Part shown: positions 1-64,000 of the stretch, one piece after another
Numbering within the stretch: position 1 is the stretch's first letter
Layout of the letters: each line of letters begins with the position of its first letter
NCBI RefSeq assembly: GCF_003073045.1
Contig: NC_037597.1
Span: forward strand, 22,892,158-22,956,157
Direction: 5' to 3'
Length of the DNA: 64,000 nt
Source: Pomacea canaliculata
Lineage: Eukaryota > Mollusca > Gastropoda > Architaenioglossa > Ampullariidae
Notes under the pieces: model-generated
Database searches by the model: none
Told to the model about the DNA's origin: nothing
The model's input: the letters and a program-made list of their open reading frames with translations, nothing else
Position numbers and translations under genes: made by a program

Positions 1-567
1 GAAAATGCCTGAAGAACGACTATGAATTTTAAATTTTTAGTTTTTAAACCTACAGTAATTGCACTCTGTGTGTGTGTGTGAAAGAGAGAGAAATAACAAT
101 AAAGCGTAAATGTACAGATCATCACAATCCTGGTGTGTATAATTTAATTTTATTTTAACGAGAATGGAAAGCGTGGGTGGGTGGCAAGTGTTTTGCATGG
201 GTGTGTACAGGAGAGGGTGGGGTTGGGAGAGAGGGAGGGCCAAAGCCGCTTTTCTTTGATGTAAGAGCGTCCATGAGGAGTTCCACAAGAATATCTAAGC
301 TCTCTGGTTTTACTAAGGAGACTGGTTGAGTGGGTGTTACTGTTATATGTTCTTGTGTAGGTAAGCTAAGCATTTCTGTCTAAAATTTTTTTTACAAAAT
401 TCATTTGCTTTAAGTCAGATTTGTATGTGGTGTTTAAATCTTTCGTGTATGTCTGTATAGACGTTGTAAAACATATTTCGTAGTTTTTGTTTACTTACAG
501 CATAACTTCCACGTTACTTTTGTCACATCCATCCGTCGTAGCTGACATACGAGTAAAACTATCTCAC
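1..567 (-). other. Intron at the window edge
   Basis: Intron following the super-unit E EGF-beta exon. It contains a short TG/AG microsatellite at about 66-92 and aligns with 8,222-9,070. No exon was found in it. Confidence 0.6.
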
Positions 568-3500
568 CTTGGCTACAGTTGATGCCTGTATACAGCATGG
601 AGCAGGCACAAACATAGCCAGTGGGGGCTGTCCGCTTGTTCACACAGACACCGCCGTTGAGGCAGGGGCTGGTTTCTTTACAGATGTTGGCTAATCACAA
701 ACAAGTTTAACAGTTTTAGTCTTTGTCCTGAAGCTTAACAAAAGTTTAGAATATCGGGAGAATCGCCATTTCAAGCGTAACTAGGTCAAGACTTTAATAA
801 TGCCACGTGAAGACAGTGACTGTGTTAATGGAAAAGGAAATAATAAAAAAGGGTTTTTTTGTAGTCTGTAATAAATCAGCAAGAAATCTGTATGAGGTGT
901 GACTCACATGAGTTGTTTTCAGTCTCCACTTGAAAACAACGGACCTCTCCATTAGCTCTGTACACATACATCATTCATCAGCAATCGCAAATTATATATT
1001 TAGCTGGTAATATTAATTTTTTTTATTTTTATTATTTGCATTGTTTATTTTCCCACACAAAGGAAGCTCAATGCGCTTCAAAAGAAGTCAGGGGCATGTA
1101 GGGGAAGACGCCATGTAACGTAGTACAAACAACTACAACATACATAAAAGAATATGCACTGGCTATCAATACAAGAACATGAAACAGCGCAAAGAGCTCA
1201 CCCCACAGACATGCAGACGTTCTGTGAGCTGTTGGTCGGCACCAAGAGGACATCCGAGCAGCATGTGTTCTGGTGACTAGGGTTGGTTTTGAAGACGAAC
1301 ACACCGCTACTTGCTGGCACCACCGGTATGCTGACAATCATACAACACAGACATTTGTCATCCCGTGCTTCTGTCTTTCACAGGTGATCTTTTTAAACTT
1401 GTTTGTGCTACTTCGACTAGTTGAAAGGTCAAGCGCACTCAAAGCGGTGCTAAAAAACCGGTTTTTCTTTTCTGAATTTTTCCAAGTACATTTGCGTACA
1501 AAAGTAGTCGATAATAGTTTTTGAAAATTACCAGCTTCCGCTAGAATTCTTTTGCGTCAAGGCGATCAGATGACAAGGCGTGTCCTCGTGACAGACGACT
1601 GTAGTGCCGTCTGGAGGAGTTCCAACTGAAAAGCGACCACTCTGAGACAAAAAGATTTGAGCCAAGCAGTAATTAACTTGAATTATATTAAAAACTAGCA
1701 GGCGTGTAATCGGCATAGTAATGTAAACAGGCTTAGAAGTTGTACAAGAAATTTCTTGTAGTAACTCAACGATACAAACAGATTTGATTTGTGAAAAATT
1801 CAACTTTTAATAATATACTCCAGAAAAAAGGTTTAGTATGTGGTTCGATTATATTTTCTTTACATCACAGACATGAAGATAAAATTAATTTCTTTCCTGA
1901 AGGACTCCTCACTAACGGAGCAAGCAGTGGCACAGATGTGATCGTGAACTAATAGTCAAACCCTAGCAGCAGACATTCACAACAGAAACTGTCTTTACTT
2001 ACTAAGTGGTTTCCTGTGGGACTAACAGATGTTCCTGTAGCAAAAAAGACTCGAGAATAGAGCTAAATTAAGAATTCATTATCTGTAAGTGAGAAAAATA
2101 AAGTTACACACTAATGTATGAATAACAATTTCAAGAACAAAAAAGAGAAAAGTTTCAATAATTTTAAACGGTACTTAGCCCGTTCCGAGCAAACACGAAG
2201 AGCAAGTGTTGCCACGAATTCCACAATCAGTCGTACCTTTTGGTCGACTGTTGATGAAGTAGCAGATGTGGTCGACAGTGTTACTGAAACAGAGAGTAGA
2301 CAATCGTGGTAAGGAACAGACATTAGACTTGCTCAGCCATACTTGGAAGAGAACTGTCTCTACATTTCCCAGCAGTAAACAGATTACATGCTTTCATGTT
2401 AATCATAAATGTCAAAGAGTAGGGTGAGGGCAATAAAATTCAGTTGCATGTACACCTTTCACACGTCACATTTTAGCACGCTTTTGAAAACGACGATCAC
2501 GGCTGACCATAGGTTGTTGGCTATTGCGTCGACCGCTTGCAACTACTACTGCAACCACAGATAAGCAGGTCAAACTCCAAACCTTTCGCCTCCGAGGCTA
2601 GTCCTCAAGCAGGCTACAGGCTTAGGTTTTGATACCTGCTGCTGGGGGTAATACGGCTTACAACTTGTTCTCTTCATTATGAACTCTCTTCTCAACGACT
2701 CTCTCTCTCTCTCACGTGATAGTTCTAAGTTACATCATGCACACACATGCAGGCGATGACACTTTACCACACATGCATGTGGCCATCTGTCGCTTAGAGA
2801 GTAGTACTAGTCTTACACATCGGGTCCTGCGACGTCCACGCACACGTGATGATCGCCAGCTTCCTGTGGCGTCACAGACAGCAATGACGTAATAAGAGGA
2901 ATGCCAGTAGAGTTGTCCTTTACTGGTTGAGCCACATCGGTGACTACCTCAGGAGAGGAAGGTCCCCGGCTCACAGTGAGAGGGAATCTGTACAACGTGA
3001 CTCAATAATTTGCAATTCGGTTTACAACAAAAAATGTTTATAATTTTACTTTTAAGTGTCTGAAATAGTGTCTTTCTGTAAAATATCTCTAGAAATGTAC
3101 ATATACTTACCTCTACAAAGCTTAGCCTTACCGATACATACCAAGCTTTTGCTTACCTTGAGTTCGCGTTGACGTAGACCGGTACTTGGCAGGTGTCGCC
3201 TACGTCACACGTAATCTGCAGACCCGATGGTAGCGTGGGTACCACTGCATGAGGCTGCAATAAGTGAGCATTGATATATTTCTACAAAACAATTCAGCAA
3301 AAAGTTCACGGAAAAAGAAAGTTTTCAGCATCAATTATTTTGGGAAAACCGAGTTAACGTAGAAATTTCTTGATACCACTTACATATTCGCCTTTTAAGT
3401 GTGTACCTTATTTTCTGAGATGCGATGGTTTATTTACTACTGACTTCTGTACAATTATATCCATTTAGTACTAAGCGTTTTACACAGTTGTATTTCTTAT

Positions 3501-6500
3501 CTTTATTCACTACATTAATTTTTTTTGTCATAGAAGTATTACACACTACCTACATAACTATAGCAATAGGTGAATTGTTACCTGTCTTGCACATCACAAT
3601 ATGTAAGCAATGTTATTTGCCACCTTGTTAATTCTGGTGTTTTATTAAAATATTCTCAAAACTTCTTCCCTTACATTTAACTGACCAGCATCTGGGTTGA
3701 CAGGGATGTTTTCGTTTCCTGCAAGAAAATTATTGATTACATTGTGGATAGAATCAAATTTTAAGAGAGTGTTTAGCTTAATTTCTAGCATCGTCTGTAT
3801 GTCAACATTCGCAATATTTTAACCTTTGTATTTTTGAGTTATAAACAATGCAATTAAAAGTAAGTTAAAACTTTTAATGTGTTATCTTGTGACCTAATGA
3901 TATTTTTTTTCTTTGAAAATGTTTCTACATCAAAACTAACTAATATAACGGCTTTAAACTGCACTGATGAACATTCGAAACAATTTAAAGAGACGTAATT
4001 TAAACTGCATAAATCACAATGATGCAGAAGGTCTTACTTGTCAGACACTGAACACCACTTTGTCCAAGGGGGCACAGACACATTGGTTTGGACTGTATCA
4101 GTGTACATTTGGCATCCGCAGAACAGTTGAGAATGGCGCACTTTAGGGACACTTGGTCTAAAAACGGCAAAGCAATTACAGCTTTAGAAATCATACATTT
4201 GCTTATCTTTGTGCAATAGGGCACAGGTAAGAAACATGTGATCTGGATATTATAAATACGAAAGATTAGGGTTTAAGATGATGAAATCTCGAATTCCTAT
4301 GACTGTTAATTACTAGAAAGAATGTATTAGCTAGGATTAAGCATGGTGCTTGTCTTTAGTCAAAATTATTTTTTAATCGTTAACCTGTTGTTGGTGTCAT
4401 GGGAGAAGAAACTGAGAAGACAGCGGTAACACTGCTGTGATCTACACCGGATGTAGTTAGTAATGTAGACGGTTCAACGGAACTTGTGTCTGGGACAACA
4501 TTTGTAAACTTTATTGTTAAACTAAGAATTTTAGCTAGTATCCAATAAAGAATGAGAAAGAACTAGCATCCACAAGACGCTGCTGCTGTAGTAGATCACG
4601 AAAATTATAGACAGTAAACGAATGTTAAAACTGCAGTATTTATAAAAGAAAACCAATTATATGCACAAGCAAACTTAAGTAAGACCTGATTTTGGTGGAT
4701 TCTAACAAATCGTAATGTAGAGATTTTATGGTATTTGTTTCAGACAAAAAAAATAAAAATAGCATATCTACCGACAAAGTAATGTTGAAACTATGGTATT
4801 TATTAAAGAACGGAAATTGAAAAACTAAGGGTAAAACTACTTCAGTTGTTCATGTTATTTAATCACCTTGCTCATCGCAGTGACCGTTAGCAGAATATTG
4901 CGCTGGACACGCGCAGACGTAAGATGGAGGCGTGTTTATGCACTGTCCTCCATTGTGGCAGGGGTTCACGGCACAAGGGTCATCTGAAACATTCCTTGCC
5001 GCTATCAGAGTATGCAAACTAATGAACACAATCGAGTAACATCACCTGCAGTCGTACTGTCAAGACCTGTGTCGGTGAACGCAGTTCAGGAAATGAAGCC
5101 TTCACTATGCCTCTACCCCGACATCTCTTGTCGCTAAAAACACTCACTGCCACTTACTGCTTAACATTTTGGGCATGATTAAGATCGTTGCCAACGACGA
5201 AGTCGAGCTGAAGTTGAGTACTGTCTATCCTACTTTTTCTGCTACCATTCTTTTGTCATCACACTTGCTTGCTCTGTAGTAGTACTGCTTTGTAACAAAG
5301 TACTGCTATAATTTTTCATAACATTTGTAAACATATAAACATTTATTGTTCCGCATGGGGCCATCTTCTTCACTTACTTGCATCGTCTACCAAGGACACT
5401 GAGTAACAACGTGTCTCTCCGCCGAACCTGACATTTAAAAGAGCAAAGGAAATCAACTTACAAACTAGACCCGACAATATATCGGTATTAATGATCATAA
5501 ATACTAATATACACCTATTAGCTGCATCCTCAGGGTGCCAGTATGTGCTCTACGGTTAGGTTTTGAATGCAATACCCCTGGACCCTTTCATTGTGTTTTT
5601 TTACCATCATTAAATACAAAGGTATTCTAGACACGTCAGGAAATAAAGCCAACAACTATTCTAGAACATTCTAAAATGTGTGCGTAGAGGGAAGGATTAG
5701 TGTCTGTAAACAGGAGTAATGTGCCAATACAAGAGATAAAATAAATAAAGAGAAATAATACCAATAACAACATACTCACCCAGCCTCAGTGCACACTTCT
5801 CGACTTCCGAGAGTGGGTGGGTCTATCAACATGACGGTGCCACAGGTGGAGGAATCCTCGCGCAATGTCTCGAAGGTATGCACTCCCCAACCGAAAGGCT
5901 GAACAGGTGTGCTTGAGAAGAAAAATCGTCATCTTTTACTCTAAACTTCAGGTGTGGCACTGAGGTCTGAACGAAAGTACAAGTAGTCGTCATATTTGAA
6001 CTAGACCTTCTCAGTCGCTTGTCGCCGAAAAATATAGCACTGCGCGTGCGTGTACTATCTTTTGTGCATGTGTGTTCGTTAAGCAGAGCAGTTTTTTTTT
6101 ACACCAGGCTAGTCACTTCAGTAGAAGTGTGTTTATCAGACTCACCAGGGAGTGTTGGCAGGCTGTTCAGTGTGGGATATGAAGCGGCAAGGTCTTGAAG
6201 AATGACAAACTATCTGTGAGCCGTTTGCTGGTGTAGTGTCCGCGAAACGGCCTACTCCCTGCCAGCAGGTCAAGTTTCATGCATGAAAAATGTCTGAACG
6301 CTTAGCGAACTGTCCAGATGTTTAGACTTCCAAAAGAGATATAAACGCTTTTTTAATTGGTAAAGAAAAAATAATGTTAAGCTTTTTTTCACCTTCTGTG
6401 AAGGAGTGTATGTTGATCCTCCGTGTGTAGGTTGGACTGTACTTTCGCTGCTGGTCGACCCTGCAAGCAGAGCCAGCACGACAAATAATCAAAAACATGT

Positions 6501-9500
6501 TACAGAAATTTGCATGTTGTATACCTTATAGGCCAGTGAGCAGCCTCTGTTTTGGTTGTTTGTCATCTTTTATATTTTATGTCTCTTGCTCTAGCAAGTG
6601 CTCTTGTGTTTACACACGCTGACAATCGTCTGCTTAAATGACTCCTACCTTGTTTAGCTACGCTGTTGATCAGGTAGCAAACAGTGTCGGAGCTCACACT
6701 GGAAAGGAAACAAGACATACTTATATACAGGTAACCTTGTATTATTTTAGAAGCAAAACTAGCTAGAAAGATCCGACCATCAATAAACATGAGCAAGAAA
6801 TCTGTAGTTTTAAATGAAAATAATAAAAAGTATGTAAATAAACACCGCAGCTTAAGAAAGTTACTGTTTGTAGCTTTGGAGGTAATATTTCGCCCCAAAG
6901 ACGAAAATTTATTGAAATATATTATTTTAGTCTAATCAAACACAATGAAAAACGAGACATACCCGCTTTGCTCTTTGATGTCCACACACACATGATGCTG
7001 GCCTGTTTCCGAGGGTGTGACACTAAGAGTTGACCTCAGGCCGCTTGGAGTGCCTGTAATGTTGTCCGGGTGGGGATCAGAAACTGATGACGTCAGTCCA
7101 GGCGATGATACATTTGTGTTGACACCTGGAAAGGGTCTGTTGCAAAACACGAATGTGACATTTATGGGCAAGTTTTGACAAAACATCCAACCAACGAGCA
7201 CAGGCAAAAGAAGTTTGGTTTGAGCATAACTGTAATAAGCTAGAAATTATCTGGTCAGCGATATTTTTGATTTCACATTTTTTGGTGGGTTTTTCATGGA
7301 ATTACTCTGAAGGATGGGTCTAGAGTAAATAAAATAATAATAAAATGAATTCTTTATTATTAAAATTAGAGTGCATAGTAAACAAATTACAAATCGAAGA
7401 ATTCTATCTGGATACAAGAACAGGCACAAATATTAATCGGTTAATTTGAGATGGTACCCGACTTGTCAGGAAAGGAATGTGGCGTAATTATATGCGATGG
7501 TTTAGGCTAAACTCAATGAACCCCTGTCATTCATGCTGTAGGCACCAGGCTATAACTCTTCCATATTCCTCTATTTGTCTCTGCATCTCTTTATATGTAT
7601 TTAAATTTAGTAACATGAAAAAAGACATAAAAAAAAGAGAAGAAGCGACGAGATAAGGAAAGGCAGAACTATAAATTTACCCTAATCGGGGACCGACCAT
7701 GTAGATAGGTACACGACAGGTAGATCCGACGTAGCAGGTGATGTTGAGACCAGTTGGTGGTGTGGGTATGATGGCGTGAGGCTGACAGACACAGCAACCA
7801 GGAGCTGGTTAGTTCCCTTACCGACCGAAATGTCGAATGCACTGTCTGTCTGGTTGTATGGGTAACATGTCCTCAAATGCGTTGTTTTATCTATAAAAAT
7901 CTTAAATTCTATAAGTCGTAGGAATTTATTCTCTCTGCAACGCCACTATTTCGAACTTGTTGAATGGGCAGTTCAGCTCATTAATCAGTCTAGTTCAATA
8001 AGTTCAGAGATTGTCAAAACAAGACTAAAGATGTTTAGCAAACAAAAATTTAAAAACAGCAATCGCAAGTAAAAGCATGCAGACAATATTGAACAGCCTA
8101 AGCTTTGTAAAAAAAACTCTTAAAGTAGCCTTTGAATCCAAACACATTACCTTATTAGTGATAACAGGTTTGTTCAAAGGAATCGCTTGATTTTCTGTGG
8201 ACAGAAATGGAAACAAATACCGGAAACTGCCTGAAAACCGACTATGAATTTTAAACGTTACAAATTGTTAATTTTTAAAACTACAGTAATTGCGGCCTTT
8301 CTCTGTCGCTTTGCTTACTATACGACTATCTGAATAAGTGCTTGTGCTAGAATAAAACGTGAATGTAGGAATTGTCACAAACCTGCTGTGTATAATTAAT
8401 ATTTTTTTAATGACAACAGAAAGCGCGAGCGGGTGGCGAGTGTTTTGCGCGTGTGTGAGACGGGTTAGGGGAAGACAAGCGAGGATATAAACAGTTGATA
8501 ACGGTATCTTTTACTTTGATGTAACGGCGTCCTTGAGGAGATCTATTAGTATAAATGTTGATGCTCAAAAAATGCAGTAAAGGAAAATGATTTTTGCTTA
8601 GAGCTGGTGTCCTTGCCAGGAACAAGTAGAATAACCTGACCGTTGTGAGTCTGCCCAGGTTTAGGTTTCAAATTTTTGTAATGCAAGTTTCGGATTGTAT
8701 TTTTGTTGTTGTTAGGGAATAGTAATAAAATGTATTGAAATGATTGTTGTGGGTTTGTTTTTCTTTTACTCTCCTGTGATTGACATGGACAGTCACTCTG
8801 AAACTAACTTCAAGAGGAGCGACAACAGCGAAAGGGGGTTACTGTATGTGTTCTTGCGAAGTCAAGCTAAGCATTTCTGTTTCTTGATTCTTTTCCTAAT
8901 ATTACATTCATTGTTTAAAATCAGATGTGTGGTATTTTAATCTTGCGTGCATGTCTGTATAGACGTTGTAAAACATATTTCGTAGTTTTTGTTTTTCTTA
9001 CGGCTTAAATTCACACATTACTTTTTTCTCATCCATCAGTGGTAACTGACATATCAGTAAACATATCTCACCTTGGCTACAGTTGGTGCCTGTGTACAAC
9101 ATGGAGCACGCACAAACATAGCCAGTGGGGGCTGTCCGCTTGTTCACACAGACACCACCGTTGAGGCAGGGGCTGGTTTCTTTACAGATGTTGGCTAAAC
9201 ACAAACAAGTTTAACAGTTTTAGTCTTTGTCCTGAAGCTTTTCAAATGTATAGAATATCGTGAGAATCGCCATTTCAAGCATACCTAGGATTTTACCGTC
9301 TTAATTTAGTTAATATTTATAGTCATTAAACAAATTCAGCACAGTTTTTACATGTCTAGTACTCAGATAAAAATGCTTTATATTTAGCCTGGTCCGGTTT
9401 CCTGCGCATCAAGACTTTAGTAATGCCACGTGAAGACAGTGACTGTGTTCATGGAAATGGAAATAATACAAAAACCGTTTTTTTGTGGTCTGTTATAAAT

Positions 9501-12500
9501 CAGCAAGAAATGTGTACGAGTTTTGACTCACATAGTTGTTTTCAGTCTCCACTTGAAAACAGCGGACCTCTCCATTCGCTCTATAAAGATACATCATTCA
9601 TCAGCAATCGCAAACTACATATTAACTTATTATTATTAATTATTATTTGTTTTGGGCATTTCCCACACGAAGGCAAGCTCGATGCGCTTCACAAAGGTTC
9701 AGAGGCATGTAGGGGAAGACGCCGTATAATGTAGTCGTCACAATCGAGTACAAACAACAACAACATGCATAAAAGAACATGCACCGGTCATCAATGCAAG
9801 AACATGAAAGACCGCAGACAGCTCACCCCACGGACATGCAGACGTTCTGTGAGCTATTGGTCGGCACCAACAGGACATCCGAGCCGCATGTGTTCTGGTC
9901 ACTGGGGTTGGTTTTGAAGACGAACACACCGCTACTTGCTGGCACCACCGGTATGCTGACAATCATACAACACAGACATTTGTCATCCCGTGCTTCTGTC
10001 TTTCACATGTGCTCTTTTTAAACTAGTTAGTGCTACTTCGACTAGTTAAAAGGTCAAGCGGACTCAAAGCGGTGCTAAAAACCAGTATTTTCTTTTCTGA
10101 ATCTTTCCAAGTACATTTGCGTACAATAATAGTCGATAATAGTTTTTTTAAATTACCAGCTTCCGCTAGAATTCGTTTGCGTCAAGGCGATCAGATGACA
10201 AGGCGCATCCTCGTGACAGACGACTGTAGTGCCGTCTGGAGGCGTTCCAACTGAAAAGCGACCACTCTGAGAGAAAAGATTTTAGCCAGACAATAATTAA
10301 CATAAATTATATTAAAATCTAATAGGCGTGTAATTGGCATTGTATTGTAAACAGGCTTAGAAGCTGTACAATAAATATCTTGTTGTAACTCAGCGATAAA
10401 CACAGATTTGATATTTTAAAAATTCGACTTTTAATAATATACTCCAGAAAAAGGTTTAGTTTTGGTTACAGTTATATCTTCTTTGCATCCCAGACGAAAA
10501 CATAAAATTAATTTCTTTCCTGAAGGACTCATTAACGGAGCAAGCAGTGGCACAGATGTGATCGTGAACTAATAGTCAATCCCTTACAGCAGACATTCAC
10601 AACAGAAAATGTCTTTACTTACCATGTGGTTTCCTGTGGGACTAACAGATGTTCCTGTAAAAATAAAGACTAGTTCAAATAAGAATAAAGCTAAATTCAT
10701 GAGCTGTAAATGTGAAAACTAAATGGTTTCACACCAATGGATGAATAACATTTTGAAGAACAAAAAGGAAAAAAGTTTCAATAATTTTAATCGATACTTA
10801 GCCCGTTCCAAGGAAACACGAAGAGCAAGTGTTGCCACGAATTAATCCACACAATCACTCGTACCTTTGGGTCTACTTGTGATGAAGTAGCAGATGTGGT
10901 CGACAGTGTTACTGGAACAGACAATCATGGTACGTGACTGTTGTTAGCTATATCATGCGCACATTCAGGAAATAACATTTTATCCCACATGCATGTGGCC
11001 ATCTATCGCTTAGAGAGTAGTACTAATCTTACATATCGGGTCCCATGACGTCCACGCACACGTGATGATCGCCAGCTTCCTGTGGCGTCACAGACAGCAA
11101 TGACTGCATAAGAGGAATGCCAGTCGAGTTGTCATTTACTGGTGAAGCCACAGCGGTGACTACCTCAGGGGAGAAGGTCCCCGGTTGACAGTGAGAGGGA
11201 ATCTGTACAACGTGACCCAATAATTTGCAATTCGGTTTACAACAAAAATGTTTATAATTTTACCTTAAAGTGTCTGAAATAGTGTCTTTCTGTACAGTAC
11301 ATATCTCTATATATATACTTACCTGTACCTTAGCCTTACTGATACATTGTGTTTCTAGGTGTGTAACGAAGATTTTGTTTACCTTGAGTTCCCGTTGACG
11401 TAGACCGGTACTTTGCACGTGTCGCCTACGTCACACGTAATCTGCAGACCCGATGGTAGTGTGGGTACTACTGCATGAGGCTGCAATAAGTGAGCATTGG
11501 TATATTTCTACAAAACAATTCAGCAAAGCGTTCACGGATGACAAAGTTTTTCAGCATCAATTATTTTGGGAAAACAGAGTTGACGTGGCAATTTCTTGAT
11601 GCCAGTTAAACATTTTCCTTTTAAGTGTGTACCGTATAATAATAACAATAAGAACAAAAACAATAATATTATTATTTTAAAATTTGTAAAGCGCATATTA
11701 ACACTTCTAAGGAATATGCTCTTAGCGCTTAAGAAGAAGAACGAAACATGGACAGCTTACGAGGACAGGGAAACAAACAAATAAAATGAATTATAAAAGA
11801 ATAAACAACCGTACTAAATGAAGAATGAAATCAAATACAGAAAACACAAAGATGAACCAAATAGCAAGAACACGAGCTAAGATTAATATGATATTGCAAA
11901 AGAAAGGGAGTGAAAAAGGACTAGCATTTCGAAAAGGTTGTTATTAAAGATAATAATAATATTATTAATTATTATTATGTGGGAATTTATAAAGTGCTAT
12001 ATCTCAGGTAAAGGCAAACTGATTGCGCTGAACAAGACCACAAAATAGAAACAAAAATGTAGAACAAGTTAACAAAATTGTAGCAAAGATGTAGAAGGAA
12101 GAACAATGCGAGGACTCGCTGCATTCCGCCAGTAAAGGGGAGATCACTGTTGATGTAACAGTAACGACTCCAGAGAATAAGGTCAGTGACATTAGGAGAA
12201 TACTGGAATACTATACTGAGTATTCTTAAGAATATGAAGAAATGTTATCATATTAAACTGCAAAAGGGTGATCATCACTTCAGCTTATTAACTGCAGTTT
12301 AAGGTCGCTGCCGAAGCGAGTGAAGCGGGCGGAATGGAATTCAGCCAATAGATCTAAACAGTTCGCACTTCAAATAACGTTTAATACACACCTGTTGCAA
12401 ACCCGACGAGGAAGAAAACGCAGCAAAAGCACATGTACAAATGAAGGTCTAACATTTTTATCCAATTCTAAACACGACCACGAAAAAAACCCACACCAAA

Positions 12501-15500
12501 AAACAAAAAACAATATCAAGGAGAGCCGATCCCAATCGGCCTGTTAGGCTAAGGGACAGAACTCTCAATACCTTATGTCCTGAGAAGCGATGATTTATTT
12601 ACTACTGACTGGTGTGCAGTATCCATTTAGTACTTAAAGCTTTACACAGCTGATTTTGTTTTGTTTATTCATCACGTCAGTTTTGTTTTTCGTAAAAGTA
12701 TTTGCACTCTAACTGCATACGTATGACATTTAGGGGCATTCTTACCTGGCTTGCACATCACGATATTTAGGCAATGTTATTTGCCACACTGCTAACTCAG
12801 TCGTTTGATTTCTAAAAATTTTAATAAAAATATTCTTATAAAAATAACTTCTTTCCTTACATTTAATTGATCAGCATCTGAGTTGACAGGGATGTTTTCG
12901 TTTCCTGCAAGAAAGTGGTCGAATACATGGTGGATAGAATCAAATTATTAGAATATGTTTAGCTTAATTTTTAGCATCGTCTTTATGTCATTATTCAAAA
13001 TATTATAGTTTTTGTATTTTTGCGTTGTAAATAATGTAATTAAAAGTAAATTAAAATGTTAAAAGTGTTGCCTAGTGGCCATATTATACTTTTTATTTCT
13101 TTAAACTGTTTCTACATCAAAACTAACTCGTATAACGGCTTTAAATTGCACTGATGAACATTCGAAATAATATAAAGAGATGTGATTTAAACTTTATGAA
13201 GCACAATGATGAAGAGGGTCTTACTTGTCAGACACTGAACACCACTTTGTCCAAGGGGACACAGACACACTGGTTTGGACTGGATCAGTGTACATAAGGC
13301 ATCCGCAGAACAGTTGAGGATGGCGCACTTCAGGGACACTTGGAAAACAGTAAGCAATTACAGCTTTAGAAATCATACCATTTGATTATCTTTGTGCAAT
13401 AGGGCAAATGTAAGAAACATGTGCTCTGGGAATCATTTCTAAAAAGATTAAAGTTTATGATGATACAGCCTCGAATTCTCCAAACTGTTAATGATTATTT
13501 GCTATAAAGAATGTAGTTGCTACGATTAAGCATGGTGCTTGTCTTTAGTCAAAATTATTTTGTGCTCCAACCTGTTGTTGGTGTCATGGGAGAAGAAACT
13601 GAGGAGACAGCGGTAACACTGCTGTGATCCACACCGGATGTAGTTAGTAATGTAGATGGTTCAACGGAACTTGTGTCTGGGACAACATTTACAAACTTTA
13701 TTGTAAGACTAGGAATTTTAGCCAGTACCTGATAAAGAATAATAAAGAACTAGCATCCACAAGACGTTTCTGCTGTAGTAGATAAAGAAAATTATGTGCA
13801 GCAAACGAATGTTAAAACTTCGGTATTTATTAAAGAAAAGCAAGCATATGCACGACAAACTTATGTAAGGCCTGAATTTGATGGATTCTAACAAGTCGTT
13901 ATGGGGAGATTTTATGGTATTTATTACAGAAAAAATACCGACAAAGTAATGTTAAAACTATGGTATTTATTAAAGAACATAAATTGAAAAACTAAGGCTA
14001 AAACTACTTCATTTATTCATGTTATATAATCACCTTGTTCATCGCAGTTACCGCTAGCGGAATATTGCGTTGGACACGCACAGACGTAAGACGGAGGCGT
14101 GTTGATGCATTGTCCCCCATTGTGGCAAGGCTTGACATCACAAGGGTCATCTGAAACATTTTTTTTACCGTTATTACGGTCTTCAAATCCGCATTATCAG
14201 AGCAAAATCATCGACAGTCGTTCAGAAATAACATCTCCATATCTTACGCTTCTGCCACAACACCCACCGCCTCAAAGTAATTAACAGTTTCCACCCTGAT
14301 TAATATTCTAATTGCAGTTATGATTGATTTGTTTAAAAAAGTCACCCTACCTCTAAGTCGATATCAAGTTTACTTTAACTTCTTTACTCACTGGTATCAT
14401 TAACCAAGCCAACCAGGTAGCAGCGTCTCTCCTCACCGGACCTAAAGTTAAAACCAATAACAGTAATAAGGAAAGGAAACAGGTCCGAGTGGCCAGTAGT
14501 AGTAGAGATGGTTATATACGTGTAATATACACTATCAAATACTGACACAGACCCATACATGCTCTGCAAACTGTTGCACTCGCCAGGCAGGGAACTTAAG
14601 GAGATAAACCAACACCAGCAGACCTTTAGTGTTGAAGAAACGCAATGCAAGAAAATGGTTATTCTGTTACGATAACATTTTGATTAAGCGCAAATAAGTT
14701 AGATTTTGTAGAATAGGGGATATTACCCACAAGTTAATTAAACAGCAAAATCACTCACCCTGTCTCAATGCATGCTTCTCGGTTTTTGAGATTGCCAGGG
14801 TCTATCATCATGACAGTGCCACAAGTAGAAGAATCAATGCGAAGTGTCTCAAAGGTAAACACTCCTAAACTGTGATTCTGTACGGGTATGCTTAAGAGAG
14901 AAAAAAATTGTCTCTCAAAAAATGGCCAGTATTGTAGGTAGTGGTTATAGCTGAATGCTTATCCTAATTACAACAAAAAAAGTAAACCAGAATAGACAAA
15001 GCGGTCTTCTCCTTGTTCGTACATTCTGTCAGTTTTCTGACACCTGTCGCGTGCGTGCAAATGTGGTCACGTGCGGTAGTCGAAAGTGTTTGTAGAAGTA
15101 GATGTACAAATACATGTATGTGTGTGTATATATATACTGAAACACAGTCCCAGAAATGACTCACCAGGGAGTGTTGGCAGGCTGTTCAGTGTAGGATATG
15201 AAGCGGCAAGGTCTTGAAGAATGACAAACTATCTGTGAGCCATTCGCTGGTGTAGTGTCCGCGAAACGGCCTCCATTTATTGGTGGTATTGTACTTCCGT
15301 TATTAGTCGATCCTGGAAAAAGAACAAATACGCTAATGACAAATATTACAGCGATAAAATATCGTTTTATATTTTGTATACCTAATATGATTCCAAAACT
15401 TTCATATTTTGACTTGTCATTTTTATATCTGTTTCGTTATTGAGACAAGAAATTTGGAGGCTATAATTACTTTGATTTATATATTTTTGGAGGAATATTT

Positions 15501-18500
15501 TCTTGCATTTCCAGGAGATAAAATTTCTTACTAAAAAGTGTCATACCTTGCTTAGGGACGCTGTTGATGAGGTAGCAAACAGTGTCGGAGTTCACACTGT
15601 AAAAGGTTGAAAGAAAGGCAAAGTTAACTCTCGTGTAGCTTTAGAAAGCAGTGCAACTGTTTAAGTCTGTATACAGTGGTACCTCGACATACGAGTGCCC
15701 TGACATACGAGTGTTTTGAGATACGAGCCGCCGAGCTAGCGATATTTTGCTTCGAGATAAGAGCAAGATTTGAGATACGAGGAATCGCACACTTTGCAGC
15801 GTCTAACAGTTTCTCCCACTCAGACTAGACCTCAGTCTGTGTGCTTGTTTCCCTCGTTTTCGAAACATTTTTGATAAGTTGGGTTCTTGTTTTTTTGCTT
15901 TTTGTACATTTACAAAACATTATCCCATTTATTTATGTAACCATGGGTCCGAAGAAGAAGATGATGATGTCTATTGAATTAAAGCGCGAAATCGTAGAAA
16001 AACATGAGCAAGGTGTGCGAGTAATTGACTTGGCGAGGATGTACGGGTGTAGCACATCAACGATATGTTCTGAGCTTAAACAGGAGTTGATAAAGGGTAC
16101 AACGCCACCTAGGGGCGTTACAATAATTTCTAAGCTCCGGACTTCTCTCCAGGAAAGATGGAGAAACTATTGACTGTGTGGGTGACAGAGAAGCAGCTTC
16201 AAGGAGGACACAAAGCATCCACGAGCGATTTACGGTGATTTGCTGAAGCAGATCCCACACACTTCCACAAACGAAAAATTAAATATGTTTTTATAGAATA
16301 TGTATTTTTATTCATAAATAAATGTTTCTTCTTGTAAATACACTTTTTTCTTATTCAAAAACACTTAACAAAAACAACTGAGGTGTTTTGGGAGCTACGG
16401 ATTAATGGCATTTCAATGAATTTCAATGGGAAAAATTGCTTTGAGATATGAGCAATTTGACATACGAGCAAGGTTACGGAACGAATTAAACTCGTATGTC
16501 GAGGTACCACTGTATTTCCAGAATTTTACTTCCCCAAATAATTAACTTTAGGATATAGAAAAACCTTATTTGTTTCGCAAATAAAAGTCATTGCCCAACC
16601 AAACTGCCATTTTTAAAAATTCTATTGTTTGTAGCTCTGATAAATATTTTCAGCACTTTATCTAAAATTTACCTGAAAATTAATTTTAATTAAATGATTA
16701 AGATATAGCCATGAACTAGAATATAGATATTACACCCGCTCTGGTCTTTGATGTCCACACACACATGATGCTGGCCTGGTTGAGATGGTACGACACTAAG
16801 AGTTGACCTCAGGCCGCTTGGATGTTCCTGTGATGCTGTCCGGGTGGGGATCAGAAACTGTTGAGGTCAGTCCGGGCGATGATAAACTTGTGTTGACACC
16901 CGGAAATGTTCTGTAAATAAACACAACCTGTCACTTTTTGCCCACACCTCCCAAAAAAGTGGATGCAAATTTTGCTGGCATGTATCCAGCACAGCGGAGC
17001 ACTAATTACCTTTATTGTCATATACATGCATTTGATTTCTAGTTTGCTGTTCCTTTGGTCTAAACGGAAGATTCTAGCATTAGTTCCCTGTAATAGGTAA
17101 GGTAGTAGGCGCAATACAGAACGTGAACAATCCTCCCTTCTGACATTATAGACATTGACAGACAACCATAAACAACTTCTTGAACTCTTAATGCCTTCAT
17201 AAAGCACCATGTACGAAGATATATTTAAAACACTTACAAGGGATAAAAATAAATGTTGGCGAGTAAGACCTAGTCAGAAAAATAAAGCTGCAAAGAGAGA
17301 ACTATAGACAAAGAGAGGAAAGACAGGTGACTAAATGAATTTACCCTAATGGGGATCCGACAAGAAAGACAGGTACACGGCAGGTGGACCCAACGTAGCA
17401 GGTGAGTGTGAGACCAGTTGGGGCCGTGGGTATGATGGCATGAGGCTGACAAACACAGGAAATAATAGCTAGTTCCCTTGATCGCAAAAGGTGTCTGATG
17501 TACTGTGCTTGGGAATGATAACTCCTTCAAAAATCATCTAGACACATCTATAGTGTGTTTTGAGAAAGGTTTTGTCTTTGTGCATCGCCATCATTTCTAA
17601 ATTGTTGCATTAACAATTTTTTAGTTCACTTACTTGAGTCATTGAATCTATTTCATCTCTTTTACAGATTGCTAACATAAGACATTGAAGGTAAAGAGGT
17701 TTTTCAAACATAAACAGTGATATCTCCGTTGTAGGTTAAAATATTTCTAACAATATGGAGGAGTACAAGCTTTGTAATTGATTATTAAGCGAATTTTTCA
17801 AAACTCAAACATCATACCTTATCAGTTTTAATAAATTTGTTCAGAGGAAGGGCTTGATTTTCTGTGGACAGAAAGAGGAACGGGCATTCGGAAATTTCTT
17901 TAATGTGACCGTTAAGTGTAAGCTACGTAAACTACACTATCACGTGCGACTCTTTCTCGCCTTTTCTCTCTCTATGTCTGTGTGTGTGTCTCTCTCTCTC
18001 TTTCTCACACATACACAAACAGAAGTAAGTGGAGTGTGTTCGATATATGTGCAGTCTCCGTGTCCACGATAATCTGACATTGTGAACAGTTGTAACTGAT
18101 GCTCAGACACTAGAGAAGTATTCGAGTGTGTAGATGCGGCGACAGCTTTTGCTTAACTTAAAAAGAACTTAATTTAAAGATATTTTGTGTGGGTTTTGGT
18201 TTTGTTAAGATATGTGTTCATACATGCGATATTTGTCTCACACCTCCATATTATACTTATCTGAAGAGAAAAGAAAGAAGACCTTACCTTGACTACAGTT
18301 GATGCCTGTAAACAGCATGGAGCAGGCACAAACATAGCCAGTGGGGCTGTCCGTTTGTTCACACAGATACCGCCGTTGATGCAAGGGCTGGCTTCTTTAC
18401 ATATGTTCGCTTGCATAAGTAAAAGGACCATTTTAGCGAATATATCTTAAGCTTGAAAATGAATTAAATATTAGAAGAATCGTTATTTCAAGACTTGTAT

Positions 18501-21500
18501 ATTTATTCTTGTTCCTCTTTGAACTCGCTCCAAATATCATGTACATGATAAATAATCTCTTGAACAGTATTGTTTTAGAAAAATGAACTAATTTAAGGAG
18601 CGTGAAATATTGCAGCATCATGTGTATGTCTTTTCAAGTGTACTAAATCAACACAATATTAGCAAGAATAAAAACTTACATGAGTTGTTTTCAGTCTCCA
18701 CTTGAAAGCAGCGATTCTCTCCATCAACTCTTTACAGATAAAACATTCATGTAAATCATATGCTCCATTTATCAAAAATATATATATATTTCAGTATTTT
18801 TCTGTAGAGTAATACAGACGACATTATCGATAGTCATTAATGGAGATGTCATGGACAGTAGTATAAAAAACAAATCATCTCATCATGCAAGAGTTAAAAA
18901 TAAAATATAGAACAAATTATGGAATTTTTTAAGTAATAACCTAGTAGTGTATAAATCCTCCACATTTTAGTGTTGATCCCTTTACTTCCAGTCACTCACC
19001 CCACGGCCATGCAGACGTTCTGTGAGCTGTTGGTCGGCACGAGAAGAATATCCGAGCCGCACGTGCTCTGGTCACTGGGGTTGGTTTGGAAGACAAACAC
19101 ACCGCTACTTGCTGGCACCACCGGTATGCTGGACAATCATACAACACAACAAACAATTTTATCCTGTGGATCTCGCTCGCTGTCTGTGTCTAAGGATTCG
19201 GAACAGCTTCGATAAAGGTGAGCACGTGACAGCCACAACAAAACAACCTACTTGTAGGCGGAGCTATGCAAAGCAGTGACAACACGATGGGTCACGACCT
19301 CTCCCGCCTGCTCGCTGTCGTCTGCTCACTCGGTTCATGCCGGACACTAACCTTAATCCGAAACCTAACCCTAAGCCCTAAACCTAATACTAGCTCTAAC
19401 CCCTAACCTTAAACATAATCCTTAACCCCAAACCTAACCCCCTACCATGCTCCCCTTTCAAAAATAATATAGTCCAGGCTATTGACACAGCGTGCTCATC
19501 TATATCAAAGCTGTGCAAGGATTCTTTTAACTGTATTCAACGCATCCCAAATGGCGTCCAAGAAAGGTGTTATGCGATAACAGTGTGTAATACACACCAG
19601 TTCCACTAGAATTCTTTTCCGTCGAGGCAATGATATGACAGGGCGTGCTCTCATGACAAACGACTGTGGCGCCATCTGGAGGAGTTCTGGCTGTAAAGCG
19701 ACCACTCTGAGACAAAATTTCCAGGCAGACAGTAGGAGCACATGTCATTTTAAAAATTAATGGCAAAAGTTATAAAATTGGACTTTGCAATAAAAGTGAG
19801 ACATGACAAAGAGATAAATGAGATTAATTTATGAAAATGCGTCGCAGCTGTAGAAAATCACAAGCTTGGATATGGTCACGTTTCATTTTGCTAGTTTCTT
19901 CACAAAAATACAGAAAAATGGTCTAGGTAGAACGCAGAAATCCACATGAAATGAAATCCAACAACAGTCACAAATACCCAAATTAACTGCTCCCTTAAGG
20001 CAAGGAAAAAAAGAGACCGGGTGCGAAGTCGCATTGGCAGCCAGTAAAGCTGTTGCTGTTTTAGAAGCTAATTAACTTTCACCTAGACCGACTCTACTGC
20101 ACCCGGGATCTGTTGCTTTCTCTTACCGTTCGGTTGGTCGTTGGGCTTACGGATGTTTCTGTAAGGACAAACAAACCATTGGCAGAAAAAATGGTGTTTT
20201 AAGTCTTCTTTTTAGAGTTATGAATTTATGCGCTGTAAGTGTAAAACCCTAAAGGCTACGAAAATAAAGAATAACATTTTAACAAGAAAAGTGAGGAATA
20301 GCATTTTCAACCAAAAAATAACATTTTCTACTATTACAACAACAATCTGATCAACTGCAGTTTTAAGGACAAAACTATGTTGCATGCATTCATCGACAAA
20401 AAGGACTTATTCATTATTATTCATACCGTTGGCTCGACTGATGATGAAGTAGCAGACGTGATCGACAGCTTTTCTGAAACACAATAGACAATCGTGATCA
20501 GAACATTTACCACGTCGAGTAACAGTTCTTCAAACATTTAAAACACACGTAGAAGAAAACTCCACGTATAGAGTAAAGCAGGGCCGATAATAAACAATTG
20601 ACATTTTCTTTTGGTTGAGATGAATACTAAGTGGTGCGGGATGGGCAAAGAGTCGGAATAGCAGCAAGTATGATTCTATTTAGCCGTTAGGGAATGGGGA
20701 GAATACATTTTTTTTTTATCGACTCTTACACATCGGATCCCACGATGTCCACGCATACATGATGATCGCCAGCTTCCTGTGGAGTCAAAGAGAGCAACGA
20801 CGTCATAAGAGGAATGCCAGTAGAGTTGTCTTTTATCGGTGGAGAGACAGCGGTAACCACTTTCGGGGAAGAAGGTCCTCGGCTGACAACTAGAGGGGCT
20901 CTGTTTCCACAAACAACTTTTATTGAAATTAATATTTGTGACTCTTAAACTGCTTTTCAAAACACACACACGCACACACAAAGACTTTGAATAGTGTCTT
21001 CCTGTAGAGCTTGGTATTGTTTTGCGTTGATGTTCAATATTACTGATACAAAATAAAGATTGTTTACTGAAGTCTTACTTACCTTGCGTCTCCGTTGACG
21101 TAGACCGGTACCTGGCATGTCTTGCCTACATCACATGTAATCTGCAGACCTGATGGTAGCGTTGGTACCACCGCATGAGGCTGGAATAACCCAACGTTAT
21201 AAATATGAAACCAGGTTATTTTAAATAGTTAATATTAGTATTCAATAATAATAAAATTTATGATATACCTTAAAATGGGGGACATATTTTAAATTTGAAA
21301 TATTAGTATAATGTCCATAGCGGTAGTTCTTAAACATCCAAGTTTATATACTCTCTTTGTTTTTATCTATCACCTAGGAATGTTATGGCATTTTTCTGCG
21401 ATCAACATATCTCACATTTTGACAATTGTTATCCATAATCTCACTGTCAAGCAACATAAAGCATTCTCAAAAGCTCTTCCTTACATTCAACTGTGAAGCA

Positions 21501-24500
21501 TCTGGATTAACAGGAGTGTTTTCTTTTCCTGCAAGAAATTATTCATTAAAAACGATTAAAGATCAAATGGGTAATGGAATGTTTAAATTATTATCCTGAG
21601 TCTTCCATATGAAAAATTAGGCTGCAATGGTATTTTGCGATAAAGATAAATAAATAAGTATACTTAAATACGATAGATTATTTACAAGTGTTGCCTAGTG
21701 ATCAGGATAAATACTTGTAACTTACTTGTCAGGCATTGATCCCACTCTGTCCTAGAGGGCACAGGCAGACTAGTTTGGACTGGATTTGTGCACACTTGGC
21801 ATCAGCAGAACAGTTAATGCTCTCGCAAATAGACACTGGGTCTAAAGACAGTGAACAGTTCCAACATTAAATAAAATGTTTTCCTTACCTTTTTTGAACA
21901 GAGTACAGTCAGGATGTAGGAAAATCTGTGGGCTCAGTAACTGTAAATATGGAAGATTTGGGATTGCTGTAGGTGCAGTGGCTTTACACTAGTGATCATC
22001 ATTTTGCAGGAGTATTGCTGCTAGGAGAGACATTACATTTTGTGTCTGTAGAGACATTTATTTCTGTTGGTACAGCTCGTGGATTGCAGCGAAAATATAA
22101 AATTTGCCTTATTATTATTGGTATTATTATTGGGTAGTAGTAGTATTATCAAAGCGCTGACCTGTTACTGGTTTGGCAAGGAAGACGAAGAGTAGCGGTA
22201 ACACTACCGGGATAAGAGCCTGATGCAGTCAGTGATGTAGGCGGATCAACAGAGCTTGTATCTATGCCATATATATATATTGTGAGTCAGCTGTACATAA
22301 CAAGGACGGAAAACAACCTGCATACGAAATATTTTACTTTAAAAAAAGCTGAAATATTATTATTTCAGATGTTGAGGATATGTAAATTAATGTACTGATA
22401 AGCTGATACTACAATTTTTTTTATTAAAAATAATCTACAGCCAACCTTGATCATCGCAGTTGGCATTGGCAGCATATTGCGCTGGACAAGCGCAAACGTA
22501 AGATGGAGGTGTGTTGATGCATTGTCCTCCATTGTGACAAGGGTTGACGGCACAGGGGTCATCTGCAACAATCCTTGTCATTATTCCATTCTGCAAAGTC
22601 GCATTACTAATCAAGCAACCTCCTCTGCAGTGATATATAAAACATCGAAGAAAATCGCCGTTCGCCACTGAATTGACTTTAGAAGTGTTGTCAGCCAATT
22701 ACTTGTTGTTATGTTACTCTACCATTACATCCACGACCCAGGCGACTGCCCCCTATACTGAGTCAAGGAAACCCATTTATCCTTCAGTTCTGACTCGGGC
22801 TGTGTACATCAGACATGATCGCTTGACCCACCTGTACGCGCGCGCGTGTGCAGGCGTGGATGTAATTGATGCTAGCATTAACAATTTATTGTTTTTATAT
22901 TCAGATTCTGCTGTGGCTTTGTTGCAACATCACAAAACAACTTTCTTTCAAACTTTACTTGTAGTCACATCGTCACTCACTTGTATCGTTCACCAGGGTC
23001 ACCGTGTAGCAACGTCTCTCTCCGCCGGACCTGATGTTAAAAATAGTAACAGGAATGAAAGAGAAAGACGGACTGTGCACGAAACAGGTCCATGTGCTCA
23101 GTGTAAAAGACAACTATTTACCTGTTTATTAAAATATATAAGAAGATCAGGAAGACCCCCGAAAGAAATCATGAGGCAATAGCCTGCTACCTCTCTCTGC
23201 TTCGAACCAGCACCATGAGACCTCTAGTATACAAATAAAGCCAGATTACCAGGACCAAAAAAAAACAACAAGCAACCAAACAAATAAAACAATCCTAACA
23301 AAAACCAGAGTTTATTCTCAGTAATTTTTTAAAACAACATCTTGGTGGAAAACAGGTAAGCTAAATGCCAAACGAAATAATTAAAGGGAGCACACACTGA
23401 CCCAGCATCAATGCACGCTTCTCCATTGCTGAGAGTGAGTGGGTCTATCAGCATAACGGTTCCACAGGTAATGACATCCTCGGAATGTGTCTCGAAGGTA
23501 TGAACTCCCAAACTGCCAGGCTGCACAGGTACGCTTGAGAAGAAACGACAATGACAGAGTAGAGAGAGCGAGCCTATTTAGGCAATATTTATATTATACG
23601 TCCTATTATACTGTGCCACACAAGGTGAGCCCTGTTTTTTCTATATTTTTTCGAACATGTGTCTTCATGTGTTCTCTAGACTCACCAGGGAGTTTTGGCA
23701 GGCTGTTCAGTGTGGGCGACGAAGCGGCAAGGTCTTGAAGGAATGGCAAACTATCTGTGAGACGTTTGCTGGTGTAGTGTCTGCAAAATGCCCTCCTCCC
23801 TGCCAGCAGGTCAAATTTCATGCATGAAAATGGTGTTCAGTGCTCACATGATGTAGTATGTCTCGAACTTACTTGAAGCTGTATGCTGCTTCATTAAAAT
23901 AAAAGGAACGCTTAGTGAAAAACAACAATCATTAATAAATATCTCTCTTGACAATGCCATTTTACTGTTTCGGAAACGAAGTTCTTTATAAATTATTTTT
24001 ACTTGTGATGCAGGAACAGTCGTGGATCCGGGCTTCACTGTACTTCTGCCTCTGGGGGCTGGAAAACATTAAACAATAAAACTCACGAGAAAAGGTGATA
24101 ACATTTATATATTATGTTCTTTACAAATGATTTTCTTGTTTCTTTCTCTTCATCTTAGTTTGTAACTGTTGATGCACTTCATAGTTTCTTGTTGTTACAA
24201 AAACTACATTTCTTCTTGTATTTAAATTGCCTTCACCTTTTTTTTTGACACACAAAAGAAATGTAATAATTACTTTTGATTAGTATTGTTTATGACAGCA
24301 CATGTTAATGAGGCATGATGTTACCTTGCTGAGGTAAGCTGTTAATCAGGTAACAAACTGTGTCGGAGTTGACACTGAAATATATTAGAATTTCATAATC
24401 AAAGTCAGCTTTTTCTGCAACGAAAGTAAAGCAACTGAGGAAGCGAGCAGCTTTCCAGCAACCAACATGCAAATGAAAATCTGGTGTTGTATAACGAAGT

Positions 24501-27500
24501 TCGTGCTTCTTACTGTGACAATCCAATTTCAGTTTTTTTTTTTAAACGCTGTTTCAAGCTCGGTGCAAATTCTACTTTTGAAATCGAGTATCAAAGTGAC
24601 AGAAAATCTGACAAGCGTACCCGCTTTGGTCTTTGATGTCCACACACACATGATGCTGGCCAGCTTGAGAGGGTGTGACAATAAGAGTTGACCTCAGGCC
24701 GCTTGGAGTGCCTGTGATGTTGTCCGGGTGGGGATCAGAAACCGTTGACGTCAGTCCAGGCGATGATAAACTTGTGGTGACACCAGGAAAGGTTCTATAG
24801 CAGAATGTGAGAGAGTAATAACGGCCATTTTAAGTACCCAAGTGAAGGGAGACAAAACAGAATAGTAAAGATGCTGTCATGTATTCTTTAGGAATTTTAA
24901 CTTCACAACATTCATTGAACGATTTTTATTTTGTCGGTAAACTGTCATACTAAAGAAAGAAGCAAAACAAACAAAGTGTTTTACAGGAAATAACCATAAT
25001 TTTAATTCTTAAATTCTTAAATAGATATTGTTTTATACCTGTGTATGCTTTTAGCTTCATAGAGCAGCAATGAGTGTCAACAAAGTTATCTGAATGATGT
25101 AATTAAGTGTCACCTGCACTTCTTTACATTTGTTTTTGTCTTTCTACGTATATCAATATGTAAGATCTATTTCTACGTGTAACATGTGTATCTACATGTA
25201 ACATCTATATCTCATATGTCAGATCTATATCTACCCAAGGATTGCACGAAGCTGAGAATGTATTAAAAAATTTAGAGAAAAGTGGATGGAGAGGTCGAGG
25301 GAAGGAGAGAGAGAGAGAGAGCAAGAGAAAAGACTAAATGTATTTTACCCTGATCGGGACCCGACCATGTAGACAGGTACACGACAGGTAGACCCGACGT
25401 AGCAGTTGATGTTGAGACCAGTTGGTGCTGTGGGTATGATGGCGTGAGGCTGACATCACAGGAAACAGTAGCTGGTTACTGCTCTTAACTAGAAAGCCTG
25501 CGTATACTGTTTGTTTTTCTCTTTTAGAAGAAGAGGGTTTGTAGGGTTTAGAAAGTTAACTGCAGTTTATTGTAATGTGTTGTTTTAGACTGCATATTAT
25601 GAGACGTCCTCGTCTCTCTACAATGATACAATCACAAATGTATGACATTAATCTTTAAACATGTCGAAAGCTTTATTAACATTAATTTCTTACAGACAAT
25701 TAACGATAAGTAGCAAAGTGTTTTCACAAACATGATAAAATATGAGGATCAGAGTAAATGGAGAAAAATATGCTAAGCATAAAAATATCGAGCGACAAGT
25801 TTTCAAGGAAACCATTGCAGCAGTGTACACTACCTTATCAGGAATAACAGATTTGTTCAAAGGAATGCCTTGATTTTCTGTCGACAGAAAAGTAAAAACA
25901 TTGAAAAAAGCGTGAAATTCAAATGCTAGTATTGAGTGAATTTATGAATGATTTTAATTTTAGCATTCTGATCATACAAGGCAGGTAGAGAGAGACAGGA
26001 AGGCGGGATGGGGGAGTTTGACACTGCCTTGTCCACAATAAATATAACTTGTACTGCTCTTTAAACGCATAACTCTGTTTTAAATGTATATATATACTAA
26101 AGCGAAAAAGCATACGCTACAATTTCTTTGAAGAATATTGCATTTAATTTTTTCACATAACTCCATTAGTGTACAAATTGCCCACCTTGACTACAGTTGA
26201 TGCCTGTATACAGCATGGAGCAGGCACAAACATAACCAGCAGGGGATGTCGGTTTGTTCACACAGACACCGTTGTTCAGACATGGGTTGACTGATTTACA
26301 TGTGTCCGCTGTTAAAAGGGGAATAGTGTTTTTGTTGTCTATTTATACTTTAAAAAGTACAGAATCTTTAAAAAAATGGATTGTTCATTGATTGTACTTA
26401 GAATCGTGCAAGCGATGTTTAATTTCTATAATATTTAAAAACAGTTCTTAAAATGTAATTTAAAAAAATCCCGTATTTGTCTAATTTCTCAGACTTCTTT
26501 TTTCTTTTTTTTTCCTTTTTTTTCTTTGCACAATCCTGTCGTCAAGTAATATGATAACAATTAAACATGATTATTTTACTACTGCGAGTTTATTAAGAAT
26601 TCTGACATACCTGTGTCGTTTGCTACCTCCACTTGAAAGCAGCGGATCTCTCCATTAGCTCTATATGGATAGTAAAACATTTTATATCAAAATTAATACT
26701 CGATATACTGATCAATATATCAATAATAACACCACTACAGCAGGACATATCTCTCAATATATCAATGTATATCCATCGAAATAATACATGATGAATTTAA
26801 TATAATATCTGAAAACTGATAGAAAATATCTACACATTAAGTTTCCACATATGTTAACTGATTAAAATTGAGGATAAACTGTGAAAAATAAAATGAGAAC
26901 ATATTTTCCTATCAAGACAATTTTTTTTCTACGCCTTTAAATATGAATCTCATTCATTTCTACATGCCAGACACTGCTGAGTTAAGTTACTGGTGCTTAC
27001 CCCACTGCTATGCAGACGTTCTGTGAGCTGTTGGTCGGCACCAGGAGGACATCCGAGCCGCACGTGCTCTGGTCACTGGGGTTGGTTTTGAAGATGAACA
27101 CTCCACTGCTTGCTGGCACCACCGGGGAGCTGAATCATACAACACACGCATTGTGCTAAGATATTTCCAGCTCACTGTCTTTGGTTATGATCATATCTTT
27201 ATGTTTGTTTATTACCTAGTAGGTGAAAACGTCTTTTCAATATGGTCGTGATTCCTTTCAAAATACTACATGCGGATAGACAGGTCTGTAAAACTCACCA
27301 GTTTCCATTAGAACTCTTTTCCGTAAAGGCAATCATGTGACAGGGAGTTTCCTTGTGACAGACAACTGTGGTGCCGCCTGGTGGAGTGCCAGGTGAAAAG
27401 CGTCCGCTCTAGGATGGCAGATTCCAGAAAGCAATTAACAAACTTTATTAAAAACTGATACTCTCGTAAAAGAAATCTTGCAGTCTCGTCAATCAATGAG

Positions 27501-30500
27501 GTATTGCGACTATGAGATACTGAACAATAATAATAATCCCGCAGGGAAGTTAGCACTTCCCCCTTTGGAAAAAGGTTTCTCATGAAAATACTTTCAGACC
27601 AACGGGCTATGTTCTCGCAAGTACACACACGCACACCGAAGGACACACAACCAACATTTCAGTCACAACGATAAGGCAGCTTTTACTTACCGTGGGGCTT
27701 CTTGTCGTATTTTTGGATGTTCCTATGAAATAATATTGACATAGATAATAAATAAAAAGACCGTGCAGGGAATATACATATAGATACACACAGGCAATAA
27801 ATTTGAGAACGAAAATCATACAGAAAAAATCTTAATGAACTGGCTTTTTTAATGACAAAAAGGCAACAAGTGGCAGCACGAGTAGACTGTAGTTTCGAAA
27901 CCAATACCCAGCCCGTTATAAGCAGGCGTGCATGTACCCAGAATGGCATGTCACTCATGCAAGGAGACATCTGACTGTCTCGTACCTTTGGGTCGAGTGG
28001 TGATGAAGTAGCAGATGTGATCGACAGCGTTACTGTAACAGATAGTAAACCATCGCAATAAAAACAAGCATAACATCTCTGAGCGAAAGTCTCAGTCTTT
28101 CAAAACACATTCTGATGAAAATTTATTCAGCAATCAGCAGTTTTATTGTTCATGATGATTGGTAAGACGCGTCTCTTTGAGGAGAGAAATCAAGTGAACA
28201 GCATTCATGCCTTCTCTTAACTATCCTTTTCTCAAAACGTTGAGACTAATAATTTATTGGTTAGGAACTCTTACACATCAGATCCCACGATGTCCACGCA
28301 CACGTGATGATCGCCAGCTTCCTGTGGAGTCACAGACAGTAACTGACTTCACAACGGAAATGCCAGTAGAGTTGTCCTTTACAGGTGAAGAGACAGCGGT
28401 GACCACCTCAGGAGAAGAAGGTCCCCGGTTGACAGTGAGAGGGAATCTGTTTAAAATTATGCATTCAATTTTTATAGCCCTTTATATGCGCATTTATTAT
28501 TTGTTAAAATAGCCTAAATAGCTCGCTTGCAAAAATGCTCATGGTGTTCAAAACTACTGACAGACTTTATTACTCCTTTTCCTTTGGTTACCTGGGATCT
28601 CCGTTGACGTAGACTGGTATTTGACATGTCTCTCCTATGTCACAAGTAATCTGCAAACCCGATGGTAGTGTCGGTACCACTGCGTGAGGCTGGAATAAAT
28701 GTTGGCTTTTAATAATTGTATGGAAATAGTTATATAAAATGCACAAAACATGTAAACAACACACAGATGGCTAGTTTTATCATTTGCATCTCCTGAAACT
28801 TTTATTCACCTATTGATTTAGTTTCAGGTTCAACCAAGAAAAACAAAAAATGTTGTAAGCAACCCAAGTCCGATTGCATGCCAGAGACGAACTTTTCTCA
28901 CAAGCTGATATTAAAAATGTTATCAGTTCTTATTTACACTTACCTGTGTAGTGTTTGCATTGACAGGAGTGTCTTCGTTTCCTGCGAAATAAATTTCCCA
29001 TTTCAAACAAGATGAAACCAACTTACATATGCAACTGTTACAAAACTTCTCAAATTTTTACAATAAAGAAATATGTCGCATTTTTAATATAGTGTTTGGA
29101 CTACAAAAAAAATGAAGTGAAAATTTTTTGGTTTGTTTTAATCAGTAGCCAGGAAGGAGTAGAGTATCTTACTTGTCAGACACTGATCACCGACTTGTCC
29201 TAACGGGCACAAACAAACCGGTTTGGACAGGATTAGTGCACACGCAGCGTCCGCAGAACAGTGGAGGATGCTGCACGTGAGAGGGTCTGGTGATGAAGGC
29301 TAGCGGCGTGGAAGCACTGACGTAATCACTGCTCGATGAGGTCACTGACGATGACGAAGAAGCTCCTGTCTCAGAGCCTAATGATGTCAGTTGTGACGTC
29401 AGAGCTGATGCAGTTGTGTCTGTAATCGTCATGCAAGGCAGTGGATATTTACAGGAATAGTTTTCTAGGAACTGTAAGAGTAAGCAGACGAGAAATGTAA
29501 ACAATGTGAGGCTCAAAGTTACCTGCTGTGTCGCAGTTTGGGGCCACAGGAAATTGCGCTGGGCATGCGCAGGAATAAGGAGGAGTTGATTGTGGAGTGT
29601 TGATACATTTGCCTCCGTTCTTACATGGACTGGTATTACATGGATCGCCTGTAAATGTGTTTACATGTAAGAGTTTGTAAATGTACTAATGACAATTTTT
29701 AAAAAAATCACTTTTAATGTTAGTGTGATGGAATTGGACGGTGGTGGAGAATAGATTTGTTTTGAAAGTATGTCACACCGTCCTAATTTTCTACTATCGA
29801 AAAACGACGTATTTATTTGTAAAACACTGTTACTACAGCAGATTTACCGTTTTCCTTCCATCTGTTTAATCCAACTGACGCTAAATTAAAAAAAAACACC
29901 TGGAACTTGTTTACAGATCTGTACGTCTCAAACACTTACTTGTGCTGTCTACTTCTGCCACCTTGTAACAGCGCCTTTCTCCGCCAAACCTGATGGAACA
30001 ATTTAAATAAAATCAATCAACAACAAATCAAAGCTTCCATTTCTTTTTATTATTACTATTGTTGTAATAGTAAGTAAAAGTTACTACTTAGAGAATATAT
30101 ATATATATTACTTAGAGAATATATATATATATTGCTCTCTCGTGCGCGTGTGCGTGTATATAACAGTTCTATTTCACGTCAAAAAATAAACATCAGGTTA
30201 TCAATTGTCGGTACATTTCACACTAAACACAAAAATACATGTTTCCTTACCCAACTTCCATGCAGGCTTCTTGGCTTCCAAGTGTATGCGAGTCTACAAG
30301 CATGTTCGTACCACACGTGCTGGAGTCCACTTCAAACGTATCAAATGCGTACACACCTACAGCTTGGGACCGTACAGGTACACTAAACAGTATGGTACAC
30401 TAAACAGTACAGGTACACCGAAGCAGTGTCATCTTCACACACTCATGTGCACTAACTCCTACCCTTACAACACGCGTACAGTCAAACGTAGGAACAAAGC

Positions 30501-33500
30501 TGCTTATTGTACACAGCTACAAGAAAGAACAATTTATCAGTTTTAAAATGGTTCTTGTTGTTGTAAAGGAAGTTTGAAAGACGCACCAGGAACCAGAGGC
30601 AGGTTTCACGGTGTAGGCGACAAGCCGGCATGGTCGTGCGGAAAGAATGGCAGACGATCTGAGAGCCGTCTGGTACAGACGTTGTAGCGAAAGTACCTCC
30701 TCCCTGTCATAATAACTGACCACATTTATAACTTATCTGATAGCTTGCGTATACGACAGTCTAAGTCACTTGTTAATATGTAAACTGTACATTAATTCTT
30801 CTAATGCATGTACCGTGTTGTGCAGGACGCGCCAAACACGTGACACATACAGTTGTGACAATGGAATGAAATCAGAATGAAGCACCCTGCTGTTCGTCAC
30901 TCACCTGTTTTGGCGCAGTTGTTGTAGACTCTCCTACACCACCCGGTGTGCTTGATCCACCACTTCCAGATACACCTGCAAAGTTTGCATGTTGCAAGTA
31001 ATCGTACAGATTTTAATTTTTCTGGTTAGAAAATCTGAGGTTTTCGGTATTCTGGTGATGCTTCATAAAAAAATTTGTTTTTACTTTGAGGATCCATATT
31101 TCGATTTTGACAGATATAACAACTTGGCAGACGACATTATACACTGCATTGTACTCACTTCCAGGATCCTGACTGGTTATAAGGTAACACACGCTGTCTG
31201 TGTCTCCGCTGCAATTAAAAATGTCAATAGTTTTCATTACATGACTGATGATCAAAAATCGATTTTTGTTGCATCTCATGTGTAGAAAGAAGACACTTAT
31301 GGACGGCGATGAGCAGCCTATTACAGTCTAAATGCACTCCTGGATTCTCTACAAACTGCAGAAACATTATGTACACGTACGCGCCAATATTTCCATCACT
31401 TCTTAAATTACTGATATGACATCTCGCAACGAATTTCCAAGAATATTCCCCGAGATAATTGAATGTATCAGCTGGCTATTACTGAAGAATATCGAGAACA
31501 GGTACAGCAAATAAAGAACAATATACATTGGACTGAACTATGGTCATCTAGTCGTCCCCACAATCCATCCTAATGTGTACTCTGACCTGTCGAGAGGACA
31601 ATCCATGACTTAGCAATAGTCAATCATACCTTGGCGGGTCGTGAAGCTGCACACACACGTGGTGTTGACCGGCGAGGCTGGGGGTGATGCTTAGTACGGA
31701 CTTGAGGCTGGAGGCTGGGCCGGCACCGGAGTCCGGCTGTGGAACTGACATGTCTGACCTCAGGCCTGGGGTTGGTAGAACTGTGGTCACTGTCGCGGTG
31801 ACCTGAGAGAAGGGCAAAACGCAATCCTTACCTGAGATGTGACAGCAGACTAAGCAAAATTCAAAGTACAGCCGTTTCATATCCAAGTTAACACTCCTCA
31901 CCTATCGTATTTTTTTCACTTAATGCACAATATTTGTTTTTCCCTTTGCTTACTTTAGCGATCCAGTGAAAAAGACAGGTAATTTACAGGTAGTCCCCAC
32001 TTCACAGGTGATATTGAGTCCAGTTCCCGTCGTTGGCACTATGAGATGAGGCTGCAATTTAGGCGATGCAGTTTTTGGTTAACAATTTTTCTTCAACACT
32101 TAGCAGTGAATAGAATATATTTCGTTTCAGTTTATGGTCGTTTAGTTTTAATTAACAATAGTGTCATTGTATTCTTCTTGCCATCTTCAGGCTGTCTTTA
32201 TGCATTTTTATCAGTCAAACAGGGCCAGTCTGATTATAACAGTTGTAAGTATTACTTAGTTTCTGTAACATGCCTGAAATAGCAAAGGTTACTCGAAAAG
32301 TAACTTCTAATATAATAGGTTAATGCAGAAAAATGTAGATTAGTGCAAACAGTTATATGTAAAATTTAAATAATCAAAACTATTTATAGTTTGAATTGTA
32401 AGTAAAGCTGGTATAGTTACCTTGTCAGTAGCAGCTGACTTATTCAAAGGGATATCCAGTTGTTCTGTCGACAGAATCACGAACTGTAGCATTCGCTTCA
32501 GCTCTAACTTTTTAAATAATTGCAATATACTTGGTAAGGCGCCAGTTAAACGACACGTAGTTAATTTTAAACACTTTTAGGCCTTAAATCTATTTATATG
32601 TGCAAGACAGGTTTAGAACTTGTTTAACTAAGATTTTTTTAAAAATTTTGAATAAGATAAAGCTCTTTCAGCCAGACTTTCTTTTCCATTGGCACAACTT
32701 TTCGTACAACACATTTAAATGTAACAATTTTGCAAAAAATAAAAGAATGAAAGGTTTCGAAATTTTTTTAAAAGGGTTTTAAGTTTTGAAACATGATGTG
32801 CAACTAGCCCCAGAGACACAAAGACTCAGCAGTTATTACCGCCTATACAAGGAAATAAAAGACTGCTCACGAGTTTGACATTTGTCGCCCTGCCAGCCCC
32901 GGATGACACTCACAGTAAGGCTGAGAATCCCTCAACAGGCAGATCGAGTTGCCATGGCACACCATCTGTTGACATTTTTCTGGCTCTGGTCGCACGAAGA
33001 GAGATTCATGAAGTTTAGACATATGATAGAATGGGAGGACAACAGTGCGCATGTTGGAGTGCGTGCGTATGTTAATGTCTGCCTCAGTAGCAATGTCACA
33101 TTGTGATTACACAGATTATGTAGATGATCAGAAGCAAGATGACGAGGAGGAATAACAGAAGAAATTGCTACTATTCAAGACAGACCGTAGCGGCAGTCGT
33201 CGCTGCTGTAGCCTGGCTGACAGTCGCAGTGGAAGCCACGGTTGTCGCTGACGCACACAGCGTTGTTAAGACAACGTTTGTCTGACAGTCACCCACTGCA
33301 CGGCAAAGTTTAAAAAAGTCATGGTCAAGCCTGTACAAATGATCACTGATGTCACAAATAATTATACAAAGGGTTCATTTGTTTGTTTGTTTGTTTTTGT
33401 CAAGTGACTAACATCGCTTAGGTAAGCATACCATCATCACAGTTGTCTCCTTGTAAAGGCACGGGACACACGCAGACGTAGCCATCATGCTCTGTGAGCT

Positions 33501-36500
33501 TGTTTAGACACACACCATTGTTGTGGCAAGGGTTTGATTTGCATGCGTCCGCTGTCAACACCAAAACAATTCAGGTCAAACAGATGAGTAGAAAAAAAAT
33601 ACTGATTTAGAAGTTTTATAACATTTACAGTAAACTGAAGTTATTATTGCATCGATTTTGTTTTCTGGTTTCAAATAAAATGGTGTCTTTCGAGAATCAG
33701 TATCTTATTGCTCTTAACTTACTCTGGTTGTTTACGGTCTCCACGTGATAGCAGCGCCTCTCTCCCCCATTTCTGTTTTTTTTTTTAAATATACAAAAAG
33801 AACAGAAAAACACATCTCATTAAAAAGCCACCAGCCATAAAACTAAGTAAACTGAATTTTGAATTTTTATAACAAAAATTTACTACATTCTGTGTCACGG
33901 TTAAAATTATCTCTCGGCCCACTGTCAATTTATCCTAGATTCTTTCATTCGACCTAAGCAATATATCTTTGATGGTCTGAAGGGGCGCAACTAGTTTTTC
34001 TAATGACTGCATAAAGCTTGTAGAAAGAAGCTGTTTCCTATAATCTGGGTAAATACCCAGTTCGTTATCAAGATATATGTATGCCAACCACAATTCACAG
34101 GAAGCCCCAGCCAGCGAAAGAGTTAAGGTCATGTACAAACCTGACGTCATGATTTTGATCTCTTTCTGCACGGTACACGGTGATGTTTGTAGGGACATGT
34201 CTTGAGAACGGCAAGAGTGCAAGTGTACTTGCCTATATTTTTTTATAAGAGTATCTTGTATTGAGCTTTATCCGCTCATTAGGAAAAAGAAACATGTAAC
34301 AGGCTAGGTCTTTAAACTGTTTTCACTGACCCTACAACAAGCAGACATCTTGCGACGAGTTGACAGGCGTGAATAGCACGTCCGAGGCACACGTGCTGTT
34401 ATTCCCGAGGACTGTTTTAAAGACGACAGCACTTCCAGTTGCCGGTCTTACTGACAAACTAAAGGAGATGAGTTTATTAGAATCGAGAGATATAAACGAG
34501 AGGCAAACTTAACAAGGCAGACATATACCGTCGAAAACAAATGGTTACTTAATTAGACAATGAAAATTTGATAGGAGTTCAAAATAAAGATTTCATGAGT
34601 AAAAATACTAATCGATCTTCATCGGTTTCTAGTTTATGTGTTACATTATTGGATTATTGGATTCCTCATTATTATGACGTAGAACACAATGGCTTGCGTA
34701 CAAACAACTTCAATCTGTTAAGATTTCGATATTATTTGAAAAAAAATAGTTTTGAGTTCTGATGGTTAAAATGAAGATACAATGGCGCCATTTTCATAGA
34801 AATTTTTCGCGCTCAGCATCTCTGAACTGGAGATATTCAACTCACCAGCTGTTCGTAGACGCCTGCGTCTGTGCAATGACATGACAGGGCAAGTCAGCAT
34901 GACACGCTATGGTCGCGCCGTCTGGTGGAGTACCGGCGGTGAAAAGGCCACCCTGGTAACCAACACTATTAATAGAATGACTACACCAATGGCTAACAAG
35001 CTTAGATCGATCGACTACACACCATTTTCTCTTTTCCCTTTCTACAATGAGGTAGCCATTACCATTGAGGATTATACACGTGAGGTGATGAATCGGCTTC
35101 CAAATAAAACTAATTTTGACAGCATGAACCTGTTCCAATACCTGCTGGCCTCTAGAACTATTTGACGCGCGCAAGAACACATACAGACACACTTATACAC
35201 GACTGTGTACTCACTGTGGGCGGAGTGGGACCTGCAACAGAGACGTCTCGAAATTAGTTCTGTAGTCGATGAGTGTCTGTTATTTATGATTTCAAAATAT
35301 TCATGTAACAGTTTGCCATGAGTATTAAAATGTATCATACACTCTTGCATGAGGATCAAACTCGGGATTGATTATTCTTTCGTTTCCATATATATTTCTT
35401 CCAGCCATCACACAGTTGCTGTGGTACGTTACAAACTTCCTTTTCAACATGATAGACTCGACTACTTTCCCATCTTTGTTTCATAAACAGCGTTTAAAGA
35501 GATTTGCAGGTTAGGCAAAGCTGTGTTTCACAAATGTAGGGTGGGGAGCTCTTATAAGATCCTTACACAGAAAAAGGTTAGCACCCACACTACTCACTGA
35601 AATCAAGCACCACCCTCCATCCATAAATGGCTCACATAGTTGTATTAAAAGCCTGGTGACCTATTGACCTCACTCAGTCGTCGTAGGTTAAGAATCACGA
35701 ACTCGTTAAGGTTAAACTCGTCCGGCATTTCAAATTAGACATATCAATGCAATATGTGGATGAATGACTGGCACTATTCTTACGACTGCCGCTACAGTTT
35801 CTACTAGTGTGAGGATCTCACCTGAACTGTTCTGACTCGTAATCAGGTAACAAAGCTGTTCCACGAATTGTCTGGAAGAAACAAGAAGGGGAGAAAGATT
35901 TAGCATGTTACAATTTACCAACAATGATAAACAATCGACGAAAGCACCCTGAAGGAAAACAGAAGATTGAGGGAGAAAGAGGAGAAAGCAAAGCATCAAG
36001 GCAGGTCTTACTTCTTGGGGTCAAGGACGTCGACGCACACGTGATGATCTCCTGCTTCCTGCGGCGTCACGGAGACTGATGACGTCAGAGTGGTCAAGCC
36101 TGTGGAGTTGTCTGTCACTAGCGGAGATATTACCGTGGCTATTTCTGGAGACGATGTTCCTCGGTGTACCGTTGGCGGGGAGCTGAGAGGAATGTTTGTT
36201 TAGGTAAACAATATTTATAACAGACTTCGGACTTTGCTTGGAAAATCAAGTTTATCTTGATAAACAACAATAACAGCCTTGAAAGAGTTTGTCTATCTAA
36301 AGCCATGAATTAGCCATACTTTAAACTTATTTCACCATTATAGTATTTCAGCTGTCCCAAACACAAATGACCTATTTTAATCAATCAATCATTCACACCT
36401 CATATTTCCGGTAATGTAGAGTGGTATCTGACACGTGGTTCCTACGTCACAGGTTATCTGCATGCCAGGTCTGGGAGTGGGCACAGTAGCGTGGGGCTGA

Positions 36501-39500
36501 TATGTTTATAGAAAACAAAATAATCACATAATGAATCTCACATAATCTGCTTCTGTTATAAATCTTTTCCAGAAATAGTTTGATTTATATCGCAGCAATG
36601 AGTAACTAAACTTTCCCTTCACGTTTCTTTGCTCTGCATTAGAGATACTACGAGAACGAGAAAAAAAGTTAACCAGTAACTAGACTAAATAGCCACAGTT
36701 AATAAATAACATTGTTCCTCTTTCCGGTTTTAGTTGCATTATTTACTGCATATCTTTCTATCCTCAACACATCTTAAACATCCTCATTGTGATCGCCGTC
36801 TTTGCCATTAGTTATAAAAAATCAGACAAAATACTTGAGTGAACGACGAAGAAGAAGAAGAAGATAAAATACGTCCGTAAATATTGTAATAAAATATTAC
36901 ACATTGTTTTGAGACGCAGCCGTGGCTGTATCGAATATTGGTCATACCTGCTGCGAGGTTACACTAGAGTTTAGAGGAATGTCTTCTGTTTCTGAAAGAC
37001 ACAATATCTTTATTAGACAAAAAGTGCAGTCCTGAAGTTATAAAATTCTGAAGAAGCTATAGCTAATTTACACAGATGTACAAGTCTTAAAACTTTCAGA
37101 AAAATGCCCCCTCCTTTTGTCCCAACACACACACACACAAGTGAGTTAAAGTTTACCCGTTTGACAATACTCCCCACTCTGTCTAGGAGATAAAGACAGA
37201 CATATTCCACAAGAGAGCTTACTGATGTAACAATATTTCCCTACTCTGTTCTAGAGAGCAAAGACAGACATGCTACATGAGAGTTTACTTGTTTGACAGC
37301 GTTCCCTGGCCAGTCCTAGTGGACAAAGACAGACAGGACCGGACGCGATGATCGTGCACACTGAGTCGTAGGAACAGTTGTAGTCAGCACACGGTTTTAG
37401 AACTGTCAAAAGATAGCAGGGCGTTTAGTTACCCAATCGGTCCGATAAAGCCTGACGTGCCGATTAGCTAACGCGCCGATAGTCCTCGCGATAAACGAGC
37501 ATGCAGGGACACTCCGATAGGCCTCCGATAACTATAGGCGCAAGGCTAAAAATAGCTTTCAGGAGCGTTCCCGCTCTTCCTGTGTTACTGCGCATGCGTT
37601 TGTTTAGAAAATCGCATACTTCCTGATTCCTGTTGTCTTCGTCGGGCAGAAGTAGAAATAAATCGCGCGCAAAAAGCAAAACAAAACAAAACGTGAATTT
37701 CTCCGCCCTAGAGACGATTTCATTAGAAGAAATATGGACAGAAAAGAGTTTTGTCATTTAGTTTATCTTACAAGATAAATAAAATAATAAAAGTAAAATA
37801 GCGAGAAGTTTCAGCAGTTGCTTTTCGGTTAGGACGGTGCAGGAAATTAAATGGGGATGCTAAAGCGAGCAGCTCTGTAATAAATAAAAATGCCCCCCTC
37901 CAAATAAAAATAAAAACAAAAAACCAAAACAGACGGTAGCAATGGAATACCACAACCGAAATTTTAATTCAAAGATAACGAACCTACAACTGAAAATAAT
38001 TAGGCTAATGGCTTACAAGATGCTGAACAAGAAGTATCAATAATTCACTTATTGAGTACCTGTCGCACTTGAGAAAGTGCTGCACCTTGATTTCAGAAAT
38101 TCATCTGCTGCTGTAATCGAGTCGGTCAATTCTAAAATATCCTCTCTCCTAAATTTGAATTTTTTGCAAAACTTCACGTCGTCATAACGGTCCAATGGAT
38201 GATTCCTATCTCGACAAACGAGTTCTCGATCCAATACATGCCATCTGATGCTTGTCGGTGCAATAGCGAAATAACGGAAGGGGAGTTAATGGTAAAGGTA
38301 GAGGCTGTCGGGGGCTCCCTGCATACCAACCGCATTTATAGTTGTAGTAACATGTAATCGAAACTAAATTCTAAGAAATACTCGCCAATGTCAACATTGA
38401 AGGTAATATTATCTTTGGGATATTTAGTCACGAACATTTTAATTGCCTGTAAAATATTCATGTTTTTAGAGCAAGAAGTGCAACAAGAAGTTTAATTAGC
38501 TAAAGACAATGATCATTAGAGTGCAAGATTATTGGTACATATTCTGTAGTGTGTCATCTGTTATATATATATAACAATTCTATTTAAGGAAGCATTAGTA
38601 TAAAATGAACTGAAATACACAAATACATTTCTATGTCACAAGACATTATCGCCAGTCTTATCTAAAGGTGTTTGATAATGCTTATTTTAGTGTGTCTGTA
38701 ACCCGATGTGTGCTAATGATTATCTGTGTATCGATTCAAAGTAACTTCCTTTTATTATATGGATATAAAATTATTTCTTATTTTATGTTTAGCCTGTTAT
38801 GAACACAACTCCCATGACATCTAATCTCCCGTAAAAAAAATACTTTCATTCATTTTTCTTTCCACCTCTGAGCATTAGCTTGATACATATATAGCTTAAA
38901 ATTTAGAGAATCAAGTAGAATGTTCGGTGAAAAAACATTTGACTAATTGAATTTTCCAGGTGATAAAACTCACGTGTGTCGCAATTCTCTCCGCTGTAAG
39001 CAGCCGCACACTGACAGTGATAACCATTTACTTCGTCGATACAAACTCCATTATTGTGGCAGGGGTTACTCTTGCAGTCATCAATGTCTTGACGGTCAAA
39101 AAAAAAAAAAGGAAAAAAAAAAGCTTGTTAAGCAACATTTTGTTGTTTTGGAGAACGATTTACTAGCATTCTTGAGGTTTCCTAACTTTGATTTACAGAA
39201 TGTATTATTATCGAATTCCACATCAATTCGATAGAAAACATTAATCATTACACATTTCAGCAAGTATTTAATAAAGGTTCCTACAGCCATCCACAGCTAT
39301 AGAATCTCACACTTTAATAGCCAGCACTAGCTGATGATAGCAGTACGCTATGTTTTCTTTCAGCTGGGTAGCTAAATCTCACTTTAAGCATTGATGTTAG
39401 AAATAGGTAGAGATCTAGTGAACAAATATTGTTTTAATGGAAATTGGCGATAAATCGGGCGATGAGGTGGTTGGTGGTGCAGTGGTCAAAGCGCCTGTCA

Positions 39501-42500
39501 CCAAGATAGTATGGATATGGTGCCGTGGTTTCGTATCTCGGTTCCGACATACCGGATACCTGTTTACAGGCCCTCCGTCGGTGATTTCCTCCGGGTATTC
39601 CAATTTCATCCACACTTTGCGCTTGCTTGTGTGCGTGCATGCGAGAAAGGGAGAGAGAGAGAGAGCGCGCGCTTGCGGACGTGTCCGGTATGCTAAGTTT
39701 CAGGTACATTATAATTATTGACTGTTACTATGAACAATGACATGGCCATTTGACTTACAACTGTTGGTGCTTTGTCCCCCCTTATAACGAGATCACGATA
39801 ATCTTAAGAGAATAAGAGAGATAAATAAGTTTCTTGTCACTCATTGAACTTTATGATCTCTTGCCGTTCATTCAAAACCAAACGCATGCTACGTTCCATC
39901 AAAGTAATGCAGCATGTGTGGAAGCTGCAAAGTTCATCTTTATTTGCAAACAAACCATGTTTAGACTAGTAACTCACTTGTTTCACATCTTTTGCCAGTG
40001 TAACCCACGTTACAATGAGAACAGTAAGAATAAGTTGGGTTGACGTGTTCATTGCTGTGGCACTGACCGCCATTCTCACATGGGCTAGATGAACATGGGT
40101 CAATCCCTGAAACAGATTTTTGAAGTGTTTATGTTTTCAAGGATCATGCGTCCTCATTGTGCATTATACACAGACATGTATATTGTTAAATAATTTCATC
40201 TATAAACAAGGATCAACCTACAGTATTACAGGGTGATTACTGTAGCCAGTGGACAAACCACAGTGAAGTTGGTCCCATGTTGGCAGACATGTGACCCAAA
40301 TTTACCATGGACCGTATTCACAGGGATCTGGTCAAGCAGACACAGAGGGATAATGAGTTGAGTTAGTCCATATCAAGCAGTTCCAATTAACTTGAACATA
40401 GCAGATGATAAACGGCTTTGTCCGTCTAGCCCATCCCGCTTCCCACCAAAAATAGACCAACTAAACCAGGTTTGAAGGTGGATTTCATTCGACCGTTTTC
40501 GGCTAAGATTTGATGTTGCAAAATCTAGCATTAGTTCTATATTTGGTATGATTCTGGATTTCATATCTGTATTAATAATCCTCACAAGATATAAAAGTGA
40601 TGATAGTCAGAAGAGTAGAGCAGTGTTAATTGCTCTCTGTGTAGTAATGAATGATAATTGAATAGAATAAGTATTCTAAAACAAACGCTCAAAAACAAAA
40701 TGTGGAATGAGTTGTTCTGATGTCTTTAGTATAAGTATGTTTGTGTTAGACTTTAGCATACTAGATTTGTTTTCGTCGTGTAGCCGTGTGTTCCGTGGCG
40801 AGTGCGTGCGTGCGTTTTTTTGGTGACTGTTGTTTTTTTTTGGAACCCCTGATTCCAATGATAGACATGTTAAGCCTGACGTTTGTAGTTAATTTTACTA
40901 TACTTGTGGAAAACAGTAACGTTCATGCACTTTTCAATTATCCAGTCTGAAAAAAAAAAAAAATAAATATGTTGCCTTTAATGTTATTTGTTAAAACAAA
41001 ACTAAATCAAAGCAATGTTGTCTTCTGGATTGGCCTGTTCTCATAATCTACTTATAAATTATTATTAAATGTTGTACACTCTTTTATTGAGGCATCTTGA
41101 AATGTGCTAGTTTAATGTGCAGGCCAATTAACTTAGTTTTTGCGTTAGTTTTTTTATTTTAACACTTAGTCTGGAAAGTTGTGATAGGCACTTTCGAGAT
41201 ATTCAACAATAAGTTAATGAGTAGATAGAAAGTTTGACTTTTGCGAAAGCAAGCCGAAGATTTCCAAGAAATGTCCGACTGGGCTAAATCTCATCAGAAA
41301 CAAATGCATACCAGAAAGAAAAAAAAAATAGTTGAGTTCACTTAATAGAGACCTACATTCCTTAATATCTCGATTCATCCAGAAAAAATAAAAAGTTGAA
41401 ACAACATGTTGATCGATCTACAGCTCGGAGCGCAGATGGTTGCGTTCCCCAGAATTTCTGCAGTTTTGTTTGTTTTTTGACAGTTTATATCAGCGCCGAT
41501 AAAACCCTGTTGGCTTCCACAAAGAGGGTTACATCTGTAGGTGGTTTGATTGGGTTCCTGGAATATCTGTTTGTCCGTTGATGATGCTAACAGAGATGAT
41601 CTTGTTCCTGAAGGAAAGGAGTAATTTACATTAACTAAAATTATGAAATATTAATTGTAATTTCCTATTTAAGTTTATTGTATAGCTTATACTATTTATG
41701 CTACATACAGTGGTTGCAGAATATAAAAGAAGAAAGAAAAACATTTCTGCATTCATTCACGCAGAAGGAAATTTCGTGTGAACAATGATGCTTTCTATAA
41801 ACTTCAAGAATATTTGCAATGACAAATACTTACCCTGAATTACCAGGAGCTACGTATACTGGAAAAGAACAAGTAGAGTTCAGAAGGCAGGTAATATCTC
41901 CTGGGTCAGGTAGAAAAGGAAAGTATGGTTCGCTCTGTTCGAGAAGAAAATCAAAATAAAAAAATAAAATAAAAACAGAAGCACAAAACAATAAAGACTT
42001 AAAACATTATTTTATATTATTAGTTATTATTATTTTTCTTCCTATTAGAAAGAGAATTTTCCAAGTAACATTTTAAGTAAATTGCAGTATGAAGTCTGTG
42101 CAGGCCTGTATATAATCTGACTTACTATATCATCGTGATTATGTTGGGTTATCCTGAAAGTTTTCAAGTTTCCTGATTTTAGCTGTCCCTTTGAAAGCGA
42201 TGTCACTTAAAATGAACACAGCTTTACTTATCAAGGTATTGCTAATATGTTGCACTAATATTTCCTCCACTTCAGGGACAATCAGATTCTTTAGAGCTAG
42301 TAAGTTCTTTTCCTTTCACGTGAAGTCAATGTATGTTACAGAGACCTGAATAACGGGGTGAATGAGGTAAGACTGTGAAGCTGTAACAATCTGTACAATG
42401 TCATTCTCTCAGCCTGTCGTCCTTCTCTCTTGACCTGCAGTGGTTCGTTTATTTGCATTTTTCTGTGAACCTCTTCTAGCTCTTTACTATGTGACTTCAG

Positions 42501-45500
42501 TGTAATCGTGTCATTATGTGTAAGAAAGCTGCAATGGACTGTTCTGACAGCAGACCTTACAACACTGTGACAATAAACTTGTGTAAGTCTGCAACCTACA
42601 ATATTCATTCTTTTGCAGATAATACATCCTTTCATCTGCTATTGTAATACTTTTAAAGCATTAACCTATAATAAGACCCTTTTGTAGACAATACATCGAC
42701 CTTTGATCTGTTATTGTTATACTTAAAGTCAGCGAAGTGCCACTACAAAATGGTCATCGTTTTGTTTTGTTTTCCAGTAAAAAATATCAACTACGATTAT
42801 ATCTAATGTGCCGTCATATTGTTGGGTGGTCACTGGTTTAGCTTCTTTATTTTCTCCATGGCACACAATTCACTATCTACGCCAGGTTCTTTCTCTAAAT
42901 CTTTTCAGGTTATTATGAGATTAATCTCCACCAGTTCCTTAATGAGGGTCCTTATGAAAGGAGGGCCGCTTCAATTTCAATGCTTAAACTTTAAGAAAAT
43001 CCTTTCACTTTTCTTTCTTTTGACGAAGACCGTATGATTGTGTATAACTTTTTAAAATAAAACTCACCCCATTAGGTCCGTAAGCGGTCAAACGAAGTGC
43101 TGTACAGAAAGAAAAATCATTTAAATTTGACTAATGAATAATGATCTAGATGTACATCGCATTATAGTTTGCTATTGGTCATTGTTGCATAAGTGATTGA
43201 TCTAGGTCATCGTGATATTGTATTTTATTCAAATTTTAGAAGAGTTAATAAGTAAATTAATAAAGGAATTAATGTACATATACTGGTATCGCAAAATGTA
43301 TGCCCCCTCCCCCGTATAATGGTAAGATTTGGAAAGGAATAAATAACTCACGATTGATGTAGACAACATAGCTTCTGTCCATACTTTCAAATCTGCAACA
43401 CCATGACCAGTCATCTGTGGTTATCCAACTGGTACTACATTTTTTACGATGTCATTTGCCTATCGTGTCTGTCTTATAAGCTTTTTCTTTATTCGTTATA
43501 ACCTTCATAATCAAAGCTTACACAATCGCAAGTGAACTAGACTCCTCCACCACCCTCCTAATTCCTAATCCGACACTTACCCATCAGAATCGACTGCGAC
43601 GGCCATGACGATGTAGTAGCCAGCATCCTCCTCTTCTGTGCGCCAGTCCAGGCGGGTCTGCACCACACGCTGGGCAACACGAGATGTGTCTGCTTGAGGA
43701 GCGGGAACAGTCACCACGTGGTCCTTGAGCACTTGCACGTTGATGCCTGTCACAGTCCTGCCCACAAGACGATCTCTTGAGGTTCAAATGGTCTTTTTTC
43801 CATCTTTGTCTAGCTCGAAGATCATATGCTGCGAGTTGCGATACAATGCCTGCATAGTCTTCTTAAAAGAGATTTTCAGAACCATGTGTTCTTATAGAAG
43901 CAGGAGGATGTGTGTACTCACGTGGTCAGCGGGCTGGAAGGACTGGGTCTGGCGAAGAGCGGGATGCTCAGCAAGGAGCCGACATACACGGTGTACGTGT
44001 GCTGACTGGGGGGCGTGGGGGCCACGAACTCGGGCTGTGTCAGGTTCTCCAGCACTTGTATCATGAACTATTCACAAAATAACTACATAATTAACTCTAC
44101 ATATATATACTGTGAATAGCATGCATGTGTGCGCGTGTGTGTCAACACCCTCTGTAAACATGCTTTTAAAGACTAGTCAGGTACACCATTTTTTAATGAT
44201 TAAAACTCAGTACAAGTTATTACTATTTTCTACAATTTAAGGGAAGACCACCCTCCTGTTCTCGAGATACATGGCCTACAAACATCATCATGCTCTAAAG
44301 AGGTAAGCAGTACCAACACCACAATAGTGCATAGATACGTCTGAGTTGTGAAGGCTTTAGCCAATGGAATCTCTGATTAATCGCTCTTGAATTTGTTAAA
44401 AGGAAAATGACAATAACTAAAGAACTAAAGAAAGAGCAAAAATTAAGGAAAGTACAGTTTTTTAAAACTGGTCTCTGCTAAGCAACAATAATAACAATAA
44501 TAATAATAACAACAACAACAACAACAACAATACAAAAATGCTCACATGAACTACCGTACTGCTAAGTGGACGGAGTGAATATGCGCCAAACAGTGTGCCT
44601 TCCATGTCAATGTTTTGTCTGTTGAAATCTTCCGTCACCAGGCTGATGACTCCCAAGATCCCGTCCTGGAACCCGTGCGCCTCATTTGTGTCAATCTCCA
44701 CCACACAATCCTGTTTTGGACAACAAGTTCATGTACATATTTGTGTACAGTACACATCACACTGTCGCTTTCTTAGTAAAGAGCGCAGCCTGTACTTAGT
44801 GATGCTAGCTTGAGAGTATTGTACTGTGATAACACGACTTACTATATTAGGTAATAACTTTAGTTCCACACACTGCAGTAGTCTTGTATTCACACATATC
44901 ATTAATAATCCTTGTGTGATGAACCTGACAATATGACTCACTTTTCTGATTATGGTTTTATTGACAGGCTGTAATCTATGTCTCTCCACGAACTGGGCAT
45001 CGCGGCACTTGATTTGATCGCCATCTTGGTCAATGGACGACAAAGCTATTTTTGTCACATTATTGAGTTGTATCCTAAAATGCAAAACAAAAATAGTATT
45101 TTTTATACATGTAGCTTCAGTAACGTGTTTGTATAATAATAAAAAGACAAAAAATCCCAATAATATAAAAAGTAGAAAGTTATGTATAAACACAGTTCCT
45201 ATCGACACATGTCATGCTCATAAGTACAAAACATGGTCTGTAATCAAGACAGGGGCAGAAAAAAATTGATCAGAAAATATTTTTTTTAATAATCTGATGA
45301 AGTGCATCTGATAACTCCAGTCAGTTTCTCGTGGCGCAACTTTATAAGCAGTTTGCTTTATGTTGAACCTAGAACATGTTGTACCTAAAACTTTCTGTTG
45401 TAGAAGCCGATGTAAATGCCTTTAAGCCGATTATTGTTAAAATCTTTAAAGCACTGAAGGGTTGCAATTTTCCCTCTCATGATTGAATAAATCTCAATGA

Positions 45501-46580
45501 AAAATATTATTTCCTAAAATCTGGTGAATATTTCCCTTCCCCTTGCTGCTCTCGAGATACACGCCTTCAAACATCATCAACACAATAAGATCAAAATCGT
45601 GACGTCACGTTTGTACACACGTACAATTAACATATTAACGTTGAGTCCCAGCTTTCCTCTGGCTAAAGTGTTCACATTGTGAACGTCTCCATTCACTACC
45701 TTAGTGTATGTGCTTGGTGATGTCTGTGGGCGTGAATCTCGAAAAAGGAAATTTGGGAAAAAGTAGTTTGCACTGAGTCCAGTCATTAGAAAAACACTTT
45801 AACCCAGCTAGTCCTTAATATCGTTGTGCATAATGACAAGAGGAGCGATCTTCTCTGTTTTTACATTTTAAAAAAAGTGTCGCGTACCAAAAGAAAAAAA
45901 TTATGTGAATTCATGCGTCTGCCAAACATAATATGGGAAACGATAATTGCCTCTTAGTTACATTCTTGTTATTGATGATGTTATGTACACTTATCTTCAC
46001 ACAGTACAACTTGGTAAGCACACGGATTTAGTCAAAATCACCTGAATGTGCTACCTTCTACACCAGGGTCTTATACTGGAAGATTATAGGACCTTGTAAT
46101 ACAGTACTTGATCTTACACGGTTCTAGAGTTATATAACAAGTCTGTATAAATAAGATATGTACTTGTGAAACAATATCAACAATAGTTACATGTAATTAT
46201 GATCACCTGTACAGTGGCTTATACAGCACAATGGGACTAGTGTTAGGACGACCAGTGTCGTTGCGTATTTGAGGGCGAACCTTGGACTGTATGTGAAACT
46301 CAATATCGCCTTTCCCATTCAGACTGAAGCTTTTCCAGAAACTGCCGCTCACACTGTTACACGAAATCACTGAGGTAAATTGTTATACACTCACTCACTC
46401 ACTCACTCACTCACTCACTCACTCACTCACTCACTCACTCACTCACTCACTCACTCACTCACTCACTCACTCACTCACTCACTCACGCACGCACGCCACG
46501 CACGCACGCACGCACGCACGCACTCACTCACTCACTCACTCACTCATCACTCACTCACTCACTCACTCTCACTCTCACTC

Positions 46581-46617
<37 letters not shown>

Positions 46618-49135
46618 TCACTCACTCTCACTCAATTGCATCGAATTTTCGCAGACACGTATTCTCTGAGGGACATACATTGAAGGGCTCATGGTCAACA
46701 GGCCTAGAACTCACACCTGACTAACAATATTGCCATCACATATCAAACATATTTATGTTTATGAAAGAGGAAAGCAGGCATTCAAATAACTTGTAACATG
46801 TGACCAAGTTTCACCAACGTTATGTCAGTATATTCCCGTGTCGGGTCTATCTCCAGGTAAAAGTTGGCGATCTCCTGCTCCCACTGTAACTTTTCACTGA
46901 CCATAGAGACTCGTCCTACAATAACAATAACAATAACAATAACAATAACAATAACAATAACAATAACAATAACAATAACAATAATGTAGAAAGCTTAGTG
47001 CGAACTATCCCTCTCCATAGTTATCCAGTTATCCACAGTTTTCGGGAATAGGAACCCGAATCCATAGAGCGTCTTGGAAGGTAAAGAATTGAGTTGGCCA
47101 GATGGGCACCTCACAAAAATATCCGGACCCCAAAAAATGTGGTTTCTAGCATCTCACACCGCAACGATAAAAAAAGGTTAGAGAATGACCTTTATCTAGA
47201 AAGGTAAAATTTTGACTTCAGTGTACTTCGTTTGTCTTTCTTAAAAGGACTCCAATGTTTGTTGGTACCAAAAGACAAAGTTCCGCAGAAGTTTGATAAA
47301 CTATCAAACTATCACCACAACACTCTTTAAAATATAGCAATATTACTCTACCCAAGCGACTTGAGCTTCGGTCAAAGTGATGACCATCTTAATTTCAAGA
47401 TGTTTCAAAATTTCTTAAAGGAATTTTACCAAAGCTGTGGGTTCAGTTGTTGTTGTTTGGTTTTTTTTTCACTAGTACCTGTGAGATTTCTGCTGACTTC
47501 GTCTGTCACATCGTCCACCTCAGCAAGCTGTCCAAAACTGTGCTGTTTTTCTAGAGTCCAGCCCCCAAAGTAGGTTGTGTCCTGCTTCTGCTGGATGGTT
47601 TGCAGACGACGGTCGTGAGTGGCCTGTCCTACGTCACCCACCGTGCAGTTAGGTCCGCATGGACCCAGGCCCAGCACCCACCCAGTCACGATGGTCACCT
47701 TTGCCTAACAAATAGATAACCTTTAGTCCACTTCACAATATAATGTTCGATTGTCCATAGTTCATTAACTTCGCCCACAATGATTGTCATAACGAGGATG
47801 ACTCAAAGCTAGCAAGAAACGTGAAATTTAAAGACAGTAACTAGGAAAATGTTATCGAATGTTTGACAGAGTTTTGTGCAAAGGTGACAGTAAGGCAACA
47901 ATTTTGAAGCAAACTTTCAGGACATTGAAACCTTTCTTCTTTTTTTTAAGTCAACATGTAAAGTTCAAACTTCTTATCGACATCTGCTAATACTCGGAGG
48001 TTTGACAGTTCAGCACTTTTTCCGGTTTAAAACTGCCTTTAGTTTCAATTGCAGTCGTGTTCACATATTTACCGTGTAAGTAGTTTTGCCAGGTCCCAAA
48101 TGAGAATCCACAAATTCGAAGTTCATTGTGCCGCCGCAAAAGAGATGTTCCTTTACGGGCTCTGAACTGACCTTCACAACAAGGGTCACAGAGGTCAGGG
48201 CCACAGCACGGAGCAGGCACCCGAGGCCCGCCATTGTCTGTTCACTTCAACTGCAACTGACTGCAGATTCTGTACAGTGAACACACGTCATTCACTTCAT
48301 TGACACCACACATCTTACCGACAGATTAGTTATTCTATCTTTACACTGAGTTGTTTCTTGTGGTGCTTTTACTGTAATACACTCCATGTATCTTGTACAG
48401 CGAACTGTCCTCCTCTCCGTGGGTAAACGGCTATATTATTATCATTATTATTACAGAAAGAACAATATGTTCGTCGTGATAGCTCTATCAGTCCCCAGGG
48501 GTCACTACTCCCAATATTCTTAAAGAAATATACACGTGTCAGTGTTTTTTTCCCTCGGAAAAGACCTATTCACACACTCTTAAACTCTAGCTGTAAAGAA
48601 ATTTTACATACATTCAATATTTCAAAAAGGATGTAAATAAAAAACATATAACGGAATATTGATGAAGATAAAGATAAACATTCTAATGGGACTGAAGCAG
48701 TAACTTCTCATGTCTGACTGAGGTACTACTAGTCGTGTTATATTACCTCTTGCATTCTCATTTTCATTATCAGTTCATATCATATAAGCTCTGTGAATAC
48801 TTTCAACTGAATTATTTACATCTTATTTTGTTTTACTGCTTTCTAGGATTTAGATGTTATGTTTTTATGTAAGAATACTTGAAGACAATGTATCAATAAA
48901 TAAAGTAAACGGAAAAAAATGAGAGCAAACTTTTAACTTAAAACGGAAAATAAAAATAAAAAAAAAACATTAATTACAGAAAGCAGAAATGTTCACGAGA
49001 AATGCCTGAATACTGCACCGTTACTCAACTTCACCGTGTAAATTATAGCAATAACATCTAAAGGTTTACATCTACCCAAGTAAGTTATGCACTTACCCTG
49101 CTAGTTGCTACACGGGTGTACAGTGACGATGACTG
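1..49135 (-). CDS. Giant modular EGF / cysteine-module secreted protein gene (3' end outside window)
   Basis: One minus-strand gene assembled from about 105 coding exons by matching GT-AG sites, exon phase and cysteine patterns between paralogous units. It starts with a signal peptide at 48,234 and runs off the window at base 1. Cysteine-rich EGF exons (all phase 1-1) alternate with two recurring non-EGF modules, each made of exons a (0-2), b (2-2) and c (2-1) and entered through a short phase 1-0 linker exon. There is no membrane segment, kinase or protease domain in the part seen. The protein is therefore probably secreted or matrix-bound (inference). Super-units: A 37,402-29,330; B 29,286-22,162; C 21,841-13,572; D 13,338-4,385; E 4,157 to beyond base 1. 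Fourteen or more exons carry a single-nucleotide length error. I do not recognise a named orthologue. Confidence 0.85.
568..690 (-). CDS. Super-unit E: EGF-beta exon (last exon in window)
   Basis: A 123-nt phase 1-1 exon: [33 protein letters not shown]. The next linker exon would sit just beyond base 1, judging from the alignment of base 1 with about 8,222. The gene clearly continues out of the window. Confidence 0.9.
908..1641 (-). CDS. Super-unit E: type II module
   Basis: Exons a 1,641-1,532 (110 nt, [19 protein letters not shown]), b 1,330-1,202 (129 nt, [18 protein letters not shown]) and c 957-908 (50 nt, [15 protein letters not shown]). TCC replaces the usual TCG, so Gly is Cys and the module has seven cysteines. 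All are in phase. Confidence 0.85.
2003..3718 (-). CDS. Super-unit E: linker, type I module, linker
   Basis: Exons: linker 3,718-3,675 (44 nt, [14 protein letters not shown]), a 3,254-3,157 (98 nt, [18 protein letters not shown]), b 2,987-2,817 (171 nt, [18 protein letters not shown]), c 2,283-2,237 (47 nt, [12 protein letters not shown]), linker 2,034-2,003 (32 nt, [10 protein letters not shown]). No length anomaly in any exon. Confidence 0.88.
4038..4157 (-). CDS. Super-unit E: EGF-alpha exon
   Basis: A 120-nt phase 1-1 exon with canonical acceptor [43 protein letters not shown]. It is the reference copy for the acceptor change in unit D. Confidence 0.88.
4385..4983 (-). CDS. Super-unit D: EGF-gamma and Ser/Thr linker exons
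   Basis: EGF-gamma 4,983-4,867 (117 nt, 1-1): [30 protein letters not shown]. Linker 4,489-4,385 (105 nt, 1-1), almost all Ser, Thr, Val and Pro. Both are in phase. Confidence 0.87.
5378..6258 (-). CDS. Super-unit D: type II' module
   Basis: Exons a 6,258-6,146 (113 nt, [20 protein letters not shown]), b 5,911-5,780 (132 nt, [20 protein letters not shown]) and c 5,427-5,378 (50 nt, [15 protein letters not shown]). This is the only II' copy whose a-exon is wholly in frame, and it serves as reference for the extra base in A and B. Confidence 0.85.
6393..8194 (-). CDS. Super-unit D: linker, type I' module, linker
   Basis: Exons: linker 8,194-8,151 (44 nt, [14 protein letters not shown]), a 7,781-7,681 (101 nt, [19 protein letters not shown]), b 7,136-6,963 (174 nt, [19 protein letters not shown]), c 6,698-6,649 (50 nt, [14 protein letters not shown]), linker 6,460-6,393 (68 nt, [19 protein letters not shown]). 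All are in phase. Confidence 0.87.
9072..9194 (-). CDS. Super-unit D: EGF-beta exon
   Basis: A 123-nt phase 1-1 exon: [40 protein letters not shown]. It is complete, and almost identical to 690-568 in both exon and flanking intron sequence. Confidence 0.9.
9532..10266 (-). CDS. Super-unit D: type II module
   Basis: Exons a 10,266-10,157 (110 nt, [19 protein letters not shown]), b 9,955-9,827 (129 nt, [18 protein letters not shown]) and c 9,580-9,532 (49 nt, expected 50; [14 protein letters not shown]). Exon c lacks one base just before its donor (AACTATG against AACTCATG in unit E). Confidence 0.75.
10623..12904 (-). CDS. Super-unit D: linker, type I module, linker
   Basis: Exons: linker 12,904-12,861 (44 nt, [14 protein letters not shown]), a 11,480-11,383 (98 nt, [19 protein letters not shown]), b 11,202-11,033 (170 nt, expected 171), c 10,911-10,865 (47 nt, [12 protein letters not shown]), linker 10,654-10,623 (32 nt, [10 protein letters not shown]). 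Exon b lacks one base near 11,178 (ACCTTCTCCCC against ACCTTCCTCTCC in unit E). The linker/a intron carries a 939-bp insertion. Confidence 0.75.
11634..12572 (+). repeat. 939-bp insertion with SINE-like repeats inside a super-unit D intron
   Basis: The sequence is absent from the matching intron of unit E (between about 3,410 and 3,413) and is flanked by TACC on both sides. It holds two related AT-headed blocks: ATTTGTAAAGCGCATATTAA then GCTCTTAGCGCTT at about 11,683, and a similar block at about 11,985. Near its end is a hairpin, GCCGATCCCAATCGGC. Related GC-core sequence (GCTCAATGCGCTTC) occurs at about 1,070 and 9,680. I cannot name the family. Confidence 0.6.
13225..13338 (-). CDS. Super-unit D: EGF-alpha exon with shifted acceptor
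   Basis: [16 protein letters not shown] and [14 protein letters not shown] give a complete EGF, phase 1-1. Compared with unit E, six bases spanning the canonical acceptor (TTTTTAG|ACC) are gone. The next AG (TTTTCCAAG|TG) shortens the exon by exactly two codons (114 against 120 nt) and keeps frame. Confidence 0.75.
13572..14150 (-). CDS. Super-unit C: EGF-gamma and Ser/Thr linker exons
   Basis: EGF-gamma 14,150-14,034 (117 nt, 1-1): [27 protein letters not shown]. Linker 13,676-13,572 (105 nt, 1-1): [19 protein letters not shown] and VSSPMTPTT. Both are nearly identical at the DNA level to the unit D copies, flanking introns included. Confidence 0.85.
14392..15313 (-). CDS. Super-unit C: fused linker/type II' a-exon, then b and c
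   Basis: Exon 15,313-15,165 (149 nt) contains both the Ser/Thr linker start (GST...) and the type II' a-exon ([20 protein letters not shown]). In units A, B and D these are separate exons. The intron and flanking codons have been deleted. One extra A near 15,301 puts the two parts out of frame. Then b 14,890-14,759 (132 nt, [20 protein letters not shown]) and c 14,441-14,392 (50 nt, [15 protein letters not shown]), both in phase. Confidence 0.7.
15547..17861 (-). CDS. Super-unit C: linker and type I' module (interrupted by a Tigger insertion in an intron)
   Basis: Exons: linker 17,861-17,818 (44 nt, [14 protein letters not shown]), a 17,445-17,345 (101 nt, [19 protein letters not shown]), b 16,910-16,736 (175 nt, expected 174), c 15,596-15,547 (50 nt, [14 protein letters not shown]). 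Exon b has one extra base near 16,828 (GGAACATCC against GGCACTCC in unit D). [11 protein letters not shown] and [15 protein letters not shown] therefore fall in different frames. The b/c intron holds the Tigger element. Confidence 0.75.
15674..16512 (+). mobile_element. Tigger/pogo-type DNA transposon, internally deleted
   Basis: The first and last 23 bp (15,674-15,696 and 16,490-16,512) are perfect inverted repeats starting CAGTGGTACCTCGACATACG, flanked by TA target duplications. Inside, a plus-strand ORF at 15,943-16,173 (76 aa) starts [20 protein letters not shown] and contains [19 protein letters not shown], the CENP-B-like helix-turn-helix of Tigger transposases. After it the frame shifts ([14 protein letters not shown]) and the DDE catalytic region is missing. 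At 839 bp it is non-autonomous. It sits antisense in the unit C type I' b/c intron. Confidence 0.9.
18288..18409 (-). CDS. Super-unit C: EGF-beta exon with homopolymer deletion
   Basis: [15 protein letters not shown] and NKRTAP are followed by a frame break, then CACSMLYTG-type sequence in the next frame. The plus strand reads AGTGGGGCTG here and AGTGGGGGCTG in units D and E, a one-G contraction. It is 122 nt against 123. The acceptor (TATGCAAG|CG) is weaker than in D and E. Confidence 0.7.
18680..19706 (-). CDS. Super-unit C: type II module
   Basis: Exons a 19,706-19,598 (109 nt, expected 110; [19 protein letters not shown]), b 19,128-19,000 (129 nt, [18 protein letters not shown]) and c 18,729-18,680 (50 nt, [15 protein letters not shown]). 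One A appears to be missing at the very end of exon a (GGAACTG against GGAAACTG in unit B). The a/b intron contains a telomere-like tract. Confidence 0.75.
19335..19446 (+). repeat. Degenerate telomere-like tract
   Basis: Repeated variants of CCTAACCCTAA, CCCTAAACCTAA and CCCCTAACCTTAA over about 110 bp, within an intron of super-unit C. They resemble decayed TTAGGG repeats read on the opposite strand. Confidence 0.55.
20127..21528 (-). CDS. Super-unit C: linker, type I module, linker
   Basis: Exons: linker 21,528-21,485 (44 nt, [14 protein letters not shown]), a 21,180-21,083 (98 nt, [19 protein letters not shown]), b 20,900-20,730 (171 nt, [17 protein letters not shown]), c 20,473-20,427 (47 nt, [12 protein letters not shown]), linker 20,158-20,127 (32 nt, [10 protein letters not shown]). 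All are in phase. Confidence 0.85.
21726..21841 (-). CDS. Super-unit C: EGF-alpha exon with one-nucleotide deletion
   Basis: [12 protein letters not shown] and [10 protein letters not shown] are in frame, but the last cysteine (QCLT) needs one more base in the G-run near 21,747. It is 116 nt where 117 is expected. Without the base the exon meets TGA. Confidence 0.65.
22162..22562 (-). CDS. Super-unit B: EGF-gamma and Ser/Thr linker exons
   Basis: EGF-gamma 22,562-22,446 (117 nt, 1-1): [27 protein letters not shown]. The linker 22,261-22,162 (100 nt) reads [19 protein letters not shown]. Its length does not fit the 1-1 phase (99 or 102 expected), so its last third is probably frame-shifted by one base. 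Confidence 0.7.
22981..23799 (-). CDS. Super-unit B: type II' module, a-exon with extra nucleotide
   Basis: Exons a 23,799-23,686 (114 nt, expected 113; NVSQIVCHS then [15 protein letters not shown] one frame over), b 23,533-23,402 (132 nt, [20 protein letters not shown]) and c 23,030-22,981 (50 nt, [15 protein letters not shown]). The extra base is at GAAGGAATGG (23,737-23,746), the same site as in super-unit A. Read without a shift, the exon meets a TGA. Confidence 0.7.
24003..25877 (-). CDS. Super-unit B: linker, type I' module, linker
   Basis: Exons: linker 25,877-25,834 (44 nt, [14 protein letters not shown]), a 25,449-25,349 (101 nt, [19 protein letters not shown]), b 24,794-24,621 (174 nt, [17 protein letters not shown]), c 24,374-24,325 (50 nt, [14 protein letters not shown]), linker 24,058-24,003 (56 nt, [16 protein letters not shown]). 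All are in phase. Confidence 0.85.
26186..26308 (-). CDS. Super-unit B: EGF-beta exon
   Basis: A 123-nt phase 1-1 exon: [31 protein letters not shown], ending SQG. It is a complete six-cysteine EGF with the CSMLYTG loop shared by B-E. Confidence 0.88.
26611..27408 (-). CDS. Super-unit B: type II module
   Basis: Exons a 27,408-27,299 (110 nt, [19 protein letters not shown]), b 27,129-27,001 (129 nt, [20 protein letters not shown]) and c 26,660-26,611 (50 nt, [15 protein letters not shown]). All are in phase. This is the cleanest type II copy outside super-unit E. The a/b junction codon is TG|C. Confidence 0.85.
27691..28981 (-). CDS. Super-unit B: linker, type I module, linker
   Basis: Exons: linker 28,981-28,944 (38 nt, [12 protein letters not shown]), a 28,689-28,592 (98 nt, [19 protein letters not shown]), b 28,446-28,275 (172 nt), c 28,032-27,986 (47 nt, [12 protein letters not shown]), linker 27,722-27,691 (32 nt, [10 protein letters not shown]). 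Exon b has one nucleotide too many near 28,340: [18 protein letters not shown] is in one frame and [14 protein letters not shown] in the next. Confidence 0.75.
29173..29286 (-). CDS. Super-unit B: EGF-alpha exon
   Basis: A 114-nt phase 1-1 exon: [28 protein letters not shown]. Its acceptor (CATCACCAG) is separated from the previous donor by just 43 nt. Reading straight through instead would put the EGF out of frame. Confidence 0.75.
29330..29648 (-). CDS. Super-unit A: EGF-gamma and Ser/Thr linker exons
   Basis: EGF-gamma 29,648-29,523 (126 nt, 1-1): [29 protein letters not shown]. The Ser/Thr exon 29,419-29,330 (90 nt, 1-1) reads [20 protein letters not shown] and continues with a run of serines, a mucin-like O-glycosylation candidate. 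The donor at 29,329 is only 43 nt from the next acceptor. Confidence 0.75.
29940..30703 (-). CDS. Super-unit A: type II' module
   Basis: Exons a 30,703-30,587 (117 nt, [10 protein letters not shown] then, one frame over, [13 protein letters not shown]), b 30,382-30,251 (132 nt, [20 protein letters not shown]) and c 29,989-29,940 (50 nt, [13 protein letters not shown]). Exon a has one extra T in the plus-strand GGAAAGAATG at 30,641-30,650. A nucleotide is also gained at the same place in super-unit B. The a/b junction again makes TG|T (Cys). Confidence 0.7.
30095..30133 (+). repeat. Two short (AT)n tracts in a direct duplication
   Basis: TTACTTAGAGAATATATATATATA occurs twice in a row as a 20-odd-bp direct repeat in the unit A type II' b/c intron. 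Confidence 0.8.
30905..32464 (-). CDS. Super-unit A: linker, type I' module, Gly/Ser/Thr linker
   Basis: Exons: linker 32,464-32,421 (44 nt, [13 protein letters not shown]), a 32,051-31,954 (98 nt, [18 protein letters not shown]), b 31,802-31,630 (173 nt, [16 protein letters not shown]), c 31,208-31,159 (50 nt, [10 protein letters not shown]), linker 30,975-30,905 (71 nt, [18 protein letters not shown]). Exon b is one nucleotide shorter than its 174-nt paralogues, so its start is out of frame with exon a. The linker is flexible and probably O-glycosylated. Confidence 0.75.
32871..32985 (-). CDS. Extra EGF-like exon (second) with one-nucleotide insertion
   Basis: [14 protein letters not shown] then [10 protein letters not shown] gives five cysteines in frame. 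The sixth (CQT) is readable only after removing one base near 32,880. The exon is 115 nt where 114 is needed for phase 1-1. The splice sites look normal. Confidence 0.55.
33186..33295 (-). CDS. Extra EGF-like exon (first), frame uncertain
   Basis: [20 protein letters not shown] and GYSSDDC give five EGF cysteines. The expected first cysteine (GDC) is in another frame if the acceptor is at 33,296. An alternative acceptor at 33,282 keeps phase 1-1 but drops that cysteine. Either one base is missing near 33,280 or the domain has lost its first disulphide. Confidence 0.55.
33432..33551 (-). CDS. Super-unit A: EGF-beta exon
   Basis: A 120-nt phase 1-1 exon with six cysteines: [14 protein letters not shown], then [15 protein letters not shown]. 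It is the counterpart of the EGF-beta exons in B-E, though its loop (NKLTEHDG) differs. It is followed by two extra EGF exons that no other super-unit has. Confidence 0.85.
33723..34952 (-). CDS. Super-unit A: type II module
   Basis: Exons a 34,952-34,846 (107 nt, [20 protein letters not shown]), b 34,458-34,336 (123 nt, [20 protein letters not shown]) and c 33,772-33,723 (50 nt, [15 protein letters not shown]). A sixth cysteine is created at the a/b splice junction (TG|T). Exon b uses donor TT|GTAGGG. Using the next GT would place an in-frame TAG before the splice. Several N-x-S/T sites suggest N-glycosylation. Confidence 0.75.
35215..36991 (-). CDS. Super-unit A: linker, type I module, linker
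   Basis: Exons: linker 36,991-36,948 (44 nt, [14 protein letters not shown]), a 36,496-36,399 (98 nt, [20 protein letters not shown]), b 36,182-36,012 (171 nt, [16 protein letters not shown]), c 35,871-35,822 (50 nt, [10 protein letters not shown]), mini-linker 35,231-35,215 (17 nt, PTPPT). The four cysteines sit one pair in a, one in b and one in c, so two disulphides are plausible. The G-x-H-x-x-C then C-Y-x-I ending resembles the closing strands of a beta-sandwich. All exons are in phase. Confidence 0.8.
37145..37268 (-). pseudogene. Two relict partial copies of the EGF-alpha exon
   Basis: Minus-strand sequence near 37,153-37,205 and 37,213-37,268 repeats the 3' half of exon 37,402-37,289, including the CTGTCTTT start, an AGAACAGAG/AGACAGAG core and donor-like ends (CAAACGG|GTAAAC and ACATCA|GTAAGC). 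Both lack the 5' half and several cysteine codons. They look like dead products of local exon duplication. Confidence 0.55.
37289..37402 (-). CDS. Super-unit A: EGF-alpha exon
   Basis: A 114-nt phase 1-1 exon encoding [12 protein letters not shown] then [16 protein letters not shown], with six cysteines. The CLCPLG signature defines the EGF-alpha type that opens every super-unit. Two degenerate copies of its 3' half lie just downstream in the intron. Confidence 0.8.
37503..38321 (-). mobile_element. PIF/Harbinger-like DNA transposon remnant
   Basis: The minus-strand ORF at 38,049-38,234 encodes [17 protein letters not shown] followed by [12 protein letters not shown], the N-terminal signature of Harbinger-type transposases. 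It stops long before the catalytic DDE domain. Flanking ends at about 37,503 and 38,321 share GCAGGGA and about 18 of 23 bases as imperfect inverted repeats, next to AT on both sides. About 820 bp is far too short for an autonomous copy, so this is an internally deleted element in a host intron. The exact ends are uncertain. Confidence 0.5.
38974..39087 (-). CDS. Calcium-binding-type EGF exon
   Basis: A 114-nt phase 1-1 exon. It begins [16 protein letters not shown] and continues [13 protein letters not shown] and YSGENC. The acidic start, the Asp after the third cysteine and the Tyr before the fourth match the cbEGF calcium-binding consensus. The acceptor follows a T-rich tract (the A-run on the plus strand at 39,099-39,120). 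It is complete, with six cysteines. Confidence 0.85.
39440..39630 (+). repeat. tRNA-derived SINE (MetaSINE-like central domain)
   Basis: TGGTGCAGTGGTCAAAGCGC resembles a pol III A box. GGTTTCGTATCTCGG, about 40 nt on, resembles a B box. Downstream, TTTCCTCCGGGTATTCC resembles a segment common in invertebrate and fish SINEs, which I recall as the Meta domain. The element lies in the intron between the two EGF exons, antisense to the gene. Confidence 0.55.
39979..40106 (-). CDS. EGF-like exon with one-nucleotide deletion
   Basis: The exon opens with [14 protein letters not shown] and reaches YSYC, giving the first four EGF cysteines. The last part, [11 protein letters not shown], is readable only in the neighbouring frame. 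At 128 nt it is one short of the 129 needed for phase 1-1. Acceptor and donor look normal, so a missing base in the assembly near 40,021 is the simplest explanation. Confidence 0.6.
40107..41532 (-). other. Intron of up to 1.4 kb, possibly hiding a c-exon
   Basis: The phase cycle requires a 2-1 exon between the truncated type I module and the next EGF. I found no convincing one. The rest is AT-rich with a run of A at about 40,948. Confidence 0.35.
41533..41934 (-). CDS. Incomplete type I module (a-exon plus doubtful b-exon)
   Basis: Exon 41,934-41,834 (101 nt, 0-2) encodes [18 protein letters not shown], the clear two-cysteine a-exon signature of type I. A possible b-exon at 41,607-41,533 (75 nt, 2-2, donor AT|GTAACC) keeps frame but is under half the usual 171 nt and lacks the HHVCVDV motif. 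No c-exon was found before the EGF at 40.1 kb. The module is either truncated or its missing exons have diverged beyond recognition. Confidence 0.5.
41935..43067 (-). other. Intron of 1.1 kb
   Basis: Large AT-rich intron between the N-terminal linker and the next type I a-exon. I looked for a hidden EGF or b/c exon and saw none. Confidence 0.4.
43068..44067 (-). CDS. Exons 8-11: cysteine-free version of the type I module, plus linker
   Basis: Exons 44,067-43,922 (146 nt, 0-2), 43,757-43,581 (177 nt, 2-2), 43,392-43,352 (41 nt, 2-1) and linker 43,099-43,068 (32 nt, 1-0) repeat exactly the a-b-c-linker phase cycle of the modules downstream. [13 protein letters not shown] aligns with [14 protein letters not shown] of type I modules. 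[19 protein letters not shown] aligns with [14 protein letters not shown]. The cysteines are absent here. It is probably a diverged founder-like copy of the same fold. Confidence 0.7.
44484..44532 (+). repeat. (TAA/AAC)n microsatellite
   Basis: AATAAT then AACAACAAC tract in the intron just 3' of exon 44,710-44,546. Confidence 0.9.
44546..45074 (-). CDS. Exons 6-7: D-x-D-G-D region
   Basis: Exon 45,074-44,942 (133 nt, 2-0) encodes [20 protein letters not shown], with an acidic DQDGDQ loop followed by a Cys-Arg pair. Exon 44,710-44,546 (165 nt, 0-0) begins [13 protein letters not shown] and ends [11 protein letters not shown]. With exon 5 they form one continuous domain-like block before the first beta-sandwich-type module. 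The acidic loop could bind calcium (inference). The intron between them contains two copies of a short repeat related to 45,533-45,580. Confidence 0.7.
46207..47704 (-). CDS. Exons 3-5: N-terminal beta-type region
   Basis: Three exons in consistent phase: 47,704-47,479 (226 nt, 0-1), 46,915-46,805 (111 nt, 1-1) and 46,369-46,207 (163 nt, 1-2). Exon 3 has a [13 protein letters not shown] motif followed by GDVGQATHD. Exon 5 has a serine-rich start and [20 protein letters not shown]. From memory, the pattern P-N-x-S-P leading into R-x-x-L...D-x-D-G-D-x-x-x-C-R recurs in uncharacterised invertebrate extracellular proteins. I cannot verify this here and give no family name. All three exons are open with no indel. 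Confidence 0.7.
46387..46634 (+). repeat. Compound tetranucleotide/hexanucleotide microsatellite
   Basis: About 25 tandem ACTC units, then ACGC units, then more ACTC and finally CTCTCA-type units, totalling about 250 bp. It lies in the intron immediately 5' of exon 46,369-46,207. The repetitive ORF here (THSLTHSL...) is an artefact of the repeat. Confidence 0.95.
46917..46985 (+). repeat. (ATAACA)n microsatellite
   Basis: About eleven hexamers directly abutting the acceptor side of exon 46,915-46,805. On the minus strand this is a TGTTAT-rich tract that serves as the pre-acceptor sequence. Confidence 0.95.
48073..48269 (-). CDS. Exon 2: start codon and signal peptide
   Basis: The acceptor is near 48,270. 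The ATG at 48,234 sits in a good context (A at -3, G at +4). The first 24 or so residues have a basic/hydrophobic signal-peptide layout ([13 protein letters not shown] then TSVTLVV), with likely cleavage after VSS. The mature protein begins [11 protein letters not shown]. The coding part is 162 nt and ends in phase 0 at donor ACG|GTAAAT. The signal peptide sends the protein into the secretory pathway, which fits the EGF content downstream. Confidence 0.75.
48270..49096 (-). other. Intron 1 of the giant gene (827 nt)
   Basis: AT-rich sequence between the non-coding exon and the signal-peptide exon. It has A- and T-runs and no ORF, repeat or motif that I recognise. Confidence 0.4.
49097..49135 (-). 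other. Predicted non-coding first exon (5' UTR) of the giant gene
   Basis: The short segment between the expected start site below the TATA box and a consensus donor (CAGG|GTAAGT, GT at 49,096-49,095). The 5' boundary is only estimated from TATA spacing. Confidence 0.4.
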
Positions 49136-49160
49136 CTCGCTACCCGCTGTGGTGTGCTCC

Positions 49161-49170
49161 GTTTTATAGG
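49161..49170 (-). promoter_or_regulatory. Probable TATA box of the giant gene
   Basis: On the minus strand this reads CCTATAAAAC, a near-consensus TATA box. It lies about 30 nt upstream of the presumed start of non-coding exon 1 and about 930 nt upstream of the initiator ATG. The placement is inferred from the motif and from the strong donor CAGG|GTAAGT just downstream. Confidence 0.5.
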
Positions 49171-52100
49171 TAGGTGTATATGTACACCTCATTTATCAGA
49201 TAGTCGCGTATCTGTCGTCAGCAAGGTAGAATCGATATTCAATCATTGGTAGATTGATAAGCGCTTGTCTATGTAACGAAATCCATTAGCCTGTTGTTAA
49301 AACTTGGATTCTGTGATCACGAATTTCCAAGAGAGCAGAACTTGAATAACTTGTTGCTTGCAGTTTACCTTTATGTACTGGGAAAAAAATGAACATAGAT
49401 CTGTTCTATTAAATACTAATTCGTTAATAGATGATAGTATCAAAAAACGTTGAACCAAAAAAACCTCTTAAATCTCATTATTTGACAGTCTGGTGTAACG
49501 TTCCAAAAAAAACCAACAAAATCCCATACTTATAAATCAGCAATCTGAATGAATAATTACTGATAGGAATTTGAATTTCTTTCGACAATGCCAGGCCAAT
49601 AGCCTTTAAAAGTAAGTGTAAATATCCCACATCAGCACCTCTGACCTCTGACATAAAGAATGTGTTTTATTTGCGTGTTTCAATACAGACGAACTATACA
49701 TTTAGAAAGCTGAATGGTAAATTAAATAAATACATGGATAGAAATGGACAGCAGATGATTATGTTTTACTGTTTTCTTTCTTTGTCGTTGTTGGTGCTTT
49801 AGAAAATAAAGAGGTTCACAATTTCTGTAAATTTCACTGTGTATTGTAAGGTGTATCGTGTCAAGGGAGATAATTACCTCGTTAGCCCTGTCAACCCCAG
49901 GTGCTCGAGATGTCTTTGTATCAAGGTTTCTTTTTGTTTTTGCTTGAGTTTTTTTAATACTGGGTGATTGACAGATAAATAGCATGTTCTGAAATGTTTG
50001 CTCATCAGACAGACACAATTACTTTATATATAATAAGGGGTGCTGGCCCCTCCCCTGACTTCTCCACAAGACCGACTGGTGCCGCGAAGGTGAAGACAAA
50101 TCCTCAGATAATCGAACCTGGCGATAAGCATGCATCGCAAGCGACCCATGGACAGGTGAGAGTGTTGTCACAACACATATTTGCTGAGATACGCCAGCAC
50201 GGAGAACCTTCACTGTGGTGGGCAAGATTTTATGATGTTGATTTATGTATTAACACGTGAAACGATTTGTTTGCGCGCGCATTCTGGCTCCCTGGGAGGG
50301 GCACCATCCCAAAAATGTCTTTCTATGGCTGACACAGTCAGCATCTTATCTAAAATCATATAACTTGTACAAATAATTCAAAATCAATCCTTATATATGA
50401 GCATAAACCGTGGCGGTAGTTGTATATACAGAGAATTGTCGTGATAAGAAAGTAAATGAAAAATGACTAACTTCAAACATCTGAAGCAGTGATTGTGCTG
50501 TGCTATAGGCCATTACACAGACTGGATTATCATTTGTAGTTTCACCATGAGAAAAACAGAATAAATGTGATGTGTTTGAGTGTAATACACGTAAAGGATC
50601 ACAAAGAGCATTAGACATCAATATACCACTCACTCTTCTCAGACAGATGGGATCAGTGGGACATAAAAGGCTGCAGAAACACTGTGACTATATCATATTG
50701 TACTATGTCTACTGGTGATATTTGATGGCTGACAAGGACTTCCGTCTTACATTAGCATCTGATGCTCCTATAAACATAAATACATCAAATGACAGCGCCC
50801 TCTATTTCTGTCTGATGTTTGACTGACGTGCGTTGTCCTAACTGCTCCTTCTGCCGTTTAAATGAATGTTTCTGGAGTCTACCTTGCCCTATCCTCCACA
50901 GTCACCTGGGTATGTAACAGATATTGAAGCATGTCATACGACTGTCATTGATTTACCTCCCATAGGAGCGCCATGCGGTATCTCGGGAAGTAGTTGTTGA
51001 CAAATTGCGAGGAAGATTCACGGGGCCAAGTCTTTGAGATTAGCGCAGCATGCAGCGCCCCCTGTCCCACTGCCTGGCTTGCTGCACCTCCCGTCTGCCA
51101 CCCAAGTGGGTCCACCTCACCTGGTATTAGACTGTTCAATTTTCTTGCTTAGTGATATACAGGTATCTTACTACAGCCATTTACCGCAGGTGATATTGTG
51201 ATTGTACTAATATTGAGGGCAAAGTTCCAAGGTCTTCAGCGTGAAGAATTGAAATGATTCACTGAAGCCCTCAGTTGACCTCAGCTGGGCTGAGTCTATG
51301 AGACTGTGTCAGGCTGAGTGGTAAAAGTGTAGACATATGTGGCACACAGAATGCACTTGCTGTGTTTTACTGTTCTTTAAACATGCTATGTTTTATTGTA
51401 CTACACCTTCCAATTATTCGCGGGGTGGAGTGGGTGGGGGCAAAGCCAGTCAACCGTCACTTCAACAGGTCATCAGCTCCGCAAAACAATGAGTCGGTGA
51501 GAACGACAAACAGTCTCGTCGTCCTGATAACGTCAGCAACCCCAGACTTATAATCCCCACCGCCTTCTTTTTGTCCTTTGCCGACAGTGCGGCCACCCAG
51601 CCACCCAGCCACCCAGCCACCCGTTAGCGGCGTCGTGTTAAGTTGATCAGCGACCGACGCTAAAGCTCTCGTCGCCAGACAGCGATGATCGGGTCTGCCG
51701 AGTTCGGATCTCGTCTCCAACCGGTGAATTTATCTTTATAACACTCGATAACGTTTGGTGTATCCCCCAGATTCATAATGCCTTCTCAAAGCCCTTCGTG
51801 AATGGTTACACAAGAAATGTGAAATCACAGCCACGTGGGACACTTCTTTTTCAGTTATCAGTCTTGCGCACCCGTCCGCCAGGTGGAATGGCCACAGACC
51901 TGATTAACTTCGGCTAATCCCTGTCCCTCACTTCCCCTTATCGAAAACCTCTGTTACATATCTTTCGTGTGTTTAGACCAAGAGTGAATTTCGATGTGAA
52001 AGGATACTCTACTTGTAAGCACGAAACATAAAAATAAACAAATCCAAACTCCCCTCCCCTACCCCTACAACATGAATTAGTAAAGTCCAGTCATTTCAAC

Positions 52101-52399
52101 TGGCTTTCCTCGGATGTCAAACAACACGAATAGGCCGGTCATTTCCATTAGTTGTCTCGTCTTCTTTCTGTTTTTCTTCTCTTTTTCTTTTAAATAATTT
52201 GTAAGGGTGAAATTTAATTCTACATATAAGATTGGTGAGTCTAAAAATAAATGTTTCATTATTCTTTTCCTTCCCATTGTTATCGTGTGAACCGTGTTTT
52301 TTTTTTGTTTTTTTTTAAAGTGACCTGTTGCTGCTCAAGTAACTGACGGACGATAACGATATTAGCGATTTAATCCGATAGTCGTCCGACAAGGCGACA
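49171..52399. other. Intergenic region between the divergent genes
   Basis: Spacer between the TATA box of the giant gene and the probable first exon of the gremlin-like gene. It contains A- and T-runs and a four-copy CCACCCAG tract (51,590-51,622). One open stretch on the minus strand (50,964-51,126) is listed separately. No tRNA or conserved motif was recognised. Confidence 0.6.
50964..51126 (-). CDS. Possible orphan exon (low confidence)
   Basis: A 54-codon open stretch between an acceptor-like AATACCAG and a donor-like GGGAG|GTAAAT. It begins EVDPLGWQTGGAASQAVGQG and ends YFPRYRMALLWE. It is more GC-rich than its surroundings and reads like protein, but I recognise no family and find no adjoining exons. 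It could be upstream non-coding sequence that is open by chance. Confidence 0.2.
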
Positions 52400-52910
52400 G
52401 CGGTTACATCACTTGGCTGGGCGCTGCTGCCGTCGTCGCGATTGGTGATAATGGGTAGAGGGAGGGAGGAGAGGAGGTAGGCTTAAAGCGACCTCTGCCA
52501 GCGACAGTCGATCAAGTCATCAAAGGTCTTATCTTCAGTGAGGTCATGCTCTCCGCCGTCCGTGCGCCAGACATCAGTGGATGCGGCTTAAAGACCTGCA
52601 TCCCTTCTCGGCCCTCGCCAAGCTGGCGTCTCCTCGTCATCCAGGTAGACGGTGATCGGCCGTCTGCCCAGTCATGCGTAACAATCCTTTCTCAATCACC
52701 CCCGTCTCTTACCACAAAGCTCTTCGATCGTCTCCCCTTTGTCGTCTGCAATGTTCGTGAGCGAGCCATCATTCTGAGCTTGGTGTTGTCGTGTATTAAA
52801 GTTTCGGATGGCGAGGAGTTCACACACACATATCCTGGAAAAATCTCACAGAGGAGCGAGTTTCTAACCGATCGTTAACATTGCATTTTGTTGTTTTACC
52901 CTATCAGAAG
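52400..52910 (+). other. Probable 5' non-coding exon of the gremlin-like gene
   Basis: CpG-containing sequence ending in a strong donor, AAG|GTATGT (52,908-52,916). It would splice to the acceptor at 53,674. The 5' limit is a guess and no TATA box was seen. Confidence 0.4.
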
Positions 52911-53674
52911 GTATGTCTCAGTCACTCTCTTTTCCTTTTTCTTTTCTTCTGTTACTTCCCTTTCATTCGCCTCTGAAATTAGAGCGGCTTCAATAATTTC
53001 CTAATTATATTATGATACTTCGTGCCATTCAGTATAATTGTAATTTAAAATTGTTTTAGAAATGTGTTGGTGTCTAATGAACGAGTCTTTAGAACAGCAT
53101 TGTAGCATGCATAGATGCGATGGAGATGTTTTAACATGTTTATTGTGTAGATGCGATGATGATTATGATGTCGTGGCATTGTTTTGCCTCAGTATTAGCA
53201 ATCATGATGCCACCATAGTATCTCTCCTCTCGCTTTTTATTTCTCCTTCTCCCTTTCCTATCTCTTTATCTGTTTCTTTCTTATTTTTTCTCGTTCTTCC
53301 TCTTTCGTCTTGCTCTTCTTTTCTCTCGTCCTATGCTTTTTTTTTTTTTTTTTTTTGCTCTTCCATCCTCTCTTTTCTCCCGTCCTCCTTCTGTCTGTCT
53401 CTCCATATCCGTCTTTTTAGTTTTTTATTCGTTTGCTCATTTGTGTATATACCCATTGACGAGGAGACGGCAGCTTGGCGAAGGCCGAGAGGCGATGTTT
53501 GCTCATCTCGGTCCTCTTTTACACAATCCGGTTTAAACAAAGGAAAAAAAAAACCCTTAAGTAACAACAGAAAAATTCTTAATACTATCAAAAATATAAT
53601 CCAAACCGCAGAGAATCCTTCAAACATTTAATTTACCGCAGTTTATGTCAAAATCAATTCATCTTGTGTTACAG
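52911..53674 (+). other. Intron in the 5' UTR of the gremlin-like gene
   Basis: 764-nt candidate intron, GTATGT to TGTGTTACAG. It has a long pyrimidine-rich stretch (about 53,220-53,420) and a T-run at 53,338-53,356. The 189-aa open frame across it is low-complexity and is rejected as coding. Confidence 0.45.
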
Positions 53675-53690
53675 GTGGTCAGAACTTAAT

Positions 53691-54245
53691 ATGCAGATTG
53701 CTCTCCTCGGGCTGTGGGCTCTAGCAAGTGCCTTGTTCGAGCCAGCAGGGACCAGACCACTGCACGTGCAGACGAGAAGTGGACAGCAGGGCACCTCCAT
53801 CAGCGCCAGAACAGCGGGCACCGTGCCACTCGACAGTTTACTACAGATACTTAACATCACTCATAGTAAGACTCCTATCAAGAGTCACAGCAATCAGGCC
53901 ATAACCGCTCAGCTTTTCTTCAAAAAAGAAAAGTGCCGGACCAGTCCCATGACGCAGGTGGTGCATGAGAAAGGCTGTTTGCGGAAGAAAATCGCAAACA
54001 ACTTCTGCAGTGGACAGTGCAACAGTGTCTTCATACCTATGTCGGCCAGACAGGACAAGACCGTGGACGCCTTCATGCCTTGTGGTTTCTGTCGGCCACG
54101 ACAACTGGACTGGATAGTTGTGAAGCTGAGGTGTCCCACCAAGCACGGGATGAGATATAGACAGAAACATGTTCAGTATGTGAAAGACTGCCGTTGTATG
54201 ACGCTAACGGTCAGCCCGGCGTCACTGTGGGAGGTGACATCATAG
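53691..54245 (+). CDS. Gremlin-like secreted BMP antagonist (DAN family)
   Basis: 184 aa in one exon. The ATG at 53,691 follows an acceptor (TGTGTTACAG, exon from 53,675) by 16 nt. Residues 1-20 form a signal peptide (MQIALLGLWALASALFEP). The C-terminal half, from about residue 83, is a cystine-knot domain with the nine-cysteine DAN/gremlin spacing: CRTSPMTQVVHEKGC, NNFCSGQCNSVFIP, PCGFCRPRQ, LRCPTKHG, VKDCRC. FCxGQCNSxxIP and C-x-F-C-x-P are gremlin hallmarks. Gremlins are secreted, bind BMP2/4/7-type ligands and block receptor binding (established knowledge). A single coding exon behind a 5' UTR intron is also the vertebrate GREM1 layout. Gremlin fits better than cerberus, DAN or sclerostin, but which gremlin it corresponds to is not decidable here. 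Confidence 0.9.
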   Translation: MQIALLGLWALASALFEPAGTRPLHVQTRSGQQGTSISARTAGTVPLDSLLQILNITHSKTPIKSHSNQAITAQLFFKKEKCRTSPMTQVVHEKGCLRKKIANNFCSGQCNSVFIPMSARQDKTVDAFMPCGFCRPRQLDWIVVKLRCPTKHGMRYRQKHVQYVKDCRCMTLTVSPASLWEVTS

Positions 54246-54861
54246 AACGACAGGTGTAGACAGGTGTAGACAGGTGCAGACAGTGCCAGCATACTCCTGG
54301 CGCCATCTCTTATGTGCAGTAATGAAGAAATGGCGGTGGAAATTAGGGTGGGTTCAAACCTCGTGTTACTAAAAACTCTGACCCACATTATTTTTTGTTT
54401 TTCAACCATATTTTATATCTAGAAATTACCAATATTAAAAACGATATTTATAGTAGAGCCATCAAAGAATCTGTTTGTCTTCTGTGTGTTCAAGACTTGT
54501 ACTGAGAGTGGCTCGCTTACATTACCATAATTTTACATAAACAGTGTTTTATTTTAAACTATGTTTATTTCAAAATATATGCATTCAGTTCATTAACGGG
54601 CTAGATGTAAAAAAAAAACAAAAAAAAAAAAAAACATAACTTTTGCTGATTCTGTTACCCTCGTAAATTATGATCTAAAATTTGTCAGCAAAAAGGTAAC
54701 AAAAGTTTTTGTTCCACCCTGGCTTTCATTCTGTCAGACATTCTTAAAACCATACTGAAACATGTAGAATCAAATCTCGAAGTCCAAAAACAAAAAAGTT
54801 TACTCAGAACCCTCAGAGAGCATGTAGTACAAACTGTATTATACACAATAATGAAATATGT

Positions 54862-54867
54862 AATAAA
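54862..54867 (+). terminator. Candidate polyadenylation signal
   Basis: AATAAA about 620 nt after the gremlin-like stop codon. An ATTAAA at about 54,434 is an alternative. Neither is decisive in such AT-rich sequence. Confidence 0.35.
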
Positions 54868-55649
54868 CGCACAGTATATTTGAAGAACTAAAATACACAG
54901 AGTAAATGAAGACAAAGTAATTAAATGTTCACTATGTACACAATAACAACTTTGATCTTAATTCTTCTTCACCGAATTTGCTATGATGTTGGCAGTTAGA
55001 TTATTCTTATAAATTTTGTTAAAACATCTGTCTTAGTGCTACCAGATATTTAAACTTGGATGAGATTAGAATATTCCAGCAGAATTTGAAAATAATTTAC
55101 ATCGTGCTATTTTCAAAAACTCCCATAAAAGTATAGAGTGGTATTCATATCCAACATCATTAAGATGGGGGATAGGCATAGCGCCCCTGGGAAAGAGCAC
55201 CACCTTGGCTGATAGCAAGAAAATATAACAATATGTACCTAGGAGGGTAGTCGAAGCTGCAGTGGCCCGAAGAAGAACTGGCTTACAACCGCGAAGGACT
55301 AGACTGGTCGTCCTGTGTAGGACCCTCTCACTAACTCTTTAGAAAGCTGAACGAATACGGTGTCCAAGTTCAGTGTTCTTTTTGTTGACTACCTGTGGTC
55401 TGACGCGTATTGTCCTCTGGCTGCTCTGGTTACTCTACATATTCTCGAGGATAGTAAACTACTACAGAAAATTTCATGGGGTCTAGGAACATATCTTTGA
55501 AGCAGGTACTTGATGTACCACAACGAAACAAAAAGGAACCTTAGAAACTGGGTCTTACTCTTACGATTACGATTGCAAGAGTCTGGAAGGGTCTATAAAG
55601 TTTCAGACTTTCAGGAAAAAAAAGATATCATCTTACCTAACGCCCCTGA
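54868..55649. other. Intergenic, no gene seen
   Basis: AT-rich sequence after the gremlin-like gene. At 55,183-55,209, CCCTGGGAAAGAGCACCACC followed by TTGGCTG resembles one unit of the minisatellite that begins about 450 bp further on. Confidence 0.6.
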
Positions 55650-58600
55650 TGGGCAGCCCTGTCCACGCAGCCAATCGGAATGAGAAGGCGGGGTGGGTGG
55701 GTCGGCACCAGCTTTACCATTGGGATGGAGCACCACCCTGGCTGCAAGGCGGGGTGGGTGAGGCCACCAGTCGGCACCAGCTTTACACACTGGGCATGGA
55801 GCACCACCCCGGCTGCAAGGCGGGGTGGGTGGGTCGGCACCAGCTTTTCACTGGATGGAGGAGCACCACCCCGGCTGCAGGCGGGGTGGGTGGGTCGGCA
55901 CCAGTTTACCACTGGCAGGAGCACAAACAGCTTTACCAACACCCGGCTGCAAGGCGGGGTGGGTGGTCGCACCAGCTTTACCACTGGGCAGGAGCACCAC
56001 CCGGCTGCAACGGGGTGGGTGGGTCGGCACCAGCTTTACCACTGGGCAGAGCACCACCCCGGCTGCAAGGCGGGTGGTGGGTCGGCACCAGCTTTACCAC
56101 TGGGCAGAAGCACCACCCCGGCTGCAAGGCGGGGTGGGTGGTCGGCACCAGCTTACCACTGGGCAGGAGCACCACCCGGCTGCAAGGCGGGGTGGTGGGG
56201 GGTCGGCACCAGCTTTACCACTGGGCAGGAGCACCACCCGGCTGCAAGGCGGGGTGGGTGGGTCGGCACCAGCTTTAAACCACTGGGCAGGAGCACCACC
56301 CGGCTGCAAGGCGGGGTGGGTGGGTCGGCACCAGCTTACCACTGGGGCGGCACCAGCACCACCCGGCTGCAAGGCGGGGTGGGTGGTCGGCACAGCTTTA
56401 CCACTGGGCAGGAGCACCACCCCGGCTGCAGCGGTGGGTGGGCAGGCACCAGCTTTACCACTGGGCAGGAGCACCACCGGCTGGCACAAGGCGGGGTGGG
56501 TGGGTGCGGCACCAGCTTTTACCACTGGGCAGCGAGCACCACCGGCTGCAAGGCGGGGTGGGTGGGTCGCACCAGCTTTACCACTGGCAGGGGACCACCA
56601 CCCCGGCTGCAAGGCGGGGTGGGTGGTCGGCACCAGCTTTACCACTGGGCAGGAGCACCACCCCGGCTGCAAGGCGGGGTGGGTGGGTCGGCACCAGCTT
56701 TACCACTGGCAGGAGCACCACCCCGGCTGCAAGGCGGGGTGGGTGGTCGGCACCAGCTTACCACGGCAGGAGCACCACCCCGGCTGCAAGGTGGGTGGGT
56801 CGGCACCAGCTTTACCACTGGGCAGGAGCACCACCCCGGCTGCAAGGCGGGGTGGGTGCGTCGGCACCAGCTTTTACCACTACCCCGGCTGCAAGGCGGG
56901 GTGGGTGGGTCGGCCAGCTGGGCAGGAGCACCACCACGGCTGCAAGGCAGTGGTGGGTCAGCACCAGCTTTACCACTAGGAGCACCACCCCTCCTGCAAC
57001 GCCGGGTGGGTCGGGTCGGCACCAGCTTTACCACTGGGCAGGAGCACCACCCGGCTGCAGGCGGTGGGTGGGTCGGCACCAGCTTTACCACTGGCAGGAG
57101 CACCCCCGCGGGGTGGGTGGGTCGGCACCAGCTTTACCACTGGGCAGGAGCACCACCCCGGCTGCAAGGCGGGGTGGGTGGGTCGGCACCAGCTTTACCA
57201 CTGCAGGAGCACCACTCCCCCGGCTGCAAGGCGGGTGGGTGGGTCGGCACCAGCTTTACCACTGGCAGGAGCACACCCCGGCTGCAAGGCGGGTGGTGGG
57301 TCGGCACCAGCTTTACCACTGGGCAGGAGCACCACCCGGCTGCAAGGCGGGGTGGGTGGGTCGGCACCAGCTTTACCACTGGGCAGGAGCCACCACCCCG
57401 GCTGCAAGGCGGGGTGGAGTGGGTCGGCACCAGCTTTACCACTGGGCCAGGAGCACCACCCCGGCTGCAAGGCGGGGTGGGTCGGCCACCAGCTTTACCA
57501 CTGGGGGCAGGGAGCACCACCCGGCTTGCAAGCGGGTGGGGGTCGCACCAGCTTTACCAAACATTGGCAAGCACCACCCGGCTGCAAGGCGGGGTGGGTG
57601 GGTCGGCACCAGCTTTTACCACTGGGCAGAGCACCACCCCGGCTGCAAGGCGGGGTGGGTGGGTCGCACCAGCTTTACCACTGGGCAGGAGCACCACCCC
57701 GGCCTGCAAGGCGGGGCTTACCACTGGTGGGTGCTTTACAACTGGGGCAGGCACCACCCCGGCTGCAAGGCGGGGTGGTGGGTCGGCACCAGCTTTACCT
57801 GGGCAGGAGCACCACCCCGGCTGCAAGGCGGTGGTGGGTCGGCACCAGCTTTTACCACTACACGGGGTGGGTGTCGGCACCAGCTTTACCACTGGGCAGG
57901 AGCACCACCCGGGCTGCAAGCCGCTGGGCAGGTGGTGTCGGCACCAGCCTTACCACTGGGCAGGAGCACCACCCCGCTGCAACCCGGCCACTTTACCACT
58001 GCGGGCACCAGCTGCGGCGTGGTGGGTGGGTCGGCACCAGCTTTAACTGGCAGGGCCACACCCCGGCTGCAAGGCGGGGTGGGTGGTCGGTCGGCACAGC
58101 TTTACCACTGGGCAGGAGCACCACCCCGGCTGCAAGGCGCGGGTGGTGGTCGGCACCAGCTTCTATCACCAGCACACCCGGCTGCCGGGTGGGTGGGTCC
58201 ACCAGCTTTGCAGGAACCCCACTGGGCAGAGCACCACCCCGGCGGCAAGGCGGGTGGGTGGGTCGGCACCAGCTTTACCACTGGCAGGAGCACCACCCCG
58301 GCTGCAGGCGTGGGTGCGGTCAGGCACCAGCTTTACCAACATGGGATGGAAGCAGCCATGCAAGGCGTGGGTGGGTGGGATGCACCAGCTACACTAGGCG
58401 GGGTGGGTCGGGGCACAGATACACAACACTGGTGGGCAAGGCGGGTGGGTGGGTCGGCATTACCACTGGGCAGAGCACCACCCCGGCTGCAAGCGGGGGT
58501 GGGTGGGCAGGAGCACCACCCCGGTCGGCACCAGCTTTACCACTGGCAGACACCACCCGGCTGCAAGGCGGGGTGGGTGGGTCCGGGCCAAGCCTTTACC

Positions 58601-61330
58601 ACTGGGCGCAAGCGGGTTGGTGGGTCGGCACCAAGCTTTACCACTGGCAGGAGCACCATGCAGGCCGGGCTGGGTCGGCACCAGCTTTTACCACTGGGCA
58701 ACCAGATGGAGCACCACCCCGGTGGGTCTGGCATCTGCAAGGCGGGGTGGGATGGGTCGGCACCAGCTTTACCACTGGGCAGGAGCACCACCCGCTGCAA
58801 GGCGGGTGGGTGTGGTCGGCACCAGCTTTACACTGGCAGGAGCACCACCCGGCTGAGGCTGTGGGTGGGTCGCACCAGCTTTACCACTGGGCGAGCACCA
58901 CCCGGCTGCAAGGCGTGGGTGGTGGGTTCGGCACCAGCTTTAGCACTGGCAGAGCACCACCCTCGGCTGCACAGGCGGGGTGGGTGGGTCGGCACCAGCT
59001 TTAACCCTGGGCAGGAGCACCACACCCGGCTGCAGCAGCTGGAAGGCGGGGTGGGTGTGGTCGCACACACCGGCTGCAAGGCGGGTGTGGAGTGGGTCGC
59101 AACCAGGCTCACTGGGCAGAGCACCACCCGGCTGCAAGGCGGGGTGGTGGGTCGGCACCAGCTTTACACTGGGCAGGAGCAGACTGGGCCAAGGCGGGGT
59201 AAGATAACGGCTACGCTTTTAGCACCAAGTTGGGGCACCACCTCCGCAAACCGGGCGGGTGGGCCACACTTGGGCAGGGCACAAGGCACCAGCATTTACC
59301 ACAAGGTGAGCACGGCACTAATCACGCAAGCACCACCCGGCTGCAAGGCGGGGTGGTGGGTCTGGCATCCAGGTGGGTTCGGCCTTTACACTGGGCAGAG
59401 CCACTGGCACCCGAGCTGCAAGGCGGGTGGGGGTCGGGCACCAAGCTTTACCACTGGAGACTATGGCAGAGGGAAGGCCAGCGACCAGGCCGGCTGCAGC
59501 TTAAGGAACTGGGTCGCAGTGAGCACCACGGTGGTGGTCGGGCACCAGCTTTACCACTGCGCAAGCAGGACGGCAACCACTGTGTGGTCCCGCTGCAAGG
59601 CGGTGGGTGCGGTCGGCACATTACAGCTTTACCACTGGGCAGGAGCACCACCCGGCTGCACAGGCGGGGTGGGTGGGTCGGCACCAGCTTTCCACTAGGG
59701 CAGGAGTATCACATAAGCGGCCCGGCCTGGAGGATGGGAGACTACTGCTCCATTAGTTGCTCACCACTGAGACCCAGGAGACACCCGGCTGCAAGCGGGG
59801 TGGTGGGTCGGCAACAGCTTACCACTGGCGACGAGCATCCACCCTCACACTTTCACCTGTTGCATGGGAGCTGTCTACCAGCCGGCTTGCAAGCGCGGGT
59901 GGGTGGGCGGCTCAACCGGGGCAATCTAGCTTGTTGTAGCCTACGTGGGTGCAGTAGGAGCAAACGGACTTAGCGTGTGGCGAAGGCCGGGTCGGGGTGG
60001 GGTGACTACCAGCTTTGAGACAATACGAGGTGACAGAGAAGAAGCAAACTCCGCCACTCGCTTGCTCGCTGAGGCTGCAGATAGGACGGGTGGGTGTGGT
60101 CGGCACCAGCTTTACCAGTGGGCAGGAGCCCACAACGAACATGCTCGGAGATGAGCTATAGCGACAGAGTGGAGATGGGGTCTTTTAATATGCAGGATGC
60201 GCTCACAGCACTAGTCTTCTTATATGCCACTGCTGTGTAGTTTGGAAGCACCAACACAATAATATGACAGGTCACATTTAGGCTGGGCTACCAGTCAAGG
60301 AAAACCATAGGATTCCACGCAGGCTATGCAGAGGCGGGTGTGAGGTGGGGTCGCACGTGTACAACTTGCTACCATACGAAGTGTCAGGTCAAGGACAAAC
60401 AGCAGCATGCACAGTTGGAGCCAACGGCCTGCAAGGCGGGGCTGTGCGCCTGTTGGTCGGCCAATTAGCTATAACTCGGGTACGCGCCTGAAAAGCACCA
60501 CAAATCAGAACCATTCTGGTGCAGAGATGGGCAGGGAAAACTTTTCCTGTCCGATGCACAAGGCGGGGTAGCATGCGGTCGAACGATACGATACTGTACT
60601 CACACCTATGCTGGGCAGAGCACACCTCGGCTCAGGCGGCGAGTGGGGGGTCGCACCAGCCTTTCCGGCAGGAGCAAAGGCTAGGTTTGTTATAGCGGCA
60701 ACACAACGCAGTAAGCCGGCATCGTTGCAAAAAATGCCGGAATAGCTAGATGGGGTCGAGCACACGCAGCGTTTCACACTCACAGCTATGGGAACAGTGA
60801 GCACCACCCCGGGCTGCAAGAGACGGGGTGTGGCTTTGGGTCGGCACCTAGCTTTACCAGGACTTTGTGGTGGCTAATTCGATGAGGAACAAGCTAAAAC
60901 CGGTCTTGGCTAAGGAACGGTTGGGTGAGTCGACCATAAGGTGGTTAATCACTGGGCAAGGAGCACCACCCACTCGGGGACTGCAAGCGGGTGGGTGGGT
61001 CGGCACCAAACTTTACCACTGGGAGCGGAGCCCACCCCGCGCTAGTCTAGTGGGTTGATGGATGGGTCGGCACCAGCTTACCATTTACTTAGGGACGAGA
61101 CCACACAGAACTCAGATTGAAGCTAGGTCAACACCCCGCTGCAAAGGGGGGTGGTGGCGCATCGGGCAAGGGTGACGCTTATTACCACTGGCAGGAGCAA
61201 CCATCCCGGGCGCAAGGCTGGGGTGGGTGTCGGCCAGCTTACCACGGGCAGGAGCACACCCCGGCTGCAAGGCGGGGTGGGTGGGTCGGCAACCAGCTTT
61301 CCACTGGGCAGGAGCAGACCCGGCTGCAGC
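55650..61330 (+). repeat. G-rich 61-bp minisatellite array
   Basis: About 90 tandem copies of a 61-bp unit. It contains GGCAGGAGCACCACC, CGGCTGCAAGGC, GGGGTGGGTGGGTCGG and CACCAGCTTTACCACTG in that order. From 55.68 to about 59.2 kb units are regular except for frequent 1-3 base indels, mostly in G- and C-runs. From about 59.2 kb unrelated short stretches split the units, and by 60-61 kb only fragments remain. No stop codon occurs in most frames of the unit, so very long spurious ORFs appear in several frames at once. Each unit has a G-quadruplex-type run. Confidence 0.95.
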
Positions 61331-61430
61331 NNNNNNNNNNNNNNNNNNNNNNNNNNNNNNNNNNNNNNNNNNNNNNNNNNNNNNNNNNNNNNNNNNNNNN
61401 NNNNNNNNNNNNNNNNNNNNNNNNNNNNNN
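61331..61430. other. Assembly gap (100 N)
   Basis: Exactly 100 N, the customary placeholder for a scaffold gap of unknown size, at the 3' end of the minisatellite. The true array length is therefore unknown. Confidence 0.98.
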
Positions 61431-64000
61431 TGAGCTTTTGTATACCTTTTACTTTTTCGCGAGCAAAGGAATCGAAACTACTAAGATTGTCGAGTCACAG
61501 TATCCCCTGTGTATGGTACATTAAGTAGCGCAGAGAAGTACTTGATAACACATGAACCCATCCTGGCACTGTTCAGGTAGGAAGTAACACAAGTCTGTCT
61601 CGGCGGAATGCGTTGGAAATGTCCATCACAACACTGTTCACTGAGCGAAAAACCTGATGTGAGTCTGTCCGTTACTAGTTCACGTGTCAATCAGTTATTC
61701 TCACACGGGCCTTACGGACTAACCTTTTTTTCTTTCTTTATTCTCACGCCAGCAGAACACTCTTCGAACTACGCTTACACGGGAAAATACGCATTTCCCT
61801 GACAAACATTATCCTTATCTTGTATATTTGAAACTAGCCCTTGTTTTTGCTTAGTTTATTTTTTTTACTCTTTTTTATTTTTGTTTGGTGAGCACACTTG
61901 TGAGTGTCCCTTGCAAAGATGGAAAGCGTTTAAAGTTTGTTGTCGTTTCAAAATACAGATATATTAAAAAAGATATTAAAATAGAGAAAAAATTGTTAGT
62001 CTCTCTTGTGTTTTAATTGTTTATTTTAGTTTGATCTTCGAATTTTTGTTATCTTATCAAGATCATCCTGTGGAAACTTATTATTTGACAATAATCAACA
62101 CTGGACCGAACATGCACAAAGTTGCTTTTTCTTTCATTTATTCCTCCTAGTCTTTCAGTTTTACATTCATGACTCTTTTGTTGGTTGAAGGTCAGATGAA
62201 GTTACGCTTTACACCAGATACATGTTGGCTTAGATTATCAGTAATGTTTTATTTTGATATCGGTCTGTTAATTATTATCTGAGCAGTGATAGGAGTGGAT
62301 AACCGTTACCCCTCCGACCAAACCAGGTTCTAGTTGCATCCACTTACATCACACACACGGACGCACGCACGCACCACAAAACAAAACAAAGAATAATAGA
62401 CAGAAAAAGGGAGAGAAGCACGAGTTTAGACCCATTAAAAGATTTTTGTTCGCTGAAAAAATCTTTATGAGGTCACACAGCATATAATAATTACTTTTCA
62501 ATGAAAAAAACAGAAAATTGGATGGTTTCATCAAGTCCCTATTTTCAAAAACATGAACTGTACAATTACGTGACAAATAAACTGATCGTCGTAAACTCCC
62601 CGAGTGACAGCTAAGAACAAATGTTTGGCAACGTTCAGCCCTATGCCAAGGGAAGCTACTCTCACTTCACACAAGTAGGGGCCGTGTTTTTTGCGACTTG
62701 TTAGCAGACCTTTGTCACTACGCGTCCAGGCAGTCCTCGGCGATCGGAGTCGTGCTGGACACGTATCTCCCCTGCAGCGTTGCCAGGACATTCTTGTGGT
62801 AAAAAAGTGGGGAAAAGCTTTTATCTTTACAGATTTGATTTTTGGTCAAAGAAAAAACAATGTCAATAACAGATAATTTGGCTGTGGATCAGTCCCGGGC
62901 CGCGATCGTGTCTTCGGCAACGGTTGCTGACTAATGATTTCTCAAAACTGAGAATTTTCAATGAGTGTAATTTTGTTTCTTAGTTCTTGATTACGTTTAG
63001 CATTAGTGCAGCGTACTTTCTACCATTTCGTGAAAGCTGTTGGGCACACACTGTAGACACAGTGTAACTGGTTCCTGTCAAATCGGTTTGTACCCTTTCC
63101 AATTGTTCGACTCACATTAGATCTATTGCGCTTTCTAAAATGCCCGCACTCTGTCCATCGACCGTTCATTACTTTGCATGAGTTTATAGCGGATGGCTTC
63201 GAGATTCTTCATATTCAGAAACTCCAGACGCCCCTGCCATAAAATACTCAAAAAATCAAAGACTGAGCGTGGTGAGACCAGTAGGAAGGATAATTGAAAG
63301 GTAGATCAAAGCGATATCGACCTAGACGCTCCCGCGGATTTCCGTCGCCACCACACAAAAAGATAATGTTCGAATCAAGTTCGCCTATTAAATGCCAGAT
63401 TCCCCAAGAAACCTTTTTTCTGACAACGCCTACAAATACGATACAGCAGAGAAAGTGTCCATTTTGGCAGAAGAAAAAACCTCGAGACTCCTGTTTTATT
63501 GTAAAGGCGAAGGAAATGAAAACATTTTTCAAACTGACTGGTAAGAAAACAAGAAAGGTCTAATTTACTGTAATAAGGATGCATTTTCATATCCCAGTGT
63601 GCTTTCCTGATTCCTTCTGGCTCTGTGTGCATGTCTGTGTGCATGTGTGCGTGTCTGATGGAATTTCTGCGGATTGTCCAGAGATTATCTTTCTGCGTGT
63701 TTAGTTGTTCGTAGCAAATATTTCTTAAAATGTCTTTTTACTAACTAACACATTTTCTTTTTGCTCATAGGTGGTACATACATGAGATGCCCATTAGAGA
63801 TATCCGTTTTGTTTCTAATCATCAGTATATTTTGTTTGTTATATTACGTCAGTTCCTGCTACTTCATTCCTTTTTCAACTAACTTTTGGTCGGCTGCGCT
63901 TCCTCTTGCCTTATGTATGGAGAAAATCTAAAGTCAAAACAACTAAAACTATTCGTTTGTGTGCTTGTAAAACAGATGACGAAGTCATCCGACAATTCCT
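61431..64000. other. Sequence after the gap, no confident gene
   Basis: AT-rich sequence with short A- and T-runs. A minus-strand open stretch at about 62,590-62,770 is the only part that reads like protein. Two overlapping opposite-strand ORFs at 63,248-63,563 are not convincing. Confidence 0.5.
62590..62770 (-). CDS. Possible exon fragment (low confidence)
   Basis: An open stretch of about 60 codons including KKHGPYLCEVRVASLGIGLN and VAKHLFLAVTRGVYDDQ. The composition looks protein-like, but no strong donor follows and no neighbouring exon was found. Family not recognised. Confidence 0.2.

Follow-up and report, generated by a model that had tools for sequence, protein, structure and literature searches.

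The mechanism of nested duplication is already known from CR1, nebulin and LPA. The size alleles of CR1 arise from unequal exchange, nebulin is an intracellular muscle protein of actin-binding repeats without EGF or membrane anchor, and an EGF beside the mucin domain occurs in several mucins. Human CR1 is described as carrying 30 small modules in four larger repeats, derived from a duplicated seven-module unit (PMC6883348). Nebulin is described with seven-module super-repeats and a further block of eight exons that is present three times and varies in copy number (PMC7109182), and LPA with repeated KIV-2 between single-copy KIV types, for which its authors suggest exchange among the copies (PMC4378929).

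Here we analyse an exon array of the snail Pomacea canaliculata, which lies on the minus strand of a stretch of 64,000 nucleotides (the window), so that its 5' end is at the high window coordinates. With a probability of about 0.8, we consider that the array belongs to a single gene, which would encode a long single-pass surface glycoprotein and would have grown by three nested steps. The predicted protein would resemble CR1 in being a single-pass surface receptor with small modules in larger duplicated repeats, but unlike CR1 with its SCR modules, it has EGFs in alternation with two module types that match no known family (I and II), and its super-unit is an internal doublet; it is not a member of that family. 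With nebulin it shares super-repeats and an extra level of block copying. As with the kringle IV-2 of LPA, it is an intragenic array of multi-exon units; the LPA unit, however, has two exons, 5.5 kb and 1 to >40 copies and is highly polymorphic, while the snail unit has 20 exons and old copies, seen in one assembly. The likeness to Notch, Delta and the coagulation factors is confined to the EGF exons: none of the other defining domains of these proteins was matched by the 672 residues searched, and modules I and II lie outside these families. Like transmembrane mucins, the locus has Ser-rich tandem repeats before a C-terminal anchor-like exon, but a Pfam search of one C-terminal exon found no SEA or VWD domain, and most of the placed exons are EGF, I or II rather than mucin repeats.

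Layout of the array

When the window is compared with itself, matches recur at spacings of about 7.5-9.8 kb and at multiples of these; those listed with at least 90 bits have 70-97% identity. The repetition is thus not due to chance. The original prediction had described five super-units with one exon order and phase cycle, each a doublet closed by an extra EGF and a Ser/Thr exon. The cycle (EGF 1-1, linker 1-0, a 0-2, b 2-2, c 2-1, linker 1-0, a 0-2, b 2-2, c 2-1) indeed recurs in each super-unit, but the count has to be extended, as the array runs past window base 1 and comprises 5.5 super-units (U1 to U6): the fifth is merely truncated by the window edge, and a half unit, U6, follows 3' of it. 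The Ser/Thr exon is clear from the sequence in U3, U4 and U5, with weak splice scores in U3 and U4, whereas its presence in U1 and U2 is doubtful. On the 5' side the array is preceded by diverged module exons and two EGFs, and on the 3' side it is followed by Ser-rich repeats and the anchor-like exon; exon placement at 43.5-40.1 kb and in the stretch from the Ser-rich repeats to the anchor is of low confidence. The parts are as follows, in window positions, negative positions lying beyond window base 1.

48073..48234, minus: probable first coding exon with ATG, hydrophobic signal-peptide-like start and phase 0 end (by eye and hydropathy)
43922..44067, minus: diverged module exon a (0-2), N-terminal (HMM of Ia exons, E 0.013)
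43581..43757, minus: diverged module exon b (2-2, 177 nt) with EDAGYY; weak (splice sites and phase only)
41834..41934, minus: diverged Ia-like exon (0-2, 101 nt; HMM E 3.5e-4)
39978..40106, minus: EGF exon (1-1) upstream of array
38974..39087, minus: EGF exon (1-1) upstream of array
37289..37402, minus: U1 EGF_A (1-1)
35822..36991, minus: U1 linker 36948-36991, module I (Ia 36399-36496, Ib 36012-36182, Ic 35822-35871)
33723..35231, minus: U1 linker 35185-35231, module II (34846-34952, 34336-34458, 33723-33772)
33432..33551, minus: U1 EGF_B (1-1)
32871..33281, minus: two further EGF-like reading frames, U1 only, edges uncertain
31159..32464, minus: U1 linker 32421-32464, module I' (31954-32051, 31630-31802 length shifted, 31159-31208)
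29940..30975, minus: U1 linker 30905-30975, module II' (30587-30703 length shifted, 30251-30382, 29940-29989)
29523..29648, minus: U1 EGF_C (1-1)
29330..29419, minus: U1 Ser/Thr exon, doubtful, edges uncertain
29173..29286, minus: U2 EGF_A
27986..28981, minus: U2 linker 28944-28981, module I (28592-28689, 28275-28446 length shifted, 27986-28032)
26611..27722, minus: U2 linker 27691-27722, module II (27299-27408, 27001-27129, 26611-26660)
26186..26308, minus: U2 EGF_B
24325..25877, minus: U2 linker 25834-25877, module I' (25349-25449, 24621-24794, 24325-24374)
22981..24058, minus: U2 linker 24003-24058, module II' (23686-23799 length shifted, 23402-23533, 22981-23030)
22446..22562, minus: U2 EGF_C
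22208..22261, minus: U2 Ser/Thr exon, doubtful, edges uncertain
21726..21841, minus: U3 EGF_A (length shifted)
20427..21528, minus: U3 linker 21485-21528, module I (21083-21180, 20730-20900, 20427-20473)
18680..20158, minus: U3 linker 20127-20158, module II (19598-19706 length shifted, 19000-19128, 18680-18729)
18288..18409, minus: U3 EGF_B (length shifted)
15547..17861, minus: U3 linker 17818-17861, module I' (17345-17445, 16736-16910 length shifted, 15547-15596)
14392..15312, minus: U3 module II' (fused linker/II'a exon 15165-15312, 14759-14890, 14392-14441)
14034..14150, minus: U3 EGF_C; 5' edge of youngest duplicated block
13572..13676, minus: U3 Ser/Thr exon (1-1), weak splice scores
13225..13338, minus: U4 EGF_A
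10865..12904, minus: U4 linker 12861-12904, module I (11383-11480, 11033-11202 length shifted, 10865-10911)
9532..10654, minus: U4 linker 10623-10654, module II (10157-10266, 9827-9955, 9532-9580 length shifted)
9072..9194, minus: U4 EGF_B
6649..8194, minus: U4 linker 8151-8194, module I' (7681-7781, 6963-7136, 6649-6698)
5378..6460, minus: U4 linker 6393-6460, module II' (6146-6258, 5780-5911, 5378-5427)
4867..5001, minus: U4 EGF_C, chimaeric exon
4881..4913, minus: unequal crossover interval inside U4 EGF_C (U5-like sequence 5', U3-like 3')
4385..4489, minus: U4 Ser/Thr exon (1-1), weak splice scores
4038..4157, minus: U5 EGF_A
2237..3718, minus: U5 linker 3675-3718, module I (3157-3254, 2817-2987, 2237-2283)
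908..2034, minus: U5 linker 2003-2034, module II (1532-1641, 1202-1330, 908-957)
568..690, minus: U5 EGF_B
-28 to about -11454, minus: U5 I', II', EGF_C and Ser/Thr exon; half unit U6; Ser-rich repeats; anchor-like exon

Leaving aside the Ser/Thr exons, the extra EGFs of U1 (two frames at about 33.3-32.9 kb) and the N-terminal exons, 85 cycle exons are placed inside the window, all 85 with AG/GT edges, which is not an independent result as the edges were picked among AG/GT sites; 75 of them fit the phase by length, and none of these 75 contains a stop. With the flanks included, the numbers become 104 placed, 104 with AG/GT and 94 phase-fitting, again with no stop among the last. Apart from the shifted exons, the exon lengths predicted to tell the two halves of a doublet apart are borne out, with 171 for Ib against 174 for I'b, 107-110 for IIa against 113 for II'a, and 123-129 for IIb against 132 for II'b; an exception is the IIa of half unit U6, which has 113 nt. 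The second linker of U3 is fused with its II'a into a single exon (15312-15165).

The ten window exons that misfit the phase (10/85; 10/104 with the flanks) are U1 I'b, U1 II'a, U2 Ib, U2 II'a, U3 EGF_A, U3 IIa, U3 EGF_B, U3 I'b, U4 Ib and U4 IIc. In the alignments eight of the ten differ by a single base, the two in U1 being less clear. The frame also changes in the U6 Ib exon and in the Ser-rich repeats.

Order of the duplications

In module trees, built from a smaller set of 9 rows per type and a larger set of 11 rows per type that includes the flanks, the I copies cluster apart from the I' copies across super-units (support 100/98 in the larger set), as the original prediction had proposed to check, and likewise the II copies apart from the II' copies (100/100 in the larger set). 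Modules at the same position in different super-units are closer to each other than modules inside one super-unit. Sisterhood within a unit (I with I' or II with II') is rejected in 10/10 AU tests on the 11-row set (p at most 0.0064) and in 8/8 on the 9-row set (p at most 0.0092), the weak case being unit 1 of type I (p 0.0054, long branches). It is noted that the type I tree has long branches at U1 and U6, with a program warning, and that the order of U2 and U3 has a support of just 56-69%. Because the trees split all I from I' and all II from II', the doublet came first and the super-units later; the trees and the AU tests thus support the proposal that an EGF-I-II block doubled once and that the doublet was amplified afterwards.

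The youngest step

The homology of U4 and U5 extends through the introns, with -3398..205 matching 4865..8457 at 88.5% and 332..4993 matching 8834..14160 in four blocks at 82.9-86.8%, so that introns are common to both units across the 20-exon block. By contrast, the other unit pairs match in exons only, save for stretches over the short Ib-Ia intron at 70-73%. The similarity switches inside EGF_C of U4, being like U5 on the 5' side of 4881..4913 and like U3 on the 3' side: the ratio of U5-like to U3-like informative sites is 236:13 in the 5' intron, 14:1 at 5001-4900, 2:7 at 4899-4867 and 21:248 in the 3' flank. Unequal crossing-over inside the EGF_C exon, near 4881-4913, produced this junction.

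This bears on the idea that blocks beginning and ending in phase 1 can be gained or lost without breaking the frame. The EGF exons are indeed 1-1, but the only duplication that can be resolved is a homologous exchange, and because the exchange fell inside the EGF_C exon it was homology, and not the phase-1 introns, that preserved the frame. The two units are 94.3% identical in exons and 86.9% in introns. Set against the heterozygosity of 1-2% reported for the species, the intron difference of 13% argues that U4/U5 in the assembly is an old duplication and not a current polymorphism. The dN/dS between U4 and U5 is 0.33 (16/19 exons, 471 codons) and lies at 0.18-0.40 for five other unit pairs, as computed from intact exons; 7 of the 15 possible pairs were tried, and U5-U6 was saturated and gave no value.

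Predicted protein and its modules

From U4 to U5 an unbroken reading of 672 residues runs over 21 consecutive exons, and all 94 phase-fitting exons together give 11 open runs with 2805 residues in total. At 48.2 kb there is an exon with a signal-peptide-like start, and at the other end an anchor-like exon; both were recognised by hydropathy and are predicted to belong with the array. On the 3' side the Ser-rich tandem repeats, with a period near 90 nt, are followed by a hydrophobic segment and RRLK. This exon probably encodes a membrane anchor, although hydropathy by itself does not set it apart, since its best 19-residue value of 1.77 is equalled by a cysteine-rich stretch in U1 EGF_A.

The profiles of modules I and II match each other at E 0.0005, a score that 0/200 column-shuffled controls reached, with an hhalign probability of only 31%, and the exon phases 0-2, 2-2 and 2-1 are common to both. 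The two are probably distant homologues, which would make a third and older level of duplication. Neither module reached a cut-off in the Pfam copy searched. For type I, two of six members matched PF00630 (Filamin/Ig-fold repeat) with 15.7-17.7 bits, below the curated cut-off of 26.9 (E 0.007-0.03), a hint at most of an Ig-like fold. For type II, none of seven members had a Pfam match at E up to 5, in a search where the HMMER filters discard most weak matches. Outside the snail locus, the best match of a type I query was no better than E 0.28, and those of a II'-plus-EGF query covered only its EGF part or had E > 0.1. The EGF exons match PF00008 in four stretches (61.6 bits against a cut-off of 21.5), and also the EGF domains of solved Notch, Delta-like and coagulation-factor chains.

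Based on our model, the protein would consist, in order, of a signal peptide, diverged modules, EGFs, 5.5 super-units made of EGF and the cysteine-containing module types I and II, a stalk that is Ser-rich and mucin-like, a single transmembrane segment and a short tail; both the membrane topology and the joining of all exons in one transcript are predictions. In the first step a single three-exon module with its linker would have given rise to modules I and II; in the second, EGF-I-II would have doubled to EGF-I-II-EGF-I'-II'; and in the third, the doublet, together with the EGF and the Ser/Thr exon that close it (about 20 exons, 9 kb), would have been multiplied by unequal crossing-over. As this multiplication would have proceeded from within the array, U1 and U6 at its ends would have diverged most and U4/U5 would be the youngest pair, formed by an exchange inside the homologous EGF_C exon.

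Alternative explanations

The reading that competes with late amplification of the doublet is that amplification was early and that gene conversion afterwards made the copies of each class alike across units. The dS of U4/U5, 0.10, is below the intron divergence of 0.13, and that of U2-U5, 0.35, is below that of U3-U4, 0.50, although U3 is nearer; because of these values some exchange without copy change is likely. As the general explanation, however, we find conversion rather unlikely, since introns common over the whole 20-exon block together with one EGF_C junction are the mark of block duplication, an argument that is limited to U4/U5, the older pairs fitting conversion or duplication alike. 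It is also conceivable, with a low probability, that the locus is a partial or complete pseudogene in which the ten length shifts are real. Because of these ten misfits and the frame changes in U6 Ib and the Ser-rich repeats, partial decay may have occurred; but no stop codon is found in the 94 phase-fitting exons, dN/dS is well below 1 in all six pairs with a value among the seven tried on intact exons, and single-base shifts, eight of ten here, are the error type of uncorrected long reads, which short-read correction (Pilon) would be expected to leave where reads map ambiguously. The shifts are thus most likely uncorrected long-read errors in the assembly.

That the array is a row of neighbouring genes with separate starts and ends could be argued from the exons near the ends that are unplaced. 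This is unlikely, and to our judgement a very remote prospect, because only 236-709 bases separate EGF_C from the EGF_A of the next unit, open runs pass through the array, and the signal-like and anchor-like exons stand at its two ends. To an assembly artefact, in which haplotype copies or wrongly joined repeats would account for some of the units and inflate the copy number, we give hardly any credence. The sequenced snail is described as heterozygous and the long reads behind the assembly as noisy, and small indels are common in the cycle exons; but even the closest pair, U4/U5, differs far more in introns than the reported heterozygosity, the likeness of the remaining pairs stops at exons and the short Ib-Ia intron, and since no N run is present from -50 kb to window base 61330 the array lies within one contig.

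Implications

We therefore return to the single gene grown by three nested steps. Judged from its architecture only, the protein may be an adhesion or recognition molecule or a component of the glycocalyx, whose reach and valency would scale with unit number. A bolder view, which we hold doubtful, is that modules I and II form an undescribed extracellular domain family (4-5 conserved cysteines; three exons, 0-2, 2-2, 2-1) and that the gene is a length-variable snail surface receptor, with unit number changing by exchange within EGF exons and reach or valency differing among individuals or populations.

The locus preserves a three-level record of the assembly of a giant modular protein, and one of the steps can be placed within a few tens of bases of exon sequence. 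It also indicates a type of extracellular module that is missing from the Pfam copy searched, and it suggests that gene models for such arrays are unreliable in short-read-polished assemblies. Beside shuffling at phase-1 introns, a gene can gain a 20-exon block in frame when homologous exchange takes place within a repeated EGF exon, and the snail array would be a clean example of a known route to giant genes, taken partly with modules that have no family match in the public library searched.

Placement and organisation of the gene

A six-frame self-comparison combined with splice-site dynamic programming places the gene on the minus strand, with its 5′ end at high coordinates. Exons were found using looser splice thresholds and then class-by-class placement; strict thresholds lost most exons and strayed into GC-rich minisatellite. 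To follow the array past window base 1 the flanks were taken from the genome assembly, in which the window occupies C8:22892158-22956157, and positions beyond that base are given as negative numbers. In total 104 exons of the repeating cycle were placed, 85 of them within the window, with the Ser/Thr exons, the extra EGF frames of super-unit U1 and the N-terminal exons left out of both counts. All 104 have AG/GT edges, but as the edges were picked among AG/GT sites this figure is not independent, unlike the recurrence of the same exon lengths from unit to unit, which is independent evidence. The stated phases are matched by length in 94 of the 104, and none of these 94 contains a stop codon. 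Adjoining phase-fitting exons make up 11 stop-free runs, 2805 residues summed, and the 21 consecutive exons from EGF_B (the second EGF exon) of U4 to that of U5, among them one Ser/Thr exon, can be read through without interruption for 672 residues.

The order in a super-unit is EGF_A, linker, module I (exons a, b, c), linker, module II (a, b, c), EGF_B, linker, I′, linker, II′, the closing EGF_C and the Ser/Thr exon. It had been observed that the two halves of this doublet can be told apart by exon length, and this holds: exon b has 171 nt in I and 174 in I′, while in II and II′ exon a has 107-110 against 113 and exon b 123-129 against 132. Exon IIa of the half unit U6, with 113 nt, departs from the rule. 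The length is off in 10 of the 85 window exons, by one base in 8 of these 10, and in U1 and U2 the Ser/Thr exon is in doubt. In U3 only, the second linker and II′a form a single exon (window 15312-15165), reflecting either in-frame intron loss or an internal deletion. In U1 only, two extra EGF-like frames are seen between EGF_B and the I′ linker (window 33281-32871).

In the flank, U5 is complete and is followed by U6 (EGF_A, I, II, EGF_B). Further 3′ come Ser/Gln-rich repeats that recur about every 90 nt, and after them an exon that encodes a hydrophobic stretch, then RRLK and a short tail, a putative membrane anchor.

Window-relative -9618 to -8487: Ser/Gln-rich tandem repeats, ~90 nt each, with the reading frame shifting inside the repeat array

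The frame change is possibly an assembly indel. Down to -50 kb, blastp and exon HMMs gave no additional modules, weak matches aside. An EGF exon lies on the plus strand, opposite to the gene, ~22 kb past window base 1 (C8:22870013-22870117, on this contig), and is perhaps part of a neighbouring EGF gene. Upstream of the array the model, which has gaps here, comprises two EGF exons, diverged a/b exons and, at 48234-48073, an ATG exon that resembles a signal peptide. CACT and ACAATA microsatellites (window 46388-46633 and 46918-46984) lie between the first two placed exons. Upstream of the 5′ end, a GC-rich minisatellite with a unit of ~61 bases (window 55685-59034 and 61182-61328) has 66-69% GC, against 35-46% in the surrounding region, and adjoins an assembly gap (100 N at 61331-61430).

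The youngest duplication

U4 and U5 have exons and introns in common over the whole block, with blastn aligning -3398..205 to 4865..8457 at 88.5% and giving four blocks in 332..4993 versus 8834..14160 at 82.9-86.8%; the longest exact match is 172 bases. In the other unit pairs alignment is confined to exons, plus stretches across the short Ib-Ia intron. Both outer edges of the U4/U5 homology lie inside EGF_C. In the U4 intron 5′ of EGF_C, 236 informative sites are U5-like and 13 U3-like, whereas in the flank 3′ of it 248 are U3-like and 21 U5-like. Within this exon itself the ratio is 14:1 for U5 at 5001-4900 and 7:2 for U3 at 4899-4867, which puts the switch at about 4913-4881; a 103-base exact match with U5 takes in the 5′ part of the exon. 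This switch is the expected trace of unequal crossover between two EGF_C exons. In half-unit trees, the longest end branches belong to U1 and U6 and the shortest to U4 and U5, the pattern expected if units multiply inside the array. Recent copy-number change was also considered and dropped, because the introns of even this youngest pair are 13% diverged.

The older steps

Module trees were built from concatenated a+b+c DNA, with length-shifted exons left unaltered and the flanks included. According to the original prediction, I copies should cluster apart from I′ copies across super-units. The trees indeed split six I from five I′ (support 100/98) and six II from five II′ (100/100), and sister pairing of the I and I′ copies, or of the II and II′ copies, within a single unit was rejected by 10 of 10 AU tests (p at most 0.0064) and, with the first set without flanks, by 8 of 8 (p at most 0.0092). 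It is noted that in the I tree the long branches of I_1, I_6 and Ip_1 (I of U1 and U6, I′ of U1) meet, with a program warning, while in the II tree II_6 alone is long. The EGF tree, from the set without flanks, is weaker: EGF_A groups at 86/81, and EGF_B and EGF_C form no clean groups.

Modules I and II have identical phases, and their cysteines line up. Their profile comparison gives E 0.0005 at 20% identity, with a probability of only 31%, and none of 200 column-shuffled controls attains its score (maximum 20.6 versus 25.8). A common ancestor module for I and II is likely, not proved.

Selection and length shifts

Between U4 and U5 dN is 0.034 and dS 0.104, a ratio of 0.33 (16 of 19 exons, 471 codons). 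Of 15 unit pairs, 7 were tried: five further pairs give dN/dS of 0.18-0.40, and U5-U6 is saturated. U4/U5 identity is 94.3% in exons and 86.9% in introns, Ser/Thr exons being counted as intron, and there are two single-base gaps in 1900 exon bases, both in U4. The length shifts may reflect decay of the locus, but the phase-fitting exons are free of stops and dN/dS is low. The assembly method too fits error instead, smartdenovo on PacBio reads with short-read Pilon correction being described in PMC6129957. On these three grounds, assembly error is the best account of the length shifts.

Domains and possible function

The EGF exons score 61.6 bits against PF00008. For modules I and II, Pfam searches gave nothing above cut-off and PDB searches nothing significant; the Filamin match to module I (15.7-17.7 bits, cut-off 26.9) at most hints at an Ig-like fold. 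No relative turned up in one scan of viral contigs using the type I alignment, and in the genome one type I query and one II′-plus-EGF query found no good match beyond the locus save via the EGF part. The signal-like exon, Ser-rich repeats and anchor-like exon suggest, at roughly even odds, that the product would act in adhesion or recognition at the cell surface or form part of the glycocalyx. Note that a cysteine-rich stretch in U1 EGF_A reaches the same hydropathy as the anchor (1.77), so that the anchor call rests on its position and the RRLK after it, and the case for it is weaker. Searching the genome with the anchor exon gave no other good hit (next E 1.8).

Relation to known systems

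Among the papers listed by our literature search, none is on this gene. Nested duplication inside one gene is described for CR1 (PMC6883348) and nebulin (PMC7109182), and a multi-exon intragenic array likewise for LPA kringle IV-2 (PMC4378929). The apple snail gene resembles CR1 and nebulin in its nested duplication within a single gene, and LPA kringle IV-2 in its multi-exon intragenic array. Nested intragenic duplication is an already known kind of gene growth, of which the apple snail gene is a further example.
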